Assembly: GCF_014649915.1 (NCBI RefSeq)
Contig: NZ_BMTY01000002.1
Span: 336,081 to 400,080 of the forward strand
Length of the DNA: 64,000 bases
Direction of reading: 5' to 3'
DNA from: Streptomyces toxytricini
Lineage (GTDB): Bacteria; Actinomycetota; Actinomycetes; Streptomycetales; Streptomycetaceae
Each line of letters starts with the position of its first letter. Position 1 is the first letter of the stretch. Positions 1 to 64,000 of the stretch are shown here, piece after piece. The notes under the pieces were generated by a model. The model was not told where the DNA came from. It did not search any database and saw nothing but the letters and a program-made list of their open reading frames with translations. The translations under genes and the position numbers were made by a program.

Positions 1-405
1 CTCACCGAGGCCCACCTGCTGCCGGGGGCGATGCTCCGGAACAACCACCTGCACTTCATCTGCCGCGACCAGAAGCTCCGCGTCGAGAACGCGGACACCT
101 CCTGGACCGGCGACTACGAGCAGGGACAGGAGATCTCCGTCCCGCTCAAGAACATGGACGGCCGCTACGTCGCCGACCAGCGGACGCTGGACGAACTGGA
201 GGGCGAGGGCCGAGTGGCCTTCCGCTACCTCGACTTCAACCCCAACGGCTCGCTGAACGACATCGCAGGCATCACCAACGCCGCCGGCAACGTCGTCGGC
301 CTCATGCCGCACCCCGAGCACGCGGTCGAGCCGCTGATCGGGACCGGCCGCACCGACGGCCTCGGATTCTTCACCTCGATCCTGAAGAAGCTGGTCTCCG
401 CATGA
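1..405 (+). CDS. purQ: Phosphoribosylformylglycinamidine synthase subunit PurQ, C-terminal part
   Basis: The reading frame is open from the first base of the window, so the start lies upstream and about 134 C-terminal residues are visible. PurQ is the glutaminase subunit of FGAM synthase (step 4 of de novo purine synthesis) and supplies ammonia to PurL. The C-terminal motif MPHPEHAVE carries the His and Glu of the class I amidotransferase triad; the nucleophilic Cys would lie upstream. The stop overlaps the purL start by 4 bp (ATGA), which suggests translational coupling. A separate small PurS is expected just outside the window. Confidence 0.95.
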
Positions 406-2651
406 CTCTGGACACCGTCAAGCACGCCGCCGGGACCCCGGACGCGGCGCAGCCCTGGAAGGAACTCGGCCTCAAGGAGGACGAGTACCAGCGCATCCGC
501 GAGATCCTCGGCCGCCGCCCCACGGGCGCCGAGCTCGCCATGTACTCCGTGATGTGGTCCGAGCACTGCTCGTACAAGAGCAGCAAGGTCCACCTGCGCC
601 AGTTCGGCGAGAAGGCCCCGGCCAACGACGCCATGCTCGTCGGCATCGGCGAGAACGCCGGCGTCGTCGACGTCGGCCAGGGCTACGCGGTCACCTTCAA
701 GGTCGAGTCGCACAACCACCCCTCGTACATCGAGCCCTACCAGGGCGCGGCGACGGGCGTCGGCGGCATCGTCCGCGACATCCTCGCCATGGGCGCCCGC
801 CCGGTCGCCGTCGTCGACCCGCTGCGCTTCGGCGCCGCCGACCACCCCGACACCAAGCGCGTCCTGCCGGGCGTCGTCGCGGGCATCGGCGGCTACGGCA
901 ACTGCCTGGGACTGCCCAACATCGGCGGCGAGGTCGTCTTCGACGCCTGCTACCAGGGCAACCCGCTGGTCAACGCCGGCTGCATCGGCGTGATGAAGCA
1001 CGAGGACATCCACCTCGCCAAGGCCTCCGGCCCCGGCAACAAGGTGATCCTCTACGGCGCCCGCACCGGCGGCGACGGCATCGGCGGCGTCTCGGTCCTC
1101 GCGTCCGAGACCTTCGACGACACGAAGCCGACCAAGCGCCCCGCCGTCCAGGTCGGCGACCCCTTCCAGGAGAAGCTCCTCATCGAGTGCACCCTGGAGA
1201 TCTTCAAGGAGAAGCTGGTCGCGGGCATCCAGGACCTCGGCGGCGCAGGCCTGTCCTGCGCCACCTCCGAGCTGGCCTCCGCGGGCTCCGGCGGCATGCG
1301 CGTCGAGCTCGACACGGTGCCGCTGCGCGACGCGACGCTCTCGCCCGAGGAGATCCTCATGAGCGAGTCGCAGGAGCGCATGTGCGCGATCGTCGAGCCG
1401 CAGCACGTCGACCGCTTCATGGAGATCTGCGAGAAGTGGGACGTCATCGCCACCGTCATCGGCGAGGTGACCGACGGCGAGCGCCTGGAGATCTTCTGGC
1501 ACGGCGAGCAGATCGTGGACGTGCCCCCGGGCACCGTCGCCCACGAGGGCCCGGTCTACCAGCGCCCGTACGCCCGCCCCGACTGGCAGGACGCCCTCCA
1601 GGCCGACGACGCGGGCAAGCTGCCCCGCCCGCAGACCTCCGAGGAGCTCCGCGCGCAGGTCCTGGCCCTGGTCTCCTCCCCGAACCAGGCCTCCAAGTCC
1701 TGGGTCACCGACCAGTACGACCGGTTCGTGCAGGGCAACACCGTCCTCGCGCAGCCGGAGGACGCCGGCATCGTCCGCATCGACGAGGAGTCCGACCTCG
1801 GCGTGGCCATGGCGACCGACGGCAACGGCCGCTACGCCAAGCTCGACCCGTACACGGGCGCGCAGCTGGCGCTGGCGGAGGCGTACCGCAACGTCGCCGC
1901 GACCGGTGCCAAGCCGCTGGCCGTCTCCGACTGCCTGAACTTCGGCTCGCCCGAGGACCCGGGCGTCATGTGGCAGTTCGCCGAGGCCTGCCGCGGTCTC
2001 GCGGACGCCTGCCTGGAGCTGGGCACGCCGGTGACCGGCGGCAACGTCTCGCTGTACAACCAGACCGGCGACACCGCGATCCACCCGACCCCGGTCGTGG
2101 CGGTCCTCGGCGTCATCGACGACGTCAACCGGCGCACGCCGATGGCGTTCGCCGAGCCCGGCCAGCTGCTGTACCTGCTCGGCGACACCGCCGAGGAGTT
2201 CGGCGGCTCCGCCTGGTCGCAGGTCGTCCACGACCACCTCGGCGGCCTCCCGCCGAAGGTGGACCTGGGCCGCGAGAAGCTGCTCGCCGAGATCCTGATC
2301 GCCGCCTCGCGCGACGGCATGGTCGACGCGGCGCACGACGTCTCCGACGGCGGCGTGGTCCAGGCGCTCACCGAGTCCTGCCTGCGCGGCGGGAACGGCG
2401 CCCGGATCGTGGTCCCCGAGGGCCTCGACGCGTTCACCTTCCTGTTCTCCGAGTCCGCGGGCCGGGCCGTCGTTGCCGTCCCGCGCAGCGAGGAGCTCCG
2501 CTTCACCGACATGTGCGGCGCGCGGGGCCTGCCCGCCACCCGCATCGGTGTCGTGGACGGCGAGGAGATCGAGGTCCAGGGCGAGTTCACGATCCCGCTG
2601 GCCGAGCTCCGCGAGGCCCACGAGGCGACGATCCCCGGCCTGCTGGCCTGA
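402..2651 (+). CDS. purL: Phosphoribosylformylglycinamidine synthase subunit PurL
   Basis: This 749-residue protein is the ATP-dependent synthetase subunit of FGAM synthase, converting FGAR to FGAM with ammonia from PurQ. Its length fits the short PurL that works with separate PurQ and PurS, not the roughly 1300-residue fused enterobacterial enzyme. The N-terminal part has the conserved VESHNHPS segment near residue 100, followed by two AIR-synthase-like halves ([13 protein letters not shown] in the first, [14 protein letters not shown] in the second). The start overlaps the purQ stop. The next gene follows after about 90 bp and is unrelated to purines. Confidence 0.97.
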
Positions 2652-2738
2652 TCCGCCCCGTCCCGCAGCGCGGCGGGCGCCCCACCCCGGGTGCCCGCCG
2701 TGCTGCGGCCGCCGCGGCCGATCGGGCACACTCGCCGC

Positions 2739-3533
2739 ATGGCACCCAGGACCCGTCGCCCGCGCACCTACGACGCCGTGAAGATCCGAGCCGCCGTCAC
2801 GGCGCAGTTCGGCCATCTCGCCGACGCGGTACGGGAGCTGACGCCCGAACAGCTCGCCCGCCCCGCCGGGCTGGGCGAGTGGACCGTCGCCGACCTCGCC
2901 GCGCACGTCGCCTGGATCGCCGACTCCCTGGCCGCCGGCCTGGCCCGCCCCCCGGCCGCCGTCCCCGAGCTCACGGCCGTCGAGTGGCCCTCCGCGACCG
3001 CCTCGCTCGCCGGGAAGATCGCCGAGGCGGCCAAGGAGACCCTCGCGGGTGCCCCGCTCGCCGAGCTGTACGAGCGCGCCGGGGCCCGCATGGCAGAGCA
3101 GCTCGCGGCGAACCCGGTCGGCAGCCGGGTCCTGCACCTGTGGGTCGGCGACATGACACTCGCCGACTTCCTCGTCACCCGGGCCGTGGAGCTCACCGTC
3201 CACACCGACGACCTCAACCGGGCCGCGGGCCTGGACGTCCCGATCGAGCGGCAGGCGCTCGCCGCCACCACGCGGCTGCTCGCCGACGCGCTCGCGCTGG
3301 CCGCGCCGGGCGGGGCGGTGGAGGTGCGGATCCCGCCGTTCGCGGTGGTCCAGTGCATCGAGGGCCCCCGGCACACCCGCGGCACCCCGCCGGGTGTCGT
3401 GGAGACCGACCCGCTGACGTGGATCCGGCTGGCCACCGGGCGTATGCGCTGGGCGGAGGCCCTCGCCGACGCCCGTGTCACGGCCAGCGGCGAGCGGGCC
3501 GACCTCGCGGCGCTGCTGCCGGTGATGAGCTGA
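2739..3533 (+). CDS. Maleylpyruvate-isomerase / sterol-carrier family protein
   Basis: This 264-residue protein has an N-terminal four-helix DinB-like domain of the mycothiol-dependent maleylpyruvate isomerase type. The WTVADLAAHVAWI stretch and the later ELTVHTDDL segment carry the His residues that bind metal in the family. The C-terminal third (IPPFAVVQCIEG to ALLPVMS) resembles the sterol-carrier-like domain of the same proteins. I chose the ATG at 2739, which begins MAPRTRR; an upstream in-frame ATG at 2691 would add 16 low-complexity residues. Proteins of this family are often found next to purL in Streptomyces. A mycothiol-linked transfer or isomerase role is plausible, but the substrate is unknown. 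Confidence 0.75.
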   Translation: MAPRTRRPRTYDAVKIRAAVTAQFGHLADAVRELTPEQLARPAGLGEWTVADLAAHVAWIADSLAAGLARPPAAVPELTAVEWPSATASLAGKIAEAAKETLAGAPLAELYERAGARMAEQLAANPVGSRVLHLWVGDMTLADFLVTRAVELTVHTDDLNRAAGLDVPIERQALAATTRLLADALALAAPGGAVEVRIPPFAVVQCIEGPRHTRGTPPGVVETDPLTWIRLATGRMRWAEALADARVTASGERADLAALLPVMS

Positions 3534-3615
3534 ATCCGGCCACCGCAGCAGCGGATGCCGACGGGGCCGGCCCGCGCCCGCGGAACCGGTCCGGCCCGCC
3601 GCCCGTCCCACCGGC

Positions 3616-4452
3616 ATGCGAACGCTCCGGAACCTCCCCGCAGCCCTCGTCGCCCTCCTGGCCCTCGCCGCGACCTCCGCATGCGGCGACGGCGGCGCCC
3701 CACCCGGCGCCTCCGCGGGCCCCGACTTCGCCGGCAAGTGGTCGGTACGGAGCCTCACGGCCGGCGGCCGCACCCTGACCGCACCGCCCACCGCGCACGT
3801 GGACTTCGAGGCCGGCGCCGCCGGCCGGGCCGAGGCCAAGGGCAACTACGGCTGCAACGGCTTCACCGCGGCCGTCGCCCACGAGCCCGCCGGCCGGCAG
3901 GCCACCGCCCTCACCGTCGAACCCGGTGCGTCGACCACCATGGCCTGCGAGCACAGCGCCTTCGAGGCCGAGTTCGCCAAGGTGCTCCGCGGCCGCATGG
4001 AGGCCCGGCGCGGCCCCGGGGACCGGCTCACCCTGAAGGCCGCCGACGGCGGCACCGTCGACCTGGTGCTGCGCGCCCCGGTCCCGGACGCCCCGCTCAC
4101 CGCCACCCAGTGGACCGTCACCGCCCTGCTCAGCGGCGGTACGGCGGCCTCCGTCCCGGCCCCCGCGGCCGGCCGGGCCGTCCTGCGGATCGGCCCCGAC
4201 GGCACCGCGGACGGCAACCTCGGGTGCAACCGGTTCTCCGCCCCGGCCGCCGTCGAGGGCGACCGGATCACCTTCGGCGAGGTGACGTCGACCCGGGTCG
4301 CCTGCACCGGCCCCGAGGGCGACCTGGAGCGCACCCTCACCGAACTCCTCGGCAGCGGCCCCCTCACCTGGCGGATCCGCGCGCACACCCTCACCCTGAC
4401 CGCGCCCGACGGCCGCGGGCTGACCGCCGAAGCGGCTTCCGCGGCCGAGTGA
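3616..4452 (+). CDS. META-domain lipoprotein
   Basis: This 278-residue protein begins with a signal peptide (RTLRNLPAALVALLALAA) ending in the lipobox ATSAC, so Cys23 is the predicted lipidated residue and the protein should sit on the outer face of the membrane. Two META (HslJ-like) domains follow. They are marked by the paired motifs KGNYGCNGF near residue 75 and DGNLGCNRF near residue 195, each with a second Cys further on (TMACEH, RVACTG). META domains are small beta-barrels of unclear function, linked in other bacteria to heat or antibiotic tolerance. No enzymatic role can be assigned. Confidence 0.85.
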   Translation: MRTLRNLPAALVALLALAATSACGDGGAPPGASAGPDFAGKWSVRSLTAGGRTLTAPPTAHVDFEAGAAGRAEAKGNYGCNGFTAAVAHEPAGRQATALTVEPGASTTMACEHSAFEAEFAKVLRGRMEARRGPGDRLTLKAADGGTVDLVLRAPVPDAPLTATQWTVTALLSGGTAASVPAPAAGRAVLRIGPDGTADGNLGCNRFSAPAAVEGDRITFGEVTSTRVACTGPEGDLERTLTELLGSGPLTWRIRAHTLTLTAPDGRGLTAEAASAAE

Positions 4453-4780
4453 CCCGTACGAACGCACGGGAAAAAGGGAAAGAAAAGGAAAAGAAACACG
4501 GCGTTCCCGGCGGCCCCGCCCCGCCCGCAAGCAGAAAGCGGAGCGGGATCCGCCGACCGCCGCCCCGGCGCCGCCGGCCGCCGTCCCGCAGCGCTCACGC
4601 CGCTCTCGCCGCGACACCGCAGGAAGAGCGCCCATTGCATCGGCAGGTGCGTGTCAACCACCGCATTTGCGGATATCGGACCCGTCACCCTCCGCAGGGG
4701 TTACCCGACTGTCCGCACTGTGACTTTTACGGTCAGTCCCCAATTCGGACCAGTGGTCGATCTCGCCTACACTCGGTGGC
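4453..4780 (+). promoter_or_regulatory. Intergenic region with purF promoter and near-leaderless start
   Basis: This 328-bp gap holds an unusually A-rich purine tract at about 4467-4496, out of character with the GC-rich surroundings. Close to purF it carries a promoter-like pair: TTCGGA (4744-4749), an 18-bp spacer, and TACACT (4768-4773). The GTG start of purF is 8 bp past the -10 box, so transcription should begin at or within a base or two of the start codon. That predicts a leaderless mRNA and fits the lack of a good Shine-Dalgarno sequence. I see no gene here. Confidence 0.55.
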
Positions 4781-6298
4781 GTGCCTCGTGGTGATGGACG
4801 ACTCAACCACGACCTGCTCCCCGGCGAAAAGGGCCCCCAGGACGCTTGCGGCGTCTTCGGTGTCTGGGCTCCGGGTGAAGAGGTCGCCAAGCTCACCTAC
4901 TTCGGACTGTATGCACTGCAGCACCGCGGACAGGAGTCCGCGGGCATCGCTGTGAGCAACGGTTCCCAGATCCTCGTCTTCAAGGACATGGGACTCGTCT
5001 CCCAGGTCTTCGACGAAACCTCCCTCGGATCGCTCCAAGGTCATATCGCGGTCGGTCACGCCCGCTACTCGACCACCGGCGCGTCCGTCTGGGAGAACGC
5101 CCAGCCGACCTTCCGCGCGACCGCCCACGGCTCCATCGCCCTGGGCCACAACGGCAACCTGGTGAACACCGCCGAGCTTGCCGAGATGGTCGCCGACCTC
5201 CCCCGACAGGACGGCCGCGCCACCCAGGTGGCGGCCACCAACGACACCGACCTCGTCACGGCCCTGCTGGCCGGCCAGACGGACGACGAGGGCCGCCCCA
5301 TGACCGTCGAGGAGTCGGCCGCCAAGGTCCTCCCGCAGGTCAAGGGCGCCTTCTCGCTGGTCTTCATGGACGAGACCACCCTCTACACCGCCCGTGACCC
5401 GCAGGGCATCCGCCCGCTGGTCCTCGGCCGCCTGGAGCGCGGCTGGGTGGTCGCGAGCGAGACCGCCGCCCTCGACATCGTGGGCGCCAGCTTCGTCCGC
5501 GAGGTGGAGCCCGGCGAGCTCATCGCCATCGACGAGAACGGCCTGCGCACCTCCCGATTCGCAGAAGCGAAGCCCAAGGGCTGTGTGTTCGAGTACGTCT
5601 ACCTGGCGCGCCCGGACACCGACATCGCCGGCCGGAACGTCTACCTCTCGCGCGTCGAGATGGGCCGGCGCCTCGCCAAGGAGGCCCCGGTCGACGCCGA
5701 CCTGGTGATAGCGACGCCGGAATCCGGCACGCCGGCCGCCGTCGGCTACGCCGAGGCGAGCGGCATCCCGTACGGCTCCGGCCTGGTCAAGAACGCCTAC
5801 GTCGGCCGGACCTTCATCCAGCCCTCGCAGACGATCCGCCAGCTGGGCATCCGCCTCAAGCTCAACCCCCTCAAGGAAGTCATCCGGGGCAAGCGCCTGG
5901 TGGTCGTGGACGACTCGATCGTCCGCGGCAACACCCAGCGCGCGCTGGTCCGCATGCTCCGCGAGGCCGGTGCGGCCGAGGTCCACATCCGGATCTCCTC
6001 GCCGCCGGTGAAGTGGCCGTGCTTCTTCGGCATCGACTTCGCCACCCGGGCCGAGCTGATCGCCAACGGCATGAGCGTCGAGGAGATCGGCACCTCGCTG
6101 GGCGCGGACTCCCTCGCGTACATCTCCCTCGACGCCATGGTCGAGGCGACGACCATCCAGAAGCCGAACCTCTGCCGCGCCTGCTTCGACGGCGAGTACC
6201 CCATGGAGCTGCCCGACCCGCAGCTGCTGGGCAAGCAGCTCCTGGAGACCGAGCTGGCCGGCGGCACCGACGCCGCCGACGCGCTGCGCCGCCCGTAG
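4781..6298 (+). CDS. purF: Amidophosphoribosyltransferase PurF
   Basis: This 505-residue enzyme catalyses the first committed purine step, PRPP plus glutamine to phosphoribosylamine. The N-terminal class II glutaminase nucleophile is Cys23 in QDACGVFGVW, so a short propeptide (residues 1-22) must be cleaved for activity, as in the Bacillus-type enzyme. The PRPP-binding motif VVVDDSIVRGNT lies near residue 370. Three cysteines (KWPCFFG, LCRACFDG) are in the places expected for the Fe-S type enzyme. The GTG start is nearly leaderless. purM follows after 96 bp in the same direction. Confidence 0.97.
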   Translation: MPRGDGRLNHDLLPGEKGPQDACGVFGVWAPGEEVAKLTYFGLYALQHRGQESAGIAVSNGSQILVFKDMGLVSQVFDETSLGSLQGHIAVGHARYSTTGASVWENAQPTFRATAHGSIALGHNGNLVNTAELAEMVADLPRQDGRATQVAATNDTDLVTALLAGQTDDEGRPMTVEESAAKVLPQVKGAFSLVFMDETTLYTARDPQGIRPLVLGRLERGWVVASETAALDIVGASFVREVEPGELIAIDENGLRTSRFAEAKPKGCVFEYVYLARPDTDIAGRNVYLSRVEMGRRLAKEAPVDADLVIATPESGTPAAVGYAEASGIPYGSGLVKNAYVGRTFIQPSQTIRQLGIRLKLNPLKEVIRGKRLVVVDDSIVRGNTQRALVRMLREAGAAEVHIRISSPPVKWPCFFGIDFATRAELIANGMSVEEIGTSLGADSLAYISLDAMVEATTIQKPNLCRACFDGEYPMELPDPQLLGKQLLETELAGGTDAADALRRP

Positions 6299-6394
6299 CC
6301 CGCATTCCGCTCAACCTGCGCCGGGCCCTGTCTTTCAAGCTTTTCCCAGGGCCCGGCACTCCACGCAGTAACGACACGAAAGCTCTCTCCTGTC

Positions 6395-7465
6395 ATGACA
6401 GAGAAGACCACCGGTGCCAGCTACGCCGCGGCGGGCGTCGACATCGAAGCGGGGGACCGCGCCGTCGAGCTGATGAAGGAGTGGGTGAAGAAGACGCAGC
6501 GCCCCGAGGTCCTCGGCGGCCTGGGCGGCTTCGCCGGCCTCTTCGACGCCTCCGCCCTCAAGCGCTACGAGCGCCCCCTGCTGGCCTCTGCCACCGACGG
6601 GGTGGGCACGAAGGTCGACATCGCCCGCCAGATGGGCGTCTACGACACGATCGGCCACGACCTGGTCGCCATGGTCATGGACGACATCGTGGTGTGCGGT
6701 GCCGAGCCGCTCTTCATGACGGACTACATCTGCGTGGGCAAGGTCCACCCGGAGCGCGTCGCCGCCATCGTCAAGGGCATCGCCGAGGGCTGCGTCCTCG
6801 CCGGCTGCGCCCTGGTCGGCGGCGAGACCGCCGAGCACCCGGGCCTCCTCGGCCCGGACGACTTCGACGTGGCGGGCGCGGGCACCGGCGTCGTCGAGTA
6901 CGACGCCCTGCTCGGCGCGGATCGCATCCGTACGGGTGACGCGGTCATCGCGATGGCGTCGTCCGGCCTTCACTCGAACGGGTACTCGCTCGTCCGGCAC
7001 GTCCTCTTCGACCGCGCCGGGATGTCGCTCGACGCCCACGTCGAGGAGCTCGGCCGGACCCTCGGCGAGGAGCTGCTGGAGCCCACCAAGATCTACTCGC
7101 TGGACTGCCTGGCCCTCACCCGCACCGCCGAGGTCCACGCCTTCTCGCACATCACCGGCGGCGGCCTCGCGGCCAACCTGGCCCGGGTCGTCCCGGATCA
7201 CCTGCACGCCACCGTCGACCGGTCGACGTGGACGCCCGGCGCGATCTTCGACCTCGTCGGCACGGCCGGCGCCGTGGAGCAGCTGGAGCTGGAGAAGACC
7301 CTGAACATGGGCGTCGGCATGATGGCCGTCGTCCCGCAGGAGTCGGTGGACGTGGCGCTGACCGCGCTGGCCGACCGGGGCGTCGACGCCTGGGTCGCGG
7401 GCGCGATCACCGAGCGCGGCGAGCACACCTCGGGAGCCGAGCTGACCGGGTCCTACGCGAGCTGA
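6395..7465 (+). CDS. purM: Phosphoribosylformylglycinamidine cyclo-ligase PurM (AIR synthetase)
   Basis: This 356-residue enzyme closes the imidazole ring of FGAM to give AIR, using ATP. It has the N-terminal motif ATDGVGTKVDIARQ near residue 65, the GGETAEHPG motif near residue 145, and the family's HITGGGLAANLARV near residue 250. Its length is typical. It is the last purine gene of this group and is followed within 10 bp by a strong hairpin that should end the purF-purM transcript. Confidence 0.97.
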   Translation: MTEKTTGASYAAAGVDIEAGDRAVELMKEWVKKTQRPEVLGGLGGFAGLFDASALKRYERPLLASATDGVGTKVDIARQMGVYDTIGHDLVAMVMDDIVVCGAEPLFMTDYICVGKVHPERVAAIVKGIAEGCVLAGCALVGGETAEHPGLLGPDDFDVAGAGTGVVEYDALLGADRIRTGDAVIAMASSGLHSNGYSLVRHVLFDRAGMSLDAHVEELGRTLGEELLEPTKIYSLDCLALTRTAEVHAFSHITGGGLAANLARVVPDHLHATVDRSTWTPGAIFDLVGTAGAVEQLELEKTLNMGVGMMAVVPQESVDVALTALADRGVDAWVAGAITERGEHTSGAELTGSYAS

Positions 7466-7474
7466 GGGATGCAC

Positions 7475-7513
7475 GGAAACCCGGTCCGGGGCGGGGCCCC
7501 GGACCGGGTTTCC
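7475..7513. terminator. Intrinsic terminator between purM and the DUF3073 gene
   Basis: A perfect 17-bp stem (7475-7491 with 7497-7513) closes a 5-nt loop, and its outer end is ggaaaccc/gggtttcc. It lies between convergent genes and can work in both directions. There is no long T run, which is usual for Streptomyces hairpin terminators. Confidence 0.8.
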
Positions 7514-7564
7514 TGTGCTGTCGGAGCTGCTCGGCCGCGTGGGTGGCCGGCTACGGCTCAGGCG

Positions 7565-7828
7565 TCAAGCGCCGCGACGCTGTGCGGACGGGCCGGACTC
7601 GTCGTCCTCGTCCTCGTCGTCGTCGTTGTACATCTCCGCGTACTTGGCGTACGGGTCGTCGTCGTCCAGCTCGTCATCGACGTCGACCGGCTCGCTGACA
7701 GGCAGCAGCGGCGCCGTCGGCGATGCGCCCAGCTCGTTGGCCAGACGCGCAAGGTCAGTGCCGCCGCTGTTGTACTTCAGCTGGCGGGCGACCTTCGTCT
7801 GCTTGGCCTTGGCCCGGCCGCGCCCCAT
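7565..7828 (-). CDS. DUF3073 domain protein
   Basis: This 87-residue protein begins MGRGRAKAKQTKVARQLKY, the hallmark of the actinobacterial DUF3073 family: a basic N-terminus followed by a very acidic C-terminal half (DDELDDDDPYAKY, NDDDEDEDDE). The ATG at 7828 is preceded by a GAGGGGG ribosome site 8 nt upstream, so an extension starting at 7876 is unlikely. The function is unknown. The basic/acidic split suggests nucleic-acid or ribosome association, but that is inference. It is convergent with purM and separated from it by the terminator. Confidence 0.88.
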   Translation of the reverse strand: MGRGRAKAKQTKVARQLKYNSGGTDLARLANELGASPTAPLLPVSEPVDVDDELDDDDPYAKYAEMYNDDDEDEDDESGPSAQRRGA

Positions 7829-8109
7829 GGCTCGACCCCCTCGGTGACGGGGCTCGACGGCCCCAGAGTCTGACACGCGTTCATGGTTCGGATCGGGCTC
7901 TCCTCGGAGAGACCGTCCGTAGGGGTTTAACGGTACCTGCTTCCGCGGCCATACGGTACGCCGCCCGCATCACGCGCCCCGGTGCAGGACCACCGAGGCG
8001 CCCCGTCCTCGCTGGTCAGCTGCGATTTTAACTCTTTCCCGGCGGGCGACCCGCCGAAGCGCAGTGAGTTCCGTCTCGCCGCGCCCCGGCGGGTCCGCCC
8101 GTCAGGGGG

Positions 8110-9210
8110 TCAGGAGGCCTTCGCCGCCTTGGCGGCGCGGGCGTCCGCCATGCGCTGCTCGGCGATGCGGTCGGCGGCGGCGGCCGGCGGGATGCCGTCC
8201 GACTTCGCACGTGCGAAGATTTCGAGCGTGGTGTCGAAGATCTTCGTGGCCTTCGCCTTGCAGCGGTCGAAGTCGAAGCCGTGGAGCTCGTCGGCGACCT
8301 GGATGACGCCGCCCGCGTTGACCACGTAGTCGGGTGCGTAGAGGATCCCGCGGTCCGCGAGGTCCTTCTCGATGCCGGGGTGGGCGAGCTGGTTGTTCGC
8401 CGCGCCGCAGACGATCGTGGCGGTGAGCGCCGGGACGGTGTCGTCGTCGAGGGCGCCGCCGAGCGCGCAGGGGGCGTAGATGTCCAGGCCCTCGGTGCGG
8501 ATCAGCGCGTCCGTGTCGGCGACGGCGACGACCTGCGGGTGCTTGTCGAGGATGCGGCGGACGGACTCCTCGCGGACGTCCGTGATCACGACCTCGGCGC
8601 CGTCCTCCAGGAGGTGCTCGACCAGGTAGTGGCCGACCTTGCCGACGCCGGCCACGCCGACCTTGCGGCCGCGCAGGGTCGGGTCGCCCCACTGGTGCTG
8701 GGCGCTGGCGCGCATGCCCTGGAAGACGCCGAAGGCGGTGAGGACGGAGGAGTCGCCGGCGCCGCCGTTCTCGGGGGAGCGGCCGGTGGCCCAGCGGGTC
8801 TCGCGGGCGACGACGTCCATGTCGGCGACGTAGGTGCCGACGTCGCAGGCGGTGACGTAGCGGCCGCCGAGGGACTCCACGAAGCGGCCGTAGGCCAGCA
8901 GGAGCTCCTCGGTCTTGATGACGTCCGGGTCGCCGATGATGACGGCCTTGCCGCCGCCGAGGCCGAGGCCGGCCATGGCGTTCTTGTAGGACATGCCGCG
9001 CGAGAGGTTCAGCGCGTCGAGGACGGCCTCCTCGTCGGAGGCGTACGCGTGGAAGCGCGTGCCGCCGAGGGCGGGGCCCAGGGCGGTGGAGTGGATGGCG
9101 ATGACGGCCTTGAGTCCGGTGGCCCGGTCCTGGCACAGCACGACTTGCTCGTGGCCGCCCTGCTCCGTGCGGAACAGGGTGTGCAGGACGCCGTCGGTCA
9201 TTTCGGTCAC
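8110..9210 (-). CDS. vdh: Valine (branched-chain amino acid) dehydrogenase
   Basis: This 366-residue NAD-dependent enzyme is of the Glu/Leu/Phe/Val dehydrogenase family. Its closest remembered match is Streptomyces Vdh, which deaminates valine, leucine and isoleucine and feeds acyl-CoA precursors. The N-terminal catalytic domain contains GPALGGTRF and the substrate-binding segment GLGGGKAVI; the Rossmann domain has [12 protein letters not shown] chose the GTG at 9210 because GGGAG lies 8 nt upstream; an ATG at 9225 is in frame but lacks a ribosome site. The C-terminus is Ala/Lys-rich. The gene is divergent from the next one across about 215 bp with no clear promoter. Confidence 0.9.
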
Positions 9211-9426
9211 GGTGGTGACTCCCATGGAAGAGATGCGGCGGAATGACGCCCGCCCTGCGGGTGGGGGAGGGCGTGCTGGGAGCAGCGTAAGTCCAAAGCG
9301 CCGCCCGCAGACCCCCTGTCCGGGGATCGGAACACTCCCGGAGTACGGGCCGGCTCGCCGCTGCCGCCGGGGGCGGTCCGCGCGGCGGGCGGAGTAGGCC
9401 CGGGCGGGGCGGGGGAGTACGGAAGC

Positions 9427-10281
9427 GTGAGTGCATCCCGCGACCCCCGGCCGCCGTCCGAGCGCCCGGCGCCGACCGTCCCGTACGCCTCCTACCTGCG
9501 CGTCTACGAGCCGCTGGGGGCTTTCGCCGAGCCGGAGCGCACGCACTGGGCGGCGTACGCCCGGCGCGGGTCGGCGCCCACGGCCCAGGACGAACTGCGC
9601 CGGTCATTGGCGGAGTTGGCGCGCGTCCCGGTGGCGGGGGTGCCGCTGCGCGAGAGCTCTGACGCCTTCACGGCGGAGGTGGACGGGGTGCTGCTGGTCT
9701 GCCCGTGGCGGACCCGGCTGCGCGGCTGGCTGGCGCTGCAGGAGCTCGTCGAGGAGTTCCCGGCTCCGGTGCTGGACGCGGCGCTGCCCCCGGAGGCGCG
9801 GCGGCGGGCGGCCGAGGAGTACGAGCGCTGGCGGGCGCGGAACCCGGACGCGCGGCCGTGGATCCGCAGCTCGGTGTGGCAGGTGCCACTGCGCTGGTTC
9901 GTGCTCGTGTCGGACGATGAGCGGGAGTACCTGCCGGGCGAGCGGCTGCGGTACCGGACGCCGATGGTCCAGGCGCGGCGGCGGCTGGCCCGGGCGCTGC
10001 GGACGCTGCGCGAGGCGGAGGGGTACGAGATGCTCGCGGACGGGCTGGTCGGGGTCGGCAGCTGGCTGGAGGAGTTCCATCCGCGGTCGATGGTCGAACT
10101 GGACTACGGGGGGCTGGTGCACGCGCTGCCGGCGGAGCGGCTGGCGGCGGACCGGTCGGCCCGGGACGTCGCGGCCGGGATGGCGGCGCTGCGGTCCGGG
10201 GACGCGGCCGGGGCGGCGGAGGCGTACGCGGAATTGGGCGAGCGGTGGCGGGCGGTGCGGGAGAGACTGTTCGCCAACTAG
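9427..10281 (+). CDS. Conserved hypothetical protein upstream of bldC
   Basis: This 284-residue soluble protein begins at a GTG. I see no signal peptide, membrane segment or catalytic motif. It is rich in Arg, Glu and Trp (for example [14 protein letters not shown] near residue 150 and [17 protein letters not shown] near residue 215), and the C-terminal helix ([20 protein letters not shown]) looks TPR-like. Regular GC-rich codon use and the conserved position beside bldC support a real gene. I do not recognise a function. Confidence 0.8.
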
Positions 10282-10764
10282 GGGGAGGCCGCGAACCCGT
10301 ATTCGGGGCGAACGGGCGGGACCTACGTCCCGATCCGGGCCATTGCCTCAAGCGTGACGGACTGCACTAAACACACCCTTGCGCCGTTCCCCTACCCTCG
10401 TGCCAAAATAGGACAAGGAGTCCGGGGAGGGTTCCTTCCGCCCAACTGAGGGCGGAACGCTCGGCATTGCACGCTACGGGGGGTCCAGAGGACTCCTGAT
10501 CGCTCTGTGACTGATCGTTACAGTGGGGTGACTGTCCGTTATGGGGCGGTCCATCGGCTTCCGACCGCTGATGAACACCTCGGAGGGCAATTCCGTCGGT
10601 TTGGCCGTCACGGCTGGACGGATGGTGTAGTTGTAGTGCCGAGGACAAGCCGTTCGTCCTATAACCGACTCGGCCCGCGTATGTCCATTTCGGGCAACGC
10701 GGGCCAAGGTGCAGAATTTAGAGGAAAGAACCGAGATGGTTCGGTTCTCCCGAGGAGGCCGCTC
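10282..10764 (+). promoter_or_regulatory. Long bldC upstream region with direct repeats and leader hairpin
   Basis: This 483-bp non-coding stretch is less GC-rich than its surroundings. It contains a 13-bp direct repeat, TGACTGATCGTTA at 10508 and TGACTGTCCGTTA at 10529, spaced exactly 21 bp (two helical turns), as expected for a same-face operator. Just before the gene a 7-bp hairpin (gaaccga 10728-10734 with tcggttc 10741-10747) precedes the AGGAGG ribosome site of bldC. Short open frames across it do not look coding. Confidence 0.5.
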
Positions 10765-10971
10765 ATGACCGCTCGCACCCCTGATGCCGAGCCGCTGCTG
10801 ACCCCGGCTGAGGTCGCCACGATGTTCCGCGTGGACCCGAAGACGGTGACCCGCTGGGCCAAGGCCGGCAAGCTGACGTCCATCCGCACCCTGGGTGGGC
10901 ACCGCCGCTACCGCGAGGCCGAGGTCCGCGCCCTGCTCGCGGGAATTCCGCAGCAGCGCAGCGAGGCCTGA
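10765..10971 (+). CDS. bldC: Developmental regulator BldC (MerR-like DNA-binding protein)
   Basis: This 68-residue protein is little more than a MerR-type winged helix: LLTPAEVATMFRVDPKTVTRW forms the helix-turn-helix and LGGHRRYREAEVRALL the wing and recognition segment. BldC is known to bind DNA by head-to-tail oligomerisation on direct repeats and to hold Streptomyces in vegetative growth by repressing sporulation genes. Size and sequence match the known protein throughout. The ATG has an AGGAGG site 7 nt upstream. The gene stands alone, with a long 5' region and a terminator about 115 bp downstream. Confidence 0.95.
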   Translation: MTARTPDAEPLLTPAEVATMFRVDPKTVTRWAKAGKLTSIRTLGGHRRYREAEVRALLAGIPQQRSEA

Positions 10972-11005
10972 GGTCGCGTTCATCACCCCGCTTTGAACGG
11001 GTAGG

Positions 11006-11125
11006 CATCGGATCCCCCAATCCGATGAAACCCACTGTGCTTCATTCGGCCGGACGACCTGCCCCAACAGGTACCCGGCCGTTCGGTCGCGCTGGACTCC
11101 GCCGGGTCCAGCGCGATCTTTTTTT
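11006..11125 (+). terminator. bldC 3' region: hairpin followed by intrinsic terminator
   Basis: A first dyad (catcggat 11006-11013 with atccgatg 11020-11027) lies shortly after bldC. A textbook terminator follows: a 10-bp stem cgcgctggac (11088-11097) with gtccagcgcg (11106-11115), then seven T residues at 11119-11125. The T run marks it as acting on rightward transcripts, so the bldC mRNA probably has a 3' UTR of about 150 nt. Confidence 0.75.
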
Positions 11126-11540
11126 GTGCCCGCAGGGCGGGGCGGCGGGGAGGGCGGGCGGCCTCCCCGGAGAGGTGCCATTGCACATATTAAATTGAGC
11201 GGACGTATAGGTGCGATAAAAGTGCGGGTGCCGAAAACTCGTGTGGTGACTCCTGTCACAGGCTGTGACCCTTGTGTGGGAGGCAATGCGCCCGTAAAGG
11301 GATGTCCCGCGCAGAGCGGTCTCGCCCGAGGGGTGATGTACGCGGAGAATTGCACCCGAGGATGGCGGACGGGTGAATTCGGTCGGCCGAACGGGTGATG
11401 TGGCGGCCGTTGCCTCCCCGGGTGGGCGTCCGCCCCCGGTGGCGCGGCCCGCCGAACCGCCTGGGGTCTGCGGCGGAGTCGGCGGACGCGGACATGCGGA
11501 AGGGCCCGCATCCGATGGGATGCGGGCCCTTCTCCTGCTG
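11126..11540. promoter_or_regulatory. Intergenic region with Crp-like palindrome
   Basis: This 415-bp stretch lies between the bldC terminator and tRNA-Asp and includes a relatively AT-rich patch (about 11180-11240). GTGACTCCTGTCAC at 11246-11259 fits the pattern GTG-N6-GNCAC that I remember for Streptomyces Crp sites. It overlaps a second dyad, GTCACAG-G-CTGTGAC, at 11255-11269. No gene on either strand is convincing, so the target of a bound regulator is unclear; a small RNA or a distal bldC or hrpA effect are possibilities. Confidence 0.35.
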
Positions 11541-11614
11541 CGATCCTGACGGGACTTGAACCCGCGACCTCCACCTTGACAGGGTGGCGAGCTAACCAAC
11601 TGCTCCACAGGACC
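11541..11614 (-). tRNA. tRNA-Asp (GTC), copy 1
   Basis: The 74-nt cloverleaf folds on the minus strand with acceptor stem GGTCCTG/CAGGATC, anticodon stem CCACC/GGTGG and loop CTGTCAA, giving anticodon GTC. The CCA end is not encoded. An identical copy lies at 18450-18523. Confidence 0.95.
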
Positions 11615-11696
11615 TCGATGTGCAGCCGTTTTCGCTTGGCTGCGCATCAGACTGTACAGCAGCCCGGGGGGTGCGGTCGAACCGGCGGGCGCCCCG

Positions 11697-14600
11697 TCAG
11701 GGGGCCGCCGCGTCCACCGCCTTCACGATGCGCTTGTCGGAGACCGGGTACGCCGTCCCCAGCGAGTGCGCGAAGTAGCTGACCCGCAGCTCCTCGATCA
11801 TCCAGCGGATGTCCGTGACCGCCTCCGGCACCGGCCGGCCCTTGGGCAGCTGCTCCAGCAGCCAGGCGTACTCGTCCTGCATCTCGTGGACCTTCTGCAT
11901 GCGCGTGGTGTCCCGCTGGACGGCCGTCGGCATCTGCTGGAGCCGCCGGTCGGCCGCCACCAGGTACCGCATCAGGTCCGGCAGCCGCCGCAGCCCGGTC
12001 AGGGTGACGAAGCCGGGCGGCATGAGGGCGGCCAGCTGTGCCCTGACGTCCTGGAGGTTCGCCAGCAGCGCGGGGCTCTGCGTGCCCTTCAGACGCCTTT
12101 CGCAGGCCTGCCAGGCCGCCAGGACCTGCTGCACCTGCCCGACCGTGCGGACGGTCGTGTCCACCAGGTCGGCGCGCACGGCCTCGTACAGCCTGCGGTA
12201 GCCCGCCTCGTCCCAGGCGGGGCCGCCGTGGTCGGCGATCAGCTTGTCCGCGGCGGCCGTCGCGCAGTCGTCGAACAGCGCCTGCACGGAGCCGTGCGGG
12301 GTGCGCGACAGGGACAGCTTCTGCTGGTTGCTGAGCCGGTCCGAGGCGAACTTGGCGGCGTTCACGGGGAGGTTCAGCAGGATCAGCCGGCGCGTGCCCA
12401 GCCACATCGCCTGCTGCTGCTCGGCCTCGGTGTCGAAGAGCCGTACGGCGACGCTCGCCCCCTCGTCGACCAGCGCCGGGTACGCCTTCACGGGCTGGCC
12501 GGCCCGCCGCGTCTCGAACACCTTGGCCAGGGTGCCGATCGTCCAGTCCGTCAGCCCGGAGCGCTCCACCGACTCCCCGCCCGACCGCTCCGCGGTGGCC
12601 GCGGCGGCCTGGGAGAGGGCCTGGCGGGCCTTCGGCTTGAGCTTCAGGCGCAGCGCCTCCAGGTCCTTGTCCTCCGCGACCTTCCGGCGCCGCTCGTCAA
12701 CGATCCGGAAGGTGATCTTCAGGTGGTCGGGGATCCGGGACGGGTCGAAGTCGTCCGCGGTGACCGGGACGCCCACCATCCGGTGCAGTTCGCGCGCCAG
12801 CGTGGCCGTCAGCGGCTCCTGGAGGGGCACCGCCGTGTCCAGGAAGCGGGCCGCGTAGTTGGGCGCGGGCACGTAGTGGCGGCGGATCGGCTTGGGCAGC
12901 GACCGGATCAGCTCGGTCACCACCTCCTCCCGCAGGCCCGGGATCTGCCAGTCGAAGCCCTCGGAGGTCACCTGGTTGAGCACCTGGAGCGGGATGTGGA
13001 CGGTCACGCCGTCCGCGTCCGCGCCCGGCTCGAACTGGTAGGTGACCCGGAACTTCAGCTGCCCCTGCCGCCAGGAGTCGGGGTAGTCGGCCTTCGTGAC
13101 GCCGGCCGCCTTCTCCGTCAGCAGCATCTCGCGCTCGAAGTCGAGGAGTTCGGGCTCCTCGCGGCGCTTGTGCTTCCACCAGGAGTCGAAGTGCGCCCCG
13201 GACACCACGTGCTCGGGGATCCGCTGGTCGTAGAAGTCGAAGAGGGTCTCGTCGTCGACGACGATGTCGCGGCGCCGGGCCCGGTTCTCCAGCTCCTCGA
13301 CCTCGGTCAGCAGCTTGCGGTTGTCCGCGTAGAACTTGTGGTGCGTGCGCCAGTCCCCCTCGACGAGGGCGTGGCGGATGAACAGCTCCCGGGAGGCCTC
13401 CGGGTCGATCCGCCCGTAGTTGACCTTCCGCTGGGCGACGATCGGCACGCCGTACAGCGTGACCCTCTCGTACGCCATCACGGCCGCCTGGTCCTTCTCC
13501 CAGTGCGGCTCGCTGTACGTGCGCTTGAGCAGGTGCCCCGCGAGCGGCTCGACCCACTCGGGCTCCACCTTGGCGTTGACGCGGGCCCACAGCCGGGAGG
13601 TCTCCACCAGCTCGGCGGACATCACGAACTTCGGCTGCTTCTTGAAGAGCGCCGAACCCGGGAAGATCGCGAACTTGGCGCTGCGGGCGCCGAGGTACTC
13701 GTTCTTGTCGGTGTCCTTCAGGCCGATGTGCGACAGCAGGCCGGCCAGCAGCGACACGTGCACGTGCTGCTCGGAGGCGTCCGCCTCGTTCACGTGGATG
13801 CCCATGCCCTTGGCGACCGTGCGCAGCTGCGAGTAGATGTCCTGCCACTCGCGGATCCGCAGGAAGTTCAGGTACTCCTGCTTGCACATCCGGCGGAACG
13901 AGGAGGAGCCGCGCTCCTTCTGCTGCTCGCGGACGTACCGCCACAGGTTCAGGAAGGACAGGAAGTCGCTGGTCTCGTCCTTGAAGCGGGCGTGGTGCTG
14001 GTCGGCCTGGGTCTGCTTGTCGGACGGGCGCTCCCGCGGGTCCTGGATCGACAGCGCGGCCGCGATGACCATGACCTCGCGGACGCAGCCGTTGCGGTCG
14101 GCCTCCAGGACCATGCGGGCCAGCCGCGGGTCCACGGGCAGCTGGGAGAGCTTGCGGCCGAGCGGGGTGAGCCGCTTGCGGGGGTCCTTCTCGGCCGGGT
14201 CGAGGGCGCCGAGCTCCTGGAGGAGCTGGACGCCGTCGCGGATGTTGCGGTGGTCCGGCGGGTCGATGAAGGGGAACTTCTCGATCTCCCCGAGCCCGGC
14301 CGCGGTCATCTGGAGGATGACGGAGGCGAGGTTGGTGCGGAGGATCTCGGCGTCGGTGAACTCCGGGCGGGCGTCGAAGTCGTCCTCGGAGTACAGCCGG
14401 ATGCAGATGCCGTCGCTGGTGCGGCCGCAGCGGCCCTTGCGCTGGTTGGCGCTGGCCTGCGAGATCCGCTCGATCGGCAGGCGCTGGACCTTGGTGCGGT
14501 GGCTGTAGCGGGAGATGCGGGCGGTGCCCGGGTCGATCACGTACTTGATGCCGGGGACGGTCAGCGAGGTCTCGGCGACGTTCGTCGCCAGGACGATGCG

Positions 14601-15620
14601 GCGGCCGGTGTGCTGCTGGAAGACCCGGTGCTGCTCGGCGTGCGAGAGGCGGGCGTACAGCGGCAGGACCTCGGTGAAGCGCAGCTTCTTCTTGATGAGC
14701 GCGTCCGCGGTGTCGCGGATCTCGCGCTCGCCGGAGAGGAAGACCAGGATGTCGCCCGGCCCCTCGGCCTGGAGTTCGTCCACGGCGTCGCAGATCGCGG
14801 TGATCTGGTCGCGGTCGCTCTCCTCGGAGTCCTCCTCCAGCAGCGGCCGGTAGCGGACCTCCACGGGATAGGTGCGGCCGCTGACCTCGACGATCGGGGC
14901 GTCGCCGAAGTGGCGGGAGAACCGCTCCGGGTCGATCGTCGCGGAGGTGATCACGACCTTGAGGTCGGGGCGCCGGGGCAGCAGCTGGGAGAGGTAGCCC
15001 AGCAGGAAGTCGATGTTGAGGGACCGCTCGTGGGCCTCGTCGATGATGATCGTGTCGTAGGCGCGCAGCTCGCGGTCGGTCTGGATCTCCGCGAGGAGGA
15101 TGCCGTCCGTCATGAGCTTCACGAAGGTCGCGTCCGGGTCGACCTGGTCGGTGAAGCGGACCTTCCAGCCGACCGTGCCGCCGATCTCGCACTTCAGCTC
15201 CTCGGCGATCCGCTCGGCGACCGTGCGGGCCGCGATGCGGCGGGGCTGGGTGTGCCCGATCATGCCGCGGACGCCGCGGCCCAGCTCCATGCAGATCTTC
15301 GGGATCTGCGTGGTCTTGCCGGAACCGGTCTCACCGGCGACGATCACGACCTGGTGGTCGCGTATCGCCTCGGCGATCTCGTCCTTCTTCTGGCTGACGG
15401 GCAGGTTCTCGGGATAGGTGACCTCGGGCATGCGCGAGGCGCGGCCGGACAGCCGCGCGGCGGCCTTCTCGGCCTCCGCGGCGATCTCGTCGAGCACGGC
15501 CTGCCTGGCCTCGGGCTTGCGGATGCGGCGGGCGCCTTCGAGGCGGCGGCCGAGGCGGTGCGCGTCGCGGAGGGAGATCTCACCGAGAAGCGTCTGCAGG
15601 GCGGCGAAGGAAGTAGACAT
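11697..15620 (-). CDS. hrpA: ATP-dependent RNA helicase HrpA
   Basis: This 1307-residue DEAH-box helicase matches the full-length HrpA type, which in E. coli acts on mRNA processing and stalled ribosomes. Walker A is GETGSGKT at residues 96-103, with DEAH in IIIDEAHERS near residue 193 and motif III ITSATID near residue 225. The second RecA domain contains ATNVAETSLTVPG and GRCGRTSDG. The HA2 and OB-fold regions follow, and then the long C-terminal HrpA-specific domain (about residues 600-1300). The gene is monocistronic and leftward; tRNA-Asp lies downstream of it. Confidence 0.96.
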   Translation of the reverse strand: MSTSFAALQTLLGEISLRDAHRLGRRLEGARRIRKPEARQAVLDEIAAEAEKAAARLSGRASRMPEVTYPENLPVSQKKDEIAEAIRDHQVVIVAGETGSGKTTQIPKICMELGRGVRGMIGHTQPRRIAARTVAERIAEELKCEIGGTVGWKVRFTDQVDPDATFVKLMTDGILLAEIQTDRELRAYDTIIIDEAHERSLNIDFLLGYLSQLLPRRPDLKVVITSATIDPERFSRHFGDAPIVEVSGRTYPVEVRYRPLLEEDSEESDRDQITAICDAVDELQAEGPGDILVFLSGEREIRDTADALIKKKLRFTEVLPLYARLSHAEQHRVFQQHTGRRIVLATNVAETSLTVPGIKYVIDPGTARISRYSHRTKVQRLPIERISQASANQRKGRCGRTSDGICIRLYSEDDFDARPEFTDAEILRTNLASVILQMTAAGLGEIEKFPFIDPPDHRNIRDGVQLLQELGALDPAEKDPRKRLTPLGRKLSQLPVDPRLARMVLEADRNGCVREVMVIAAALSIQDPRERPSDKQTQADQHHARFKDETSDFLSFLNLWRYVREQQKERGSSSFRRMCKQEYLNFLRIREWQDIYSQLRTVAKGMGIHVNEADASEQHVHVSLLAGLLSHIGLKDTDKNEYLGARSAKFAIFPGSALFKKQPKFVMSAELVETSRLWARVNAKVEPEWVEPLAGHLLKRTYSEPHWEKDQAAVMAYERVTLYGVPIVAQRKVNYGRIDPEASRELFIRHALVEGDWRTHHKFYADNRKLLTEVEELENRARRRDIVVDDETLFDFYDQRIPEHVVSGAHFDSWWKHKRREEPELLDFEREMLLTEKAAGVTKADYPDSWRQGQLKFRVTYQFEPGADADGVTVHIPLQVLNQVTSEGFDWQIPGLREEVVTELIRSLPKPIRRHYVPAPNYAARFLDTAVPLQEPLTATLARELHRMVGVPVTADDFDPSRIPDHLKITFRIVDERRRKVAEDKDLEALRLKLKPKARQALSQAAAATAERSGGESVERSGLTDWTIGTLAKVFETRRAGQPVKAYPALVDEGASVAVRLFDTEAEQQQAMWLGTRRLILLNLPVNAAKFASDRLSNQQKLSLSRTPHGSVQALFDDCATAAADKLIADHGGPAWDEAGYRRLYEAVRADLVDTTVRTVGQVQQVLAAWQACERRLKGTQSPALLANLQDVRAQLAALMPPGFVTLTGLRRLPDLMRYLVAADRRLQQMPTAVQRDTTRMQKVHEMQDEYAWLLEQLPKGRPVPEAVTDIRWMIEELRVSYFAHSLGTAYPVSDKRIVKAVDAAAP

Positions 15621-15730
15621 ACCTGCTCGAGGATCTCACCCCGGTGCGCCGGGTGGCGAACGCATTTGTCGGGGGACCCGTACCATTTCGGGACGATCCC
15701 CCGTCCCGTCCCGCGTGAGAGGCCCCACGT

Positions 15731-16627
15731 ATGCCGAGCAGCGCGTACCGACGCGTGTGCGGCGTGCTGCTCACGGTGCTGCTGGCGCTGCTGTGCGGTG
15801 TCGCGGGGGGCGCGGCGGGTGCGGCGCCCGCCGGCACGGCCTCGTCCGCCCGGGCCGCCGCGGACGTCTCCGACCGGGCTGCGGGCCGGGCTGTCGCAGA
15901 CGGTGCGGGGCGGCCGCCCGGCCGGGGCTCGGCCGGCGGCCCCGGGCGCGCCGGCGCCGCCGCCGGGTCACCGGAGGCCGTACGGGCCTCCTCCGCGGAG
16001 CTGCCGGCCGATGTGGCCGAGGTCGTACGGGCCTCCTCCGCGGAGCTGCCGGCCGATGTGGCCGAGGTCGTACGGGCTTACGCCGCGGGGCAGCGGCCGG
16101 GCCGGGCTCTTGCGGACGTCGCGGGGCCGATGCCCGGCCGGGCGTCCGCCGGCACCGCCGACAGGGTGCCGGACGCCATACGGGCCTCCGCCGTGAAGCA
16201 GCGGCCCGTCGCGGGTGCGGTCGTACGGGCTTCCGCTGCGGGGCAGCGGGCCGATGCGGGTGGCGTCGTACCGGTCCCCGCCCCTGGGCGGCGGGTCGAC
16301 GCGGCCGAGGTCGTACGGGCCTCCGTCTCGGGGCAGCGGGTCGGCGCCGTCCAGGTCGTACGGGCCTCCGCCGCCGGGCAGCGGGCCGACGGCGGCGGCG
16401 TCGGGCGGGGGCCCCGGTGTGGGCCGGGGTCTGGTGGGCCCGATCGGGCGCCGGCCCTGCCGGCCCGCGCCGGTGCGCAGGCCGAGCACGTCCTCGCGGT
16501 CTGTGCCCGCTCCGTCCCCGGCTGCGGGGCTCCCGCCGCCCGTGCCGCGGCCGGGCCGCCGGGCGGGGCGCGGGCCCCCGACCGGCCCGCTCCCGGGCCG
16601 GTGGAGCTCTCCGTGATCCGGGTGTAG
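15731..16627 (+). CDS. Secreted Ala/Gly/Pro-rich protein with VVRAS repeats
   Basis: This 298-residue protein has a signal peptide (RRVCGVLLTVLLALLCGVAG, cleavage near AAGAAP) and then low-complexity sequence. The centre carries at least eight degenerate repeats of about 15-20 residues built on (V)VRASxxxQ(R)x; two neighbouring units are identical 45-bp copies at DNA level (about 15984-16073). The C-terminal part has three Cys residues (HVLAVCARSVPGCG near residue 252, and PRCGPG). The reading frame and signal peptide argue for a real gene. The opposite strand is also open here, so I keep moderate confidence. The function is unknown; it could be a cell-wall or spore-surface protein. It precedes the DsbA/CcdA pair, which could form its disulfide. 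Confidence 0.6.
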   Translation: MPSSAYRRVCGVLLTVLLALLCGVAGGAAGAAPAGTASSARAAADVSDRAAGRAVADGAGRPPGRGSAGGPGRAGAAAGSPEAVRASSAELPADVAEVVRASSAELPADVAEVVRAYAAGQRPGRALADVAGPMPGRASAGTADRVPDAIRASAVKQRPVAGAVVRASAAGQRADAGGVVPVPAPGRRVDAAEVVRASVSGQRVGAVQVVRASAAGQRADGGGVGRGPRCGPGSGGPDRAPALPARAGAQAEHVLAVCARSVPGCGAPAARAAAGPPGGARAPDRPAPGPVELSVIRV

Positions 16628-16697
16628 GAGGGCGCGCCCGGCCCCGAGCGGCCGGACCGCCGCCCTCCCCTCCACCACCTCGTTCCGGAGCACCCGT

Positions 16698-17450
16698 ATG
16701 CCTTCCTCCTCCTCCCGTCCCTCCCGATCCTCCTCCCGCTCCACCGGCAAGACGCTGCTCGCCTGCGCGGGCGTCGTCCTCGCCGCGGCCGCGCTGGGGC
16801 TGGCGTCCTGGCAGGCCACCGCGCCCGACGACCGCCCGGCGCGGGGCGGCGGCGCCGTGTCGCAGCCGCGGGCCGAGGACTCCGGCGCCCGCGCCGAGCT
16901 GCTGAAGCTCGCCCGCCGCGAGGCCGGTGACCGGCTCGCCGTCGGCCGGCAGGACGCGCCGGTCGTGCTGATCGAGTACTCCGACTTCAAGTGCGGCTAC
17001 TGCGGCAAGTTCGCCCGGGACACCGAGCCCGAGCTGATCCGCAAGTACGTCGAGGACGGCACGCTGCGCATCGAGTGGCGCAACTTCCCGATCTTCGGCG
17101 AGGAGTCCGAGGCCGCGGCGAAGGCCGCCTGGGCCGCCGGGCAGCAGGACCGCTTCCAGCAGTTCCACGCCGCCGCGTACGCGCCGGGCGCCAAGGAGAA
17201 GGGCTTCGGCGCGGAGCGCCTGCTGGAGCTGGCCCGCGAGGCCGGCGTCCCCGACCTGGAGCGCTTCTCCCGCGACATGGCCGGCGAGGCCGCCGCGGCG
17301 GCGCTGGCCCGGGACCGGGAGGAGGGGAGCCGCATCGGCGTCGCCTCGACCCCGTCCTTCCTGGTCAACGGCCGGCCGATCGCCGGCGCGCAGCCGTACG
17401 GCGCCTTCGCCGCGGTGATCGACGGGGCCAAGGCCGAGGCGGCCCGGTGA
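16698..17450 (+). CDS. DsbA-family thiol-disulfide oxidoreductase, membrane-anchored
   Basis: This 250-residue protein has a Ser/Arg-rich N-terminus, one uncleaved-looking membrane segment (LLACAGVVLAAAALGLASW, about residues 20-40), and an extracellular thioredoxin-fold domain. The active site CGYC lies in YSDFKCGYCGKFA near residue 100, and the cis-proline motif is ASTPSFLVNG near residue 218. The insertion between them is helical, as in DsbA. It should oxidise or isomerise disulfides in exported proteins. Its stop overlaps the next start (GTGA), which makes a DsbA-CcdA redox pair. Confidence 0.9.
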   Translation: MPSSSSRPSRSSSRSTGKTLLACAGVVLAAAALGLASWQATAPDDRPARGGGAVSQPRAEDSGARAELLKLARREAGDRLAVGRQDAPVVLIEYSDFKCGYCGKFARDTEPELIRKYVEDGTLRIEWRNFPIFGEESEAAAKAAWAAGQQDRFQQFHAAAYAPGAKEKGFGAERLLELAREAGVPDLERFSRDMAGEAAAAALARDREEGSRIGVASTPSFLVNGRPIAGAQPYGAFAAVIDGAKAEAAR

Positions 17451-18313
17451 CCGGCATCGGCTACCTGGCCGCCCTGCTCGGCGGGCTGCTGGCGCTGCTC
17501 AGCCCGTGCAGCGCGCTGCTGCTGCCGGCGTTCTTCGCGTACTCGATCGACTCCCCGTCCCGGCTGCTGGCGCGGACCGGGATCTTCTACGCGGGCCTCG
17601 CGACCACCCTCGTACCGCTCGGCGCGGCCTCCTCGACGGCCGGGCGGTTCTTCCACGGCCACCGGGACGCCCTCGTCCTGGCGGGCGGCTGGCTGATCAT
17701 CGCGCTGGGCGTCGCGCAGGTCCTCGGCAGGGGCTTCGCGCCGCGGCGGCTCTCGGAGCTGTCGGGGCGGATCCGACCGACGACCGCGCTGTCGGTGTAC
17801 GCGCTGGGCGCGGTGTACGGGCTGGCCGGCTTCTGCGCCGGGCCGATCCTGGGGAGCGTCCTGACGGTGGCGGCCGTCGGCGGCAGCCCGGTCTACGGGG
17901 GCCTGCTGCTGGCGGTGTACGCGCTGGGGATGGCCGTACCGCTGTTCGTGCTGGCCCTGCTGTGGGAGCGCTTCGACCTGGGGCGGCGGCGGTGGCTGCG
18001 CGGCCGGCCCGTCCGTCTGGGGCGGCTGGAGGTGCACAGCACGTCACTGTTGTCGGGGCTGTTCTTCGTCCTGCTGGGGGCGCTGTTCCTGGCGTACGAC
18101 GGGGCGAGCGCGCTGCCGGGGCTGCTGGACGTGGACGACTCGTTCGCGGTGGAGCAGCGGGTGCGGGAGGTCGCGGGCGCGGTACCGGACGCGGTGCTGC
18201 TCGGCGCGGCCGCGGCGGTGGCCCTCGCGGTGGTGCTGGTGCGCCGGCTGCGCGGCGGCCCCGCAGCGGCCGCCGGGGAGGACGCACCGGAGCCGGCGGA
18301 GGCGCGGGAATGA
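17447..18313 (+). CDS. CcdA/DsbD-type transmembrane thiol-electron carrier
   Basis: This 288-residue membrane protein begins with the CcdA motif GGLLALLSPCSALLLPA (first conserved Cys near residue 19). It has the second one in LAGFCAGPILGSVL near residue 130, within 6-7 membrane helices. CcdA-family proteins carry electrons from cytoplasmic thioredoxin to extracellular thiol proteins. Four-bp overlap with the DsbA-like gene implies they work as one system. The C-terminus is a short Ala/Pro/Glu-rich cytoplasmic tail. A terminator hairpin follows directly. Confidence 0.88.
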   Translation: MTGIGYLAALLGGLLALLSPCSALLLPAFFAYSIDSPSRLLARTGIFYAGLATTLVPLGAASSTAGRFFHGHRDALVLAGGWLIIALGVAQVLGRGFAPRRLSELSGRIRPTTALSVYALGAVYGLAGFCAGPILGSVLTVAAVGGSPVYGGLLLAVYALGMAVPLFVLALLWERFDLGRRRWLRGRPVRLGRLEVHSTSLLSGLFFVLLGALFLAYDGASALPGLLDVDDSFAVEQRVREVAGAVPDAVLLGAAAAVALAVVLVRRLRGGPAAAAGEDAPEPAEARE

Positions 18314-18318
18314 CGCGG

Positions 18319-18346
18319 AAGGCCCCCTCCCGAGGGAGGGGGCCTT
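18319..18346. terminator. Intrinsic terminator after ccdA-like gene
   Basis: A 13-bp perfect stem (18319-18331 with 18334-18346, aaggccccc/gggggcctt at its base) separates the rightward ccdA-like gene from the leftward tRNA cluster. Confidence 0.8.
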
Positions 18347-18353
18347 CCTGTTG

Positions 18354-18427
18354 TGGCTGGGGCCGGGGTCGAACCGGCGACCTATCGCTTTTCAGGCGAT
18401 CGCTCGTACCAACTGAGCTACCCAGCC
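18354..18427 (-). tRNA. tRNA-Phe (GAA)
   Basis: The 74-nt minus-strand cloverleaf has acceptor GGCTGGG/CCCAGCC, anticodon loop CTGAAAA (anticodon GAA) and T arm GCCGG/CCGGC. CCA is not encoded. It is the promoter-distal member of a leftward Glu-Asp-Phe tRNA cluster. Confidence 0.95.
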
Positions 18428-18449
18428 ACGAGACCGTTTCCGGCCTCAG

Positions 18450-18523
18450 CGATCCTGACGGGACTTGAACCCGCGACCTCCACCTTGACAGGGTGGCGAG
18501 CTAACCAACTGCTCCACAGGACC
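18450..18523 (-). tRNA. tRNA-Asp (GTC), copy 2
   Basis: This 74-nt copy is identical to the tRNA at 11541-11614, with anticodon GTC in loop CTGTCAA. It is the middle gene of the Glu-Asp-Phe cluster. Confidence 0.95.
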
Positions 18524-18561
18524 ATGCAGTGTGCGAGACAAGTCTTGCACACGGTAATGCG

Positions 18562-18634
18562 TACCCCCAACGGGATTCGAACCCGTGCTACCGCCTTGAA
18601 AGGGCGGCGTCCTGGGCCACTAGACGATGAGGGC
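18562..18634 (-). tRNA. tRNA-Glu (TTC)
   Basis: The 73-nt minus-strand cloverleaf has anticodon loop CTTTCAA (anticodon TTC), acceptor GCCCTCA/TGGGGGT with a G-U first pair, and T arm ACGGG/CCCGT. It is the first gene of the tRNA cluster. Confidence 0.95.
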
Positions 18635-18761
18635 TAAAGGCCCGCCGGGGCGCTTTCCAGCGCGTCGGGGACGTGAGAAGCATATGGGATGCGGGGAGGT
18701 AACGCCAAAACGGTTTCCCCCGGCAGGCTGCGTGCGCCCGGCGCGGAGGGACAATGACCGG

Positions 18762-19112
18762 GTGCTGGAGATGACACGCGAGGAGTTCGAAGAGCTCGTC
18801 GCCGAGGCCCTGGACCGCATCCCGCCGGAGCTGACGCGGCTGATGGACAACGTGGCGGTGTTCGTCGAGGACGAGCCGCCGGCGGACGACCCGGAGCTGC
18901 TCGGCCTCTACGAGGGGACTCCGCTGACGGAGCGCGGCGAGTGGTACGCGGGCGTGCTGCCGGACCGGATCACCATCTACCGCAACCCGACCCTGCGGAT
19001 GTGCGAGGACCGGGAGGACGTGATCGCGGAGACGGAGATCACCGTGGTCCACGAGATCGCCCACCACTTCGGCATCGACGACGCCCGGCTGCACGCCCTG
19101 GGCTACGGGTGA
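18762..19112 (+). CDS. Zincin-like metallopeptidase (minimal HExxH protein)
   Basis: This protein of about 116 residues belongs to the small metallopeptidase family typified by the zinc motif HEIAHHFGID, here at residues 95-104. An acidic N-terminal helix starts TREEFEELVAEALDRIP. No signal peptide is present, so it is cytoplasmic. I chose GTG 18762, with GGAGGG 11 nt upstream; an ATG at 18771 is also in frame. The stop overlaps the GTG of crcB1, so protease and fluoride channels appear to be one transcript. The proteolytic substrate is unknown. Confidence 0.85.
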   Translation: MLEMTREEFEELVAEALDRIPPELTRLMDNVAVFVEDEPPADDPELLGLYEGTPLTERGEWYAGVLPDRITIYRNPTLRMCEDREDVIAETEITVVHEIAHHFGIDDARLHALGYG

Positions 19113-19618
19113 CCGGTCCGGCCGGGGGCGGCGCCCGCCCGGGAGACCCGGCCGACCCGGGCGGCCCCATCGATCCGGACGTCGACCTGCACGTGCCGGC
19201 GCAGCGGGCGGAGCCGCTGGGGCCCGTCATCGCGGCGGTCGCGGCCGGCGGCGCGCTCGGCGCGTCGGCCCGGTACGGGCTGGCGCTGCTGTGGCCGGCG
19301 GGTCCGGAGGGCTTCCCGTGGGCGGTGTTCTGGACGAACGCGGTCGGGAGTGCGCTGATCGGGGTGCTGATGGTGCTGGTCGCCGAGGGCGGGCGGACGC
19401 CGCCGCACCCGCTGCTGCGCCCGTTCGCCGGGACCGGTGTGCTCGGCGGGTTCACCACGTTCTCCGCGTACGCGGCGGACTTCACCCGGCTGTGGGCGGC
19501 GGGCGAGGCGGCGCGTGCGCTCGCGTACGCCGGGGGCACGCTCGCGGCGGCGCTCGGCGCGGTGTGGGCGGCGGCCTCGGTGGCGCGGCGCGCGGTGCGG
19601 CGCGGGGGCCGCGGGTGA
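19109..19618 (+). CDS. crcB1: Fluoride channel subunit CrcB (first copy)
   Basis: This 169-residue four-helix membrane protein belongs to the CrcB/Fluc fluoride exporters. Recognisable elements are GGALGASARYG near residue 50, NAVGSALIGVLM near residue 75, and GGFTTFSAYAAD near residue 115 (the Phe/Thr/Ser pore motif). An N-terminal extension of about 40 residues is Pro/Asp-rich. Actinobacterial Fluc channels commonly use two adjacent paralogues; the GTGA overlap with crcB2 fits a heteromeric, antiparallel channel. I see no fluoride riboswitch upstream, because the gene is internal to an operon. Confidence 0.92.
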   Translation: MTGPAGGGARPGDPADPGGPIDPDVDLHVPAQRAEPLGPVIAAVAAGGALGASARYGLALLWPAGPEGFPWAVFWTNAVGSALIGVLMVLVAEGGRTPPHPLLRPFAGTGVLGGFTTFSAYAADFTRLWAAGEAARALAYAGGTLAAALGAVWAAASVARRAVRRGGRG

Positions 19619-19989
19619 ACTGGCTGCTGGTGGTGGCGGGTGCGGCCGTCGGGGCGCCGCTGCGGTACCTCGCGGACCGGGCGGTGCAGGCGCGGCACGA
19701 CTCGGTGTTCCCGTGGGGGACGTTCGCGGTGAACGCGGCCGCCTGCCTGCTGCTGGGGCTGCTGACCGGGGCGGCGCTGGCGGGGGCGGCGTCCGCGCGG
19801 TGGCAGCTGCTGCTGGGGACGGGGCTGTGCGGGGCGCTGAGCACGTACTCGACGTTCTCGTACGAGACGCTGCGGCTGGCGGAGCGGGGGCGGTTCGAGG
19901 CGGCCGCGGCGAACGTGGCGGGCTCGGTGCTGGTCGGGTTCGGGGCGGTGGCGCTGGGGTTGCAGGCGGCGGACCGGCTCTGGGGCTGA
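19615..19989 (+). CDS. crcB2: Fluoride channel subunit CrcB (second copy)
   Basis: This 124-residue protein has four hydrophobic helices and the family motifs GAAVGAPLRYL near residue 10, WGTFAVNAAACLLLG near residue 37 and GALSTYSTFSYE near residue 75. It lacks the N-terminal extension of CrcB1. The GTG start overlaps the crcB1 stop by 4 bp. The two should assemble into a fluoride channel protecting enolase and pyrophosphatase. Confidence 0.92.
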   Translation: MNWLLVVAGAAVGAPLRYLADRAVQARHDSVFPWGTFAVNAAACLLLGLLTGAALAGAASARWQLLLGTGLCGALSTYSTFSYETLRLAERGRFEAAAANVAGSVLVGFGAVALGLQAADRLWG

Positions 19990-20121
19990 GGGCGGGGCCG
20001 GCGCCGGCGGCCGGCCGCCGTCCGCGGGTGTCCGTCCGGGGCGTGTCCCTTGCGGGGCAAAGGGAGTTGGGCACATCGACCCGCTCACCGCGGACTCTGA
20101 CCGCCTACCCGGAGGTGCACC

Positions 20122-20643
20122 GTGCGCCAGTTGTCCGCTTCCCTCCGCCTGGCCGTCACCGCGCTCGCGGTCGCGGCCACGGCGGGCTGCATGAGCGTCG
20201 GCGGGGACGTCGCGAAGCCGGGGCCGTCCGCCTCGCCGGGCCGCAAGCAGGCGGCCGACGCGGGCCGGGGCGCCGCGGCCGGGCGGGGTGCGGGGTCGCA
20301 CGAGGCGGGGCAGGGCGGCAGGGCCTCCGCGGGGGTCCAGGCGGGCAAACCCGGTGAGGACGGCAAGGCGTCCGGTGCGACGGGGGCTACGGCCAGTCCG
20401 GGTGCGCCGGCGGGGCGGCCGGGGGCGCCGTCGCCGTCGGCCGGGCCGGGGGGCGGCGCGGGAGGGCAGGGCCCGCAGGAGCCGCCCCCGGGCCACGGCG
20501 GGACCGGCGGAGGCTCCGGCGGTTCCGGCGGGACGAAGCCCACACCGCCGGCGCAGTCGCCGACCCCCGAGCCGCCTGTCACCCCCCCGGCCCCCACGCC
20601 CACTCCGCCGCAGCCCGAACCGACTCCCACGCCCACCGGCTGA
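20122..20643 (+). CDS. Proline/glycine-rich lipoprotein
   Basis: This 173-residue protein starts at GTG with GGAGG 6 nt upstream. The signal peptide RLAVTALAVAATAGC ends in a lipobox, with Cys near residue 24. The remainder is low complexity: Gly/Ala/Ser-rich, then a proline-rich C-terminus with repeated PTP motifs, typical of a wall-spanning stalk without a head domain. No function can be assigned. It is the last gene before the DEAD-box helicase promoter. Confidence 0.75.
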   Translation: MRQLSASLRLAVTALAVAATAGCMSVGGDVAKPGPSASPGRKQAADAGRGAAAGRGAGSHEAGQGGRASAGVQAGKPGEDGKASGATGATASPGAPAGRPGAPSPSAGPGGGAGGQGPQEPPPGHGGTGGGSGGSGGTKPTPPAQSPTPEPPVTPPAPTPTPPQPEPTPTPTG

Positions 20644-20707
20644 GGGGCCGCCGCGGCGGCCCCGCGGGCCGATCGCCACAGGTCAGGACGGATCGGACGG
20701 GACCGAC

Positions 20708-20888
20708 TTGCCAGACCCCCCAAGGGGTGCGTATGGTTATAGATCGTTTGATCCCATTGCCCGGCGCCGATCCGAAGCGCGCCGCGTGGCGCGTTTCTCC
20801 CTAGCCGTGGCGACCGCATTGAGGCGGTCGAATTGCGATTCACGGAGTTTGGGCGCGTGCCGAGACTCCGGAAGGTTTCGCATTTCGC
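20708..20888 (+). promoter_or_regulatory. DEAD-box helicase promoter and long 5' leader
   Basis: TTGCCA (20708-20713) and TATGGT (20732-20737) with an 18-bp spacer form a good vegetative-type promoter. Initiation near 20745 would leave a leader of about 145 nt. Such long structured leaders are usual for cold-inducible RNA helicases; here that is inference. Confidence 0.5.
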
Positions 20889-23207
20889 ATGTCCATTTCC
20901 AGTTCTGACCGTGCCGTCATGCCCGAGAACGACTCCCACGAGATCGTGGACGCCGTCGAGGCCCTCGTGGTGACGGAGGCCATGGAGGCCGCCGAGGCGG
21001 ACGAGATCATCGAGGCCCTCGAGGCCGACGTGGCGGGCGACCGCGACGCCGAGTCCGACGAGCCCGAGACCACCTTCGCCGACCTGGGCCTGCCCGAGGG
21101 CGTCGTCCGCAAGCTCGCCCAGAACGGCGTCACCGTCCCGTTCCCGATCCAGGCCGCGACCATCCCGGACGCCCTGGCCGGCAAGGACATCCTCGGCCGC
21201 GGCCGCACCGGCTCCGGCAAGACCCTCTCCTTCGGCCTGCCGACCCTGGCGCGCCTGGCGGGCGGCACCACCGACAAGAAGAAGCCCCGCGCGGTCATCC
21301 TCACCCCGACCCGCGAGCTCGCGATGCAGGTCGCGGACGCCCTCCAGCCCTACGGCGACGTACTCGGCCTGAAGATGAAGGTCGTCTGCGGCGGCACCAG
21401 CATGGGCAACCAGATCTACGCCCTGGAGCGCGGCGTCGACATCCTCGTCGCCACCCCGGGCCGCCTGCGCGACATCATCAACCGCGGCGCCTGCTCCCTG
21501 GAGGACGTCCAGGTCGCGGTCCTCGACGAGGCCGACCAGATGTCCGACCTGGGCTTCCTGCCCGAGGTCACCGAGCTCCTGGACCAGGTCCCGGCCGGCG
21601 GCCAGCGCATGCTGTTCTCCGCCACCATGGAGAACGAGATCTCCACCCTGGTCAAGCGCTACCTCACCGACCCGGTCAGCCACGAGGTCGACAGCGCCCA
21701 GGGCAACGTCACGACCATGTCGCACCACGTGCTCGTCGTGAAGCCGAAGGACAAGGCGCCCGTCACGGCCGCCATCGCCGCCCGCAAGGGCCGCACCATC
21801 ATCTTCGTCCGCACCCAGTTGGGCGCCGACCGCATCGCCGAGCAGCTCGTCGAGGCCGGCGTGAAGGCGGACGCGCTGCACGGCGGCATGACGCAGGGCG
21901 CCCGTACCCGCGTCCTCGCCGACTTCAAGGACGGCTACGTCAACGCCCTCGTCGCCACCGACGTCGCCGCCCGCGGCATCCACGTCGACGGCATCGACCT
22001 GGTCCTGAACGTGGACCCGGCCGGCGACCACAAGGACTACCTGCACCGCTCGGGCCGCACCGCCCGCGCCGGCAGGTCCGGCGTCGTCGTCTCCCTGGCC
22101 CTGCCGCACCAGCGCCGCCAGATCTTCCGCCTCATGGAGGACGCCGGCGTCGAGGCCTCGCGCCACATCGTCCAGGGCGCCGGAGCCTTCGACCCGGAGG
22201 TCGCCGAGATCACCGGCGCCCGCTCGCTGACCGAGGTCCAGGCCGACTCCGCGAACAACGCGGCCAAGCAGGCCGAGCGCGAGGTCGCCGAGCTGACCCG
22301 CCGCCTGGAGCAGATGACCCGCCGCGCCGCCGAGCTGCGCGAGGAGGCCGACCGCCTCGTCGCCCGTTCCGCCCGTGAGCGCGGCGAGGACCCGGACACC
22401 GCGATCGCCGAGACGGCCGAGGCCGCCCAGGCCGAGGTGGCCGCTCAGGTCGCCGCCGCCGCGGCGGCCGAGGAGCGCCGGGAGCGCACCGAGCGCCGCG
22501 ACGACCGCGGCGACCGGGGCGGCGACCGCGGCGACCGCGGCGGCTTCCGCCGTGACGACCGGGGTGACCGCGGGGGCGACCGCGGCGGTTTCCGCCGTGA
22601 CGACCGCCCGTCCTTCAACCGGGACGACCGCGGCGACCGCGGTGGCGACCGCGGCGGCTTCCGCCGTGACGACCGCCCGTCCTTCAACCGGGACGACCGC
22701 GGCGACCGCGGTGGCGACCGCGGCGGCTTCCGCCGGGACGACCGTGGCGACCGTGGCGGTTTCCGCCGTGACGACCGCCCGTCCTTCAACCGGGACGACC
22801 GCGGTGACCGCGGTGGCTTCCGCCGTGACGACCGGGGTGACCGTGGCGGTTTCCGCCGTGACGACCGCCCGTCCTTCAACCGGGACGACCGCGGTGACCG
22901 CGGTGGCGACCGCGGTGGCTTCCGCCGTGACGACCGGGGTGACCGTGGCGGCTTCCGCCGTGACGACCGCCCGTCCTTCAACCGGGACGACCGCGGCGAC
23001 CGCGGTGGCGACCGCGGCGGCTTCCGCCGTGACGACCGCGGTGACCGCCGCGACGACCGCGGCGGCTTCCGCCGGGACGACCGCCCCTCCGGCGGCTTCC
23101 GCTCCGGCGGCGGCGACCGCCCGTACGGCCGCCGCGACGACAACCGCCCGTCCGGCTCCTTCGGCGGCCGCCGCGACGACAAGCCGCGCTGGAAGCGCAA
23201 CGGCTGA
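20889..23207 (+). CDS. DEAD-box RNA helicase with repetitive Arg/Asp/Gly C-terminus
   Basis: This is a 772-residue cytoplasmic RNA helicase. After an acidic N-terminus come the Q motif (FADLGLPEGVVRKLAQNG), Walker A GRTGSGKT near residue 103, DEAD in LDEADQMSDLGF near residue 213, motif III SATME, and motif VI HRSGRTARAG. A Glu/Ala-rich coiled coil spans about residues 440-530. From about residue 535 the tail is almost wholly repeats of GDRGGFRRDDR and RPSFNRDDR, an RNA-binding, phase-separation-prone composition. GGAAG lies 14 nt before the chosen ATG. It resembles the CsdA/RhlE group used in ribosome assembly and cold growth. Confidence 0.93.
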   Translation: MSISSSDRAVMPENDSHEIVDAVEALVVTEAMEAAEADEIIEALEADVAGDRDAESDEPETTFADLGLPEGVVRKLAQNGVTVPFPIQAATIPDALAGKDILGRGRTGSGKTLSFGLPTLARLAGGTTDKKKPRAVILTPTRELAMQVADALQPYGDVLGLKMKVVCGGTSMGNQIYALERGVDILVATPGRLRDIINRGACSLEDVQVAVLDEADQMSDLGFLPEVTELLDQVPAGGQRMLFSATMENEISTLVKRYLTDPVSHEVDSAQGNVTTMSHHVLVVKPKDKAPVTAAIAARKGRTIIFVRTQLGADRIAEQLVEAGVKADALHGGMTQGARTRVLADFKDGYVNALVATDVAARGIHVDGIDLVLNVDPAGDHKDYLHRSGRTARAGRSGVVVSLALPHQRRQIFRLMEDAGVEASRHIVQGAGAFDPEVAEITGARSLTEVQADSANNAAKQAEREVAELTRRLEQMTRRAAELREEADRLVARSARERGEDPDTAIAETAEAAQAEVAAQVAAAAAAEERRERTERRDDRGDRGGDRGDRGGFRRDDRGDRGGDRGGFRRDDRPSFNRDDRGDRGGDRGGFRRDDRPSFNRDDRGDRGGDRGGFRRDDRGDRGGFRRDDRPSFNRDDRGDRGGFRRDDRGDRGGFRRDDRPSFNRDDRGDRGGDRGGFRRDDRGDRGGFRRDDRPSFNRDDRGDRGGDRGGFRRDDRGDRRDDRGGFRRDDRPSGGFRSGGGDRPYGRRDDNRPSGSFGGRRDDKPRWKRNG
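22500..23100 (+). repeat. Coding tandem repeats in the DEAD-box helicase tail
   Basis: About 600 bp consist of imperfect copies of an 11- to 26-codon block encoding GDRGGFRRDDR(PSFNRDDR). Near-identical DNA copies indicate recent expansion, so copy number probably varies between strains and may be collapsed in assemblies. Confidence 0.85.
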
Positions 23208-23228
23208 TCCCCGGCGCTGAGAACGCCC

Positions 23229-23264
23229 GACAGGCCCCCACGGCACCCGCCGCGGGGGCCTGTC
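23229..23264. terminator. Intrinsic terminator after the helicase
   Basis: An 11-bp stem (gacaggccccc 23229-23239 with gggggcctgtc 23254-23264) lies 22 bp after the helicase stop. Confidence 0.75.
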
Positions 23265-23387
23265 CGCGTTCCGGAACACGCCAAGAACCCTCCCGCGAGC
23301 GCTCCTTGCCGCATCCGACGGGGCCGGTCGGTCGATACCCGATCGGCTGACGGGCGCGGTCCGGCTATGCTCTGGGGTGGGCAGTGA

Positions 23388-23460
23388 GGGCCATTAGCTC
23401 AATTGGCAGAGCAGCGGACTTTTAATCCGTTGGTTGTCGGTTCGAGTCCGACATGGCCTA
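23388..23460 (+). tRNA. tRNA-Lys (TTT)
   Basis: The 73-nt cloverleaf has acceptor GGGCCAT/ATGGCCT, anticodon loop CTTTTAA (anticodon TTT) and T arm GTCGG/CCGAC. It lies at the left boundary of the accessory region. Confidence 0.95.
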
Positions 23461-23512
23461 CGGCCGGGGAGCGCCCCGCGCGGTTTCGACCGGGCGGGGC
23501 GCTCCCGTGTGT

Positions 23513-23692
23513 TCAGGACCAGCCCGGATCGCGCGGGGTGGGGACCGACCAGCCGGGCTCGGCGACCACGCGGTGGCCGGGATCCCCGGCCGGGGACTCC
23601 GGGGCGGAGGCCCGGCCGGTGCCGTTCACGCCGGCGACGGCGATCAGGGCGGCGGCGGTGGCGGTGACGAGGGTGGCGAGCGTGCGGCGCAT
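23513..23692 (-). CDS. Small secreted peptide with two (E/D)PGWS motifs
   Basis: This 59-residue ORF is preceded by AAGAGG 9 nt before the ATG. It begins with a clear signal peptide (TLATLVTATAAALIAVAGV) that may be cleaved near GRASA. That would release a peptide of about 30 residues containing EPGWS and, at the very C-terminus, DPGWS. It is divergent from a TrmB/LuxR-like regulator across 348 bp. I infer an exported signalling or regulatory peptide; the evidence is the signal peptide, the duplicated motif and the neighbour. No family is known to me with confidence. Confidence 0.6.
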   Translation of the reverse strand: MRRTLATLVTATAAALIAVAGVNGTGRASAPESPAGDPGHRVVAEPGWSVPTPRDPGWS

Positions 23693-24040
23693 GGTGTCGA
23701 TGCCTCTTATCGGACCGTGGGGATGAGGGCGGTTGGCCGGATCCTGCGCTCCGGCGTGCCGCCATCGTGCCGAGCGGACGGGCCGCTGTCGCCGGTTCGG
23801 CGGTGGCACAAAGCGCTCTGACACATCCCTGCCAACGGCCCCCACCGCTCCCGCCGCGCCGATGGGTGACGGTATGTCCGGCGGTGCTGTCCGCGTGATG
23901 GACGGTGTTTGTGCGGGCCGTGGCCGGTATGGACAATCCTGGGTGCAAGATCGGCCCTCGGAGGGCCGCGCATCCTGCCGCCAGCGTTGTCGGTGCAACA
24001 GCCGTGCTGCCGCTCCGAACCGCGAGCTGGGGGGCTCCCT
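23693..24040. promoter_or_regulatory. Divergent intergenic region, peptide / regulator
   Basis: This 348-bp region should contain the promoters of both the leftward peptide gene and the rightward regulator. I see no strong -35/-10 pair and no long palindrome. An AGCTGGGGGG ribosome site precedes the TTG start of the regulator. Confidence 0.4.
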
Positions 24041-25024
24041 TTGTTGGTTTCTCTCGGGCTGACCGAGCGCTCGGACGCGCTCTACCGGCTCATCCTCAAA
24101 CGGCCGGATCTCGCCGTCGCCGCCGCGGCCGCCGAGCTGGGACGGCCGGAGGGCGACGTACGCGGCGACCTGGAGGAGTTGACCCGGCTGTCGCTGCTGG
24201 CGCCCTCCTGGCGCAGTGACGGACGGCTGCGCGTGGTCAACCCGAAGGCGGCCCTGGACTCGCTGCTCGCGCACCAGCAGGCGGAGATCGCCCAGCGGCA
24301 CCGGGCGCTCGCCGAGAGCCAGGCCGCGGCGAGCGCGCTGCTGTCGCAGTACGCCGAACTGCACCCGGCGCCGCCCGCGCACGAGGCGGAGCGGTTCCTC
24401 GGAGTCGAGGCCGTGCGGGCCAAGCTGAGCGAGCTGTCGTCCCGCACCCGCCGCGAGTCGATCAGCTTCCACCCCGGGGGGCCCGTCCCCGCGGCCCAGT
24501 TCAGGGCCAGCGAGCCGATCACCGAGGAGCTCATCGAACGCGGGGTGAAGATCCGCACCGTCTACCAGGACGCGATCCGCAACGACCCGGCCAGCCTGGA
24601 GCACGCGCGCTGGCTGACCGAACGGGGCGGCGAGGTGCGGACGGTGCCGTCGCTGCCGATGCGGATGGTCATCGCCGACCGGGAGTTCGCCCTGCTCCCG
24701 ATCGACCCCGCGGACAGTGCGCTGGGCGCGGTGCTGCTGCGGGAGCCGGGTGCCGTCGCCGCGTTCTGCGCCCTGTTCGACTCGGTGTGGGAGACGGCGC
24801 TGCCGTTCGGGGAGCCGCCGCGGCGGAGCCTGGACGACCCGGGCTCGCAGCCGCGGGAGCTGCTGCGGCTGCTGGCGCAGGGCTACACCGACGAGGCCGC
24901 CGCCCGCCGGCTGGGGATCTCCCTGCGCAGCGAGCGGCGGCTGATCTCCGAGTTGATGGAGAGGCTGGACGCGCACAGCCGGTTCCAGCTGGGGCAGCGG
25001 GCCGTCGAGCAGGGTCTGCTCTGA
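24041..25024 (+). CDS. TrmB-like / LuxR-type transcriptional regulator
   Basis: This protein of about 327 residues begins at TTG (24041 or 24044), after a GGGGGG site. The N-terminal winged helix (SLGLTERSDALYRLILKRP to LEELTRLSLL) resembles TrmB regulators. The middle (about residues 120-250) is the TrmB effector or PLD-like region, with KLSELSSRTRRES and ERGVKIRTVYQDA. The C-terminus is a LuxR-type HTH (LLRLLAQGYTDEAAARRLGI). Such orphan regulators are common in Streptomyces. Its likely partner or target is the divergent secreted-peptide gene; the adjacent biosynthetic operon is another possible target. Confidence 0.8.
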   Translation: MLVSLGLTERSDALYRLILKRPDLAVAAAAAELGRPEGDVRGDLEELTRLSLLAPSWRSDGRLRVVNPKAALDSLLAHQQAEIAQRHRALAESQAAASALLSQYAELHPAPPAHEAERFLGVEAVRAKLSELSSRTRRESISFHPGGPVPAAQFRASEPITEELIERGVKIRTVYQDAIRNDPASLEHARWLTERGGEVRTVPSLPMRMVIADREFALLPIDPADSALGAVLLREPGAVAAFCALFDSVWETALPFGEPPRRSLDDPGSQPRELLRLLAQGYTDEAAARRLGISLRSERRLISELMERLDAHSRFQLGQRAVEQGLL

Positions 25025-25046
25025 CGTCCGGCCCGCGCCGGCCCCG

Positions 25047-25544
25047 TCAGCAGCCGCAGGCGGCGCCTTCGGCGGCGGGGGCGGTCAGCGGGTCGGGGGC
25101 GGAGCGGCGCAGCCCGGCGGAGTCCTCGACGGGGAAGCCCTCGCGGGACCAGTACTCGTAGCCGCCGAGCATCTCCTTGACCCGGTAGCCGGCGGTGGCG
25201 AAGGCGTGGGCGGCGCGCGTCGCGCCGTTGCAGCCGGGACCCCAGCAGTAGGTGACGACGGTGCTGCCGGGCGGTACGGCCTCGGCGGCGCGGGCCGGGA
25301 TCTCGTCGGTGGGCAGGTGCACGGCGCCCGGGATGCGGCCCTGGGCCCAGGCTTCGGCGCTGCGGCTGTCGACGAGGACGAAGCCGGGGGCGCCGGACTC
25401 GATGTCGGCGTGGACGTCGGCGACGTCGGCCTCGAAGGTGAAGCGGCGGTGGAAGTGGGCGGCGGCGGCCGCCGGGTCGGCGGGCGGTACGCGCAGCACC
25501 TTGGAGGCAGTGGCGGCGGGGGCGGTCTGCGGGACGGTGGTCAT
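25047..25544 (-). CDS. Rhodanese-like sulfurtransferase
   Basis: This 165-residue protein has one rhodanese domain. FVLVDSRSAEAWAQGRIPGA is the N-terminal CH2A-like motif and TYCWGPGCNG near residue 101 is the active-site loop, with Cys as persulfide carrier. The longer loop with a second Cys (CWGPGC) and the terminal ACGC are unusual. The stop is the 3' end of the 12-gene leftward run, and the start overlaps the permease stop by 4 bp. It could supply sulfur or detoxify for the cluster, or be an old neighbour co-transcribed with it. Confidence 0.85.
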   Translation of the reverse strand: MTTVPQTAPAATASKVLRVPPADPAAAAAHFHRRFTFEADVADVHADIESGAPGFVLVDSRSAEAWAQGRIPGAVHLPTDEIPARAAEAVPPGSTVVTYCWGPGCNGATRAAHAFATAGYRVKEMLGGYEYWSREGFPVEDSAGLRRSAPDPLTAPAAEGAACGC

Positions 25545-26575
25545 GCGGTGTGCTCCTTGGGACGGGGGCGGCGCAGGGCCGCCACGGCGATGAGGCAGTA
25601 CAGGGCCGCGGTGGCGGTACCGGGGCCGGCGAGCAGGACGGCGGCGGGCCGGTGGGCGGCCGCGCCGGCGGCGAGGAAGGCGAGGGCGAGGGCGGCGCCG
25701 GAGAGGACGCCGCCGCGGCGGGAGCGGCCGCCGCCGAGTTCGGTCCAACGGGCCGCGGCAGCCTGGAGGTTGGTCCGGCAGTACGACCAGCACAGCGCGG
25801 CCGCGGCCGCACCGAGGACGGCCGCCGCAGCCGGATGCGGCGGCGGGGCGGACGGGTCGTGGGGGGCGGCCAGTACGGCGTACAGGGCTCCGGCGGCGGC
25901 CAGGCCGAGCAGGGCGCCGGCCAGCACGCGGGGCCGGGCCGCGGACGGCACGGTCCCTTCGAGCCCGACCCAGCCGAACAGCAGCGGCACCGCCGCCGCG
26001 GCGGCCCACCATCCGGTGGCGCCGGAGCCGGGGAACGGCCCGCCGAAGCCCCACCAGGCGGCGGCCACCGCTGCCACTGCGGCGAGCCGCAGCCGCCGGG
26101 CGGCGGGCGAGGGGCCCTGCGGGCCGAGCCAGGCGCGGCAGGCGGCGGCGGCCAGCACGGCGGCGGCGACCACGTGGGCCCGCCAGCCGGAGTCGCCGCC
26201 CGGGGCGAGCGCGGCCGCGGCGTAGCCGCCCGCCGCGAGGGCGACGGCCGCCTGGCCGGTGGCGAAGCCGCCGAAGTACAGCGCGGTGGCCGCGCGGGCC
26301 GCGCGCGGGCCGAGCCGGTCCCGTACGAAGGCCACCGGCCCGCGGCGGTCCGTGCCGCCCGCGGCGGCTACGAGCAGGCACCAGCAGGCGAGCGCGGCGG
26401 CCACCGCCGCCACGACCCGGGCGGGCACCGGCCCGAGTACCCCCGGCAGCACCAGCAGCCCGGCCCCCAGCACCCCGAGCAGCGTCCGCCGCGCCCCTTC
26501 CGCCGGCCCGCCCGCGGCGGCCCGCGGCCCGCGCGGTCCGGCGGGGGCGGGCGCGGACACGGGGGAGGCGGTCAC
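25541..26575 (-). CDS. Predicted amino-acid permease (APC-like membrane protein)
   Basis: This 344-residue, very Ala-rich integral membrane protein has about ten hydrophobic segments. TLLGVLGAGLLVLPG at the first helix resembles the glycine-rich first unwound helix of APC-family amino acid transporters. The GTG start overlaps the MetRS-like stop (GTGA) and its own stop overlaps the rhodanese start. It is shorter than typical 450-residue permeases, so the assignment is tentative. In context it may import an amino acid precursor or export or retrieve the product. Confidence 0.6.
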   Translation of the reverse strand: MTASPVSAPAPAGPRGPRAAAGGPAEGARRTLLGVLGAGLLVLPGVLGPVPARVVAAVAAALACWCLLVAAAGGTDRRGPVAFVRDRLGPRAARAATALYFGGFATGQAAVALAAGGYAAAALAPGGDSGWRAHVVAAAVLAAAACRAWLGPQGPSPAARRLRLAAVAAVAAAWWGFGGPFPGSGATGWWAAAAAVPLLFGWVGLEGTVPSAARPRVLAGALLGLAAAGALYAVLAAPHDPSAPPPHPAAAAVLGAAAAALCWSYCRTNLQAAAARWTELGGGRSRRGGVLSGAALALAFLAAGAAAHRPAAVLLAGPGTATAALYCLIAVAALRRPRPKEHTA

Positions 26576-28230
26576 GACAGCTCGTGGAAGTACAGCGGGA
26601 CCGACGCCGGGAGGGTGCTGCCCGCGGGCAGCAGGCGGCCCTCCGGCCACCCCGGCATGCGGGTCGCGAGGTCCACCGGGAGGCCCAGCCGCTCCGCGAG
26701 GAACGCCGACCAGCCCGGCATCAGCGGCGCCGCCGTGGCCGCGACCGCGGCGAGGAGTTCGGCGTGCGCGGCGAGGCGCGCCGCGTACCGGGCGCGCGGG
26801 CCGGAGGCCCGCAGCAGGGCCAGCTCGCGCAGGTCGGCGTCGGCCCGCTCCACCGCGGTGGCCAGGACGTCGGCCGCGCGCTGCGGGGAGAACGCCTCGG
26901 CGCCGAGGGCCTGCGCGATCCGTCCGGGCAGCGCGGCCCGCTCGGCGGCGGCCGGCCCCCCGGCGTCCGCGCCGTCCGCACCGTCCGCGCCGTCCGGGAC
27001 GGTCGAGTCGAAGTCCCGGGCCAGCAGGTCCAGCACGGTGTCCGTCCACCGCTCCAGCGAGCCCGCCAGCACCGTGCTGACCGTGTCGGCGAACTCCTTC
27101 ATGGAGAAGTTGTTCTGCGCCCGCTCGGGCCCGGTCAGGCACAGGTGGAAGCGGAGCGCGTCCGCGTTGACCCGCCGCAGGAACTCGCCGCCCCAGATGG
27201 CGTGTCCGCGGCTGGTGGAGAACTTCTCGCCCTCCAGCCGGTAGAACTCGTTCGTCACCACCTGCGCCGGCAGGGTCAGCCCGCCCCGCGCGAGCAGCAG
27301 CGCCGGCCACAGCACGGCGTGCGAGAACGAGCAGTCGAAGCCGATGAAGTTGACGATCCGGGTCTCCGGGTCGGTCCACAGCCGCTCCCACTGCGACCGG
27401 TCGCCGTTCGCCTCGGAGAGCCGGGCCGTGGCGGCCGCGTAGCCCCAGATGCCGCTGAACCAGGTGTCGAGGACGTGCCCCTCCCAGCCGGGCAGCGGCA
27501 CGGGGATGCCGTAGCCGGCCTCGCGGCTGATCGGGGTGTCGGGCAGCGGGCCCCGCGCGAACAGCCCCTGCAGGTAGGCGACCAGGCGGGGCCGCCACTC
27601 GGCGCGGGCCTGCGCCTCGGCGTAGTAGGCGGCCAGCTCCTCGCGGCGCGGCTCCAGCGGGAAGACGATGCGGCGCAGCGTGCGCGTCTCCGGGGCGGTC
27701 CGGCAGGCGGTGCACTTGGGGTCGGCGAGGCCGGCCGGGTCCTGGGGGAGGCCGCAGGCCTCGCAGTAGACGCCGTCGGAGGGCTCCGCGCAGAACTGGC
27801 AGCAGCCGCGGACCTCGGCCTCGTACAGGTGGCGGTCGCAGGGCCCGCAGTGGAAGACGGGCAGCTCCTGCACCTCCAGCGCGCCGGACTCCCACAGGTC
27901 GAGGAAGAAGCGCTGGACGAACTCGGTGTGGACGGGGTCGGTGAGCGGGCGGGTGAACCAGTCGTGGTGCATGGCGCCCAGCGAGAGGGTCTCCTCCATG
28001 CGGTCGCCGAACAGCCGCGCCGTCGGGCGCGCGGTGGAGCCGATCTCGGCGGCCCGGCGGGGCACGTAGCAGGAGTGCTCGTCGGAGTAGCCCACGTGGC
28101 GGACGTCGTGGCCGCGCTGGCGCAGGTGGCGGGTGAGGACGTCCGCGCCGAGGAACGGGCCGGAGAGGTGGCCGAGGTGGAGGTCGCCGTTCGGGTTCGG
28201 CGGGGCGCTGGTGACGACGTACGCGGTCAT
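26572..28230 (-). CDS. Methionyl-tRNA-synthetase-like protein (putative hydrazine synthetase component)
   Basis: This 552-residue class I synthetase fold has the HIGH motif as HLGH (residues 18-21), a variant KMSKS loop KFSTSRG near residue 338, and four CxxC zinc knuckles between about residues 125 and 180. [16 protein letters not shown] replaces the usual MetRS IGKD segment, and YSDEHSCYV replaces GTDEHG. These changes at substrate-facing positions suggest a specialised paralogue rather than the housekeeping enzyme. In s56-p1 and triacsin pathways a cupin-MetRS fusion joins N-hydroxylysine to glycine through an N-N bond; here the MetRS part is a separate gene beside a cupin. Role inferred from that precedent. 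Overlaps both neighbours by 4 bp. Confidence 0.75.
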
Positions 28231-28889
28231 GGCGTGGGGGTTCCTTCGGGGACGGTCACGGCAGGGGAGGCGGGGGCCGCCGTGTCGAGGGGCGGCAGGG
28301 CGGCGGAGGCGGCGGCGACGACGCGGCTGCGCGGCGGCAGGTCGTCCAGGACGACGGAGTGGGCGCCGATCCGGGAGTCCGCGCCGACGGTGACGGGGCC
28401 CAGCACGCTGGCGCCGGTGCCGATGACGACGCGGTCGCCGACGACGGGGTGGCGGCGCGATCCGGAGGGGCGGCGCAGGTCCTTCCACCAGCCGACGGAG
28501 CCCAGCGTGACCTGGTGGTACAGCATCACGTCGTCGCCGATGCGGACGGTCTCGCCGATGACGACGGCGGTGCCGTGGTCGATGAAGAAGCGGCGCCCGA
28601 TCCGCGCCCCGGGGTGGATCTCGATCCCGGACACGGCGCGGGCGAGCAGGGACAGGGCGCGGGCTGTGACGCGGTGGCCGCCGCGCCACAGCCGGTGGGC
28701 GATCCGGTACGTCCACAGGGCGTGGATGTGCGGGTAGAGGAGCACCTCCGCGCGGGAGCGGGCGGCGGGGTCCTTGTCGAGGACGGTCGCGACGTCCTCG
28801 CGGAGCACCTCCCGCAGCGGCCGCCGCGCCGCGGCCGCTCCGGGCGCTCCGGGAGCTCCGGTGTCGCGGGTGGACTCACATGTGGTCAT
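28227..28889 (-). CDS. Serine O-acetyltransferase-like (CysE) acyltransferase
   Basis: This 220-residue left-handed beta-helix protein has the CysE core [20 protein letters not shown] and [19 protein letters not shown] (about residues 90-135), carrying the Asp/His catalytic pair. The N-terminal helical bundle is short, as in actinobacterial CysE. The C-terminal tail is Ala/Pro-rich. No cysteine synthase partner lies nearby. It may therefore make O-acetylserine as a building block or acetylate a pathway hydroxyl group. It overlaps the MetRS-like start (4 bp) and the oxidase stop (14 bp). Confidence 0.8.
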
Positions 28890-30084
28890 ACGGGGCCTCC
28901 GGGCGGATCGGGTGGCCGGCGAGGAACCGCTGCGGCCGGTACGGCTCCAGCAGCTCCTGTACGGCCTTGCCGGGCACGGCCCCGCCCTCGGCGATCTCCA
29001 GGGCGGCGAGTTCGGCGACGGCGGGCGCGAGCTTGAAGCCGCCCCCGCTGAAGCCGAGCGCCAGGTAGAGGCCGTCGGGGCCGGCCGCGCCGACGACGGG
29101 CCGCTTGTCCGGGGTGTAGCCGTCCAGGCCGGAGCGGGTGCCGGCGAGCGGGGCGGCGGCCGCGGCGGGCACCCGGTGGGCGACGGCGGCGATCGCGGCC
29201 TCCAGCTCGGCCTCGGTGAGCGGCTCGACGTCCCGGCCGAGCTCGGTGTCGGGCTTGCTGGGCACGCCGAAGTAGAAGCGGTCCAGGCCGTCGGGCCGGA
29301 AGTAGCTGCCGGTGGTGTCGTCGATGCACGTCGGCACGGAGGCCGCCGAGCCGCGCCGCCCGGCACCGGGCAGTTCGGCCTGCGCGAGGCCGATGCGGCG
29401 GGCGGTGACGGGGATGTGGATGCCGAGGTACTCGGCGGGCGCCGAGCCCCACGCCCCGCCCGCCAGGACCACCAGCGGGGAGTCGATCCGGCCGATGGAG
29501 GTCAGGACGCCCGTGACGGTGCCGGCGCGTTCCAAGACCTTCACCGCGCGGATGCCCTCGGAGGGGGACACACCGAGCCGGTAGGCGGCGCCCAGCAGCG
29601 AGGCGGTGGCGGCGAGCGGGTCGGCGTAGCCGCCTTCCGGCTCGTACGCGGCGAGCCCGACGCCCTCGGTGCGAAGGCCCGGGTAGAGGGCCTTCAGTTC
29701 GGCGGCGTCGACGACCTCGGTGCGCCGGTAGCCGGCCGCGTCGCTCGCGGCGGCCGCGTTCTGCCGCAGGCCGTCGGCGTGGTCCTCGCCGACGATCATC
29801 ACGAAGCCGGTGCGGCGGTAGCCGCAGTCGCCGCCGATGACGTCCGCCCACTGCTCGAAGACGGGCAGGCTGCGGGCGGCGAGGCGGGTGTCGGCGACGG
29901 AGGTGTGGTGCAGCCGCAGGAGGCCGCCGGAGCGGGAGGTGGCGCCCTGGGCGCTGACCCGGCCCTGGTCGCACAGGACGATCCGGCCGAGGCCGGCGAG
30001 GGCGAGCCGGTGGGCGATGGCCGCGCCGATGACCCCGCCGCCGACCACGACGGCGTCGGCGTGGGCGTGCACGACGGGGCTCAT
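28876..30084 (-). CDS. FAD-dependent amine oxidase (DAO / glycine-sarcosine oxidase family)
   Basis: This 402-residue flavoprotein has the N-terminal dinucleotide fold [19 protein letters not shown] (residues 11-29) and the C-terminal family motif [18 protein letters not shown]. Between them, [11 protein letters not shown] is typical of DAO-family enzymes. In triacsin and s56-p1 biosynthesis a DAO-type flavoenzyme cleaves the N-N-linked lysine adduct oxidatively to release hydrazinoacetate. The gene's position directly after the cupin (4-bp overlap) makes that role the best inference here. Generic amino acid oxidation is the alternative. Confidence 0.8.
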
Positions 30085-30518
30085 GCCGCGCCCCGCCCGT
30101 CCGCACCGGGGGCGCCGTCCGCACCGGGGTCCGCGATGCCGAACTCGGCGGCCCACTTGGCGCGGTCGCGGGCGACGGCCTCGGAGCCGCCCCACCAGAT
30201 GGTGAGGAAGCGGAGCCGCTCCGCGCCGTCGTTGGTGAGGTCGTGGTCGAGGCCGGGCGTGATGAAGACGGTCTCCCCGGCCCGCACGCGGCGGGTCTCC
30301 GAGCCGATCCGCATCAGCCCGCTGCCCTCGGTGACGAAGAACATCTCGTTCTCGTCGTGCAGGTGCGCGGTGGAGGTGGCGCCGGGTGCCACGTCGACCC
30401 AGGCGCCGCCCCAGTTGGGCTCCTCGACGGCCTCCGGCCAGGGGAAGATCCGCCGGCCGCTGACGTTGTACTGCTCCTCGAAGACCATGTCGTCCTCGTG
30501 GGCGGTGAAGATGTGCAT
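30081..30518 (-). CDS. Single-domain cupin (putative N-N bond-forming component)
   Basis: This 145-residue cupin carries metal ligands in motif 1, [16 protein letters not shown] (His, His, Glu, near residues 52-58), and motif 2, ITPGLDHDL (His near residue 93). A Trp-rich IWWGG lies near the end of the barrel. In characterised hydrazine synthetases a zinc-binding cupin domain fused to a MetRS domain rearranges an N-hydroxylysine ester to form the N-N bond. Here the cupin is free-standing, between an N-hydroxylase and a DAO-type oxidase. It might instead be a sugar or thiol isomerase, but the neighbours argue against that. Confidence 0.78.
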
Positions 30519-30534
30519 CGCGTACGGGTTCCAA

Positions 30535-31863
30535 TCAGGCGGCGACGGGCGCGGCGGGCCGGCTGAGGCGGGCCCGCAGGTCGCGGTGGACGGTGTCGGC
30601 CTTGGCGGCCATCTGGCTGAAGGAGGTGGCGCTGCCGATGCCGTGCCGCCACTCGGTGAGGCCGTCGAGGTAGATCCCGACCTCGCAGTCGCCGGTGGTC
30701 TCGGCCCGGTAGGCGCGGGTGACCTCGGGTCGGCCCTGCGGGTCGAGCCGCAGGTACGGGACGAACGCGGCGAGCTGCCGGGGCAGGGCGGGCTCGCGGT
30801 AGCCGGTGCAGACGATCACGGCGTCGGCGGTGACCAGTCCCCGCTCGCCGGTGAAGACCTCCTCGGTGGCGAGCCGCACCCGGCCGCCGTCCTCCTGCCC
30901 GACGGAGGCGATCTCGGTGCGCCGGTGCATGTGCAGCCGGTTCCGGCCGGTGAACCGGTCCTGGTAGGCGGCCTGGTAGAGGGCGGTGGAGACGTCCGGG
31001 TCGACGGCCGCGTAGTTGGTGGCGCGGGCCTGCTCCAGGGCGCGTTCGCGCTGCTCGCCTTCGAGTCCGTAGAAGTAGTCGGTCTCGGCCGGGAAGTAGA
31101 CCTCGTTGCTGAAGTGGCCGAGCTCGTACATCCGGAAGCCGGCGTGCCGGACGAGGGAGTGGATCTGCGCGTCGGGGTGCTGTGCGGCCAGGTGCAGGAC
31201 GATCTCGCCGGCGGTCTGGCCGGCCCCGATCACGGCGATGCTGCGCAGCGGGGTCCCGGAGAGCGCGGCGAGGGCCGGCAGCAGCCGCGAGGCGTGGAAG
31301 ACCCGCTCGCCCAGGTGCGGGCGGAGCAGCTCGGGCACGTACGGCTCGTGGCCGGTGGCGAGGGCGACGTTGCGGCCCTCGACGGTGTGCAGGGAGCCGT
31401 CGCGGGGGTCGCGGGAGGTGACGCGGGCGGTGCGGACGCGGCCGTCGGGCCCGGTGACGGGCTCGATGCCGAGGACTTCGCGGTGGTATTCGACGGTGCC
31501 GCGGACCTGCCGGGCGGCCCACTGGACGTAGTCCGACCACTCCAGGCGGCTGACGTAGCCGCCCATCAGCGTGAACGGGTAGAAGCGGCCGCTCTGCTGC
31601 AGGTAGTGGGGGAAGGTGAAGCGGGAGCGGGCGTCGCGCGGGGTGGCGAAGTCGCGCAGGAAGTGATGCTGGATGTCGGTGCCGGGCAGGACGAGGTTGG
31701 GCTGCCAGGCCGAGTCGGCGGCCTTCTCCAGGTAGCGGGCGGCGAGCGGCGGGCCGCCGGCCGCGTCGTCGTGGTCCTCGACGGCGGCGGCGAGCGCGAT
31801 CCCGGAGGGCCCGAATCCGGCGACGACGAGGTCCTGGACGGCGGTGTCGCGGGCGGCGGCCAT
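30535..31863 (-). CDS. Diamino-acid side-chain N-monooxygenase (SidA/IucD family), copy A
   Basis: This 442-residue flavin monooxygenase has FAD-binding GFGPSG at residues 16-21, an NADPH motif [11 protein letters not shown] near residue 224, and the late [10 protein letters not shown] of ornithine/lysine N-hydroxylases near residue 355. Such enzymes hydroxylate the terminal amine of lysine, ornithine or shorter diamino acids. The ATG overlaps the stop of the diaminobutyrate-type aminotransferase gene, which suggests coupled expression and perhaps a shared diaminobutyrate substrate. The cupin follows 16 bp downstream, so this copy is the likeliest supplier of the N-hydroxylated partner for N-N bond formation. 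Confidence 0.85.
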
Positions 31864-33266
31864 CACGCGGCCCCCGCCGCCGCGCCGAGCCCCTCCAGGG
31901 CGGCGGCCAGCGCCGCGCGGATGATCCGGCCGGCGTGGTCGATCTCCTCGGCGGTGCAGTTCAGCGGGGGCAGCATGCGCACGACGCAGTCGTCCCGGCC
32001 GCCGAGTTCGAGGATCAGCCCGCGGCTGACGGCCTCCCACTGGACGCGGCGGGCCAGTTCGGACGCGGGCCGACCCGTGGCGGGGTCGGTCAGCTCGACG
32101 CCGGCCATCAGGCCGAGGCCGCGTACGTCGGCGACCCACAGGCCGAGCTCGCGCAGCCCTTGGAGGTGGACCATCAGCTGGTCGGCGCGGGCCCGGACGT
32201 TCTCCAGGACGCGCTCGCGCCGCACCACCTTCAGGGTGGCGGCGCCCGCGGCGAACGCGGGCTGGTTGCCGCGGAAGGTGCCCGAGTGCGCGCCGGGCTT
32301 CCACACGTCGAGCTTCTCGTCGTAGAGGATCACGGAGGCGGGCAGCCCGATCCCGGACAGCGCCTTGGAGGCGCACACCACGTCCGGCTCGATGCCGTAC
32401 TGCTCGAACGCGAACCAGGTGCCGGTGCGGCCGCAGCCGCTCTGCACCTCGTCCACGATCAGCGGGATCCCGAGCCGCCGGGTGACCTCCCGGACCCGCT
32501 GGACGAACTCGACCTCGGCCGGGATCACCCCGCCCTCGCCCTGCACCAGCTCCATCAGGACGGCCGCGGGCGGGGTGAGGCCGCCGTTGGAGTCGGTGAG
32601 CGCCTTCTCCAGGAACGCCGCGCAGTTCACCTTGCAGGTGTCCCGGGTCAGGCCGAGCGGGCAGTCGTGGCAGTGCGAGTACGGGAAGAAGTGCACGCCC
32701 GGCATGCGGCCGCGGACGGGCTCCTTCTGCTCGACCAGGCCGGTCACGCTGAGCGCGGCCAGGGTGGCGCCGTGGAAGCCGCCCTGGAAGGTGACGACCT
32801 CGTCGCGGCCGGTGGCGGTCTTGCACAGCTTCAGCGCGGCCTCGACGGCGTTGGCGCCGGTCGGCCCGCAGAAGTGGATGCGGGTGCGCCCGCGCATCGG
32901 CTCGGGCAGCATCCCGAGGGTCAGCTCGGTGAACTCGTCCTTCACCGGAGTCGGGAAGTCCAGGCCGTGGACGAACTCGTCGAGCTGCCGGTGCGCCGCG
33001 GCCAGCGGCTCGGGGTGGTTGTGGCCGAGCGAGAGGACGCCCGCGCCGCTGAGGAAGTCGAGGAAGACGTTCCCGTCGAGGTCCTCGACGTACGAGCCGC
33101 GGGCGCGGCGGATCGCCATCGGCAGCTTGCGCGGGTAGGAGCGCGAGTTGGACTCGCGGCCGGCCTGCCGGTCCAGGAGTTCGGCGCTGCGGGGGCCGGG
33201 CAGCGGGCCGGTGACGCGGGGCTCGCTGTAGATGCGGTCGGCGGGGGCGTCGATCGTGGCGGTCAT
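31863..33266 (-). CDS. Diaminobutyrate--2-oxoglutarate-type aminotransferase
   Basis: This 467-residue class III PLP transaminase has the PLP phosphate region [15 protein letters not shown] near residue 133 and the aspartate motif [14 protein letters not shown] near residue 258. The Schiff-base Lys is in [11 protein letters not shown] near residue 300. The CHDCPLG stretch (near 195) and the [13 protein letters not shown] end match DABA aminotransferases, which make 2,4-diaminobutyrate from aspartate semialdehyde. This points to a four-carbon diamine building block. Ornithine or lysine amine transfer cannot be excluded. Confidence 0.82.
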
Positions 33267-33287
33267 GGGGCGGAAGGACCTTTCCGG

Positions 33288-34682
33288 TCAGGCGGCGGCG
33301 AGGACGGCGTCGCGGCCGGGCGCGGCCGTGGCGGACAGGCGGGCGGTCAGGGCGTCGGCGAGGGTTGCGGCGCGCAGCGACAGCAGGCTGAAGGAGCCGG
33401 CGTCGCCGATGCCGTGGCTGGACTCGCACAGCCCGTTGAGGAAGAGCGGCGGGACGCCGTCGGCGACGGGCTCCAGGGCGTAGTCGGCGGCGACCTGCAG
33501 GCGGCCGTCCGGCTCGGTGGCGAAGAGCGGCGCGAGCGGGGCCATCAGCGGCGGGCACAGCTCCTCGTGCGGGCCGGGGCCCATGTTGCGGAAGCCGGTG
33601 GCGAGGACGGCGAAGTCGACGGTCTCGGTGGTGCGGGCGCCGGTGGTGCGCTCCAGGAACTCCAGGGCGATCCGGCCGTCGGGGGCGGTGGACACGCCGG
33701 TCGCCTCGTGGTTGCCGCGGACGAACGTCCGCTGGTCGCCGTCGAGTTCCTGCTCGTAGATGGCCATGTACAGCTCGCGCAGCACGTCGCCGTCGGAGGA
33801 GGAGTAGTTGGTGCCGTGCATGTACGCGTCGAGGGCCTTCTTGGCCTCGCGGGGCGCCCGGAAGTAGTAGTCCGTGAACTCGGGGAAGTAGCCCTCCTCG
33901 CTGAAGGGGCTGGTGTCCTTCAGCTTCAGGGTGTGCGAGCGGGTGTACGTCGTCACCCGCGTCCGCGGGAAGCGGCGCGAGAGGTCCAGGGCCAGCTCGA
34001 CGGCGCTCTGGCTGCCGCCGATGACGGCGACCGACTCCGGCTCCCGCCCGTCCCCGGTCAGCTCGGCGAGCTTCGGCAGGTACCGGGTGAGGTGGAAGAT
34101 CCGCGGGGTGCTCAGGCCGTCGTACGGGGCGGGGACGTACGGGGTGCGGCCGGGCGCCATGACGAGGGTGCGGCCCAGGTGGCGGTCGCCGGACATGGTG
34201 GTGACGGCGTAGACGCGCTCGCCCTGCTCCTGCACGACCTCGACGTGCGCGGCGCGCTGGTTGCAGTCGACGAGGTGGGCGAAGAAGCCGGCCGCCCAGC
34301 GGATGTAGCCGGCGTACTCCTTGCGGAGCGGGAACTCGGCGGGCAGGTTCAGGTGGCGCAGCAGCCGGCCGTGCTCGTGCAGGTAGTTCAGGAAGGAGTA
34401 GCGGCTGCGCGGGTTGCGCAGGGTCACCAGGTCGCGGCTGGGGTGGTTCTGGATGTCGGAGCCGTCCAGGAGCATGCCGGGCTGCCATTCGGGGCTCGGC
34501 CTGGCCTCCAGGAACCGTGCGGTGAGCGGTGAGCCGCGTTCCTCCAGGGCGATGGCCAGGGCGAGGTTCGCGGGGCCGAAGCCGATGCCCAGGATGTCGT
34601 GGACGGGGACGGGCTGCGCCGCGGCGGCCTGGGCTGCGGAGGCGGTGCCGGCCGGTGCGGTCGGGTGCGTCGGTGCGCTCAT
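33288..34682 (-). CDS. Diamino-acid side-chain N-monooxygenase (SidA/PvdA family), copy B
   Basis: This 464-residue second N-hydroxylase has FAD motif GIGFGPANLALAIALEE near residue 32, NADPH motif VIGGSQSAVELALDL near residue 215, and LATGFRNMG near residue 355. The SLLSLRAA and SSHGIGD segments are typical of ornithine N5-oxygenases. It differs markedly from copy A, so the two probably act on different substrates. The start overlaps the stop of the substrate-binding-protein gene (4 bp). No hydroxamate siderophore synthetase lies nearby. Confidence 0.87.
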   Translation of the reverse strand: MSAPTHPTAPAGTASAAQAAAAQPVPVHDILGIGFGPANLALAIALEERGSPLTARFLEARPSPEWQPGMLLDGSDIQNHPSRDLVTLRNPRSRYSFLNYLHEHGRLLRHLNLPAEFPLRKEYAGYIRWAAGFFAHLVDCNQRAAHVEVVQEQGERVYAVTTMSGDRHLGRTLVMAPGRTPYVPAPYDGLSTPRIFHLTRYLPKLAELTGDGREPESVAVIGGSQSAVELALDLSRRFPRTRVTTYTRSHTLKLKDTSPFSEEGYFPEFTDYYFRAPREAKKALDAYMHGTNYSSSDGDVLRELYMAIYEQELDGDQRTFVRGNHEATGVSTAPDGRIALEFLERTTGARTTETVDFAVLATGFRNMGPGPHEELCPPLMAPLAPLFATEPDGRLQVAADYALEPVADGVPPLFLNGLCESSHGIGDAGSFSLLSLRAATLADALTARLSATAAPGRDAVLAAA

Positions 34683-36190
34683 CGCGTGGTCTTCCTTGCC
34701 TTGACAGTGGTGAGGGTCGGGTTGCCGTCGAAGTCGATGCGCAGGCCCGTGATCCGGTCGGCGGCGTACACCCGCTGGTCGGTGCGGTACCAGAGCGGCA
34801 CCAGCGCCAGGTCGGCCATCGCGACGGCCTCCGCGCGGCGCCAGAATCCGGCCCGCCCGGCCGGGTCGGCGCAGCCGCGGGCGCGGGCCACGAGGGCGTC
34901 GAACTCCGGGTTCGCGTAGCGGCCTTCGTTGTCGCCGTGGGCGGTGCCGGCCGCGTCGGGCGCCGTGCAGGAGGAGTGCAGCAGCGGGTAGAGCACGTTG
35001 TCGGGGGTGGGGTAGTCGCAGGCCCAGCCGGCCCGGCAGAAGCCGGCCGCGCCGATCGAGGTGCGGTGGTCGACGAGCCCGCGGGCGTCGGTGCGCAGCA
35101 GCTCGACCCGCCAGCCCAGCACCTCCTCCAGGCCGCGTGCCAGGTCGGCGACCCACGCGTCGTGCCCGGCACCGGTGTTGTACGCGAACTGCACGCTGCT
35201 GCCCGGCCCGAGCCCGGCGCGCAGCGCGGCGGAGCGTGCCCGGTCCGGGTCGAAGGCCGTCCAGTCGGCGTCGGCCGTACCGCGCGGAGTGTGGGCCTTG
35301 CCGAACCAGGGGGAGAGCAGCGAGTGGGCGGGGGTGCGCCGGCCGTGGAAGTGCCGGTCGACGAGCCCCTGCCGGTCGATGGCGGCCGACAGGGCCCGGC
35401 GGGCGTCGAGGGAGTCCATCGGCGCCCGGTGGCAGAACGGGATCAGGTAGAACAGCCCGGCGCCCTCCTGCTCGGTGAAGCCGTCGCGGGCGGCGGCCTC
35501 GGCGGTGCGGGCGGGCGGGATGCGGGCGTAGTCGTAGGTGCCGTCGAGGAAGCGGGCGTACTCGTCGTCGAGCCCGGTGACCGGGTCGAGGACGTCGATG
35601 TGCACCTCGCGGACCTCGGGCGCGGGCCCGAGGTTCCACCGGTCGTTGCGGACGAGCCGGATCGCCCGGTGGTGCTCCCAGGGGCCGGCCATCTTGAACG
35701 GGCCGTTCCCGATCGGCATGTCGTTGTAGGCGGGGTCCAGTGCGGGGCCCGCGCACTCCGGGACGGGGCTGAAGACCGGCTGGAGCGTCTTCAGGTCGAA
35801 CTCGACGTCCGGCTCGGACAGCTCGACGACGAGCGTGGTGTCGTCGGCGGCGGTGAAGGAGCGCACGCCCGCCAGGTGGTAGGCGGTCTCCGTGGCCGCC
35901 GCCGGGTCCAGGGCCCGCGACCAGCCGCGGACGAAGCTGTGGGCGGTGACGGGCTCGCCGTTGGAGAACACCGTGTCGGGGCGCAGGGTGAACGTCCAGG
36001 TGGTGGCGTCCGCGTTGCCCTCCCAGGCCACGGCGGTGGCCGGGGCGGGCGCGCCGTCCCCGTCGAGGGCGAGGAGGCCGGTGAAGAGGAGCTTGCAGAC
36101 GAGGATGCCCTCCCCTTCCTGGGCCTTGTACGGGTCGATGGCGGTGGGCTCGGTGATTCCCATGCGGAACACGGGGTCGTCGGCGTGCAC
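34679..36190 (-). CDS. SBP_bac_5-fold (oligopeptide-binding-like) protein without signal peptide
   Basis: This 503-residue protein has the fold of DppA/OppA-type extracellular binding proteins: ITEPTAIDPYKAQEGEG at the start, TVFSNGEPVTAHSFVRGW near residue 75, DMPIGNGPFKMAG near residue 157, and AIDRQGLVDRHF near residue 265. It has no signal peptide or lipobox. The GTG start lies 52 bp after the previous stop, which leaves no room for one. No ABC permease or ATPase genes are present. It may therefore be a cytoplasmic substrate binder, chaperone or enzyme recruited to the pathway. Confidence 0.72.
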   Translation of the reverse strand: MHADDPVFRMGITEPTAIDPYKAQEGEGILVCKLLFTGLLALDGDGAPAPATAVAWEGNADATTWTFTLRPDTVFSNGEPVTAHSFVRGWSRALDPAAATETAYHLAGVRSFTAADDTTLVVELSEPDVEFDLKTLQPVFSPVPECAGPALDPAYNDMPIGNGPFKMAGPWEHHRAIRLVRNDRWNLGPAPEVREVHIDVLDPVTGLDDEYARFLDGTYDYARIPPARTAEAAARDGFTEQEGAGLFYLIPFCHRAPMDSLDARRALSAAIDRQGLVDRHFHGRRTPAHSLLSPWFGKAHTPRGTADADWTAFDPDRARSAALRAGLGPGSSVQFAYNTGAGHDAWVADLARGLEEVLGWRVELLRTDARGLVDHRTSIGAAGFCRAGWACDYPTPDNVLYPLLHSSCTAPDAAGTAHGDNEGRYANPEFDALVARARGCADPAGRAGFWRRAEAVAMADLALVPLWYRTDQRVYAADRITGLRIDFDGNPTLTTVKARKTTR

Positions 36191-36242
36191 GGTGGGGCTC
36201 TTTCCGCTTCGGGTGTGGGCGGGGGGCGGCGGGCGCGGCGGG

Positions 36243-37541
36243 TCAGGAGGCCGCGGCGGCGGCCCGGGCGGGGACGACGACCACGTCGAGCCGCTCGTCC
36301 AGCTCGGCGGCGAGCCGCTCCACCCGGTCGATGTCCTCGGGGCCGCGGTAGGGCGCGGCCACCGCCAGCGAGCCGGCGATCTCGTACCAGCCCTCGGGGG
36401 CGCGCCGCAGCCGGTCGCCGGGCCGCGAGGCGGGGATGTACGAGCGGAAGTGCGGGGAGTGCGCGGCGTCGCCCGCGTTGTTGCGGACGAGGGTCCCCGT
36501 CCGGTAGGCGAACTTGATGCAGGCCGCGGCGCGCGGGACCGCGGCGCGCGGCACCTCCCCGTCCAGGACTGCGGCGAGGGCGTCCGCGTCGTCGCCGGCG
36601 AGCACGGCCTTCGCGTACAGGCGGACCGGGTCGATGCCGTGGACCTCCCGCAGGTTGCGGTAGTTCTGGCCGCCGCTCATGCGGGTGGCGAACTCGACGA
36701 CCCGGTAGCGGCCCGCGGAGTCCTGCCGGAACTCGGCGTTGAAGAGGCAGTGCCGCACCCCGAGGGCGGCGGTGATGCCCTCCGCGGCCGCGACCAGCTC
36801 CGGCTCCTCCTGCGGGGTGCGGAAGGGGAGGGTGTAGAAGTCCTCCTCGAAGTACGGGCCGGGCATCTGCATCTTGTTGGTGACGCCCACGAGGTGGAAG
36901 CGCCCGTCCAGGACCACCCCGTCGAGGGTGACCTCCTTGCCGGGCAGGAACTCCTCCAGCAGCGCGATCTCGGGCCCGTCGCTGGGGAAGTAGCCGCCCC
37001 ACTCCTCGGCGAGCCGGGCCACGTCGGCCAGGGCCCGCTCCAACTCGCCGCGGTCGCGGACCAGGCTGACGCCGATGCTGGCGGCGAGCGCGCTGGGCTT
37101 GACGATGAACGGGTACGTGAAGGCCTCGGCGGCGGCCAGGCCCGCCTCGACGCCGTCGACGGCCGCGAACCGCGGTGCGGGCAGGCCGTGTGCGGTGAGG
37201 AAGGCGCGCTGGAGCCGCTTGTCGCGGGAGATCGCGTCCGCCTCGGGGCGCGGCCAGCGGTGGCCGAGCAGCTCGTTGACGCGGGAGGTGACGGCGATGT
37301 CGCTGTCGTAGAAGGTGATCGCGGAGGCGATGCCGAGGCGGCGGGCGGCGGCCGCGCAGTGCTCGGCGAGCGCGGCGCCCTCCAGGTCCTCCGGGATCGG
37401 GACGACGCCGGCGAACCGGCCGTCGTCGGAGGCCTGCGCGACCGTGGTCGCGAGGTGGACCTCCAGGCCCATCCGCTCCAGCGTCTCGATGTGCTCGCGG
37501 TGCCACGCGTAGGTGTTCCGCATGATCAGCAGGATCTTCAC
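36243..37541 (-). CDS. ATP-grasp ligase, copy 1
   Basis: This 432-residue ATP-grasp protein is of the carboxylate-amine ligase type. An N-terminal Rossmann-like domain (KILLIMRNTYAWHREHIE) precedes the ATP-binding VKPSALAASIGVSLV near residue 150 and the Mg-binding EFATRMSGGQNYRN near residue 290. GTG start; its first 4 bp overlap the stop of the other ATP-grasp gene. Such enzymes make dipeptides or amides through acyl-phosphates without a carrier protein. Confidence 0.83.
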   Translation of the reverse strand: MKILLIMRNTYAWHREHIETLERMGLEVHLATTVAQASDDGRFAGVVPIPEDLEGAALAEHCAAAARRLGIASAITFYDSDIAVTSRVNELLGHRWPRPEADAISRDKRLQRAFLTAHGLPAPRFAAVDGVEAGLAAAEAFTYPFIVKPSALAASIGVSLVRDRGELERALADVARLAEEWGGYFPSDGPEIALLEEFLPGKEVTLDGVVLDGRFHLVGVTNKMQMPGPYFEEDFYTLPFRTPQEEPELVAAAEGITAALGVRHCLFNAEFRQDSAGRYRVVEFATRMSGGQNYRNLREVHGIDPVRLYAKAVLAGDDADALAAVLDGEVPRAAVPRAAACIKFAYRTGTLVRNNAGDAAHSPHFRSYIPASRPGDRLRRAPEGWYEIAGSLAVAAPYRGPEDIDRVERLAAELDERLDVVVVPARAAAAAS

Positions 37542-38815
37542 GCCGCCGCCCCCTCGCGCACGGCGCCGGCGGCGGCCACGGCGGTCTCGACGGCGACCTC
37601 CGAGGTGAGCCGCTCGGCCGCGGCGACGGCCGCGGCGGTGTCCGGCCCCGAGGCCAGGACCTGCCCGACCCGGTCCCAGTTGCCGCGCAGCGCGCCGACG
37701 GTGTCGCCGGGCCGTACGGCGACCTCGACGTCGATGGTGGTGTCGAGGGCGCGGGCCCGGTCGGCGCCGGTCACCGCGGTGACCGTGCCGGGCTCCGCCG
37801 ACAGGAAGCGCGTGGCGGCCGCGCAGCGGGCGGCCGGGCGGGCGGTGAGCGCCGGGACCAGGCGGAACTGCCAGGCGACGATCCACTCCTCCAGGTCGAT
37901 GCCGTAGGCGGTGTCCAGCAGGTCGAAGATCCGGTCTCCGCCCATCCGGTTGTGGCTCTCGATGACCTGCGGGCCTCCGGGCGCCAGCCGCAGCTCGGTG
38001 TGCGCGGCCCCGTCGGCGAGGCCGATCGCGTCCAGGAAGCGGACGACGGCCTCCTCGATGCGCTGCTCGTCGGCCGGCGCCAGCCGGGCCGGCAGGGCGT
38101 GGCCGAGCTCGACGAACCCGTCGCCGGTCAGCTTCTCCGTCACGGCGAGGACGATGTGCCGCCCGGCGAAGGAGAACGTCTCGACGCTGTACTCCGGCCC
38201 CGGGATGTACTGCTCGGCGATGAACCGGCCGATGGTGAAGAACGACCCCCACTGCAGGTCCGTACGGGCGCGCAGCGCCTCGACCCCGGCCCACGCGGCG
38301 GCCGCCTCGGCGGGCCCGTCGATCCGTACGACACCCAGGCTGGCGGTGGCGTCGGCCGGCTTCAACACGAACGGGTAGCCGTGCTCGGCGCCGAACGCGG
38401 CCAGCGCCTCCGGCCCGTCGACCTCCGCCGCGGCCACCGACAGGGCGCGGACCCCGGGGGAGTCGGAGGCGGCCAGGTGCCGGCGCATCGCGTGCTTGTC
38501 CCGCAGCCGTTCGGCGACCTCCTCGGTGGTGCCGCCGAGGCCGAGGTGGTCGCTGATCCGGGCCGCGGGCACCAGGCCCGGCTCGGTGATGGAGACGACG
38601 CGGGTGAACCCGTACGCCCGGTGCGCGGCCTCGACCAGCGGGCGGGTGGTCTCCCAGTCCGTGTAGTCGGCGATGATCACGGCCTCCGCGAGGCGGGCGG
38701 CCTCGGGCACGAACTGGTCCTTGTGCTGGATCAGCACGAAGCGGATGCCGAGTGCCGCCGCCTTGCGCAGCGTCTGTATCCGTCCGCCGACGACGAGAAG
38801 CTTGTGTTCGGTCAT
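37538..38815 (-). CDS. ATP-grasp ligase, copy 2 (first gene of the leftward operon)
   Basis: This 425-residue ATP-grasp protein has an N-terminal domain starting KLLVVGGRIQTLRKAAALG, ATP-binding VLKPADATASLGVVRI near residue 150, and Mg-binding VIESHNRMGGDRI near residue 278. It belongs to the L-amino-acid ligase group, which forms alpha-dipeptides or amides. Two non-identical ligases in tandem suggest at least two amide bonds, or ligation plus activation. Its promoter must lie in the 237-bp divergent region upstream, facing the MFS gene. Confidence 0.83.
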   Translation of the reverse strand: MTEHKLLVVGGRIQTLRKAAALGIRFVLIQHKDQFVPEAARLAEAVIIADYTDWETTRPLVEAAHRAYGFTRVVSITEPGLVPAARISDHLGLGGTTEEVAERLRDKHAMRRHLAASDSPGVRALSVAAAEVDGPEALAAFGAEHGYPFVLKPADATASLGVVRIDGPAEAAAAWAGVEALRARTDLQWGSFFTIGRFIAEQYIPGPEYSVETFSFAGRHIVLAVTEKLTGDGFVELGHALPARLAPADEQRIEEAVVRFLDAIGLADGAAHTELRLAPGGPQVIESHNRMGGDRIFDLLDTAYGIDLEEWIVAWQFRLVPALTARPAARCAAATRFLSAEPGTVTAVTGADRARALDTTIDVEVAVRPGDTVGALRGNWDRVGQVLASGPDTAAAVAAAERLTSEVAVETAVAAAGAVREGAAA

Positions 38816-39052
38816 GGCCGGAACACTGCCGGAGGAATTCCGCCCGGGGAACGCCCGGAGGCTGGCACAAGAATGCCCGGCACGAAAGACGCACCGGCCC
38901 GGCGGCGGGCGGGCTCCCCGCGAGGGGGCCAGGGCCCCGCAGGCACGAATGTGCCAGCCCGGTTCATGCCAGCCGATTCCCCTTCTCCCCGCCCTGACCT
39001 GCGGGTTCCATGGTGGGCACCACCTCATCCCCCGTTTGGGAAGGAGCCCCCC
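38816..39052. promoter_or_regulatory. Divergent promoter region with TGGCAC-type inverted repeats
   Basis: This 237-bp region separates the two halves of the locus. GGCTGGCACA (38860-38869) is inverted at TGTGCCAGCC (38950-38959), and a compact dyad GGCAC-GAAT-GTGCC sits at 38942-38955. A related ATGCCAGCC follows at about 38966, and GGCA-CAAGAA-TGCC overlaps the left arm. Repeated half-sites around both promoters look like operators for one regulator. No regulator gene is in the locus except the TrmB/LuxR-like gene at its left end. Confidence 0.5.
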
Positions 39053-40285
39053 ATGGCCGGCGAGGAACCCTTGCGCCGTCGATTGCGGAATCTGCCCGGC
39101 AGTGCCTGGGTCATCTTCTCCGGAATGTTCCTCATCAAATTCGGGAATTTCCTCAACGTATTCCTGGTGCTGTTCCTGGTCTCGCGCGGTTTCTCCGCGT
39201 TCCAGGCCGGCGTGGCGCTCGGCGTGGTCGGGGTCGGCGCCTTCGTCGGCAACGCGGTCGGCGGGACGGTCGCCGACCGGTTCGGCCGCCGCACCGCCAT
39301 CGCGGTGTCGATGTTCGGCAGCAGCGCCGCCACCGCCCTCGTGCCCCTCGCCGACGGGCTGCTCGAAACCACCGCACTGGTCGGCGTCGTCGGCGTCTTC
39401 GCCCAGCTGTACCGGCCCGCGGCCGGCGCCCTGCTCGTCGACGTGGTCCCCGAGGAGCAGCGGGTGACGGCCTTCGCCGTCCTGCGCCTCGCCATCAACG
39501 TCGGCATGGCCGTCGGACCGCTGGTCGGCGGCCTGCTCAGCGGGGCCTCGTACACGTACGTCTTCCTCGGCGACGCCCTGTTCTCCTTCGCCTTCGGCGT
39601 GCTCGCCCTGTGCACCCTGCCGGGCGGCCGCCCGCCGGTCCAGGACCCCGCGGAGGCGGCGGAGCGCGGGCGCGGCGGCTACCGGGCGGTCTTCGCCGAC
39701 CGGCCGTACCTGCTGTTCCTGGGGTCGATGGTCGCCGCCACGTTCGTCTACGGGCAGTCCACCGCGACCCTCCCGCTGCACGTCACCGACGCCGGCCACG
39801 ACAACAAGGCCTACGGCCTGCTGCTCGGCCTGAACGCCCTGCTCTGCGTGGTGATCGAGCTGCCGCTCACCCGGCACACCGAGCGCCGCACCCCCCGCCG
39901 GGTGATCGCCGCCGGCCTGCTCCTGCTCGGCCTCGGCATGGCCCTGACGGGCACGGTGCAGGCGGTGTGGCTGCTCGCGCTGACCGTCGTCGTCTGGACG
40001 GTCGCCGAGACGGTCTACACGCCGATCGCGAACGCCTACCCGGCCGAGTTCTCCCCCGCGCACCTGCGCGGCCGCTACCAGGGCGCCGAGGGCATCGCCC
40101 ACACCCTCGGCGGCGCGCTCGGCCCGGCCGTCGGCGGCCTCCTCTACGGCATCTCCGCCCCGCTGCACTGGGTGGTCTGCGGTGCCGTGGCCGCGCTGGG
40201 CGCCGGCCTCGCGCTGGCGGCGGTCCCCCCGGTCCGCGCCCCGAAGCGCGCCGTCCCGGCCGCCGAGCCGGCCCCCGCGGCCTGA
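39053..40285 (+). CDS. MFS transporter, probable product exporter
   Basis: This 410-residue membrane protein has about 12 helices and MFS signature A as GGTVADRFGRRT near residue 80. The second half has a related LPLTRHTERRTPRR loop. AAGGAG lies 7 nt before the ATG. It resembles drug-efflux MFS proteins of the DHA1 type. As the first gene of the rightward arm, sharing the divergent regulatory region with the biosynthetic operon, it most likely exports the product and gives self-resistance. Confidence 0.85.
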   Translation: MAGEEPLRRRLRNLPGSAWVIFSGMFLIKFGNFLNVFLVLFLVSRGFSAFQAGVALGVVGVGAFVGNAVGGTVADRFGRRTAIAVSMFGSSAATALVPLADGLLETTALVGVVGVFAQLYRPAAGALLVDVVPEEQRVTAFAVLRLAINVGMAVGPLVGGLLSGASYTYVFLGDALFSFAFGVLALCTLPGGRPPVQDPAEAAERGRGGYRAVFADRPYLLFLGSMVAATFVYGQSTATLPLHVTDAGHDNKAYGLLLGLNALLCVVIELPLTRHTERRTPRRVIAAGLLLLGLGMALTGTVQAVWLLALTVVVWTVAETVYTPIANAYPAEFSPAHLRGRYQGAEGIAHTLGGALGPAVGGLLYGISAPLHWVVCGAVAALGAGLALAAVPPVRAPKRAVPAAEPAPAA

Positions 40286-40336
40286 CCCCCCTCAACCCCT
40301 GCCCGCCGACCCGTCCCCCTTCAGGAAGGAACCCCG

Positions 40337-40945
40337 ATGAGCCCGCTCGCCGACACGGACGTGCACCGCATAGACATCCCCTCCGCCACCGAGGACCCCG
40401 CCGCGTACGTCGACGCCCTCCTCGCCGTCGCGGGAGACCGCGACCCCTTCGACGTCCTCGCGAAGACGCCCGTCTGGGCGGCCCGCCTCTTCGCCGACCT
40501 GCCCACCGAGCTCGCCGAGACCGTCCCCGAACCGGGCGAGTGGCCCGCCGCGTTCATCGTGGGCCACCTCTTCGACGTCGACGTCGTCTACGGCTTCCGC
40601 TGGCGCCTCGTCGCCACCGAGGACGACCCGGTCTACCCCGGCTACGACGAGCAGCTGTGGGCCCCGCTGCCCCGCCTGCCGTTCCGCCCGATGCTCGACG
40701 CCTGGACCGGGCTGCGCGCCTCGAACGTCGCACTCCTCGCCGCCCTGCCGCCCGCCGACTGGCAGCGGACGGGCCGCCACGGCGAGCAGGGCGGCGAAAC
40801 GATGGAGGTCATGATCCGCAAGGTCGTCGGCCACGACATCGCGCACATCAACCAGATCTACCGGGCCATCCGCCTCGTCCGGCAGGCCGCCGGCCTCGAC
40901 GTCGCCGAGCTCGACGCCACGTACGCCTCCCTCGGCCTGCGCTGA
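40337..40945 (+). CDS. DinB-superfamily protein
   Basis: This 202-residue four-helix-bundle protein has conserved His residues in FIVGHLFDVDVVYG near residue 75 and VVGHDIAHINQIYR near residue 165, placed to form the DinB metal-binding His triad. A good ribosome site (AGGAAGGA) precedes the ATG. DinB proteins include thiol-dependent transferases. In this locus it could catalyse a mycothiol- or metal-dependent step or protect against a reactive intermediate. The substrate is unknown. Confidence 0.78.
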   Translation: MSPLADTDVHRIDIPSATEDPAAYVDALLAVAGDRDPFDVLAKTPVWAARLFADLPTELAETVPEPGEWPAAFIVGHLFDVDVVYGFRWRLVATEDDPVYPGYDEQLWAPLPRLPFRPMLDAWTGLRASNVALLAALPPADWQRTGRHGEQGGETMEVMIRKVVGHDIAHINQIYRAIRLVRQAAGLDVAELDATYASLGLR

Positions 40946-40998
40946 CCCGCCCGTACCCCACCCCCTGTTCGTACCCCCCTCAGAAGGGACCCACCGCC

Positions 40999-41775
40999 AT
41001 GACCACCGCCCTCCGGACCCCCGTCCCGGACACCATCGCCGCCGTCGGCCCGGACCTGCGCGACGACCTGCGCGAGAAGCGCCACGCGCTGGTGTCTGCC
41101 GCCGACCTGACGCTCTCCCCGGAGCTCGCCGCCGCCTTCGGCGACCTCCAGGCGTCCTGGGGCCGGCTCACCCCGGACGTCCACTTCGGCGGCGGCGACC
41201 GCGCCGTCCGCACCCGCCGCTACAGCGACTTCGCGTTCACGCCAGCCACGGGCGAGCTGGTCCCGCTCGACCACGTCGCGTACTTCCAGAGCGAGGCCAT
41301 GAACGCCTTCGTCGGCGGCATCGAGCGGCACTTCGGCGACGTGGAGGAGTCGACGTACACCAACCCGCTGTTCCGGGCCCTGGTCCGCTACGACTTCGAC
41401 AACCTGCCCATCGAGGCCGAGTACCGCGACCGCGCCTGGGTGTGCCAGATCCACCAGATCCGCATCGAGATCAACCCGGGCCAGTACAACGAGCTCGTTC
41501 CCGAGGGCATCCACTCCGACGGCTACCCGTGGGCCGGCCTGCACCTCATCTCCCGCGTCGACGTCGAGGGCGGCCACAGCACCGTCTTCACCTGGGACGA
41601 GGAGCCCCTCGCCAAGGGCACGTTCCTCACCCCGCTCGACTCCCTCATCTTCGAGGACCGGGCGATGAAGCACCACGTGACCGGCCTGAGCGCGGGCGAG
41701 GACAAGGGCGGCTACCGCGACGTGCTCGCGATCTCCTTCTCCCTGCCGGGCTCCCCGTACGAGACGCTGGTCTGA
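40999..41775 (+). CDS. 2-oxoglutarate/Fe(II)-dependent dioxygenase
   Basis: This 258-residue protein resembles the 2OG-Fe dioxygenase group that hydroxylates free amino acids (for example isoleucine dioxygenase). The iron-binding HxD is in PEGIHSDGYPW near residue 172, and the distal His is in MKHHVTGLS near residue 224. QIHQIRIEINPG leads into the jelly-roll core. AGAAGGG lies upstream of the ATG. It likely hydroxylates or desaturates an amino acid unit of the product. Its stop overlaps the next ATG by 1 bp. Confidence 0.82.
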   Translation: MTTALRTPVPDTIAAVGPDLRDDLREKRHALVSAADLTLSPELAAAFGDLQASWGRLTPDVHFGGGDRAVRTRRYSDFAFTPATGELVPLDHVAYFQSEAMNAFVGGIERHFGDVEESTYTNPLFRALVRYDFDNLPIEAEYRDRAWVCQIHQIRIEINPGQYNELVPEGIHSDGYPWAGLHLISRVDVEGGHSTVFTWDEEPLAKGTFLTPLDSLIFEDRAMKHHVTGLSAGEDKGGYRDVLAISFSLPGSPYETLV

Positions 41776-42263
41776 TGCCGGCGGCAGCGCTGGCGCTCGA
41801 CGAGCCGTTCGACGTACTGGTCGCGCCGCCCCCGCCGGCGGCCCCCGCGGTCTCGGCCGAGATGGCCGCCGCCGACATCCCGCAGGTCATCGCGCTGCTG
41901 CGGGCAGCGCCGCAGGCCGCGTACTGCGAGTGGGAGGACGAGGCGCTCCTGGCGGGGCACCTGGCCCACTCGGCGGACCTGTGCCGCGTGGTGCGGACCC
42001 CGTCGGGCCGCGTCGTCGCCGCGCTGCTGGCCGGCTCCTTCGGGGTGCGCGGCAGCATCAGCCACGCGGTGGTCGACCCGGGCCACCGCCGGCTGGGGCT
42101 GGCGCGGGTGATGGCGGCGGACGCCCTGGAGGCCTTCCGGCGCCGCGGGGTGCGCCGGATCTTCCTCGCCGTCCTGGACGGCAACGAGGCGGCGACCGCC
42201 CTGTGGACCGGGGTGGGATTCCGGCCGGCCCTGGGGGAGAGGACGTTCGAGTGCGACCTGTAG
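41775..42263 (+). CDS. GNAT-family N-acyltransferase
   Basis: This 162-residue GNAT protein has the acyl-CoA-binding signature HAVVDPGHRRLGLARVM near residue 95 (R/Q-x-x-G-x-G/A type, here HRRLGLA). The C-terminal AVLDGNEAATALWTGVGF is the usual fold element. ATG overlaps the dioxygenase stop (TGATG). In context it may acylate a hydroxylamine, hydrazine or amine of the product, either as a biosynthetic step or for self-protection. Confidence 0.82.
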   Translation: MPAAALALDEPFDVLVAPPPPAAPAVSAEMAAADIPQVIALLRAAPQAAYCEWEDEALLAGHLAHSADLCRVVRTPSGRVVAALLAGSFGVRGSISHAVVDPGHRRLGLARVMAADALEAFRRRGVRRIFLAVLDGNEAATALWTGVGFRPALGERTFECDL

Positions 42264-43078
42264 CAGCCCCCGCCGCCCCCGCCGCCCCCGCCGCCCCCGC
42301 CGCCCCCGCCGCCCCGGCCGCCGTGCCCGCGCCGGCGTCCGCGCCGCGGGCGTGGGCGGCCGGGCTCGGGCAGGCCGTGCCCGTGATGCTCGGCTACGTG
42401 CCGGTGGCCTTCGCGTTCGGCGTCCTCGGGCACACCGCGGGCCTGCCCTGGTGGGCGTCGGCGGCGATGTCGGCGTTCGTCTACGGCGGCTCCTCGCAGT
42501 TCGCCGCCCTCCAGCTGCTGGCGGTCGGCGCCGCCCCGTACGCGGTCGTCCTGACGACCTTCGTCGTCAACCTGCGGCACCTGCTGCTGTCCGCGGCCAT
42601 CGCGCCGCGGCTGGCCGGCTGGCGGCGCCGGGAGCAGGCGCTGTTCGCGTACGAGCTGACCGACGAGGCCTTCGCCGTGCACTCCGCGCAGTGGGCGGAG
42701 CGCGCCGAACGCCCCAAGGCGGAGGTCTTCGCCTTCAACACCGCCGTCCACGGGTCGTGGGTGGCGGGCACGCTGGCGGGCGTCCTCGCCGGGGACCTGG
42801 TCACCGACGTGGAGGCGCTCGGCCTGGACTACGCGCTGCCCGCCATGTTCATGGCCCTGCTGGCGGCCGGCGTCGTCGCGGACCGGCGCGGGCTGGCCGT
42901 CGCCGTGCTGGCCGGCGGCCTCGCGGTGGGGCTGACCCTGCTCGGCCTGGAGTACTGGGCCGTCCTGGCGGCCGCGGCCCTCGCGGCCACCTTCGGCCTC
43001 GCCCTGACCCCCCGCGAGGAGCGCTCCCGCGCCCTCGGGGAGGGCGCCGCACCCGCGGAAGGAGGTGCGGGACGATGA
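42251..43078 (+). CDS. azlC: AzlC-family branched-chain amino acid exporter subunit
   Basis: This 275-residue protein begins at GTG and overlaps the GNAT stop by 13 bp. After a repetitive Ala/Pro N-terminus, the AzlC motif VPVMLGYVPVAFAFGVLG starts near residue 43; SAFVYGGSSQFAALQ and VVNLRHLLLSAAIAP follow. With AzlD it forms a two-component exporter for branched-chain amino acids or analogues. It may be part of the locus, giving amino-acid-like product export, or a flanking housekeeping pair. Confidence 0.88.
   Translation: MRPVAAPAAPAAPAAPAAPAAPAAVPAPASAPRAWAAGLGQAVPVMLGYVPVAFAFGVLGHTAGLPWWASAAMSAFVYGGSSQFAALQLLAVGAAPYAVVLTTFVVNLRHLLLSAAIAPRLAGWRRREQALFAYELTDEAFAVHSAQWAERAERPKAEVFAFNTAVHGSWVAGTLAGVLAGDLVTDVEALGLDYALPAMFMALLAAGVVADRRGLAVAVLAGGLAVGLTLLGLEYWAVLAAAALAATFGLALTPREERSRALGEGAAPAEGGAGR
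42266..42314 (+). repeat. 9-bp microsatellite in the azlC N-terminus
   Basis: About five tandem copies of the 9-bp unit gcccccgcc encode (APA)n at the start of AzlC. Slippage by one unit keeps the frame, so only the length of the N-terminal tail would vary. Confidence 0.8.
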
Positions 43079-43401
43079 GCGGCCCCGTACTCGCCCTCAC
43101 CATCGCCGGGATGGCGGCCGTCACCTTCGGCCCCCGGCTGCTCCCGACGCTGTTCCTTGCGGCGGCGTCCCTGCCCGGGCCGGTCGTGGTCTGGCTGCGG
43201 CAGGTGCCGCCGGCGGTGATCGCCGCGCTGCTCGCCCCGCCGCTGTTCGTGCCGGACGGCCGCCTGGACCTCGGGCCGGGGAACTTCGGGCTGTGGCTCG
43301 CGGTGCCGACGCTGCTGCTGGCCTGGCGGACGCGGAACTTCTACCTCACGATCGCGTTCGGCATCGGATCCCTGGCGCTGCTCCGCTTCCTGGCGGGCTG
43401 A
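43075..43401 (+). CDS. azlD: AzlD-domain protein
   Basis: This 108-residue protein has three to four membrane helices and matches AzlD: AVTFGPRLLPTLFLA near residue 15, VWLRQVPPAVIAALLAP in the middle, and LLAWRTRNFYLTIAFG near the end. It overlaps azlC by 4 bp (ATGA) with GGAGG upstream, which confirms the AzlC/AzlD pair. It is the last gene before the initiator tRNA. Confidence 0.9.
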   Translation: MSGPVLALTIAGMAAVTFGPRLLPTLFLAAASLPGPVVVWLRQVPPAVIAALLAPPLFVPDGRLDLGPGNFGLWLAVPTLLLAWRTRNFYLTIAFGIGSLALLRFLAG

Positions 43402-43544
43402 GGAGGTGCTTCCGGCACCGTCTTCGATTCGTTCGGCACGGCGCTGACCTGCACTTATAGCTGCATCGAGGGGGTCGCAGGGGCGCCCCGGGCGACAAAT
43501 GGGCGCAGGCCCCCGCTCCGATGGCGTAGGGTTGTTCCTACCGA

Positions 43545-43618
43545 CGCGGGGTGGAGCAGCTCGGTAGCTCGCTGGGCTCATAACCCAGAGGTCGCAGGTT
43601 CAAATCCTGTCCCCGCTA
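43545..43618 (+). tRNA. Initiator tRNA-fMet (CAT)
   Basis: The 74-nt cloverleaf has anticodon loop CTCATAA. Two initiator hallmarks are visible: three consecutive G-C pairs in the anticodon stem (CTGGG/CCCAG) and an unpaired first acceptor position (C1 opposite T72). CCA is not encoded. Confidence 0.95.
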
Positions 43619-43627
43619 CTCAGTACG

Positions 43628-43656
43628 AGGCCCGGCTTCCTATGGAAGCCGGGCCT
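43628..43656 (+). terminator. Terminator after tRNA-fMet
   Basis: A 13-bp perfect stem (43628-43640 with 43644-43656) with loop TAT lies 9 bp after the tRNA. Confidence 0.85.
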
Positions 43657-43990
43657 TCGTCGTTCCTCCATCCTCTCCGAGAGCCTCCGCCGTGACGGTG
43701 CGTGAGGGAGCGGCAGCGGGCCGCAAGCGTGGTGAGGATGCGTCAAGAGGCGCGCGTGGCCGAAGAGATGCGCAAGTCGAGGGCTGTATGCCCTTCTTGA
43801 GCGCCGGATGCCAGATTTGTCTGCCTCAAAACCGGCCGCTCCGGGCCCCCTTGGCCGGAATGATCAAGCGCAGCGGCTTGGAATCATTCCCCTGCGTCTA
43901 TTACCGTTCGATAACGCAGTGCGGTCGTCCCAGCCGTCGCAAGAGGCGGCGCCGTGTGCGTTCGACTGTCCCCCTGAGGAGTGTGCCCCG
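43657..43990 (+). promoter_or_regulatory. Upstream region and promoter of the M23 peptidase
   Basis: About 330 bp without a convincing gene. A promoter-like pair TTGGAA (43878-43883) and TACCGT (43902-43907) with 18-bp spacing would give a leader of about 75 nt ending at GAGGAG (43976-43981), 9 nt before the GTG start. I looked for the c-di-AMP (ydaO) riboswitch often found before Streptomyces wall hydrolases and did not recognise its conserved segments. Confidence 0.45.
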
Positions 43991-44974
43991 GTGGCCTCCA
44001 ACGTGCCTGCGCCCGACGGCATCGAGATCCAGGAGCCGCCGTCCCCCGGCGCCTGGGGCGAGTGGAACCCCACCGAGGACTCCGTCCGGCCCGTCCGCGG
44101 CAAGCACCGCGTCGCCAAGCAGGGCGGGGGACTCGCCCGCAGCTCCACCGTCCTCGGCGTCGGCATCATCGCCGCGGTCGGTGCCGGCGGCATCGCCACC
44201 GCCCAGGACCGGCCCCAAGTCCCCATATCCATACCGTCCTTGCCGGGCCTCGCCGACGACGACACCGGCCCGGACACCGCCTCCGAGGGCGGCAGCGGCG
44301 CGCGTACCGGCATCCTCGCGCAGCAGGCCGAGGCGCCGGACGCCGGCGAGGTCCTGCGCACGCGCATCCTCCAGCAGGCCGAGCACCAGAACGACGCCGC
44401 CGACGCGCAGGTCCGCGCCGAAGCCGTCCGGGCCGCGCAGGAGGCCGCCGCGGCCGAGGCCAAGGCCGGTCGCGAAGCCGCGGAGAAGGCCGCCGAGGAG
44501 GCCCGCGCCGCCGCGGAGAAGGCGGCCGCCGAAGCCGCCGCCGCGAAGGCCGAGGAGGAGCGGATCGCCAAGGCCGCGGGCAACTACTCCCTGCCGACCT
44601 CCTCGTACACCATCACCTCGTACTACGGCGCCTCCGGCGCCATGTGGTCCTCCGGCCACCACACCGGCCTCGACTTCGCCGCCCCGACCGGCACCCCCGT
44701 CAAGGCCGTCGCCGGCGGGAAGATCATCTCGGCCGGCTGGTCGGGCGCCTACGGCTACCGCATCGTCCTCCAGCTCCCCGACGGCACGGAGGTCTGGTAC
44801 TGCCACCTGTCCTCGATGTCCGTCACCTCCGGCCAGGTCGGCGCGGGCGACACCATCGGCCGCGTCGGCGCCACCGGCAACGTCACCGGCCCCCACCTCC
44901 ACCTGGAGGTCCGCACGGGCGGATCGGCGACGGATCCGCTGGCGTGGCTCCGCTCCAAGGGTCTGACCCCGTAG
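43991..44974 (+). CDS. M23-family cell-wall endopeptidase
   Basis: This 327-residue protein starts with a cytoplasmic Pro/Trp-containing head and a hydrophobic segment (SSTVLGVGIIAAVGAGGIATA, about residues 58-78). A long Ala/Glu coiled coil follows (about residues 125-195), then a C-terminal LytM/M23 domain. Zinc ligands are HHTGLDFAAP (His and Asp, near residue 222) and HLHLE near residue 307. It should cleave peptidoglycan cross-bridges at the cell surface. GTG 43991 was chosen for its GAGGAG site; the frame is open further upstream. Its 3' end overlaps the convergent PrsW gene by 92 bp. Confidence 0.9.
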   Translation: MASNVPAPDGIEIQEPPSPGAWGEWNPTEDSVRPVRGKHRVAKQGGGLARSSTVLGVGIIAAVGAGGIATAQDRPQVPISIPSLPGLADDDTGPDTASEGGSGARTGILAQQAEAPDAGEVLRTRILQQAEHQNDAADAQVRAEAVRAAQEAAAAEAKAGREAAEKAAEEARAAAEKAAAEAAAAKAEEERIAKAAGNYSLPTSSYTITSYYGASGAMWSSGHHTGLDFAAPTGTPVKAVAGGKIISAGWSGAYGYRIVLQLPDGTEVWYCHLSSMSVTSGQVGAGDTIGRVGATGNVTGPHLHLEVRTGGSATDPLAWLRSKGLTP

Positions 44975-46220
44975 GCAGTCCGGGCCTCCGTGCCGCCGGC
45001 ACGAACGGCCGCCGCGGCGGCAGCAGGTCCTCCAGAGCCGCCGCCCGGGCCAGCGCCGGCCCGGCCGTGGCCCTGCGCTGCCACAGGCGGCGCAGCAGCT
45101 CGGCCTCCCGCCCCGCGAACTCCGGATCCCAGGCCGGGCCCGTCCGCGCCCGGTGCCGCAGCAGCGCCAGTGCGGCCGCGTCCGCCTCGTACCGGGCCAC
45201 CGCCCGGCCCGCGGCCCGGCCCCCGCTGCGCCGCGCCAGCGCCCTCGCCAGGGACCGCGCCGGCACCGAAGCCATCGCCGCCACCTCCGCGGGAGCGAGC
45301 CAGCCCGCGGCCGCGTACACCTCCAGCTCCCCGGCCACCTCCCGCAGCCTGCGCCGCCGCATCCGCACCGCCAGCCACAGCAGCAGCCCGAACAGCGGCA
45401 CCATCACGCAGCCGTACACCCGGTAGAAGCCGTACTCGCCCATCCGCGACGAGCTGTTCCACAGGGCGTGCAGCCCCACCGCGAGAGCCAGCCCCAGCAG
45501 CGGCAGCCCGCACCGCGCCGGCCGGGACCGCCGCCGGCCCGCCCGGACCGCGGCCGCGGCACCGAAGCCGAGCCCCGTCAGGACCGTGAACAGCGGGTGC
45601 GCGAACGGCGACAGCACGATCCGCACGAAGAACGTCGCCAGCGTCACCGAGTCGAGGACGCCCACCGAGCCCTGGAGGTCCTCGGTGAACGCGTTCCCCA
45701 GGTAGAGGACGTTCTCGGTGAACGCGAATCCGGTGGCCGTGAACCCGGCCACCGTGAACCCGTCCGCCGGCCCCGTGAACTGCCGCCCGCGGAAGGCGAA
45801 CACCGCCAACAGGGCAGCGGCCTTCGCGCTCTCCTCCACCACCGGCGCGATCGCCACCGAGCCGAGCAGGTCCGCGTCGGACGGGTCCGCGGTCGCCCCC
45901 GCGATCCACTCGGTCGCGAAGTCGTTGGCCAGTATGGCGATCAGCGCCGCGGTGCAGGCGCCCCAGGCGAAGCAGAACAGCAGCAGCGGCCACGGCCGGG
46001 GCGCCGCCCGGCCCAGCCACCGGAACGCCGCGAGGAGCGGCGCCACCGGCAGCACGGCCAGGCCGAGGCCCACCAGGAAGCCGGCGGTGCCGGTCTCCTG
46101 CCGGACGAGTTCGAGGATCGCCAGGCCGGAGGCGGAGAGGACGGCGAGCACGCACGCCCGCGCACGGAAGCGCAGGGGGACCTGCGCCCGCACACGGGGG
46201 CGGGGGAGTGCCGGGAACAC
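44883..46220 (-). CDS. PrsW-family intramembrane metalloprotease
   Basis: This 445-residue protein has about 8-9 membrane helices and the PrsW motifs APVVEESAKAA (EExxK, near residue 128), FAFTENVLYLG near residue 167, and two later His sites (AHPLF; VGLHALWNSSSR). PrsW in Bacillus cleaves an anti-sigma factor. Here a soluble C-terminal tail of about 160 residues follows, the last 30 of which are coded antisense to the M23 peptidase 3' end. No anti-sigma gene is adjacent, though a membrane-linked sigma factor lies about 9 kb away. Confidence 0.87.
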   Translation of the reverse strand: MFPALPRPRVRAQVPLRFRARACVLAVLSASGLAILELVRQETGTAGFLVGLGLAVLPVAPLLAAFRWLGRAAPRPWPLLLFCFAWGACTAALIAILANDFATEWIAGATADPSDADLLGSVAIAPVVEESAKAAALLAVFAFRGRQFTGPADGFTVAGFTATGFAFTENVLYLGNAFTEDLQGSVGVLDSVTLATFFVRIVLSPFAHPLFTVLTGLGFGAAAAVRAGRRRSRPARCGLPLLGLALAVGLHALWNSSSRMGEYGFYRVYGCVMVPLFGLLLWLAVRMRRRRLREVAGELEVYAAAGWLAPAEVAAMASVPARSLARALARRSGGRAAGRAVARYEADAAALALLRHRARTGPAWDPEFAGREAELLRRLWQRRATAGPALARAAALEDLLPPRRPFVPAARRPGLPTGSDPWSGATPADPSPIRPCGPPGGGGGR

Positions 46221-46260
46221 GCGATGACTCTAGCGAGCCGTCCCGACACGGGGAGTGACC

Positions 46261-47073
46261 TCAGGCGTTCTCCACCCGGCGGAACAGCAAGTCGTGTACG
46301 ACGTGCCCCTTGTCCAGGCCCTGCCCCTCGAAGCGGGTCAGCGGCCGGAAGTCGGGCCGCGGTGCGAAGCCGCCGTCCTCCTGCGTGTTCTCGAACAGCG
46401 GGTGGGCGGAGAGGACTTCGAGCATCTGCTCGGCGTACGGCTCCCAGTCGGTCGCGCAGTGCAGCACCGCGCCCGGCGCCATCCGCGTGGCCGCGAGGTC
46501 CAGGAACTCGGGCTGGATCAGGCGCCGTTTGTGGTGGCGGGCCTTCGGCCAGGGGTCCGGGAAGTAGACGCGGATGCCCGCGAGGGAGGCCGGCGGCAGC
46601 ATCTCCCGGAGCAGGATGACCGCGTCGCCGTTCGCCACGCGGACGTTCGTCATGCCGCCGCGCTCGGCGAGGGCGAGGAGGTTCCCCTGGCCGGGGGTGT
46701 GCACGTCGACCGCGAGGATGCCGGTGTCCGGGTCGGCCGCGGCCATCTGCGCCGTCGCCTCGCCCATGCCGAAGCCGATCTCCAGCACGACGGGCAGGCC
46801 GCCGAAGAGCCGGTCGAGGTCGAGGACCTCGCGCCCGTCGATGTCCAGGCCCCAGGTGCCCCAGAGCCGCTTCAGGGCCTCGCCCTGCCCGGTGGTGACC
46901 CGGCTGCGCCGCGGCTGGAAGCTGCGGATCCGCCGCTCGTGGTGCGAGCCCGCCGGGTCGGGGGCGGGGCCGTCGGGGAACCGCGGCTCGGTGCGCCACT
47001 TGGGCGGCACGTAGGAGTTCGCCGCGGGCTCGGCTTCCGGGGCGTCGGGCTGGGGGGTACGGGACTCAGACAC
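46261..47073 (-). CDS. trmB: tRNA (guanine-N7-)-methyltransferase TrmB
   Basis: This 270-residue SAM-dependent enzyme methylates G46 of tRNA. It has the SAM motif VLEIGFGMGEAT near residue 95, the TrmB motif YFPDPWPKARHHKRRL near residue 170, and CATDWEPYAEQM near residue 210. The N-terminal 50 residues are a Pro/Glu-rich actinobacterial extension. GTG start. Its stop lies 40 bp from the start of prsW, in the same direction. Confidence 0.95.
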   Translation of the reverse strand: MSESRTPQPDAPEAEPAANSYVPPKWRTEPRFPDGPAPDPAGSHHERRIRSFQPRRSRVTTGQGEALKRLWGTWGLDIDGREVLDLDRLFGGLPVVLEIGFGMGEATAQMAAADPDTGILAVDVHTPGQGNLLALAERGGMTNVRVANGDAVILLREMLPPASLAGIRVYFPDPWPKARHHKRRLIQPEFLDLAATRMAPGAVLHCATDWEPYAEQMLEVLSAHPLFENTQEDGGFAPRPDFRPLTRFEGQGLDKGHVVHDLLFRRVENA

Positions 47074-47202
47074 AATCCCGGAATTCTACGGCCCGCCCCC
47101 GCGCCCCGCCCGCCGACGGCTCCGCGGGCGGGTGGGCCGGGTCGCCGGGCGTACGGGGCGCGGGCGCGGGCGCGGGGGCGCGGGGGCGCGTCGGGCCGCG
47201 GG

Positions 47203-48426
47203 TCAGGCGCGGGCCAGGCTCTCCAGGGCGCGCCGGGCGATCTCGCGCCCGATCGGCAGCGACGCGGTCGCCGCGGGCGACGGCGCGTTCAGCACGTGCA
47301 CGGTCCGCGGCGCCTCCCGGATCAGGAAGTCGTCGACGAGCGTCCCGTCCCGCAGGACGGCCTGCGCCCGCACGCCCGCCGCGGCCGGCCGCAGGTCCTC
47401 GGCGGTCACCGCGGGCAGCAGCCGGCGCACCGCCTCCGTGAACGCCGCCTTCGACAGCGAGCGCCGGATCTCCCCCGCCCCGTAACGCCAGTGCCGCCGC
47501 GCCATCCGCCACGCACCCGGCCAGGCCAGCTCGTCGGCGAGGTCCCGCGGTCGCACCACGCTCCAGCCGTACCCCTCGCGGGCCAGTGCCGGCACCGCGT
47601 TCGGCCCGACGTGCACCCCGCCGCCGATCCCCCGCGTCAGGTGCACCCCGAGGAACGGAAACGCCGGGTCCGGCACCGGGTAGACCAGTCCGCGCACCAG
47701 TTCGGGCCGCGCCAGGTCGTAGTACTCGCCGCGGAAGGGGACGATCCGCATGCCGGGGTCGTCCCCGGCCAGCCGGGCGACCCGGTCGCAGTGCAGGCCC
47801 GCGCAGTTCACCAGCGCCCCGGCCCGCACGACGACGCCGGCCGTCGTGCGCACCGCGACCCCGCCGGCCCGCCGCGACACCAGGTCGACGGCGCCCCCGT
47901 AGACGATCTCCGCCCCGGAGGACTCGGCGAGCTGCCGCGCCACCAGCCCGTAGTCCGCGATCCCGGTCGTCGCCACGTGGATCGCGGCCGCCCCGCGGAC
48001 CTCCGGCTCGTACTCGCCGATCTGCGCCGGCCCCAGCTCGCGCACAGGAATGCCGTTCTCCCGGCCGCGCTGCACCAGCGCGTGCAGCCGGGGCAGCTCC
48101 TCGCGGTCCGTCGCCACGATGAGCTTGCCGGTCACCTCGTGCGGAATGCCGTGCTCCGCGCAGAACTTCACCATCTCCGCCGCGCCGCCCACCGCGAAGC
48201 GCGCCTTCAGCGAGCCGGGCCGGTAGTAGATCCCGCTGTGGACGACCCCGCTGTTGCGGCCCGTCTGGTGCCGGGCCGGGCCCGGCTCCTTCTCCAGCAC
48301 CACCACCCGGGTCCCCGGCGCCAGCCGCGACAGGGCGTACGCCGTCGACAGCCCGACGATCCCGCCGCCGACCACGACCACGTCGCAGTCGGCCCTGCCC
48401 CCGGCGCGCACCGCGCCGCCGCCCAC
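47203..48426 (-). CDS. lhgO: FAD-dependent L-2-hydroxyglutarate oxidase
   Basis: This protein of about 407 residues is of the LhgO group of the DAO superfamily. It has the FAD fold DVVVVGGGIVGLSTAYALSR near residue 14 and the conserved TGRNSGVVHSGIYY near residue 55. GEYYDLARP, VHLTRGIGGGVHVGP and VLNAPSPAATASLPIG follow. It oxidises L-2-hydroxyglutarate to 2-oxoglutarate. I prefer GTG 48426, with GGAGG 5 nt upstream; a GTG at 48468 is also in frame. Confidence 0.88.
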   Translation of the reverse strand: MGGGAVRAGGRADCDVVVVGGGIVGLSTAYALSRLAPGTRVVVLEKEPGPARHQTGRNSGVVHSGIYYRPGSLKARFAVGGAAEMVKFCAEHGIPHEVTGKLIVATDREELPRLHALVQRGRENGIPVRELGPAQIGEYEPEVRGAAAIHVATTGIADYGLVARQLAESSGAEIVYGGAVDLVSRRAGGVAVRTTAGVVVRAGALVNCAGLHCDRVARLAGDDPGMRIVPFRGEYYDLARPELVRGLVYPVPDPAFPFLGVHLTRGIGGGVHVGPNAVPALAREGYGWSVVRPRDLADELAWPGAWRMARRHWRYGAGEIRRSLSKAAFTEAVRRLLPAVTAEDLRPAAAGVRAQAVLRDGTLVDDFLIREAPRTVHVLNAPSPAATASLPIGREIARRALESLARA

Positions 48427-48495
48427 GCTGTCCTCCAAGCCGCCACCTCCCACCCCTGCATACTGCACCCCGCCACCGACAGGACGGCAGCCGGC

Positions 48496-50082
48496 CTACG
48501 CGGGGGCCACCAGCAGGGGCCGGGCCCGCTCGCGCAGCTCGGCGACGCGCGGCTCGTCCCCGTACGGCTCCAGCCGCTGCAGCAGGTCCCGTACGTACTC
48601 GGTCGTCCGCGCCGACGAGATCCGGCCCGCGACCTCCACCGCCCGCGCCCCCGCGGCGCACGCCGCGTCGAGGTTGCCCGACTCCAACTCCGCGACCGCG
48701 CTCACCACGAGCCGCAGGCCGTGCGAGCGCACGTACTCCTCCGTGGGCCGCGACAGCGCCTGCTCGGTGAAGCGGCGCACCTGCCGGGGCAGCTTGAGGT
48801 CCCGGTAGCACTCCGCCGCGTCCGCCGCGAACCGGTCGTACGAGTAGAAGCCCAGCCAGGTCGGGTCCGGGTCGCCCGGACGCGCCCGCTCCAGCCAGCC
48901 CTCCGCGGCCCGCAGCGCCGCCCCGGCGGCCGCCGAGTCGCCCGCCTTCGCGTGCGCCCGCGCCTCGACCAGGCGGAAGAAGCTCATCGTGCGGGCGGTG
49001 GCCAGCCCGCGGTTGCGCTCCACGGCCGCCTGCGCGAGGTCGACGCCCTCGTCGGGGAAGTCCCGGTACGTCGCCTGCAGCGACATCGAGGCCAGCACGT
49101 ACCCGCCGAGCGGGACGTCCGCTGCGGCCCGCGCCAGGCGCAGCGCCTGGATGTAGTAGCGCTGGGCGGCCTCCTGCTGGCCGGTGTCGAAGGCCATCCA
49201 GCCGGCGAGCCGGGTCAGCTCGGCGGTCGCCCCGAACAGGGCGCGGCCCACCTCGTCGCTGTACGAGCCGAGCAGCAGCGGGGCGGCGTCCACCCGCAGG
49301 CACTCGGGCACCATCGAGGAGCGCCAGTCGCCGCCGCCGTACTTGGAGTCCCAGCGGCGGGCGTCCTCGGCGGCCTCGCGGAGCTTGCTGACGTCGCTGT
49401 GGCCGACGCGCTGCGGCGAGGCGTCGGCCAGGCCCACGACCGCCGGGGGCGGTGCCGCCGGGGCGACGCCCGGCGCGGCGGGGGCGTGCGGCGTGCGCGG
49501 GGTTTCGCCCGGAGGCTGCGGGGGCACAACCGCGGGCGGCGCGGGCGGTAAGGCAGGGGTGGCCGGAGCCGAACCGGCCGCGGGTGCGGAGCCGCCGTGC
49601 GGTGCGGGTTCGCGCGCCACCGAGCCGTCGGCGGGTGATATCAGCCAGCGCGAGACGGGCGTCGCGTACGCCGACACCGAGAAGGAGCCGGCCAGCGACT
49701 GCCAGATCCCTCCGCCGCCGCGGCGCCCGGCGAGGTCGAGCCGGTACAGGTCCGTGGCCGAGCGCACCGCCGCGCCCACGTCGCGGGGGAAGGCCAGCCC
49801 CACCTCGGGCGCCGGGTCGGCGTCCGCCAGGCCGATCTCGTGCAGCGGCACCGGCCGGCCCAGCTTCGCGCCGATCGCGGCCGCGATCAGGTGCGGGGCC
49901 GCGCCCTGCGGCACCATGCCCTTCGACACCCACCGGGCCACCGAGGTCTTGTCGTAGCGGAGCGTCAGGCCCCGCTGGGCGCCCAGGTCGTTGACGCGCC
50001 TGGCCAGCCCCGCATTGCTGATGCCCGCGAGGGCGAGGACGGCGCCGAGCTTCTCGTTGGGTTCGCGGAGCTCCCTGGACAT
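48496..50082 (-). CDS. Sporulation-associated TPR regulator
   Basis: This 528-residue protein has an N-terminal lambda-repressor-like HTH ([22 protein letters not shown], then [12 protein letters not shown]). A Pro/Ala-rich linker (about 165-225) leads to a C-terminal TPR-like array (about 260-520, with [19 protein letters not shown] and [14 protein letters not shown]). Organisation and sequence match the protein annotated as sporulation-associated in S. coelicolor (recalled as SCO4114) and the NsdA-like regulators. It probably couples DNA binding to protein or peptide contacts during development. Confidence 0.85.
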
Positions 50083-50733
50083 GCGCCACCCCTCGTCACA
50101 CGCGGAACGCACACAACTCATACGCCGCCGGGGCATAGGCGCCCGGCATTTCGTAAACCCAGCGTAGTTCCCCGCCTCCCAAGCGTTAAGGCCCCGACTT
50201 CCGTATGGCGGGATTGTTGTCCGCCCGCACAGTCCGCCCCGGCCCGGCGGCGACGGCGCACGCCCGCCCGCGTGCTCCGGCCGTGTGGCCGTGCGCCCGC
50301 CCGTGCGCTCTGGCCGGTCGCCCGGCCCGGCGATTCGATGTGCCGTGCGTGGGTCGGCCCGCTGCGTGGATCCGGCGGGCCGGGGGATGCCGCCGCTCCA
50401 ATCCCCGCGGGTGGCGGAACGGTCCGGGAGGTGCGCCGCGCTTCCCGGGCCGCGCCCGCGCACCGCCGCGGCCGCGCGCGTCCCCCTTGTGCGCGGTGCA
50501 CTCGGCACGACCTGAGAATGGCCGAAACCGACCTGTGGGCCGGTGGGAACGGAACACCAAATACCGTGTGCGCACGGTGTGTTCGTTCGCACGTGCGCCC
50601 TCCCGTACCACTCCCGCACGCCCGTCTCGTGGCAGCATGGTCCCGAGCCACCCGGGGTCCGGCCGGCCGCGCCCTCGCGCTGCCCGCGCCGCAGCGGCCC
50701 CGGTCGATTGCCCACGGGCTGGGGAGGCGGCGG
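50083..50733. promoter_or_regulatory. Divergent intergenic region with sporulation-regulator promoter
   Basis: This is a 651-bp region. On the minus strand TTAACG (50184-50189) and TACGCT (50161-50166) with a 17-bp spacer form a good promoter for the sporulation regulator, giving a leader of about 70 nt. Toward the asparagine-synthase-like gene there is a dyad ACCGTG-TGCG-CACGGT at 50563-50578, followed by more CGCAC/GTGCG steps. Open frames in the region lack start context and look spurious. Confidence 0.5.
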
Positions 50734-52998
50734 GTGCGCTGGTTGGTGGGGTGGAGCAGTATCGCCGCGAGCTTCGGCACGGCCGGCCGCGTCGGCCCCG
50801 GCGGCCGCCCCCGCAGCGCCCGCGACCCCGAGCCGGGGTACGCGTACGGGCCGGGGCACGGGTACGGGCCGGGGCACGGGTACGGGCCGGGGCACGCGTA
50901 CGGGCCTGACGGCCCGGTGACCGGCGGCATCGCCGACGCCGCCCACGCCGACGACCCAGCGGGCCGCGACGCCGAACGCACCGTCGTCCCCGTCGGCGCC
51001 CAGCTCCTGTGGGGCGACCCCGACCCGCTGTGGGCCGTCGGCGACTGGCGCCCCGACGAGATCCGCACCCTCACCGCCGACCCCGCCGACCCCTTCACCC
51101 GCATCGCCGTCCTCGGCTGCTGCGGCGCCACCGACGCCGACCTGCGGCGCGCCCTCACCGCCGCCCGCGGAGGCGCCCTGCGCCACCTCACCCAGTGGTC
51201 CGGCAGCTACACCGCCGTCGTCCAGGCCGGCCGCCGCATCACCGTCGTCGGGGACCTCGCCGGCGCCCGCCCCGTCTTCTACACCCCGTGGGCCGGCGGC
51301 ACCGCCTACGCCACCGCCGCCCTCCCCCTCGCCGACCTCATCGAGGCCCAGCTCGACATCGGCCACCTCGCCGCCCTCCTGGCCTGCCCCGACAGCCCCG
51401 AGGCCCTCGGCGACGGCACCCCGTACGAGGGGGTGCGCCGCATCCCGCCCGGCCACGCCCTGATCCTGCGCGAGGGCTCCCGCGAGATCACCGGCTACGA
51501 GCCCGTCGCCTCCCTCGCCGTGGCCGCCCCCGAGGCCGACGCCGAACGCGCGGTGGAGGGCGTACGCGAAGCACTCGTGGACGCGGTGCGCGCCCGGCTC
51601 ACGGCCCCGAGGCACGCCCCCGAGACCCAGCCGTACGACCCCGGCCCCGTACCGGGGATGGGCCCCGCCGAACGGCGGGCCGCCCGCGGGCTGCCGGCAC
51701 CCGTGCCCGGCGTCGGCGCCGACCTCTCCGGAGGCAGCGCCTCCGCCACCCTGGCCCTCCTCGCCGCGGGCCTGCCCGGCGCCCCCGGCGCCCTCCTCGG
51801 CCGCACCGGCGAACGGCTCCTCGCCGTCACCTTCAACGACCTGGCCACCCCGAGCGGCCGCGAAGCCGAACTCGAACGCGCCCGCGCCATCGCCGCCGAC
51901 CCCCGCCTGCGGCACGTGGTCGTCGCCGCCGCCGAGGAAGCCCTCCCGTACGCCGACCTCGACGGACCCCTCACCGACGAACCCGGCCCCTCCCTCGTCC
52001 ACGCCTCCCGCGAGCGCCGCCGCCTCGCCGCCGGCTCCGCCGACCACTTCGTCGGGCACGGCGCCCGCCAGGTCCTCGACGCCCACCCCGCCCGCCTCGC
52101 CGACCTCCTGCTGGACCGCCGCAGACGCCACCTCCTGCGCCCCGTGGCCGCCCTGGCCCGCTCGGCACCCGCCGCGGGGGAGTCCCTGACCGTCCCGTTC
52201 TCCGTGTACGCGGCCGCCCGCCGCCTGGCCCGCACCCCGTACCGCACCGGCATGGAGGCCGCCGCCGCCAGGCTGCGCGGCGGCGACGTCCGCCCCGCCG
52301 GACCCGGCGGCCCGGTCGACGCCTCCCTCGCCGCCCTGACCTGGTCCCGGCCCGGCCCGGCCGCGGGCTGGCTGACCGGGGAGGCGCTCGCGGAAGTATC
52401 GATCCGCCTCGCCACCGCCGCGGGCCGGCCCCCGCTGTCGCTGCGGCCCGGCGAATGCCGCGCCCGGGCGGCCCTCACCCGGCACGCCGCCGACCACCGC
52501 GTCTTCGAACAGGCCGTCGAGGTCCGCAGCCAGCGCCTCCACGCCCCGTTCCTCGACAACCAGGTCGTCCGGGCCGCCCGCGCCCTGCCCGACCCGCTGC
52601 GCGTCCAGCCCGGGGCCCGCGCCGCGATCCTGCGCAGCGTGCTCTCCTCGGCGGGCGTCCGCGAACTCCCGCCCGGCTGGGGCGCCCCCGCCCACGTCCC
52701 GAACGAGACGGCAACCCGCCTGGGCCTGCGCGCAGCCCTGGGCGTCCTCCTGTCCCTCTTCACCGCCCCGCTGCTGGCAGACGCCGGCCTGATCGAGGCC
52801 CGCGTGGTCCGCCAAGCCCTCCTGGACGCGGCCGAGGGCCGCCCCGTCCCCCTGGACGGCCTCGCCGAACTCGTCTCCATGGAACTGTGGCTCGGCCGCC
52901 TCCTGTCCCGCCGAGGCACATGCTGGACGGGCACGACGACCCCGCGCCGCAGAGCAGTCCCGAACGGCGTACCGCAGCCCCGGGCGGCGCTGTCCTGA
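50734..52998 (+). CDS. Asparagine-synthase-like protein without catalytic Cys2
   Basis: This 754-residue protein has an N-terminal glutaminase-like fold that begins MRWLVGWSS rather than MCG, so the amidotransferase nucleophile is absent. The C-terminal ATP-pyrophosphatase domain has the PP-loop [12 protein letters not shown] near residue 330 and the late motif [17 protein letters not shown] near residue 600. Such proteins resemble lasso-peptide macrolactam synthetases. A GYGPGH repeat insertion lies at about residues 35-55. GTG start with GGGGAGG upstream. It probably adenylates a carboxylate to make an amide, but no precursor peptide is visible nearby. Confidence 0.8.
50838..50910 (+). repeat. 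18-bp coding repeat in the asparagine-synthase-like gene
   Basis: About four tandem copies of an 18-bp unit (gtacgggccggggcacgg) encode YGPGHG repeats in an insertion of the N-terminal domain. Units are nearly identical, which suggests recent slippage. Confidence 0.85.
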
Positions 52999-52999
52999 G

Positions 53000-53160
53000 G
53001 GCGGTCGGGGTCGGGGCGGGGTGACGGCGGGGGGCGGGGTCCGGCGGGAGCCGCGCGGTCGGGGTCGGAGGGGTGACGGCGGGGGCGCGGTTCGGCGGGA
53101 GCCACTGGTCAGGGTCGGAGGGACGACGGCGGCAGCCAGCGGACGGGAGCCGCGCGGTCG
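53000..53160. repeat. GC-rich 50-bp tandem repeat after the asparagine-synthase-like gene
   Basis: Three imperfect copies of a unit of about 50 bp (built on ggtcggggtcggaggggtga, then cggcgggagccgcg) lie right after the stop codon. A single inverted relative is seen at about 54580-54625, at the far end of the palindromic region. Confidence 0.7.
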
Positions 53161-53170
53161 GCATCAGACA

Positions 53171-53585
53171 CGGCACCGGGGGTGTCCCCGGCAGCCGATG
53201 GTGTCCGGGGCGGGCCGGTCCCTCAAGGGCGCTCCCTTTCGGTCGCGTCGCTGCGCGATGGCCCTTGCGGGCCACCCTTGACCGACCGACCCGCCCCGGA
53301 GGCATTTTTTCTGCCGGGACGCCCCAGGGGAACGGCCTGGAGGGAACGAAGGGCATGCGGGCGCATCAGGGAGCCTTCCCTCCCGCCCCGGCGGCCACAT
53401 CCAGCCCCACCGGCATCAGCGGACCCGTCGGCGGAAGCCGGGCCGGCTCTGACGTCGGGAAACGACGCCCAGAGCATCATCCGGCCACAGGAGCGCGACA
53501 GATCGCTACGTGGGCGCCCTCGACTCAGCGGCCGACGGCCGTCAGGGGCCGGGAGACGCGTCAGATCGCTCCATGGGCACCCTCG
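53171..53585. repeat. Left arm of a 0.4-kb imperfect inverted repeat
   Basis: This arm is read again in reverse complement at about 54160-54585, with roughly 85-90% identity by eye over about 400 bp. It includes a large hairpin (23-nt arms 53207-53229 and 53275-53297) followed by six T residues (53304-53309), which looks like a terminator for the rightward gene upstream. Confidence 0.8.
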
Positions 53586-53870
53586 GCTTGGCGTCCGGCG
53601 GCCGTCATGGGCGGCGGGGAGCCGAGTCAGTATCGGTACATGGGCATCCTGTGCTCAGCGGCCGTCGGCCGTAATGGACGGGGCGCGCGACAGATGGGCC
53701 ATGTGCGCGCGCCCTCTGCTCAGCGGCCGACGGCCGTCAGGGGCCAGGAGGCGCGTCAAATGGCCACGTGCGCGACCTGTGCTCAGCGGCCGTCGGCCGT
53801 CAACGGCGGGGCCGACGCCTGGGATCGATACGTGGTCGCCGTGTGTTCGGCGGCTTGAGGTAGGCCGGGG
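53491..53870. repeat. Tandem array of about six 62-66-bp units
   Basis: Units begin near 53491, 53553, 53619, 53682, 53748 and 53811. Each has a GCGCGTCAGAT-like start, a CATGGGCGCCC-like middle and a core related to CTCAGCGGCCGWCGGCCGTC, itself a dyad. Two more units lie inverted in the right arm (about 54170-54270). All parts of the unit are similar, so this is not a CRISPR array. Confidence 0.75.
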
Positions 53871-54159
53871 GCGAGGCACACGGTGGGTCGCTCCAGAGGC
53901 GTCGTTTCTCGTCGTCCGGCCGCCGCTTGGGGCTGCGCAGCGCCCCAATTCCCTCGACACCCTGTCTTCTCGCGGCCGTCGGTTTGTTGTGGGCAGCGGA
54001 GTGCCCTGCTCACTCCGCAGTCCTGTCCATTTCGGCGGCATCAGTGGTCGTCGGGCGCGAAGCGCATGTGGCAGGCTCCATGCTCCTCATGTGACGGCAT
54101 CTGGCCGCAGGCAACAGCCACTGCCCTCCACAGCCTGCGATCCGACAGTCAGCCGCCGG
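53871..54159. other. Unique centre of the palindromic intergenic region
   Basis: About 290 bp between the tandem array and the right arm, somewhat less GC-rich than the surroundings. Short frames cross it, but none has a ribosome site or plausible composition. I see no gene. Confidence 0.4.
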
Positions 54160-54585
54160 AAAACGGCGCCCATGGAGCGATCGGACGCGTCTCCCGGCCC
54201 CTGACGGCCGTCGGCCGCTGAGCCAAGGGCGTCCACGTAGCGATCTGTCGCGCTCCTGTGGCCGGATGATGCTCTGGACGCCATTTCCCTCGTCAGAGCC
54301 GGCCTGGCTTCTGCCGCCGGGTCTGCTGATGCCGGTGGGAGGAAAGGGCCACTGGGGCGGGAGAGCGAGCTCGCTGATCCGGCTTGTTGGTCCAGGTACC
54401 TCCAGGCCGTTCCCCTGGGGGCGCCCCGGCAAAAGAAATGCCTCCGGGGCGGGTCGGTCGGTCAAGGGTGGCCCGCAAGGGCCATCGCGAAGCGACGCGA
54501 CGACGAAGGAGGAGCGCCCTTGAGGGACCGGCACGCCCCGGACACCATCAACTGCCGGGGACACCCCCAGCCAGCCACCCGACCC
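54160..54585. repeat. Right arm of the 0.4-kb imperfect inverted repeat
   Basis: Reverse complement of the left arm, including two inverted 64-bp units and the large hairpin (54446-54468 with 54517-54539). Read on the minus strand the hairpin is followed by a T-rich stretch, so relative to the leftward sigma factor gene it has the same terminator-like orientation as the left arm has to its own gene. Confidence 0.8.
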
Positions 54586-54703
54586 CGACCCATCAGCTCC
54601 CGCCCACCCCACCCCGCCGTCACACCCCCACCCCCGGCCGGGCGGCTCCGGCCAAGCCCCCCCGCTGTCGCCTCGCGGCTGCGAGGCCGGGCCTGCGGCC
54701 GGG

Positions 54704-56698
54704 TCAGCGGCAGGTGAGGACGGCGTCGGCCCAGCTTGCCAGGGTTGGTCTGGGGCCCGTGCCCAGCGGCTCCACCACCAGGCGGATCGTTTCGTACCCG
54801 GTCAGGGGTACCTCGACGGTTGCGGCCCGGTCGGTGCGGTCCAGGGGGGCCGACTGCCACAGGCGCTTGCCTTCGGACCAGACCGAGAAGCGGACCTTGC
54901 CGTCGGAGAGCAGGGACAGCCGGTCCACCCCGGCCCGGGCGGAGAACGACGTGCACTGCCGGTTCAGCGTGATCTCCACCGAGGAGCGGGCGCTCACGGT
55001 GAGCCCCTGTCCGTACTGCCGGTCCGCGATGCCGATCGTCCAGCGCTGCCACACCCAGCTGCTGGGCCAGGCCCGCAGTTCGGGCCCGCGGTGGTCGCCG
55101 AGCGACGAGTAACCCAGCGCGGCCAGCCGGTAGCTTCGCGTCGGCTCGGGCGGCGGTGTCGGCCGGGGTGACGAGGGCGGCGTCGGGGACGCGGGGGGCG
55201 TCGGGGCCGGGCTCCGCGTGGCCGACGGGCTGGGCGTGGGCCGCGCCGGCGGCTTCGGCGTGGCGGACGCCGGCTTCGGCGACGGGGACGCGGGCGGCGT
55301 GCTCGCGGGCCGGGCGGGCGCGGGGACCTCCGCAGGCGGCTCCGATGCGGACGGGCTCGGCCGCTCCGGCGCCGGCACGGCAGGCGCGGCGGCCCGCGGC
55401 GCGGGCCGCGCCTGCGGCGCCGGCTCGGCATCCTCCCCGGCCAGGGCGAACACCACCCCCGCAGCGGCGGCGACCGCGATCCCGGCGGCCAGGGCGGCCT
55501 TGGCCGGCAGCCCGATGCCCTCCGACACCACGGCACTTCCCACTCCGGCCCCCGAGCCCCCGGCACCCCCGCCGGCAGCAGCCCCGCCCCCGGCGGCCCC
55601 GGCTCCGCCCCCGGCCGTGCCCGCGGCGCCCGACGCACCCGCGGCCCCACCGGCGGCAGTCCCGCCCGATGCGGCGGCGGCCGCGCCGGCTCCGCCCGCG
55701 GCGACGGCTCCGCCGGCCAGGACACCGGCGGCCTTCGCGGAGTACCCGGCGGCGAACCACCCGATGACCGCGACCGGCAGCAGCGCCGGAATGCCCGCGT
55801 TGACCTCCTTCAGCTCTCCCGCGGCCAGCCGGCAGCGGGCGCACTCCTCCAGGTGCTTGCGCAGCCCCCGCTCGGCCCGCATCCGCAGCCCGCCGCGGGC
55901 GAAGGCGCCCAGCCGGTCCGCATACCGCGCGCAGTCCCCGCCGGCGCTGAGCGCGGAGCTCACGTGCGCCTGGAGGTAGGCCTGCTTGAGCCCTTCCCGG
56001 GCCCGGCCGGCCAGCACGGCCGTCGCGTTGGCGCTCAGCCCGAACAGCGGGGCGACCGCGCTCGGCGAGGACTCCTCGACCGTGGTGTGCCACAGCACGG
56101 CCTGCCAGCGTTCGGGCAGGCTCCGGAATGCCTGCACCGCCAGCGAGCGCTCCGCCTCGCGCATCGCCCGTACGTCCGCGCCTAGTTCGAGGGTGTCGTC
56201 CCCGGGCAGCCCGGTCGCGCCGCCGCCCTGCTCCACTCCTGCGGCCGCCTGCTCGGCGAACAACGCGAAGTCGTCGACGAGCTGTTCGCGCCGGGCCGTC
56301 TTCGCCCAGGCCGCGGCGACGCGCCGCACGGTGGTCAGCAGGTATGCCCGCACCGCCTGGTCCGGGCCCGCGCCTCCCCGTACCGCCTGGAGGGTCCGCG
56401 TGAACACCTCGGCGGTCAGGTCGTCGGCGGTGTGCGCGTCCCGGCAGCAGGTCCGCGCGTAGCGCCGTACGGAGTCGGCATGGCGGCGGAACAGCTCCTC
56501 GTACGCCCCGTCGTCGCCGGAGCGCATCCGGGCAATCAAGTCGCCGTCGGACGGCGGGAGTTCGGGGCTGACCGCCCGCCGTGCGGCATGCCTGCCCCGG
56601 GCCGCGCGCTGGACCGGAACCTGCCCCAGCGGCGCATCGGCCGCCTCGACTTCGCCGGCGGCCCCACCGATCGGCTCTTCCCGACCGTCAACGCTCAT
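54704..56698 (-). CDS. ECF sigma factor fused to zinc-finger, membrane segment and NPCBM carbohydrate-binding domain
   Basis: This 664-residue protein has sigma2 (EELFRRHADSVRRYARTCC to DDLTAEVFTRTL, about 65-110) and sigma4 (FRSLPERWQAVLWHTTVEE, about 190-250). A zf-HC2 anti-sigma-like motif (RKHLEECARCR, about 280) and a Gly/Ala-rich stretch follow. One membrane helix (AALAAGIAVAAAAGVVFALAG, near 410) leads to a Pro/Ser/Thr-rich wall-spanning linker. The C-terminus is an NPCBM-like sugar-binding domain (YSSLGDHRGPELRAW, near 540). It is a one-protein sensor: an extracellular ligand could control an intracellular sigma factor. A GGAAC motif at 56737-56741 (minus strand) may be an autoregulated promoter. 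Confidence 0.9.
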   Translation of the reverse strand: MSVDGREEPIGGAAGEVEAADAPLGQVPVQRAARGRHAARRAVSPELPPSDGDLIARMRSGDDGAYEELFRRHADSVRRYARTCCRDAHTADDLTAEVFTRTLQAVRGGAGPDQAVRAYLLTTVRRVAAAWAKTARREQLVDDFALFAEQAAAGVEQGGGATGLPGDDTLELGADVRAMREAERSLAVQAFRSLPERWQAVLWHTTVEESSPSAVAPLFGLSANATAVLAGRAREGLKQAYLQAHVSSALSAGGDCARYADRLGAFARGGLRMRAERGLRKHLEECARCRLAAGELKEVNAGIPALLPVAVIGWFAAGYSAKAAGVLAGGAVAAGGAGAAAAASGGTAAGGAAGASGAAGTAGGGAGAAGGGAAAGGGAGGSGAGVGSAVVSEGIGLPAKAALAAGIAVAAAAGVVFALAGEDAEPAPQARPAPRAAAPAVPAPERPSPSASEPPAEVPAPARPASTPPASPSPKPASATPKPPARPTPSPSATRSPAPTPPASPTPPSSPRPTPPPEPTRSYRLAALGYSSLGDHRGPELRAWPSSWVWQRWTIGIADRQYGQGLTVSARSSVEITLNRQCTSFSARAGVDRLSLLSDGKVRFSVWSEGKRLWQSAPLDRTDRAATVEVPLTGYETIRLVVEPLGTGPRPTLASWADAVLTCR

Positions 56699-56949
56699 CG
56701 CGGAAACTCCCGCACGACAGACTCAACCGGTACACCGTTCCAGCCTGTCACACGGGGGGCGCACGCCGGGCCACTCGCGCAACCATCCACCCGTCCGGGC
56801 AGCGTCTGCACGGCAGACCGTACTGCCTCTCACCCGTTCGAGTGACGATGCGTTGGCGGGCGCACCGTCCCGCGGGCCCGGGCACCGCCCGCCCGCAGTC
56901 CGGAGCGCTGCGGCACTCCGGACCCCGGGCAGGCGCGCCCGTCACACGG

Positions 56950-57714
56950 TCAGACGGTGCGGGAGCGGAGCCCCTCCAGCAGGATGTCGAGCAGCCGGGC
57001 GGACGCCGCCGCCTGCTGCGCCGCGTCGGGCAGGGCCGGCGCGGCCGTCGCTATGACGAGCAGCACGTCGGCCACGGTCACGTCGGCACGCAGCTCGCCC
57101 GCCTCCCGGGCGCGGTCGACCAGCCGGCCGACGACCTCGAGCAGGGCGCCCGCACCCGCGTCCGGCGAGGGCTCGTCGTCGGCGGTCCGGCCGCCCACGA
57201 CGCGCAGCTCGGGAGTGCCCGCGGCGCCGGCCTGCCGCTGGTGCGGGACGCGTGCCTCCAGAGCCTCCTCGGCCTCCTCCTCGGCGGAGCGGACCCGCAG
57301 CACCTGCGGCGGCAGCAGCCGCCCCGCACCCGAGGCCACGGAGGTGCGCAGGAAGCGGGACAGCGCCTGCCACGGCTCCTCCTCCTGGCCGAGTGCGGTC
57401 CGGGCCTGCTCGGTCAGCCGGGCGGTCTCCTCCTCGGCTATGCGCCGGACCAGCACGTCCTTGCTGGGGAAGCGCCGGTACACCGTGCCCACGCCGACGC
57501 GGGCGCGCCGCGCGACGTCCTCCATCGGGGCCCCGTAGCCGAGCTCGCCGAACACCTCGCGGGCGGCGCGGAGCACGTGCTCCAGGTTGCGCTGGGCGTC
57601 GACGCGCAGCGGCGTGGAGCGCACGCCCGACGCGGCGGTGCCGCCGGTGAGGACGCGGCTGGTGGTCTCGCTCTGCAGCGCGGCCGCAGAACCATGGAAA
57701 TCGGAAATGTTCAT
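56950..57714 (-). CDS. atrA: TetR-family regulator AtrA
   Basis: This 254-residue TetR protein has its HTH at about residues 45-95 (HVLRAAREVFGELGYGAPM, VGVGTVYRRFPSK) and a ligand-binding C-terminal domain. Its place between the NPCBM sigma factor and the NADH dehydrogenase is that of S. coelicolor AtrA (recalled as SCO4118), an activator of actII-ORF4 and regulator of nagE2. GGGGGA lies 8 nt before the ATG. The gene symbol rests on synteny plus family. Confidence 0.85.
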   Translation of the reverse strand: MNISDFHGSAAALQSETTSRVLTGGTAASGVRSTPLRVDAQRNLEHVLRAAREVFGELGYGAPMEDVARRARVGVGTVYRRFPSKDVLVRRIAEEETARLTEQARTALGQEEEPWQALSRFLRTSVASGAGRLLPPQVLRVRSAEEEAEEALEARVPHQRQAGAAGTPELRVVGGRTADDEPSPDAGAGALLEVVGRLVDRAREAGELRADVTVADVLLVIATAAPALPDAAQQAAASARLLDILLEGLRSRTV

Positions 57715-58052
57715 ATGTATCCCCCGGTAATCACTTGTCTCCCCCCGGAGACATCCCCGCCTTCGTGCCGGGGTAGACCACGGTCAGTGGTCTCGGTCTC
57801 ACTCCCCGGCGAGATACGAACATAGTTGAGCCAGAGTCAATTCAGAAGAGGCAGCCCCCCCCGGGCACCGCCCGATCGGAGCATCGCCCCCCACTTTTCC
57901 GGGCCAAGCCCCCGGAACCACCCTTTCCGCAGCCTCTGACCTGCACAACTCCTCCCCCTTTCGTGCCCTCCGAGACCCCCGCCCCACTGCTCCCTCCGGT
58001 CACACAATTTGCCGGGCCTGTGGACAAACTCCCAGCCACGGTGCGTCATGGG
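57715..58052. promoter_or_regulatory. Divergent atrA / NADH dehydrogenase region with promoter and two palindromes
   Basis: For atrA the minus strand shows TTGACT (57835-57840), an 18-bp spacer and TATCTC (57811-57816), a strong vegetative promoter. Downstream of it, in the leader, lie two perfect dyads: AGACCAC-ggtca-GTGGTCT (57775-57793) and TGTCTCC-cccc-GGAGACA (57736-57753). They could be operators for AtrA or leader hairpins. No clear promoter is seen for the rightward gene. Confidence 0.6.
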
Positions 58053-59666
58053 ATGGTGAAGGCTGCTCACTCCCGAGGCACGGCCCCCGGTACCCCTCCC
58101 GGCACGCCCGCCACGCCCGCCGCGTCCACCGGCCCCGCCACGCCCGACCGCCCGGGCGCCGCACCACCCCCTGATGCCGCACCATCCCCCGCGGCCGCCG
58201 CGCCCCCGGACGCGCCCCGGGAAGCGCCCGGAAACACCCCTGCCGCGCCCACCCCCGCCGATGCCCCCGCGCCCGCACCCCGCCCGCAGGACGCCCCGTC
58301 CCGCATCCTCGTCATCGGCGGCGGCTACGTCGGCATGTACACGGCCCTCCGGCTCCAGAAGAAGCTGAAGCCGGGCGAGGCCGAGATCACGGTGGTCACC
58401 CCCGAGCCGTACATGACGTACCAGCCCTTCCTGCCAGAAGCGGCCGCCGGCTCCATCTCGCCCCGCCACGTGGTCGTCCCCCTGCGCCGCGTCCTCGACA
58501 AGTGCCGCATCATCAGCGGCGAGGCCCGCCACATCGACCACGCCAAGCGCACAGCCACCATCACCACCCTCGCCACCGCCGAGGAGGGCAGCGGCCCCGT
58601 GGAGGTCGAGTACGACGAGCTCGTCCTCGCCCCCGGCTCGATCTCCCGCACCCTCCCCGTCCCCGGCCTCGCCGACTACGGCATCGGCTTCAAGACGGTC
58701 GAGGAGGCCATCGGGCTGCGCAACCACGTCATCGAGCAGATGGACATCGCGTCCTCCACGCGCGATCCCGCCCTCCGCGACGCCGCCCTCACCTTCGTCT
58801 TCGTCGGCGGCGGCTACGCAGGCGTGGAGGCGCTCGGCGAACTCGAGGACATGGCCCGCTACGCGGCCCGCTACTACCACAACATCAAGCCCGAGGACAT
58901 GAAGTGGGTGCTGGTCGAGGCCACCGACCGCATCCTCCCCGAGGTGGGCCCCCAGATGGGCGTCTACACCGTCCGCGAGCTGCGCCGCCGCGGCATCGAC
59001 GTCCGCCTCGGCACCCGCCTGGAGTCCTGCGAGAACCGCGTCGCCGTCCTCAGCGACGGCTCCCGCTTCCCCACCCGGACCGTCGTCTGGACCGCCGGCG
59101 TCAAACCGCACCCGATCGTGGCCGCCTCCGGGCTGCCCCTCAACGAACGCGGCCGCATCCGCTGCACCTCATTCCTCACCGTCCAGGGCGTCGAACACGC
59201 CTGGGCCGCCGGCGACGCCGCCGCAGTCCCCGACATCACCGCCGCCGAGCCGGGCCACGAGTGCGCGCCCAACGCCCAGCACGCCGTCCGCCAGGCCAAG
59301 GTCCTCGCCGACAACCTCGCCGCCTCCCTCCGCGGCGGCGTCCTCACCGAGTACGCCCACCGCTACGCCGGATCCGTCGCCTCCCTCGGCCTCCACCGCG
59401 GCGTCGCCCACGTCTACGGGCGCAAGCTGAAGGCGTACCCGGCGTGGCTGATGCACCGCGTCTACCACCTCAGCCGGGTCCCCACCTTCAACCGCAAGAT
59501 GCGCGTCCTCGCGGAATGGACCCTCTCGGGCCTCTTCACGCGCGAGATCGTCTCCCTCGGATCACTCGAACACCCCAGGGCAGAGTTCGAACTCGCCGCC
59601 GGCGGAGGCCACCTCCCACCCCCGCCGCCGCCCGACGCGGACCCCCCGAAGGACAGCCAGAGCTGA
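58053..59666 (+). CDS. Type II NADH dehydrogenase (NAD(P)/FAD oxidoreductase)
   Basis: This protein of about 537 residues carries an unusual N-terminal extension of about 80 Pro/Ala residues. The FAD fold RILVIGGGYVGMYTALRLQK follows, then the NADH-binding FVFVGGGYAGVEALGELED near residue 250 and AWAAGDAAAVPD near residue 385. A Pro-rich C-terminal tail ends it. It should oxidise NADH with quinone as acceptor, without proton pumping, at the inner membrane face. The start is uncertain (ATG 58053 lacks a clear ribosome site). It is the neighbour of atrA, as in S. coelicolor. Confidence 0.9.
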   Translation: MVKAAHSRGTAPGTPPGTPATPAASTGPATPDRPGAAPPPDAAPSPAAAAPPDAPREAPGNTPAAPTPADAPAPAPRPQDAPSRILVIGGGYVGMYTALRLQKKLKPGEAEITVVTPEPYMTYQPFLPEAAAGSISPRHVVVPLRRVLDKCRIISGEARHIDHAKRTATITTLATAEEGSGPVEVEYDELVLAPGSISRTLPVPGLADYGIGFKTVEEAIGLRNHVIEQMDIASSTRDPALRDAALTFVFVGGGYAGVEALGELEDMARYAARYYHNIKPEDMKWVLVEATDRILPEVGPQMGVYTVRELRRRGIDVRLGTRLESCENRVAVLSDGSRFPTRTVVWTAGVKPHPIVAASGLPLNERGRIRCTSFLTVQGVEHAWAAGDAAAVPDITAAEPGHECAPNAQHAVRQAKVLADNLAASLRGGVLTEYAHRYAGSVASLGLHRGVAHVYGRKLKAYPAWLMHRVYHLSRVPTFNRKMRVLAEWTLSGLFTREIVSLGSLEHPRAEFELAAGGGHLPPPPPPDADPPKDSQS

Positions 59667-59798
59667 CGCTGTCAGTGCCGTCGGACACACTGGACGTGTG
59701 ACCATAGGTGCGCTGACACCTGCACAGAGTGACATCGTCCAGCGACTCACCCCCCAGCGATACAGCGACCACTCGCGACACCACGAGGCTTGAACGCA

Positions 59799-61592
59799 GT
59801 GAACTTCACGCGCTGGAGCGCCCGGTTTCCCGGAACGCAGCGCCGCGCCGCCGCCCGGTCCGAACACGCCGCCGCCCAGGCCAAGCGGGGCGAGGGAGCC
59901 GTCCCGGCGGCCCGCGGCGCCGCCGGCCGCGCCGCCGCTGCGGACGGCGGTCCCGCCGATCCGACCGCCGCCGGCACCGGGACCGGCCCCGGCGCGGGCC
60001 CCGCCGCGGCCGGCGCGGGCGCGCCCGGCGCCGCCGTCCCCTCCGTGCCCTCCCTCGACGAACTCTCCGTGCGCGAGGTCCTCGGCCGCCTCCCGGCCCG
60101 CGTCGCCCTCGTCCACGGCCCCGAGCACCGCGTCGCGTACGTCAACGACGCCTACACCGCCGGCTTCGGCCCCCGCCCCACCGGCGCACCCGCCCACGAG
60201 GCGCTCCCCGAGCTCGGCGAGCTCGGCCTCCTCCCCCTCCTCGACCAGGTGCAGCGCAGCGGCCGACCCCGCACCGCCAAGAACCGCACCGCACCCGGCG
60301 GCGGCAGCTCGTACACGGTCACCTGCACGCCCGTCGAGTTCCCGAAGGAGCCCCACGGCCCGGACGCCGACCAGCACGCCCACTCCGGCACCGGCGTCAT
60401 GATCCACCTCGCCGACGTCACCGACCACGCCGAAGCCCTCGAACGCCTGCGCGCCAGCGAGAGCCGCCAGCGCGAGGCCGCCGTCACCCTCCAGCGCTCC
60501 CTCCTCCCGCAGGAACTGGAGCAGCCCGACGACCTGCGCGTCTCCGCCGTCTACCACCCGGGCGGCACCGAGGCGGCCGTCGGCGGCGACTGGTACGACG
60601 TCATCACCCTCGGCGCCGGCCGCACCGCCCTCGTCATCGGAGACGTGATGGGTCGCGGCGTCCGCGCGGCCGCCGTCATGGGCCAGCTGCGCACCGCCGT
60701 CCGCGCCTACGCCCGCCTCGACCTCCCGCCGCACGAGGTGCTCCAGCTCCTCGACGGCCTCGCCGCCGAGATCGACGCCAGCCAGATCGCCACGTGCGTG
60801 TACGCCGTCCACGACCCGAACGAGGGCCTCCTCGCGTACGCCTCCGCGGGCCACCTGCCGATCCTCGTCCGCGACGCCGACGGCGCCGTACGCCGCGCAG
60901 CGGAGCCCACCGGCCCGCCGCTCGGCACCGGCGGCTGGCTCCACGCCTCCGGGACCATCGCCCTCGGCCCGGGCTCGACCGCCGTCCTCTACACCGACGG
61001 CCTGGTCGAGCGCCGCGGCGAGGACATCGACGAGGGCGTCGCCGCCCTGGAGCGGGCCCTCGCCGGCGCGCAGGGCAGCCCGGCCGTCATCTGCGACCGC
61101 CTGATGCGCGCCCTGGGCGTGGACGCCGACCACGACGACGACGTTGCCGTGATGGTCCTCCAGCAGCCGGACCGCGCAGGGCCGGAGGCCGAGCTCTTCC
61201 ACAACGCCGCCCTCGACCTCCTCGGCGGCATCGAAGCGGCCCCGCGCGCCCGCGCCTTCGCGCAGGGCGTCCTCAGCTCGTGGCGCTTCCCCGTCGAACT
61301 GTGCGACCTGGGCGTCCTCGCGGCGAGCGAGCTCGTCGCGAACTCCCTCCAGCACGGCACACCGCCGATGAGCCTGCGCCTGCGCCGCACCGACCGCCGC
61401 CTGATCGTGGAGGTCACCGACGGCGACGACCACCTGCCGCGCCGCCGCCGCGCCGAACCGGGCGACGAGACGGGCCGCGGCATCTCGATCATTGCGACGA
61501 TCGCCTCGTCCTGGGGCTCCCGCCGCACGCCGGGCGGCGGCAAGGCCGTCTGGTGCGAGTTCGCCCTCCCGGACAAGCCGCCCGCCGGCTGA
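59799..61592 (+). CDS. SpoIIE/RsbU-type serine phosphatase with PAS and anti-sigma-kinase domains
   Basis: This 597-residue cytoplasmic protein has an Ala/Gly-rich N-terminus and a PAS-like domain (about 80-200, with GPEHRVAYVNDAYTAGF). A PP2C SpoIIE domain follows (about 225-445, with GGDWYDVITLGAG, VIGDVMGRGVRAAAVMGQLR, DDDVAVMVLQQ). The C-terminus is an HATPase_c serine-kinase domain (about 470-590, with LAASELVANSLQHG). Phosphatase plus kinase in one protein is a self-contained partner-switching module for anti-sigma-factor antagonists. I chose GTG 59799, with GAGG 10 nt upstream; a TTG at 59790 is in frame. Confidence 0.9.
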   Translation: MNFTRWSARFPGTQRRAAARSEHAAAQAKRGEGAVPAARGAAGRAAAADGGPADPTAAGTGTGPGAGPAAAGAGAPGAAVPSVPSLDELSVREVLGRLPARVALVHGPEHRVAYVNDAYTAGFGPRPTGAPAHEALPELGELGLLPLLDQVQRSGRPRTAKNRTAPGGGSSYTVTCTPVEFPKEPHGPDADQHAHSGTGVMIHLADVTDHAEALERLRASESRQREAAVTLQRSLLPQELEQPDDLRVSAVYHPGGTEAAVGGDWYDVITLGAGRTALVIGDVMGRGVRAAAVMGQLRTAVRAYARLDLPPHEVLQLLDGLAAEIDASQIATCVYAVHDPNEGLLAYASAGHLPILVRDADGAVRRAAEPTGPPLGTGGWLHASGTIALGPGSTAVLYTDGLVERRGEDIDEGVAALERALAGAQGSPAVICDRLMRALGVDADHDDDVAVMVLQQPDRAGPEAELFHNAALDLLGGIEAAPRARAFAQGVLSSWRFPVELCDLGVLAASELVANSLQHGTPPMSLRLRRTDRRLIVEVTDGDDHLPRRRRAEPGDETGRGISIIATIASSWGSRRTPGGGKAVWCEFALPDKPPAG

Positions 61593-61606
61593 CCGGAGAA
61601 ACGCAG

Positions 61607-61636
61607 CAGGGCCCGGTCCGAACGGACCGGGCCCTG
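61607..61636. terminator. Bidirectional terminator
   Basis: A 14-bp perfect stem (61607-61620 with 61623-61636) lies between the convergent phosphatase and MFS genes. Confidence 0.85.
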
Positions 61637-61656
61637 CCCACGCGAACGCCGACTTC

Positions 61657-62949
61657 CTACGCGGCCACCGGCGCGGCAGCAGCGGGTTTCACGGCCACGG
61701 CCTGCGGAGCGCCCAACAGCCGCGACGGCTGGTCCTGCGCCGGCGCCAACTCACGGCCGAGCCGGAGCGCCAGCACCGTGATGCCCAGCGAGACCGCGAC
61801 GAACACGGCGACGTACAGCATCGGCGCGCCCGCACCCAGCGGCACACCCAGCGGCCCGAGGGCCAGCGCGAGCTGCTTGACCAGGGCGAAAGCCGAGTTG
61901 TACTGGCCGACCGACCCCTCCGGAGCCAGATCGGCGACCAGCGGCGCGAGGGTCGGGGACAGCATCGCCTCGCCGATCCCGAACAGCGCGTACGTGGTGA
62001 CGAACGCGGCGGCGGCCGCCACCGCACCGCCGTGGCCGAGTCCGGAGAACCCGGCGATCAGCCACGCCGCGGTCCAGATCAGCCCGACCAGCGCGATCAC
62101 CCGGGACCGCCGGCGCCGCTCGACCAGCTTCAGAACGGCGAACTGCGCGACGACGATCGCCCCGGTGTTGGCGGCCAGCGCGAAGCCCAGCGTGGACGGC
62201 GAGATCCGCGCCGCCTCGGTGCCGAAGGCGGCGAGCCCCGACTCGAACTGCCCGTAGCAGGCGAAGAAGATCACGAAACCGAGCACGAGCAGCTTGGCCA
62301 TGGCCCGGTGCCGGACCATCCGCTTCCAGCCGCCGCCGGCCTGCGCCGGGTCCCGCGGCACGGCGTCAGTGAAGTTCGGCGCGTGCGGCATCCGCACGGT
62401 GAGGATGACGGCGGCCAAGACCAGGAACATCACGGCCTCGATGCCGAAGAGCAGGGTGAAGCTGCCAGGCCGGCTCTCGTCGACGATCTGGCCGCCGATG
62501 AGGCCGCCGATGCCCAGGCCCAGGTTCTGCATGAAGAACTGGAGGGCGAAGGCCCTGGTCCGCGTACCCGGGGTGGAACACCACACGATCATCGTGGCGA
62601 GCGCCGGCTGCATCACGGCCTGCCCGGCGCCCAGCGCCAGGGCGGAGACCAGGATCGGTACTAGCCCGTCGGAGAGCCCGAGGGCCAGCGCCCCGACGGA
62701 TGCGGCGACGGCCGCGCCGATGACGACGGGGACGGGACCGCGGCGGTCGATGACGCGACCGGTGAAGGGCAGGGCGACCAGGGCGCTGACGGCGAAGGCG
62801 ACGAACGCACTGGTCGCCGCCATGGAGCCGAGGCCCCGTACCTGCGCCACGTAGATGTAGAGGAACGGAACCGTGAAGCCGATGCCGAACGCCGTCAGCG
62901 CGTTGCCGGCCTGGATCCGCCGCATCGCGGCGCCCATCACCTTGGTCAC
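61657..62949 (-). CDS. MFS multidrug efflux transporter
   Basis: This 430-residue, 12-helix MFS protein has signature A as PFTGRVIDRRGPVPV near residue 62 and GLGIGGLIGGQIVDES in helix 5, typical of drug-proton antiporters. GTG start with AGGTGAG upstream. It is divergent from a MarR regulator with a palindrome between them. The same pair in S. coelicolor (recalled as SCO4121/SCO4122) has been described as a multidrug efflux system controlled by its MarR protein. Confidence 0.88.
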   Translation of the reverse strand: MTKVMGAAMRRIQAGNALTAFGIGFTVPFLYIYVAQVRGLGSMAATSAFVAFAVSALVALPFTGRVIDRRGPVPVVIGAAVAASVGALALGLSDGLVPILVSALALGAGQAVMQPALATMIVWCSTPGTRTRAFALQFFMQNLGLGIGGLIGGQIVDESRPGSFTLLFGIEAVMFLVLAAVILTVRMPHAPNFTDAVPRDPAQAGGGWKRMVRHRAMAKLLVLGFVIFFACYGQFESGLAAFGTEAARISPSTLGFALAANTGAIVVAQFAVLKLVERRRRSRVIALVGLIWTAAWLIAGFSGLGHGGAVAAAAAFVTTYALFGIGEAMLSPTLAPLVADLAPEGSVGQYNSAFALVKQLALALGPLGVPLGAGAPMLYVAVFVAVSLGITVLALRLGRELAPAQDQPSRLLGAPQAVAVKPAAAAPVAA

Positions 62950-62970
62950 TTCTCACCTGCCCGAGATCAC

Positions 62971-62988
62971 TGAAGTCTGAAGACTTCA
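62971..62988. promoter_or_regulatory. MarR operator-like palindrome
   Basis: The perfect 18-bp dyad TGAAGTC-TGAA-GACTTCA lies 22 bp upstream of the MFS start and 75 bp upstream of the MarR start. This is the expected place and size for a MarR-family operator controlling both genes. Confidence 0.7.
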
Positions 62989-63027
62989 CAGCTAAAGTTC
63001 GACGCTTAAGAGTACACATCGAAGGAG

Positions 63028-63057
63028 TTAGACGCCAACGCGCTCGTGCGATACTTC
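63028..63057 (+). promoter_or_regulatory. marR promoter, probably leaderless
   Basis: TTAGAC (63028-63033) and TACTTC (63052-63057) are separated by 18 bp. The ATG of the MarR gene starts 6 bp after the -10 box, and there is no Shine-Dalgarno sequence, so the mRNA should start at the AUG. Confidence 0.5.
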
Positions 63058-63062
63058 GGACC

Positions 63063-63599
63063 ATGGGTGACACCGCCGACGGCCTCCAGCCCGTCCCCGA
63101 GCCGAGCCTCGACGAGCAGATCGCCGTCTACCAGCGCGAGTTCCAGGACCTCGATCCGCAGGTGGAGAAGGTCGTGTCGGCGCTGAGCCGACTGAACCGC
63201 CGCATGAACGTGGCGTACGGCCGCCAGACCGCCGCCCTCGGCATCAGCAACGCCGAGTGGGAGGTCCTCAAGGCCCTCGTCATCTCCGGAGCCCCCTACC
63301 GGATGGGCCCGAGCGAACTCGCGAAGCAGCTGGGCCTGACGCCGGCCGCGATGACGCACCGCATCGACCGCATGACGGCGGAGGGGCTCGTCACCCGTGA
63401 GCGCGATGAGTCGAACCGGGTGCGCGTGATCGTGGAGCTCACCGCTGGAGGCCGCAGCAAGTGGCTCGACGCGATGCGCGCGGCGACGATCTTCGAGGAG
63501 GACCTCCTCCAGGACCTCTCCACGGAGGAGCGGGGCGTCCTGGGCGACATGCTCACGCGCCTGCTGGACCGGGTGGAAGACCTCCAGTCGCGCAACTGA
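63063..63599 (+). CDS. MarR-family transcriptional regulator
   Basis: This 178-residue winged-helix protein has the MarR core MGPSELAKQLGLTPAAMTHRID (about residues 80-101) and the wing VTRERDESNRVRVIVELT. Flanking helices serve dimerisation. Divergent from the MFS exporter, it is expected to repress it and itself until a drug or oxidant ligand binds. The putative operator lies between them. Confidence 0.92.
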   Translation: MGDTADGLQPVPEPSLDEQIAVYQREFQDLDPQVEKVVSALSRLNRRMNVAYGRQTAALGISNAEWEVLKALVISGAPYRMGPSELAKQLGLTPAAMTHRIDRMTAEGLVTRERDESNRVRVIVELTAGGRSKWLDAMRAATIFEEDLLQDLSTEERGVLGDMLTRLLDRVEDLQSRN

Positions 63600-63619
63600 C
63601 AGGGCCCGCGCCAGGGGGG

Positions 63620-63648
63620 TTGACACGGCTCCGCCGGATCCGTAAAGT
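63620..63648 (+). promoter_or_regulatory. rRNA operon promoter
   Basis: TTGACA (63620-63625), a 17-bp spacer and TAAAGT (63643-63648) form a near-consensus vegetative promoter, one of several expected before a Streptomyces rrn operon. Further TAGAGT boxes at 63801-63806 and 63881-63886 may mark additional rrn promoters. Confidence 0.75.
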
Positions 63649-64000
63649 TCTGCGGGTTGTCCCAGAGCCGAAAGGTTTTGGGCGCAACTATCCGCCGCCT
63701 CGTCGCGGCACCCAACTCAGCACGATCTCCCCCCGGGAGTGAATTCGGCATGCCCGAATTCCCGCCCGAAGGCCGATTAGGAATCGACCGGGAAATCCAC
63801 TAGAGTTCTGGGAGTCGGAAGGGCCCAACAGCCCGGAAGGCAAACCCCGCTGACTGGGGGTCAGGCCCGAAAGGATCTGATAGAGTCGGAAACGAAGAAC
63901 GAAAGCCCGGAGGAAAGCCCGAGAGGGTGAGTACGAAGGAAGCGTCCGTTCCTTGAGAACTCAACAGCGTGCCAAAAATCAACGCCAGAAGTTGATACCC
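63649..64000 (+). other. rRNA operon leader, upstream of 16S rRNA
   Basis: From about 63840 the sequence matches the conserved Streptomyces rrn leader as I remember it: the tail with CTTGAGAACTCAACAGCGTG (starting near 63953) and AAAATCAACGCCAG near the right edge. These leader sequences take part in antitermination and pre-16S processing. The mature 16S gene should begin a few hundred bases beyond the window. No protein gene is present. Confidence 0.85.

What the first reader, a model, noticed from the sequence alone, without database searches (positions are those of the whole stretch)
25047..43401. Carrier-protein-free locus predicted to make an N-N bonded (hydrazine-type) peptide
The sequence shows a 12-gene leftward run (mostly 4-bp overlaps) and a divergent 6-gene arm. 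Together they hold two side-chain N-hydroxylases, a cupin, a MetRS-like protein, a DAO-type flavoenzyme, a DABA-type aminotransferase, two ATP-grasp ligases, a CysE-like and a GNAT acyltransferase, a 2OG dioxygenase and exporters. N-hydroxylase, cupin-MetRS and DAO are the known hydrazinoacetate route in s56-p1 and triacsin biosynthesis. The set here, with ATP-grasp ligases and no NRPS/PKS, does not match a pathway I know.
Basis: partly seen in the sequence, partly recalled or inferred. Interest (0 to 1): 0.93.

Follow-up and report, generated by a model that had tools for sequence, protein, structure and literature searches.

The report
Diaminobutyrate-based hydrazine peptide gene cluster
This Streptomyces gene cluster encodes a known kind of nitrogen-nitrogen bond-making enzyme pair beside peptide-joining enzymes, and is predicted to make an unknown hydrazine-containing small peptide from the amino acid diaminobutyrate, with a serine-acetylating enzyme that likely serves the bond-making step.

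Summary

The suggested hydrazinoacetate route is not supported: the MetRS pocket is neither the Gly nor the Glu type. The locus belongs to a distinct clade. All 24 intact relatives read carry a CysE-type acetyltransferase, against 0 of 28 other hydrazine loci, and it is fused to the MetRS in two separate lineages. A diaminobutyrate transaminase occurs in 22 of 24; in five of these it is an EctB additional to the ectoine one. Best reading: a DABA-derived hydrazine, likely coupled to a serine-derived partner, then joined by ATP-grasp ligases. Product, substrates and activity are untested. New variant of a known kind.

The parts
24041..25024 (+). LuxR/TrmB-like regulator beside the cluster
   Evidence: GerE match 20.7 bits, below its 23.5-bit cut-off; an ortholog at 63-99% next to 11 of 24 intact relatives and both relics, weaker hits in others
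25047..25544 (-). rhodanese
   Evidence: PF00581 59 bits; in 13 of the 15 relatives with both ATP-grasp genes, the other two (L005, L009) being cut before it
25541..26473 (-). membrane protein, likely amino-acid transporter type (start uncertain)
   Evidence: no Pfam match; 5 hydrophobic segments by a simple hydropathy count
26572..28230 (-). MetRS-like half of the hydrazine synthetase
28227..28808 (-). CysE-like serine O-acetyltransferase (start uncertain; longer in relatives)
   Evidence: TIGR01172 193 bits, below its 211-bit cut-off; EpsC model NF041874 190 bits over its cut-off of 150; active-site motifs kept; homologs fused to MetRS-like in P0077, P0080, P0109, P0115
28876..30084 (-). DAO-type FAD oxidase
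   Evidence: PF01266 189 bits; in 24 of 24 intact relatives
30081..30518 (-). cupin half of the hydrazine synthetase
   Evidence: PF07883 64 bits; HLHDENE and DHDL motifs; PDB hit 5UQP/RHS1 ranks third at 41 bits, after 4mv2 (65) and 4rd7 (53)
30535..31866 (-). N-hydroxylase B (SidA family)
   Evidence: PF13434 268 bits; in 21 of 24 intact relatives
31863..33266 (-). diaminobutyrate transaminase (Dat type)
   Evidence: TIGR00709 435 bits over 402
33288..34682 (-). N-hydroxylase A (SidA family)
   Evidence: PF13434 287 bits; in 24 of 24 intact relatives
34679..36190 (-). OppA-like solute-binding protein without visible signal peptide
   Evidence: PF00496 194 bits; no leader seen by eye in 16 distinct orthologs
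36243..37541 (-). ATP-grasp ligase 2
   Evidence: PF13535 72 bits
37538..38815 (-). ATP-grasp ligase 1 with LAL_C2 domain
   Evidence: PF18603 75 bits, PF13535 75 bits
39053..40285 (+). MFS exporter
   Evidence: PF07690 156 bits; in 6 of the 8 relatives read on that side
40337..40945 (+). DinB_2 protein, likely thiol transferase
   Evidence: PF12867 66 bits; in 8 of the 8 relatives read on both sides
40999..41775 (+). 2OG-Fe dioxygenase, accessory, not core
   Evidence: PF10014 165 bits; in 4 of 8 relatives read on both sides
41775..42263 (+). GNAT acyltransferase, accessory, not core
   Evidence: PF00583 44 bits; in 4 of 8 relatives read on both sides
42323..43401 (+). AzlC and AzlD exporter pair, accessory, not core
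   Evidence: PF03591, PF05437; in 4 of 8 relatives read on both sides

Best explanation
The locus encodes a cupin and a MetRS-like protein of the hydrazine synthetase family, and together they are predicted to join the hydroxylated side-chain nitrogen of L-2,4-diaminobutyrate to the alpha-nitrogen of a likely serine-derived amino acid, after which a DAO-type oxidase would trim the hydrazine and two ATP-grasp ligases would build it into an exported small peptide without carrier proteins. Steps, all inferred unless marked. (1) The transaminase makes L-DABA from aspartate semialdehyde. (2) N-hydroxylase A makes N4-hydroxy-DABA. (3) CysE makes O-acetyl-L-serine. (4) The MetRS-like enzyme activates serine or O-acetylserine and forms the O-acyl hydroxylamine; the zinc cupin rearranges it to N-N (this chemistry is shown for PyrN, PMC8664883, not here). 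(5) DAO oxidises a C-N bond beside the hydrazine, as Apy10 or Spb39 do, leaving a DABA-type hydrazine such as 2-amino-4-hydrazinobutyrate or its cyclic pyridazinone. (6) N-hydroxylase B would oxidise a later intermediate. (7) ATP-grasp ligases add amino acids; MFS exports; DinB_2 and rhodanese would guard against reactive intermediates. Shown directly: family membership, gene order, conservation, fusions, the additional EctB copies, absence of carrier domains on the contig.
Against: No activity, product or substrate was measured. I had no sequence of Apy9-11, nor of the Ser-, Ala- and Tyr-type synthetases, so the window clade may already include a characterised enzyme pair (for instance Kit1-Kit2 or Dpn5-Dpn6, listed in PMC11705231). 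DABA could be a peptide residue, with lysine still the N-hydroxylated amine. In G067 the EctB is on the opposite strand, about 5 kb from N-hydroxylase A with two regulator genes between. Two intact loci (L011, G348) show no DABA transaminase in what I read. Neither N-hydroxylase pocket was matched to a known DABA hydroxylase; both carry Arg where PvdA has Lys69 and A has Glu at the Asn254 place, but relatives L057/L058 have Gly there. N-hydroxylase B has no firm role: it is missing in G006, and a P450 (scanned in G191 only) stands in its place in G348 and G191. CysE might acetylate another intermediate, and is below the TIGR01172 cut-off. Sequence and Foldseek ranks do not single out PyrN: 1rqg (P. 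abyssi MetRS) is level with or just ahead of 9l8v. The C-terminal helical bundle of the model is still there, so loss of tRNA binding rests on sequence only.
Confidence: 0.55

Rival explanations
1. Lysine-based hydrazinoacetate pathway as in s56-p1, triacsin and azaserine: lysine is N-hydroxylated, joined to glycine, and DAO releases hydrazinoacetate, which the ATP-grasp ligases put into a peptide. DABA would be another residue of the peptide or the transaminase would recycle allysine.
For: Same gene kinds: N-hydroxylase, cupin, MetRS-like, DAO. The HAA route is the best known one (PMC11705231 section 15).
Against: The loci that I assign to the Gly type by gene content (azs-like L066, L071, L077, L084; didomain L073, L078, L081, L086) share one pocket signature that the window clade lacks; their N-hydroxylases fall far from A and B in the tree; EctB copies make DABA, not lysine; no AMP ligase or carrier protein among the cluster's families.
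Confidence: 0.15
2. Actinopyridazinone-like pathway: N4-hydroxy-DABA is joined to L-alanine, DAO cleaves the alanine side as pyruvate, and the resulting 2-amino-4-hydrazinobutyrate closes to a pyridazinone. CysE would then acetylate a product and not feed the MetRS-like enzyme.
For: DABA supply; Apy9-11 chemistry (PMC11705231 section 15).
Against: CysE fused to the MetRS-like protein in two branches and beside its gene in 24 of 24 relatives suggests it serves that step. Locus L062, with its own Dat-type transaminase, is a more Apy-like candidate and sits in another clade. No Apy sequence was compared.
Confidence: 0.2
3. The MetRS-like protein is a spare, resistant methionyl-tRNA synthetase that protects the host from a MetRS inhibitor made by the cluster.
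For: A normal MetRS is present as well, HIGH/KMSKS-type motifs are kept, and P. abyssi MetRS is a near-equal sequence match.
Against: It groups with hydrazine synthetases, not with MetRS, aligns best to the PyrN domain, has no Anticodon_3 sequence match while the housekeeping type scores 191 bits, and has a cupin gene nearby in 24 of 24 intact relatives.
Confidence: 0.03
4. Hydroxamate siderophore cluster: the two N-hydroxylases plus acyltransferases make hydroxamates that the ATP-grasp ligases join.
For: SidA-family enzymes, CysE-like and GNAT acyltransferases, MFS exporter.
Against: No siderophore synthetase family among the cluster's matches; the GNAT is in only 4 of 8 relatives read on both sides; cupin, MetRS-like and DAO have no role in hydroxamates that I know of.
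Confidence: 0.05

Closest known systems
Cupin/MetRS-like hydrazine synthetases (PyrN, Spb40, Tri28, RHS1 system)
   Same: MetRS-like fold and motifs, cupin metal ligands with essential Glu, SidA-type N-hydroxylase alongside
   Different: Separate clade from PyrN and from the azaserine- and triacsin-like types sampled; different amino-acid pocket; stand-alone halves; CysE partner
Actinopyridazinone pathway (Apy9-11)
   Same: Likely N4-hydroxy-DABA as the N-O partner, DAO-type oxidase
   Different: CysE, second N-hydroxylase and ATP-grasp ligases here; Apy sequences and the full apy gene list were not compared (pathway known from PMC11705231 section 15)
Azaserine / triacsin / N-nitroglycine clusters
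   Same: N-hydroxylase, DAO, cupin, MetRS-like
   Different: Those use glycine and lysine, with AMP ligase, carrier protein and, for azaserine, an NRPS (PMC10445470 passages, PMC13274452 section 15)
MetRS-paralog neighbourhoods of Aravind and co-workers 2010 (PMC2922099)
   Same: They list ATP-grasp ligases, diaminobutyrate transaminase and periplasmic binding proteins near such genes (section 7 part 1)
   Different: No serine acetyltransferase, CysE or hexapeptide term occurs in the main text; they proposed a Met-Lys dipeptide

Membership tests
Cupin/MetRS-like hydrazine synthetase | MetRS-like part groups apart from housekeeping MetRS | tested here: met
Cupin/MetRS-like hydrazine synthetase | ATP-binding motifs of class I synthetases intact | tested here: met
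   HLGH and KFSTS in the window protein
Cupin/MetRS-like hydrazine synthetase | Cupin with HxH...E...H ligands, Glu essential | tested here: met
   HLHDENE and DHD motifs align with the other hydrazine-locus cupins; residues from PMC8664883
Cupin/MetRS-like hydrazine synthetase | SidA-type N-hydroxylase in the locus | tested here: met
   two, PF13434 268 and 287 bits
Cupin/MetRS-like hydrazine synthetase | Forms an N-N bond | not testable with these tools
   needs enzyme assay
Hydrazinoacetate route (s56-p1, triacsin, azaserine) | MetRS pocket as in Gly-type loci | tested here: not met
   signatures differ from eight loci assigned to this type by gene content
Hydrazinoacetate route (s56-p1, triacsin, azaserine) | AMP ligase plus carrier protein downstream, as in azs and tri | tested here: not met
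   none among the cluster's families, no PF00550 on contig C2
Hydrazinoacetate route (s56-p1, triacsin, azaserine) | Lysine N-hydroxylase | tested here: inconclusive
   A and B fall far from the azs/tri-like enzymes, but substrate cannot be read from sequence
Glu-type synthetase (PyrN) | Arg in the side-chain pocket as in the PyrN domain | tested here: not met
   His304 in the window aligns with Arg in 9l8v (identity of 9l8v); that this Arg binds Glu is my inference
Actinopyridazinone pathway | Dedicated DABA supply | tested here: met
   Dat-type or additional EctB in 22 of 24 intact relatives
Actinopyridazinone pathway | Apy9-type (Ala) synthetase | not tested
   no Apy sequence was available

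The most novel reading that the evidence does not exclude
The MetRS-like hydrazine synthetase of this clade uses O-acetyl-L-serine, a near-isostere of methionine, as its amino-acid substrate: CysE makes it and hands it over (hence the two independent CysE-MetRS fusions), so that after N-N coupling to N4-hydroxy-DABA the acetate can leave and give an azoalkene or pyruvate-hydrazone, a route to alkyl hydrazine amino acids such as an aza-ornithine that ATP-grasp ligases build into a carrier-free peptide.
Probability: 0.22. Interest if true: 0.78.

Novelty: new variant of a known kind. Interest (0 to 1): 0.62.

Why it matters
It marks a separate branch of the hydrazine synthetase family, sister to the other types sampled, with a match in 12 of 394 sampled Streptomycetaceae genomes, the window's own and one relic included. 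Its partner enzyme CysE was not tied to N-N bond formation in the searches and passages I saw. If right it gives a directly testable new substrate for N-N coupling, a carrier-free way to hydrazine peptides, and a clear genome-mining handle (CysE beside or fused to a MetRS-like gene).

Tried and rejected
Hydrazinoacetate route: rejected as the leading reading (pocket, precursor gene, accessory genes). Resistance MetRS: rejected. Negamycin-like: not pursued; its hydrazine comes from a KinJ-type heme enzyme (PMC12154649 passages); I did not search for KinJ here. 'CysE occurs only in cluster carriers': I tested this and it failed, 27 of 101 Streptomyces genomes have a CysE-family hit at E 1e-25 or better; in G000 and the four other carriers in that sample the cluster copy is the only one at that level. 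N-hydroxylase pocket as proof of DABA: not decisive. Loss of the anticodon domain: only the sequence match is lost, the predicted helical bundle stays. SBP5 as a clavulanate-type OppA: the clavulanic acid protein 2wok is matched weakly, general OppA and DppA better. Searching plasmids for named relatives gave only matches under 60% identity. Regulation by the rare TTA codon: no TTA in the 23 genes checked. Paper searches for a CysE or DABA link to hydrazine synthetase found none beyond PMC2922099 and the review.

Rows dropped: the MetRS, N-hydroxylase, cupin and CysE alignments use loci L001-L013 and L051-L089, not the later L102-L121. In one search I left out L060, L009, L002, L005, L006_10 and L055 (relic, cut or near-duplicates) and used 10 of the 120 listed database homologs. 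Of 45 matches, one is the window itself, 37 were fetched with flanks and 7 were not (G130, G111, G147, G342, G054, G188, G277); so the 28 'other' loci are 28 of 35 such matches, with about 9 kb read on each side. Some places were fetched twice (G348; parts of G134 and G067). Some of the 120 listed homologs have changed HIGH-type or pocket motifs. The gene-call script missed the cupin in G848 and G006; tblastn found both. The tree was read without support values.

Recalled, from no call: which E. coli MetRS residues touch methionine and their numbers, the PvdA Lys69/Asn254/Asn284 roles, the CysE catalytic residues, the isostery of O-acetylserine and methionine, and the ectoine-pathway role of EctB.
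Full report
What is there. The window lies on contig C2:336081-400080 of a 7.2 Mb genome. The genus is Streptomyces by inference: its MetRS-like protein is 97% identical to one from Streptomyces globosus. Between a regulator at 24041 and the AzlCD pair ending at 43401 lie 12 leftward and 6 rightward genes. No carrier-protein domain was found on the contig.

A distinct clade. In the same tree the window protein and 25 relatives form a clade (support 0.964) that is sister to the other hydrazine types sampled, including PyrN and the azaserine- and triacsin-like ones. The window's pocket motifs are SDEHSCYV, VLDTWFSGI and FDCSFSHAVLWP; the loci assigned to the Gly type by gene content read SDD(F/Y)QSYV, WVWPEM and YDNSFYH. 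Aligned to E. coli MetRS, the window protein keeps Ala12, Trp253, Tyr260, Asp296, His301 and Trp305 (numbering recalled) and opens the pocket at Ala256 to Gly and Phe300 to Ser. PyrN, which takes Glu, has Arg where the window has His304. I infer a side chain larger than Gly and not acidic.

Conserved core. N-hydroxylase A, cupin, DAO, CysE and MetRS-like are in 24 of 24 (two cupins by tblastn; in G058 and L010 the cupin lies on the other strand, about 2 kb off). N-hydroxylase B is in 21; in G348 and G191 a P450 lies in the operon instead, scanned in G191 only. Both ATP-grasp ligases are in 15. Sampling gives a match in 12 of 394 Streptomycetaceae genomes and 2 of 394 in a class-wide sample, the own genome counted in both. 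Two genomes hold only a lone MetRS-like gene beside the regulator (L060, L120).

Diaminobutyrate. Seventeen of the 24 carry the window's Dat-type transaminase; five carry a different enzyme, EctB, in or beside the cluster (G154 by genome search). Those five EctB are over the equivalog cut-off, and each genome has another EctB beside EctC elsewhere (G191 has a third). In G067 the EctB is upstream on the other strand, about 5 kb from N-hydroxylase A. The two loci without either (L011, G348) are cut by a contig end on the downstream side, and L011 was read only in part upstream. Of 28 other hydrazine loci only L062 has a clear one, and two have weak hits. In azaserine clusters, saccharopine dehydrogenases are taken as lysine supply (PMC10445470 passages); by the same logic DABA is the precursor here. 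It is present also where the ATP-grasp pair is absent.

CysE. A CysE-type acetyltransferase is in 24 of 24 relatives and 0 of 28 other hydrazine loci. It sits directly upstream of the MetRS-like gene and homologs are fused to it in two separate branches (P0077/P0080 and P0109/P0115). The DHG, RHP and DPA motifs of serine acetyltransferases are kept. It scores below the TIGR01172 cut-off but over that of the EpsC serine acetyltransferase model. Against a simple reading, 27 of 101 Streptomyces genomes have some CysE-family gene. I opened four of those outside this clade; in two (L133, L136) the next gene begins like a CysK-type PLP enzyme, judged by eye. Such a partner is not among this cluster's families, so the likely user of O-acetylserine is the MetRS-like enzyme. 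This is inference.

The N-hydroxylases. A and B are sister paralogs within this clade. Both have Arg at the place of PvdA Lys69; A has Glu at the place of Asn254, B keeps Asn. A is in 24 of 24 and B is replaceable, so I assign A to the N-N step and B to tailoring, with low confidence for B.

The OppA-like protein. None of 16 distinct orthologs shows a leader sequence (19 rows with 3 duplicates, by eye and on my gene starts), so it is likely cytosolic. Its role is unknown.

Comparison with what is known. The locus passes the sequence-level membership tests of the hydrazine synthetase systems and would work like them. It does not meet the features of the hydrazinoacetate route. It shares DABA with actinopyridazinone biosynthesis, which I know from PMC11705231 (section 15 read), but Apy sequences could not be compared. 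Aravind and co-workers already listed ATP-grasp ligases, a diaminobutyrate transaminase and periplasmic binding proteins near MetRS paralogs (PMC2922099, section 7 part 1); serine acetyltransferase is not mentioned in its main text. I found no paper on this cluster in the searches, which cover open-licence papers only.

Verdict. A real, conserved, carrier-free hydrazine locus of a distinct clade; new variant of a known kind.

Noticed in passing
L079 and L082 (G285, G020), about 5300-13700 in L079: Another carrier-free-looking hydrazine locus: N-hydroxylase, cupin, MetRS-like and DAO with three ATP-grasp ligases and a berberine-bridge-type FAD oxidase, in a different clade.
   Followed up: partly
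L062 (G219), 5199-12337: Hydrazine locus with its own Dat-type DABA transaminase over the subfamily cut-off and a very divergent N-hydroxylase pocket; possibly actinopyridazinone-like.
   Followed up: partly
L060 (G205) 10542-11993 and L120 (G1042) 604-2343: Lone MetRS-like genes beside the same regulator with the rest of the cluster not seen; L060 has lost the HIGH-type motif.
   Followed up: no
L010 13610-13963, L056 10788-11141, L057 5309-5680, L058 17320-17664: Cupins of some relatives read H-NPDGESE in place of HxHxxxE, so their metal site may differ.
   Followed up: no
window 34679-36190: OppA-like binding protein without any visible signal peptide, conserved so in 16 distinct orthologs.
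   Followed up: partly
window 23388-23461 and 43545-43619: tRNA-Lys and tRNA-Met genes flank the cluster on either side.
   Followed up: no
L054/L116 (G006) and L052 (G067): DUF3291 proteins (PF11695) occur beside the hydrazine genes in these relatives, and a similar protein by its first residues in S. antibioticus (L108).
   Followed up: no
L064 7063-9471: DAO domain carried in an 802-aa ORF whose N-terminal part matches a periplasmic-binding domain (PF13458); gene start may be wrong.
   Followed up: no
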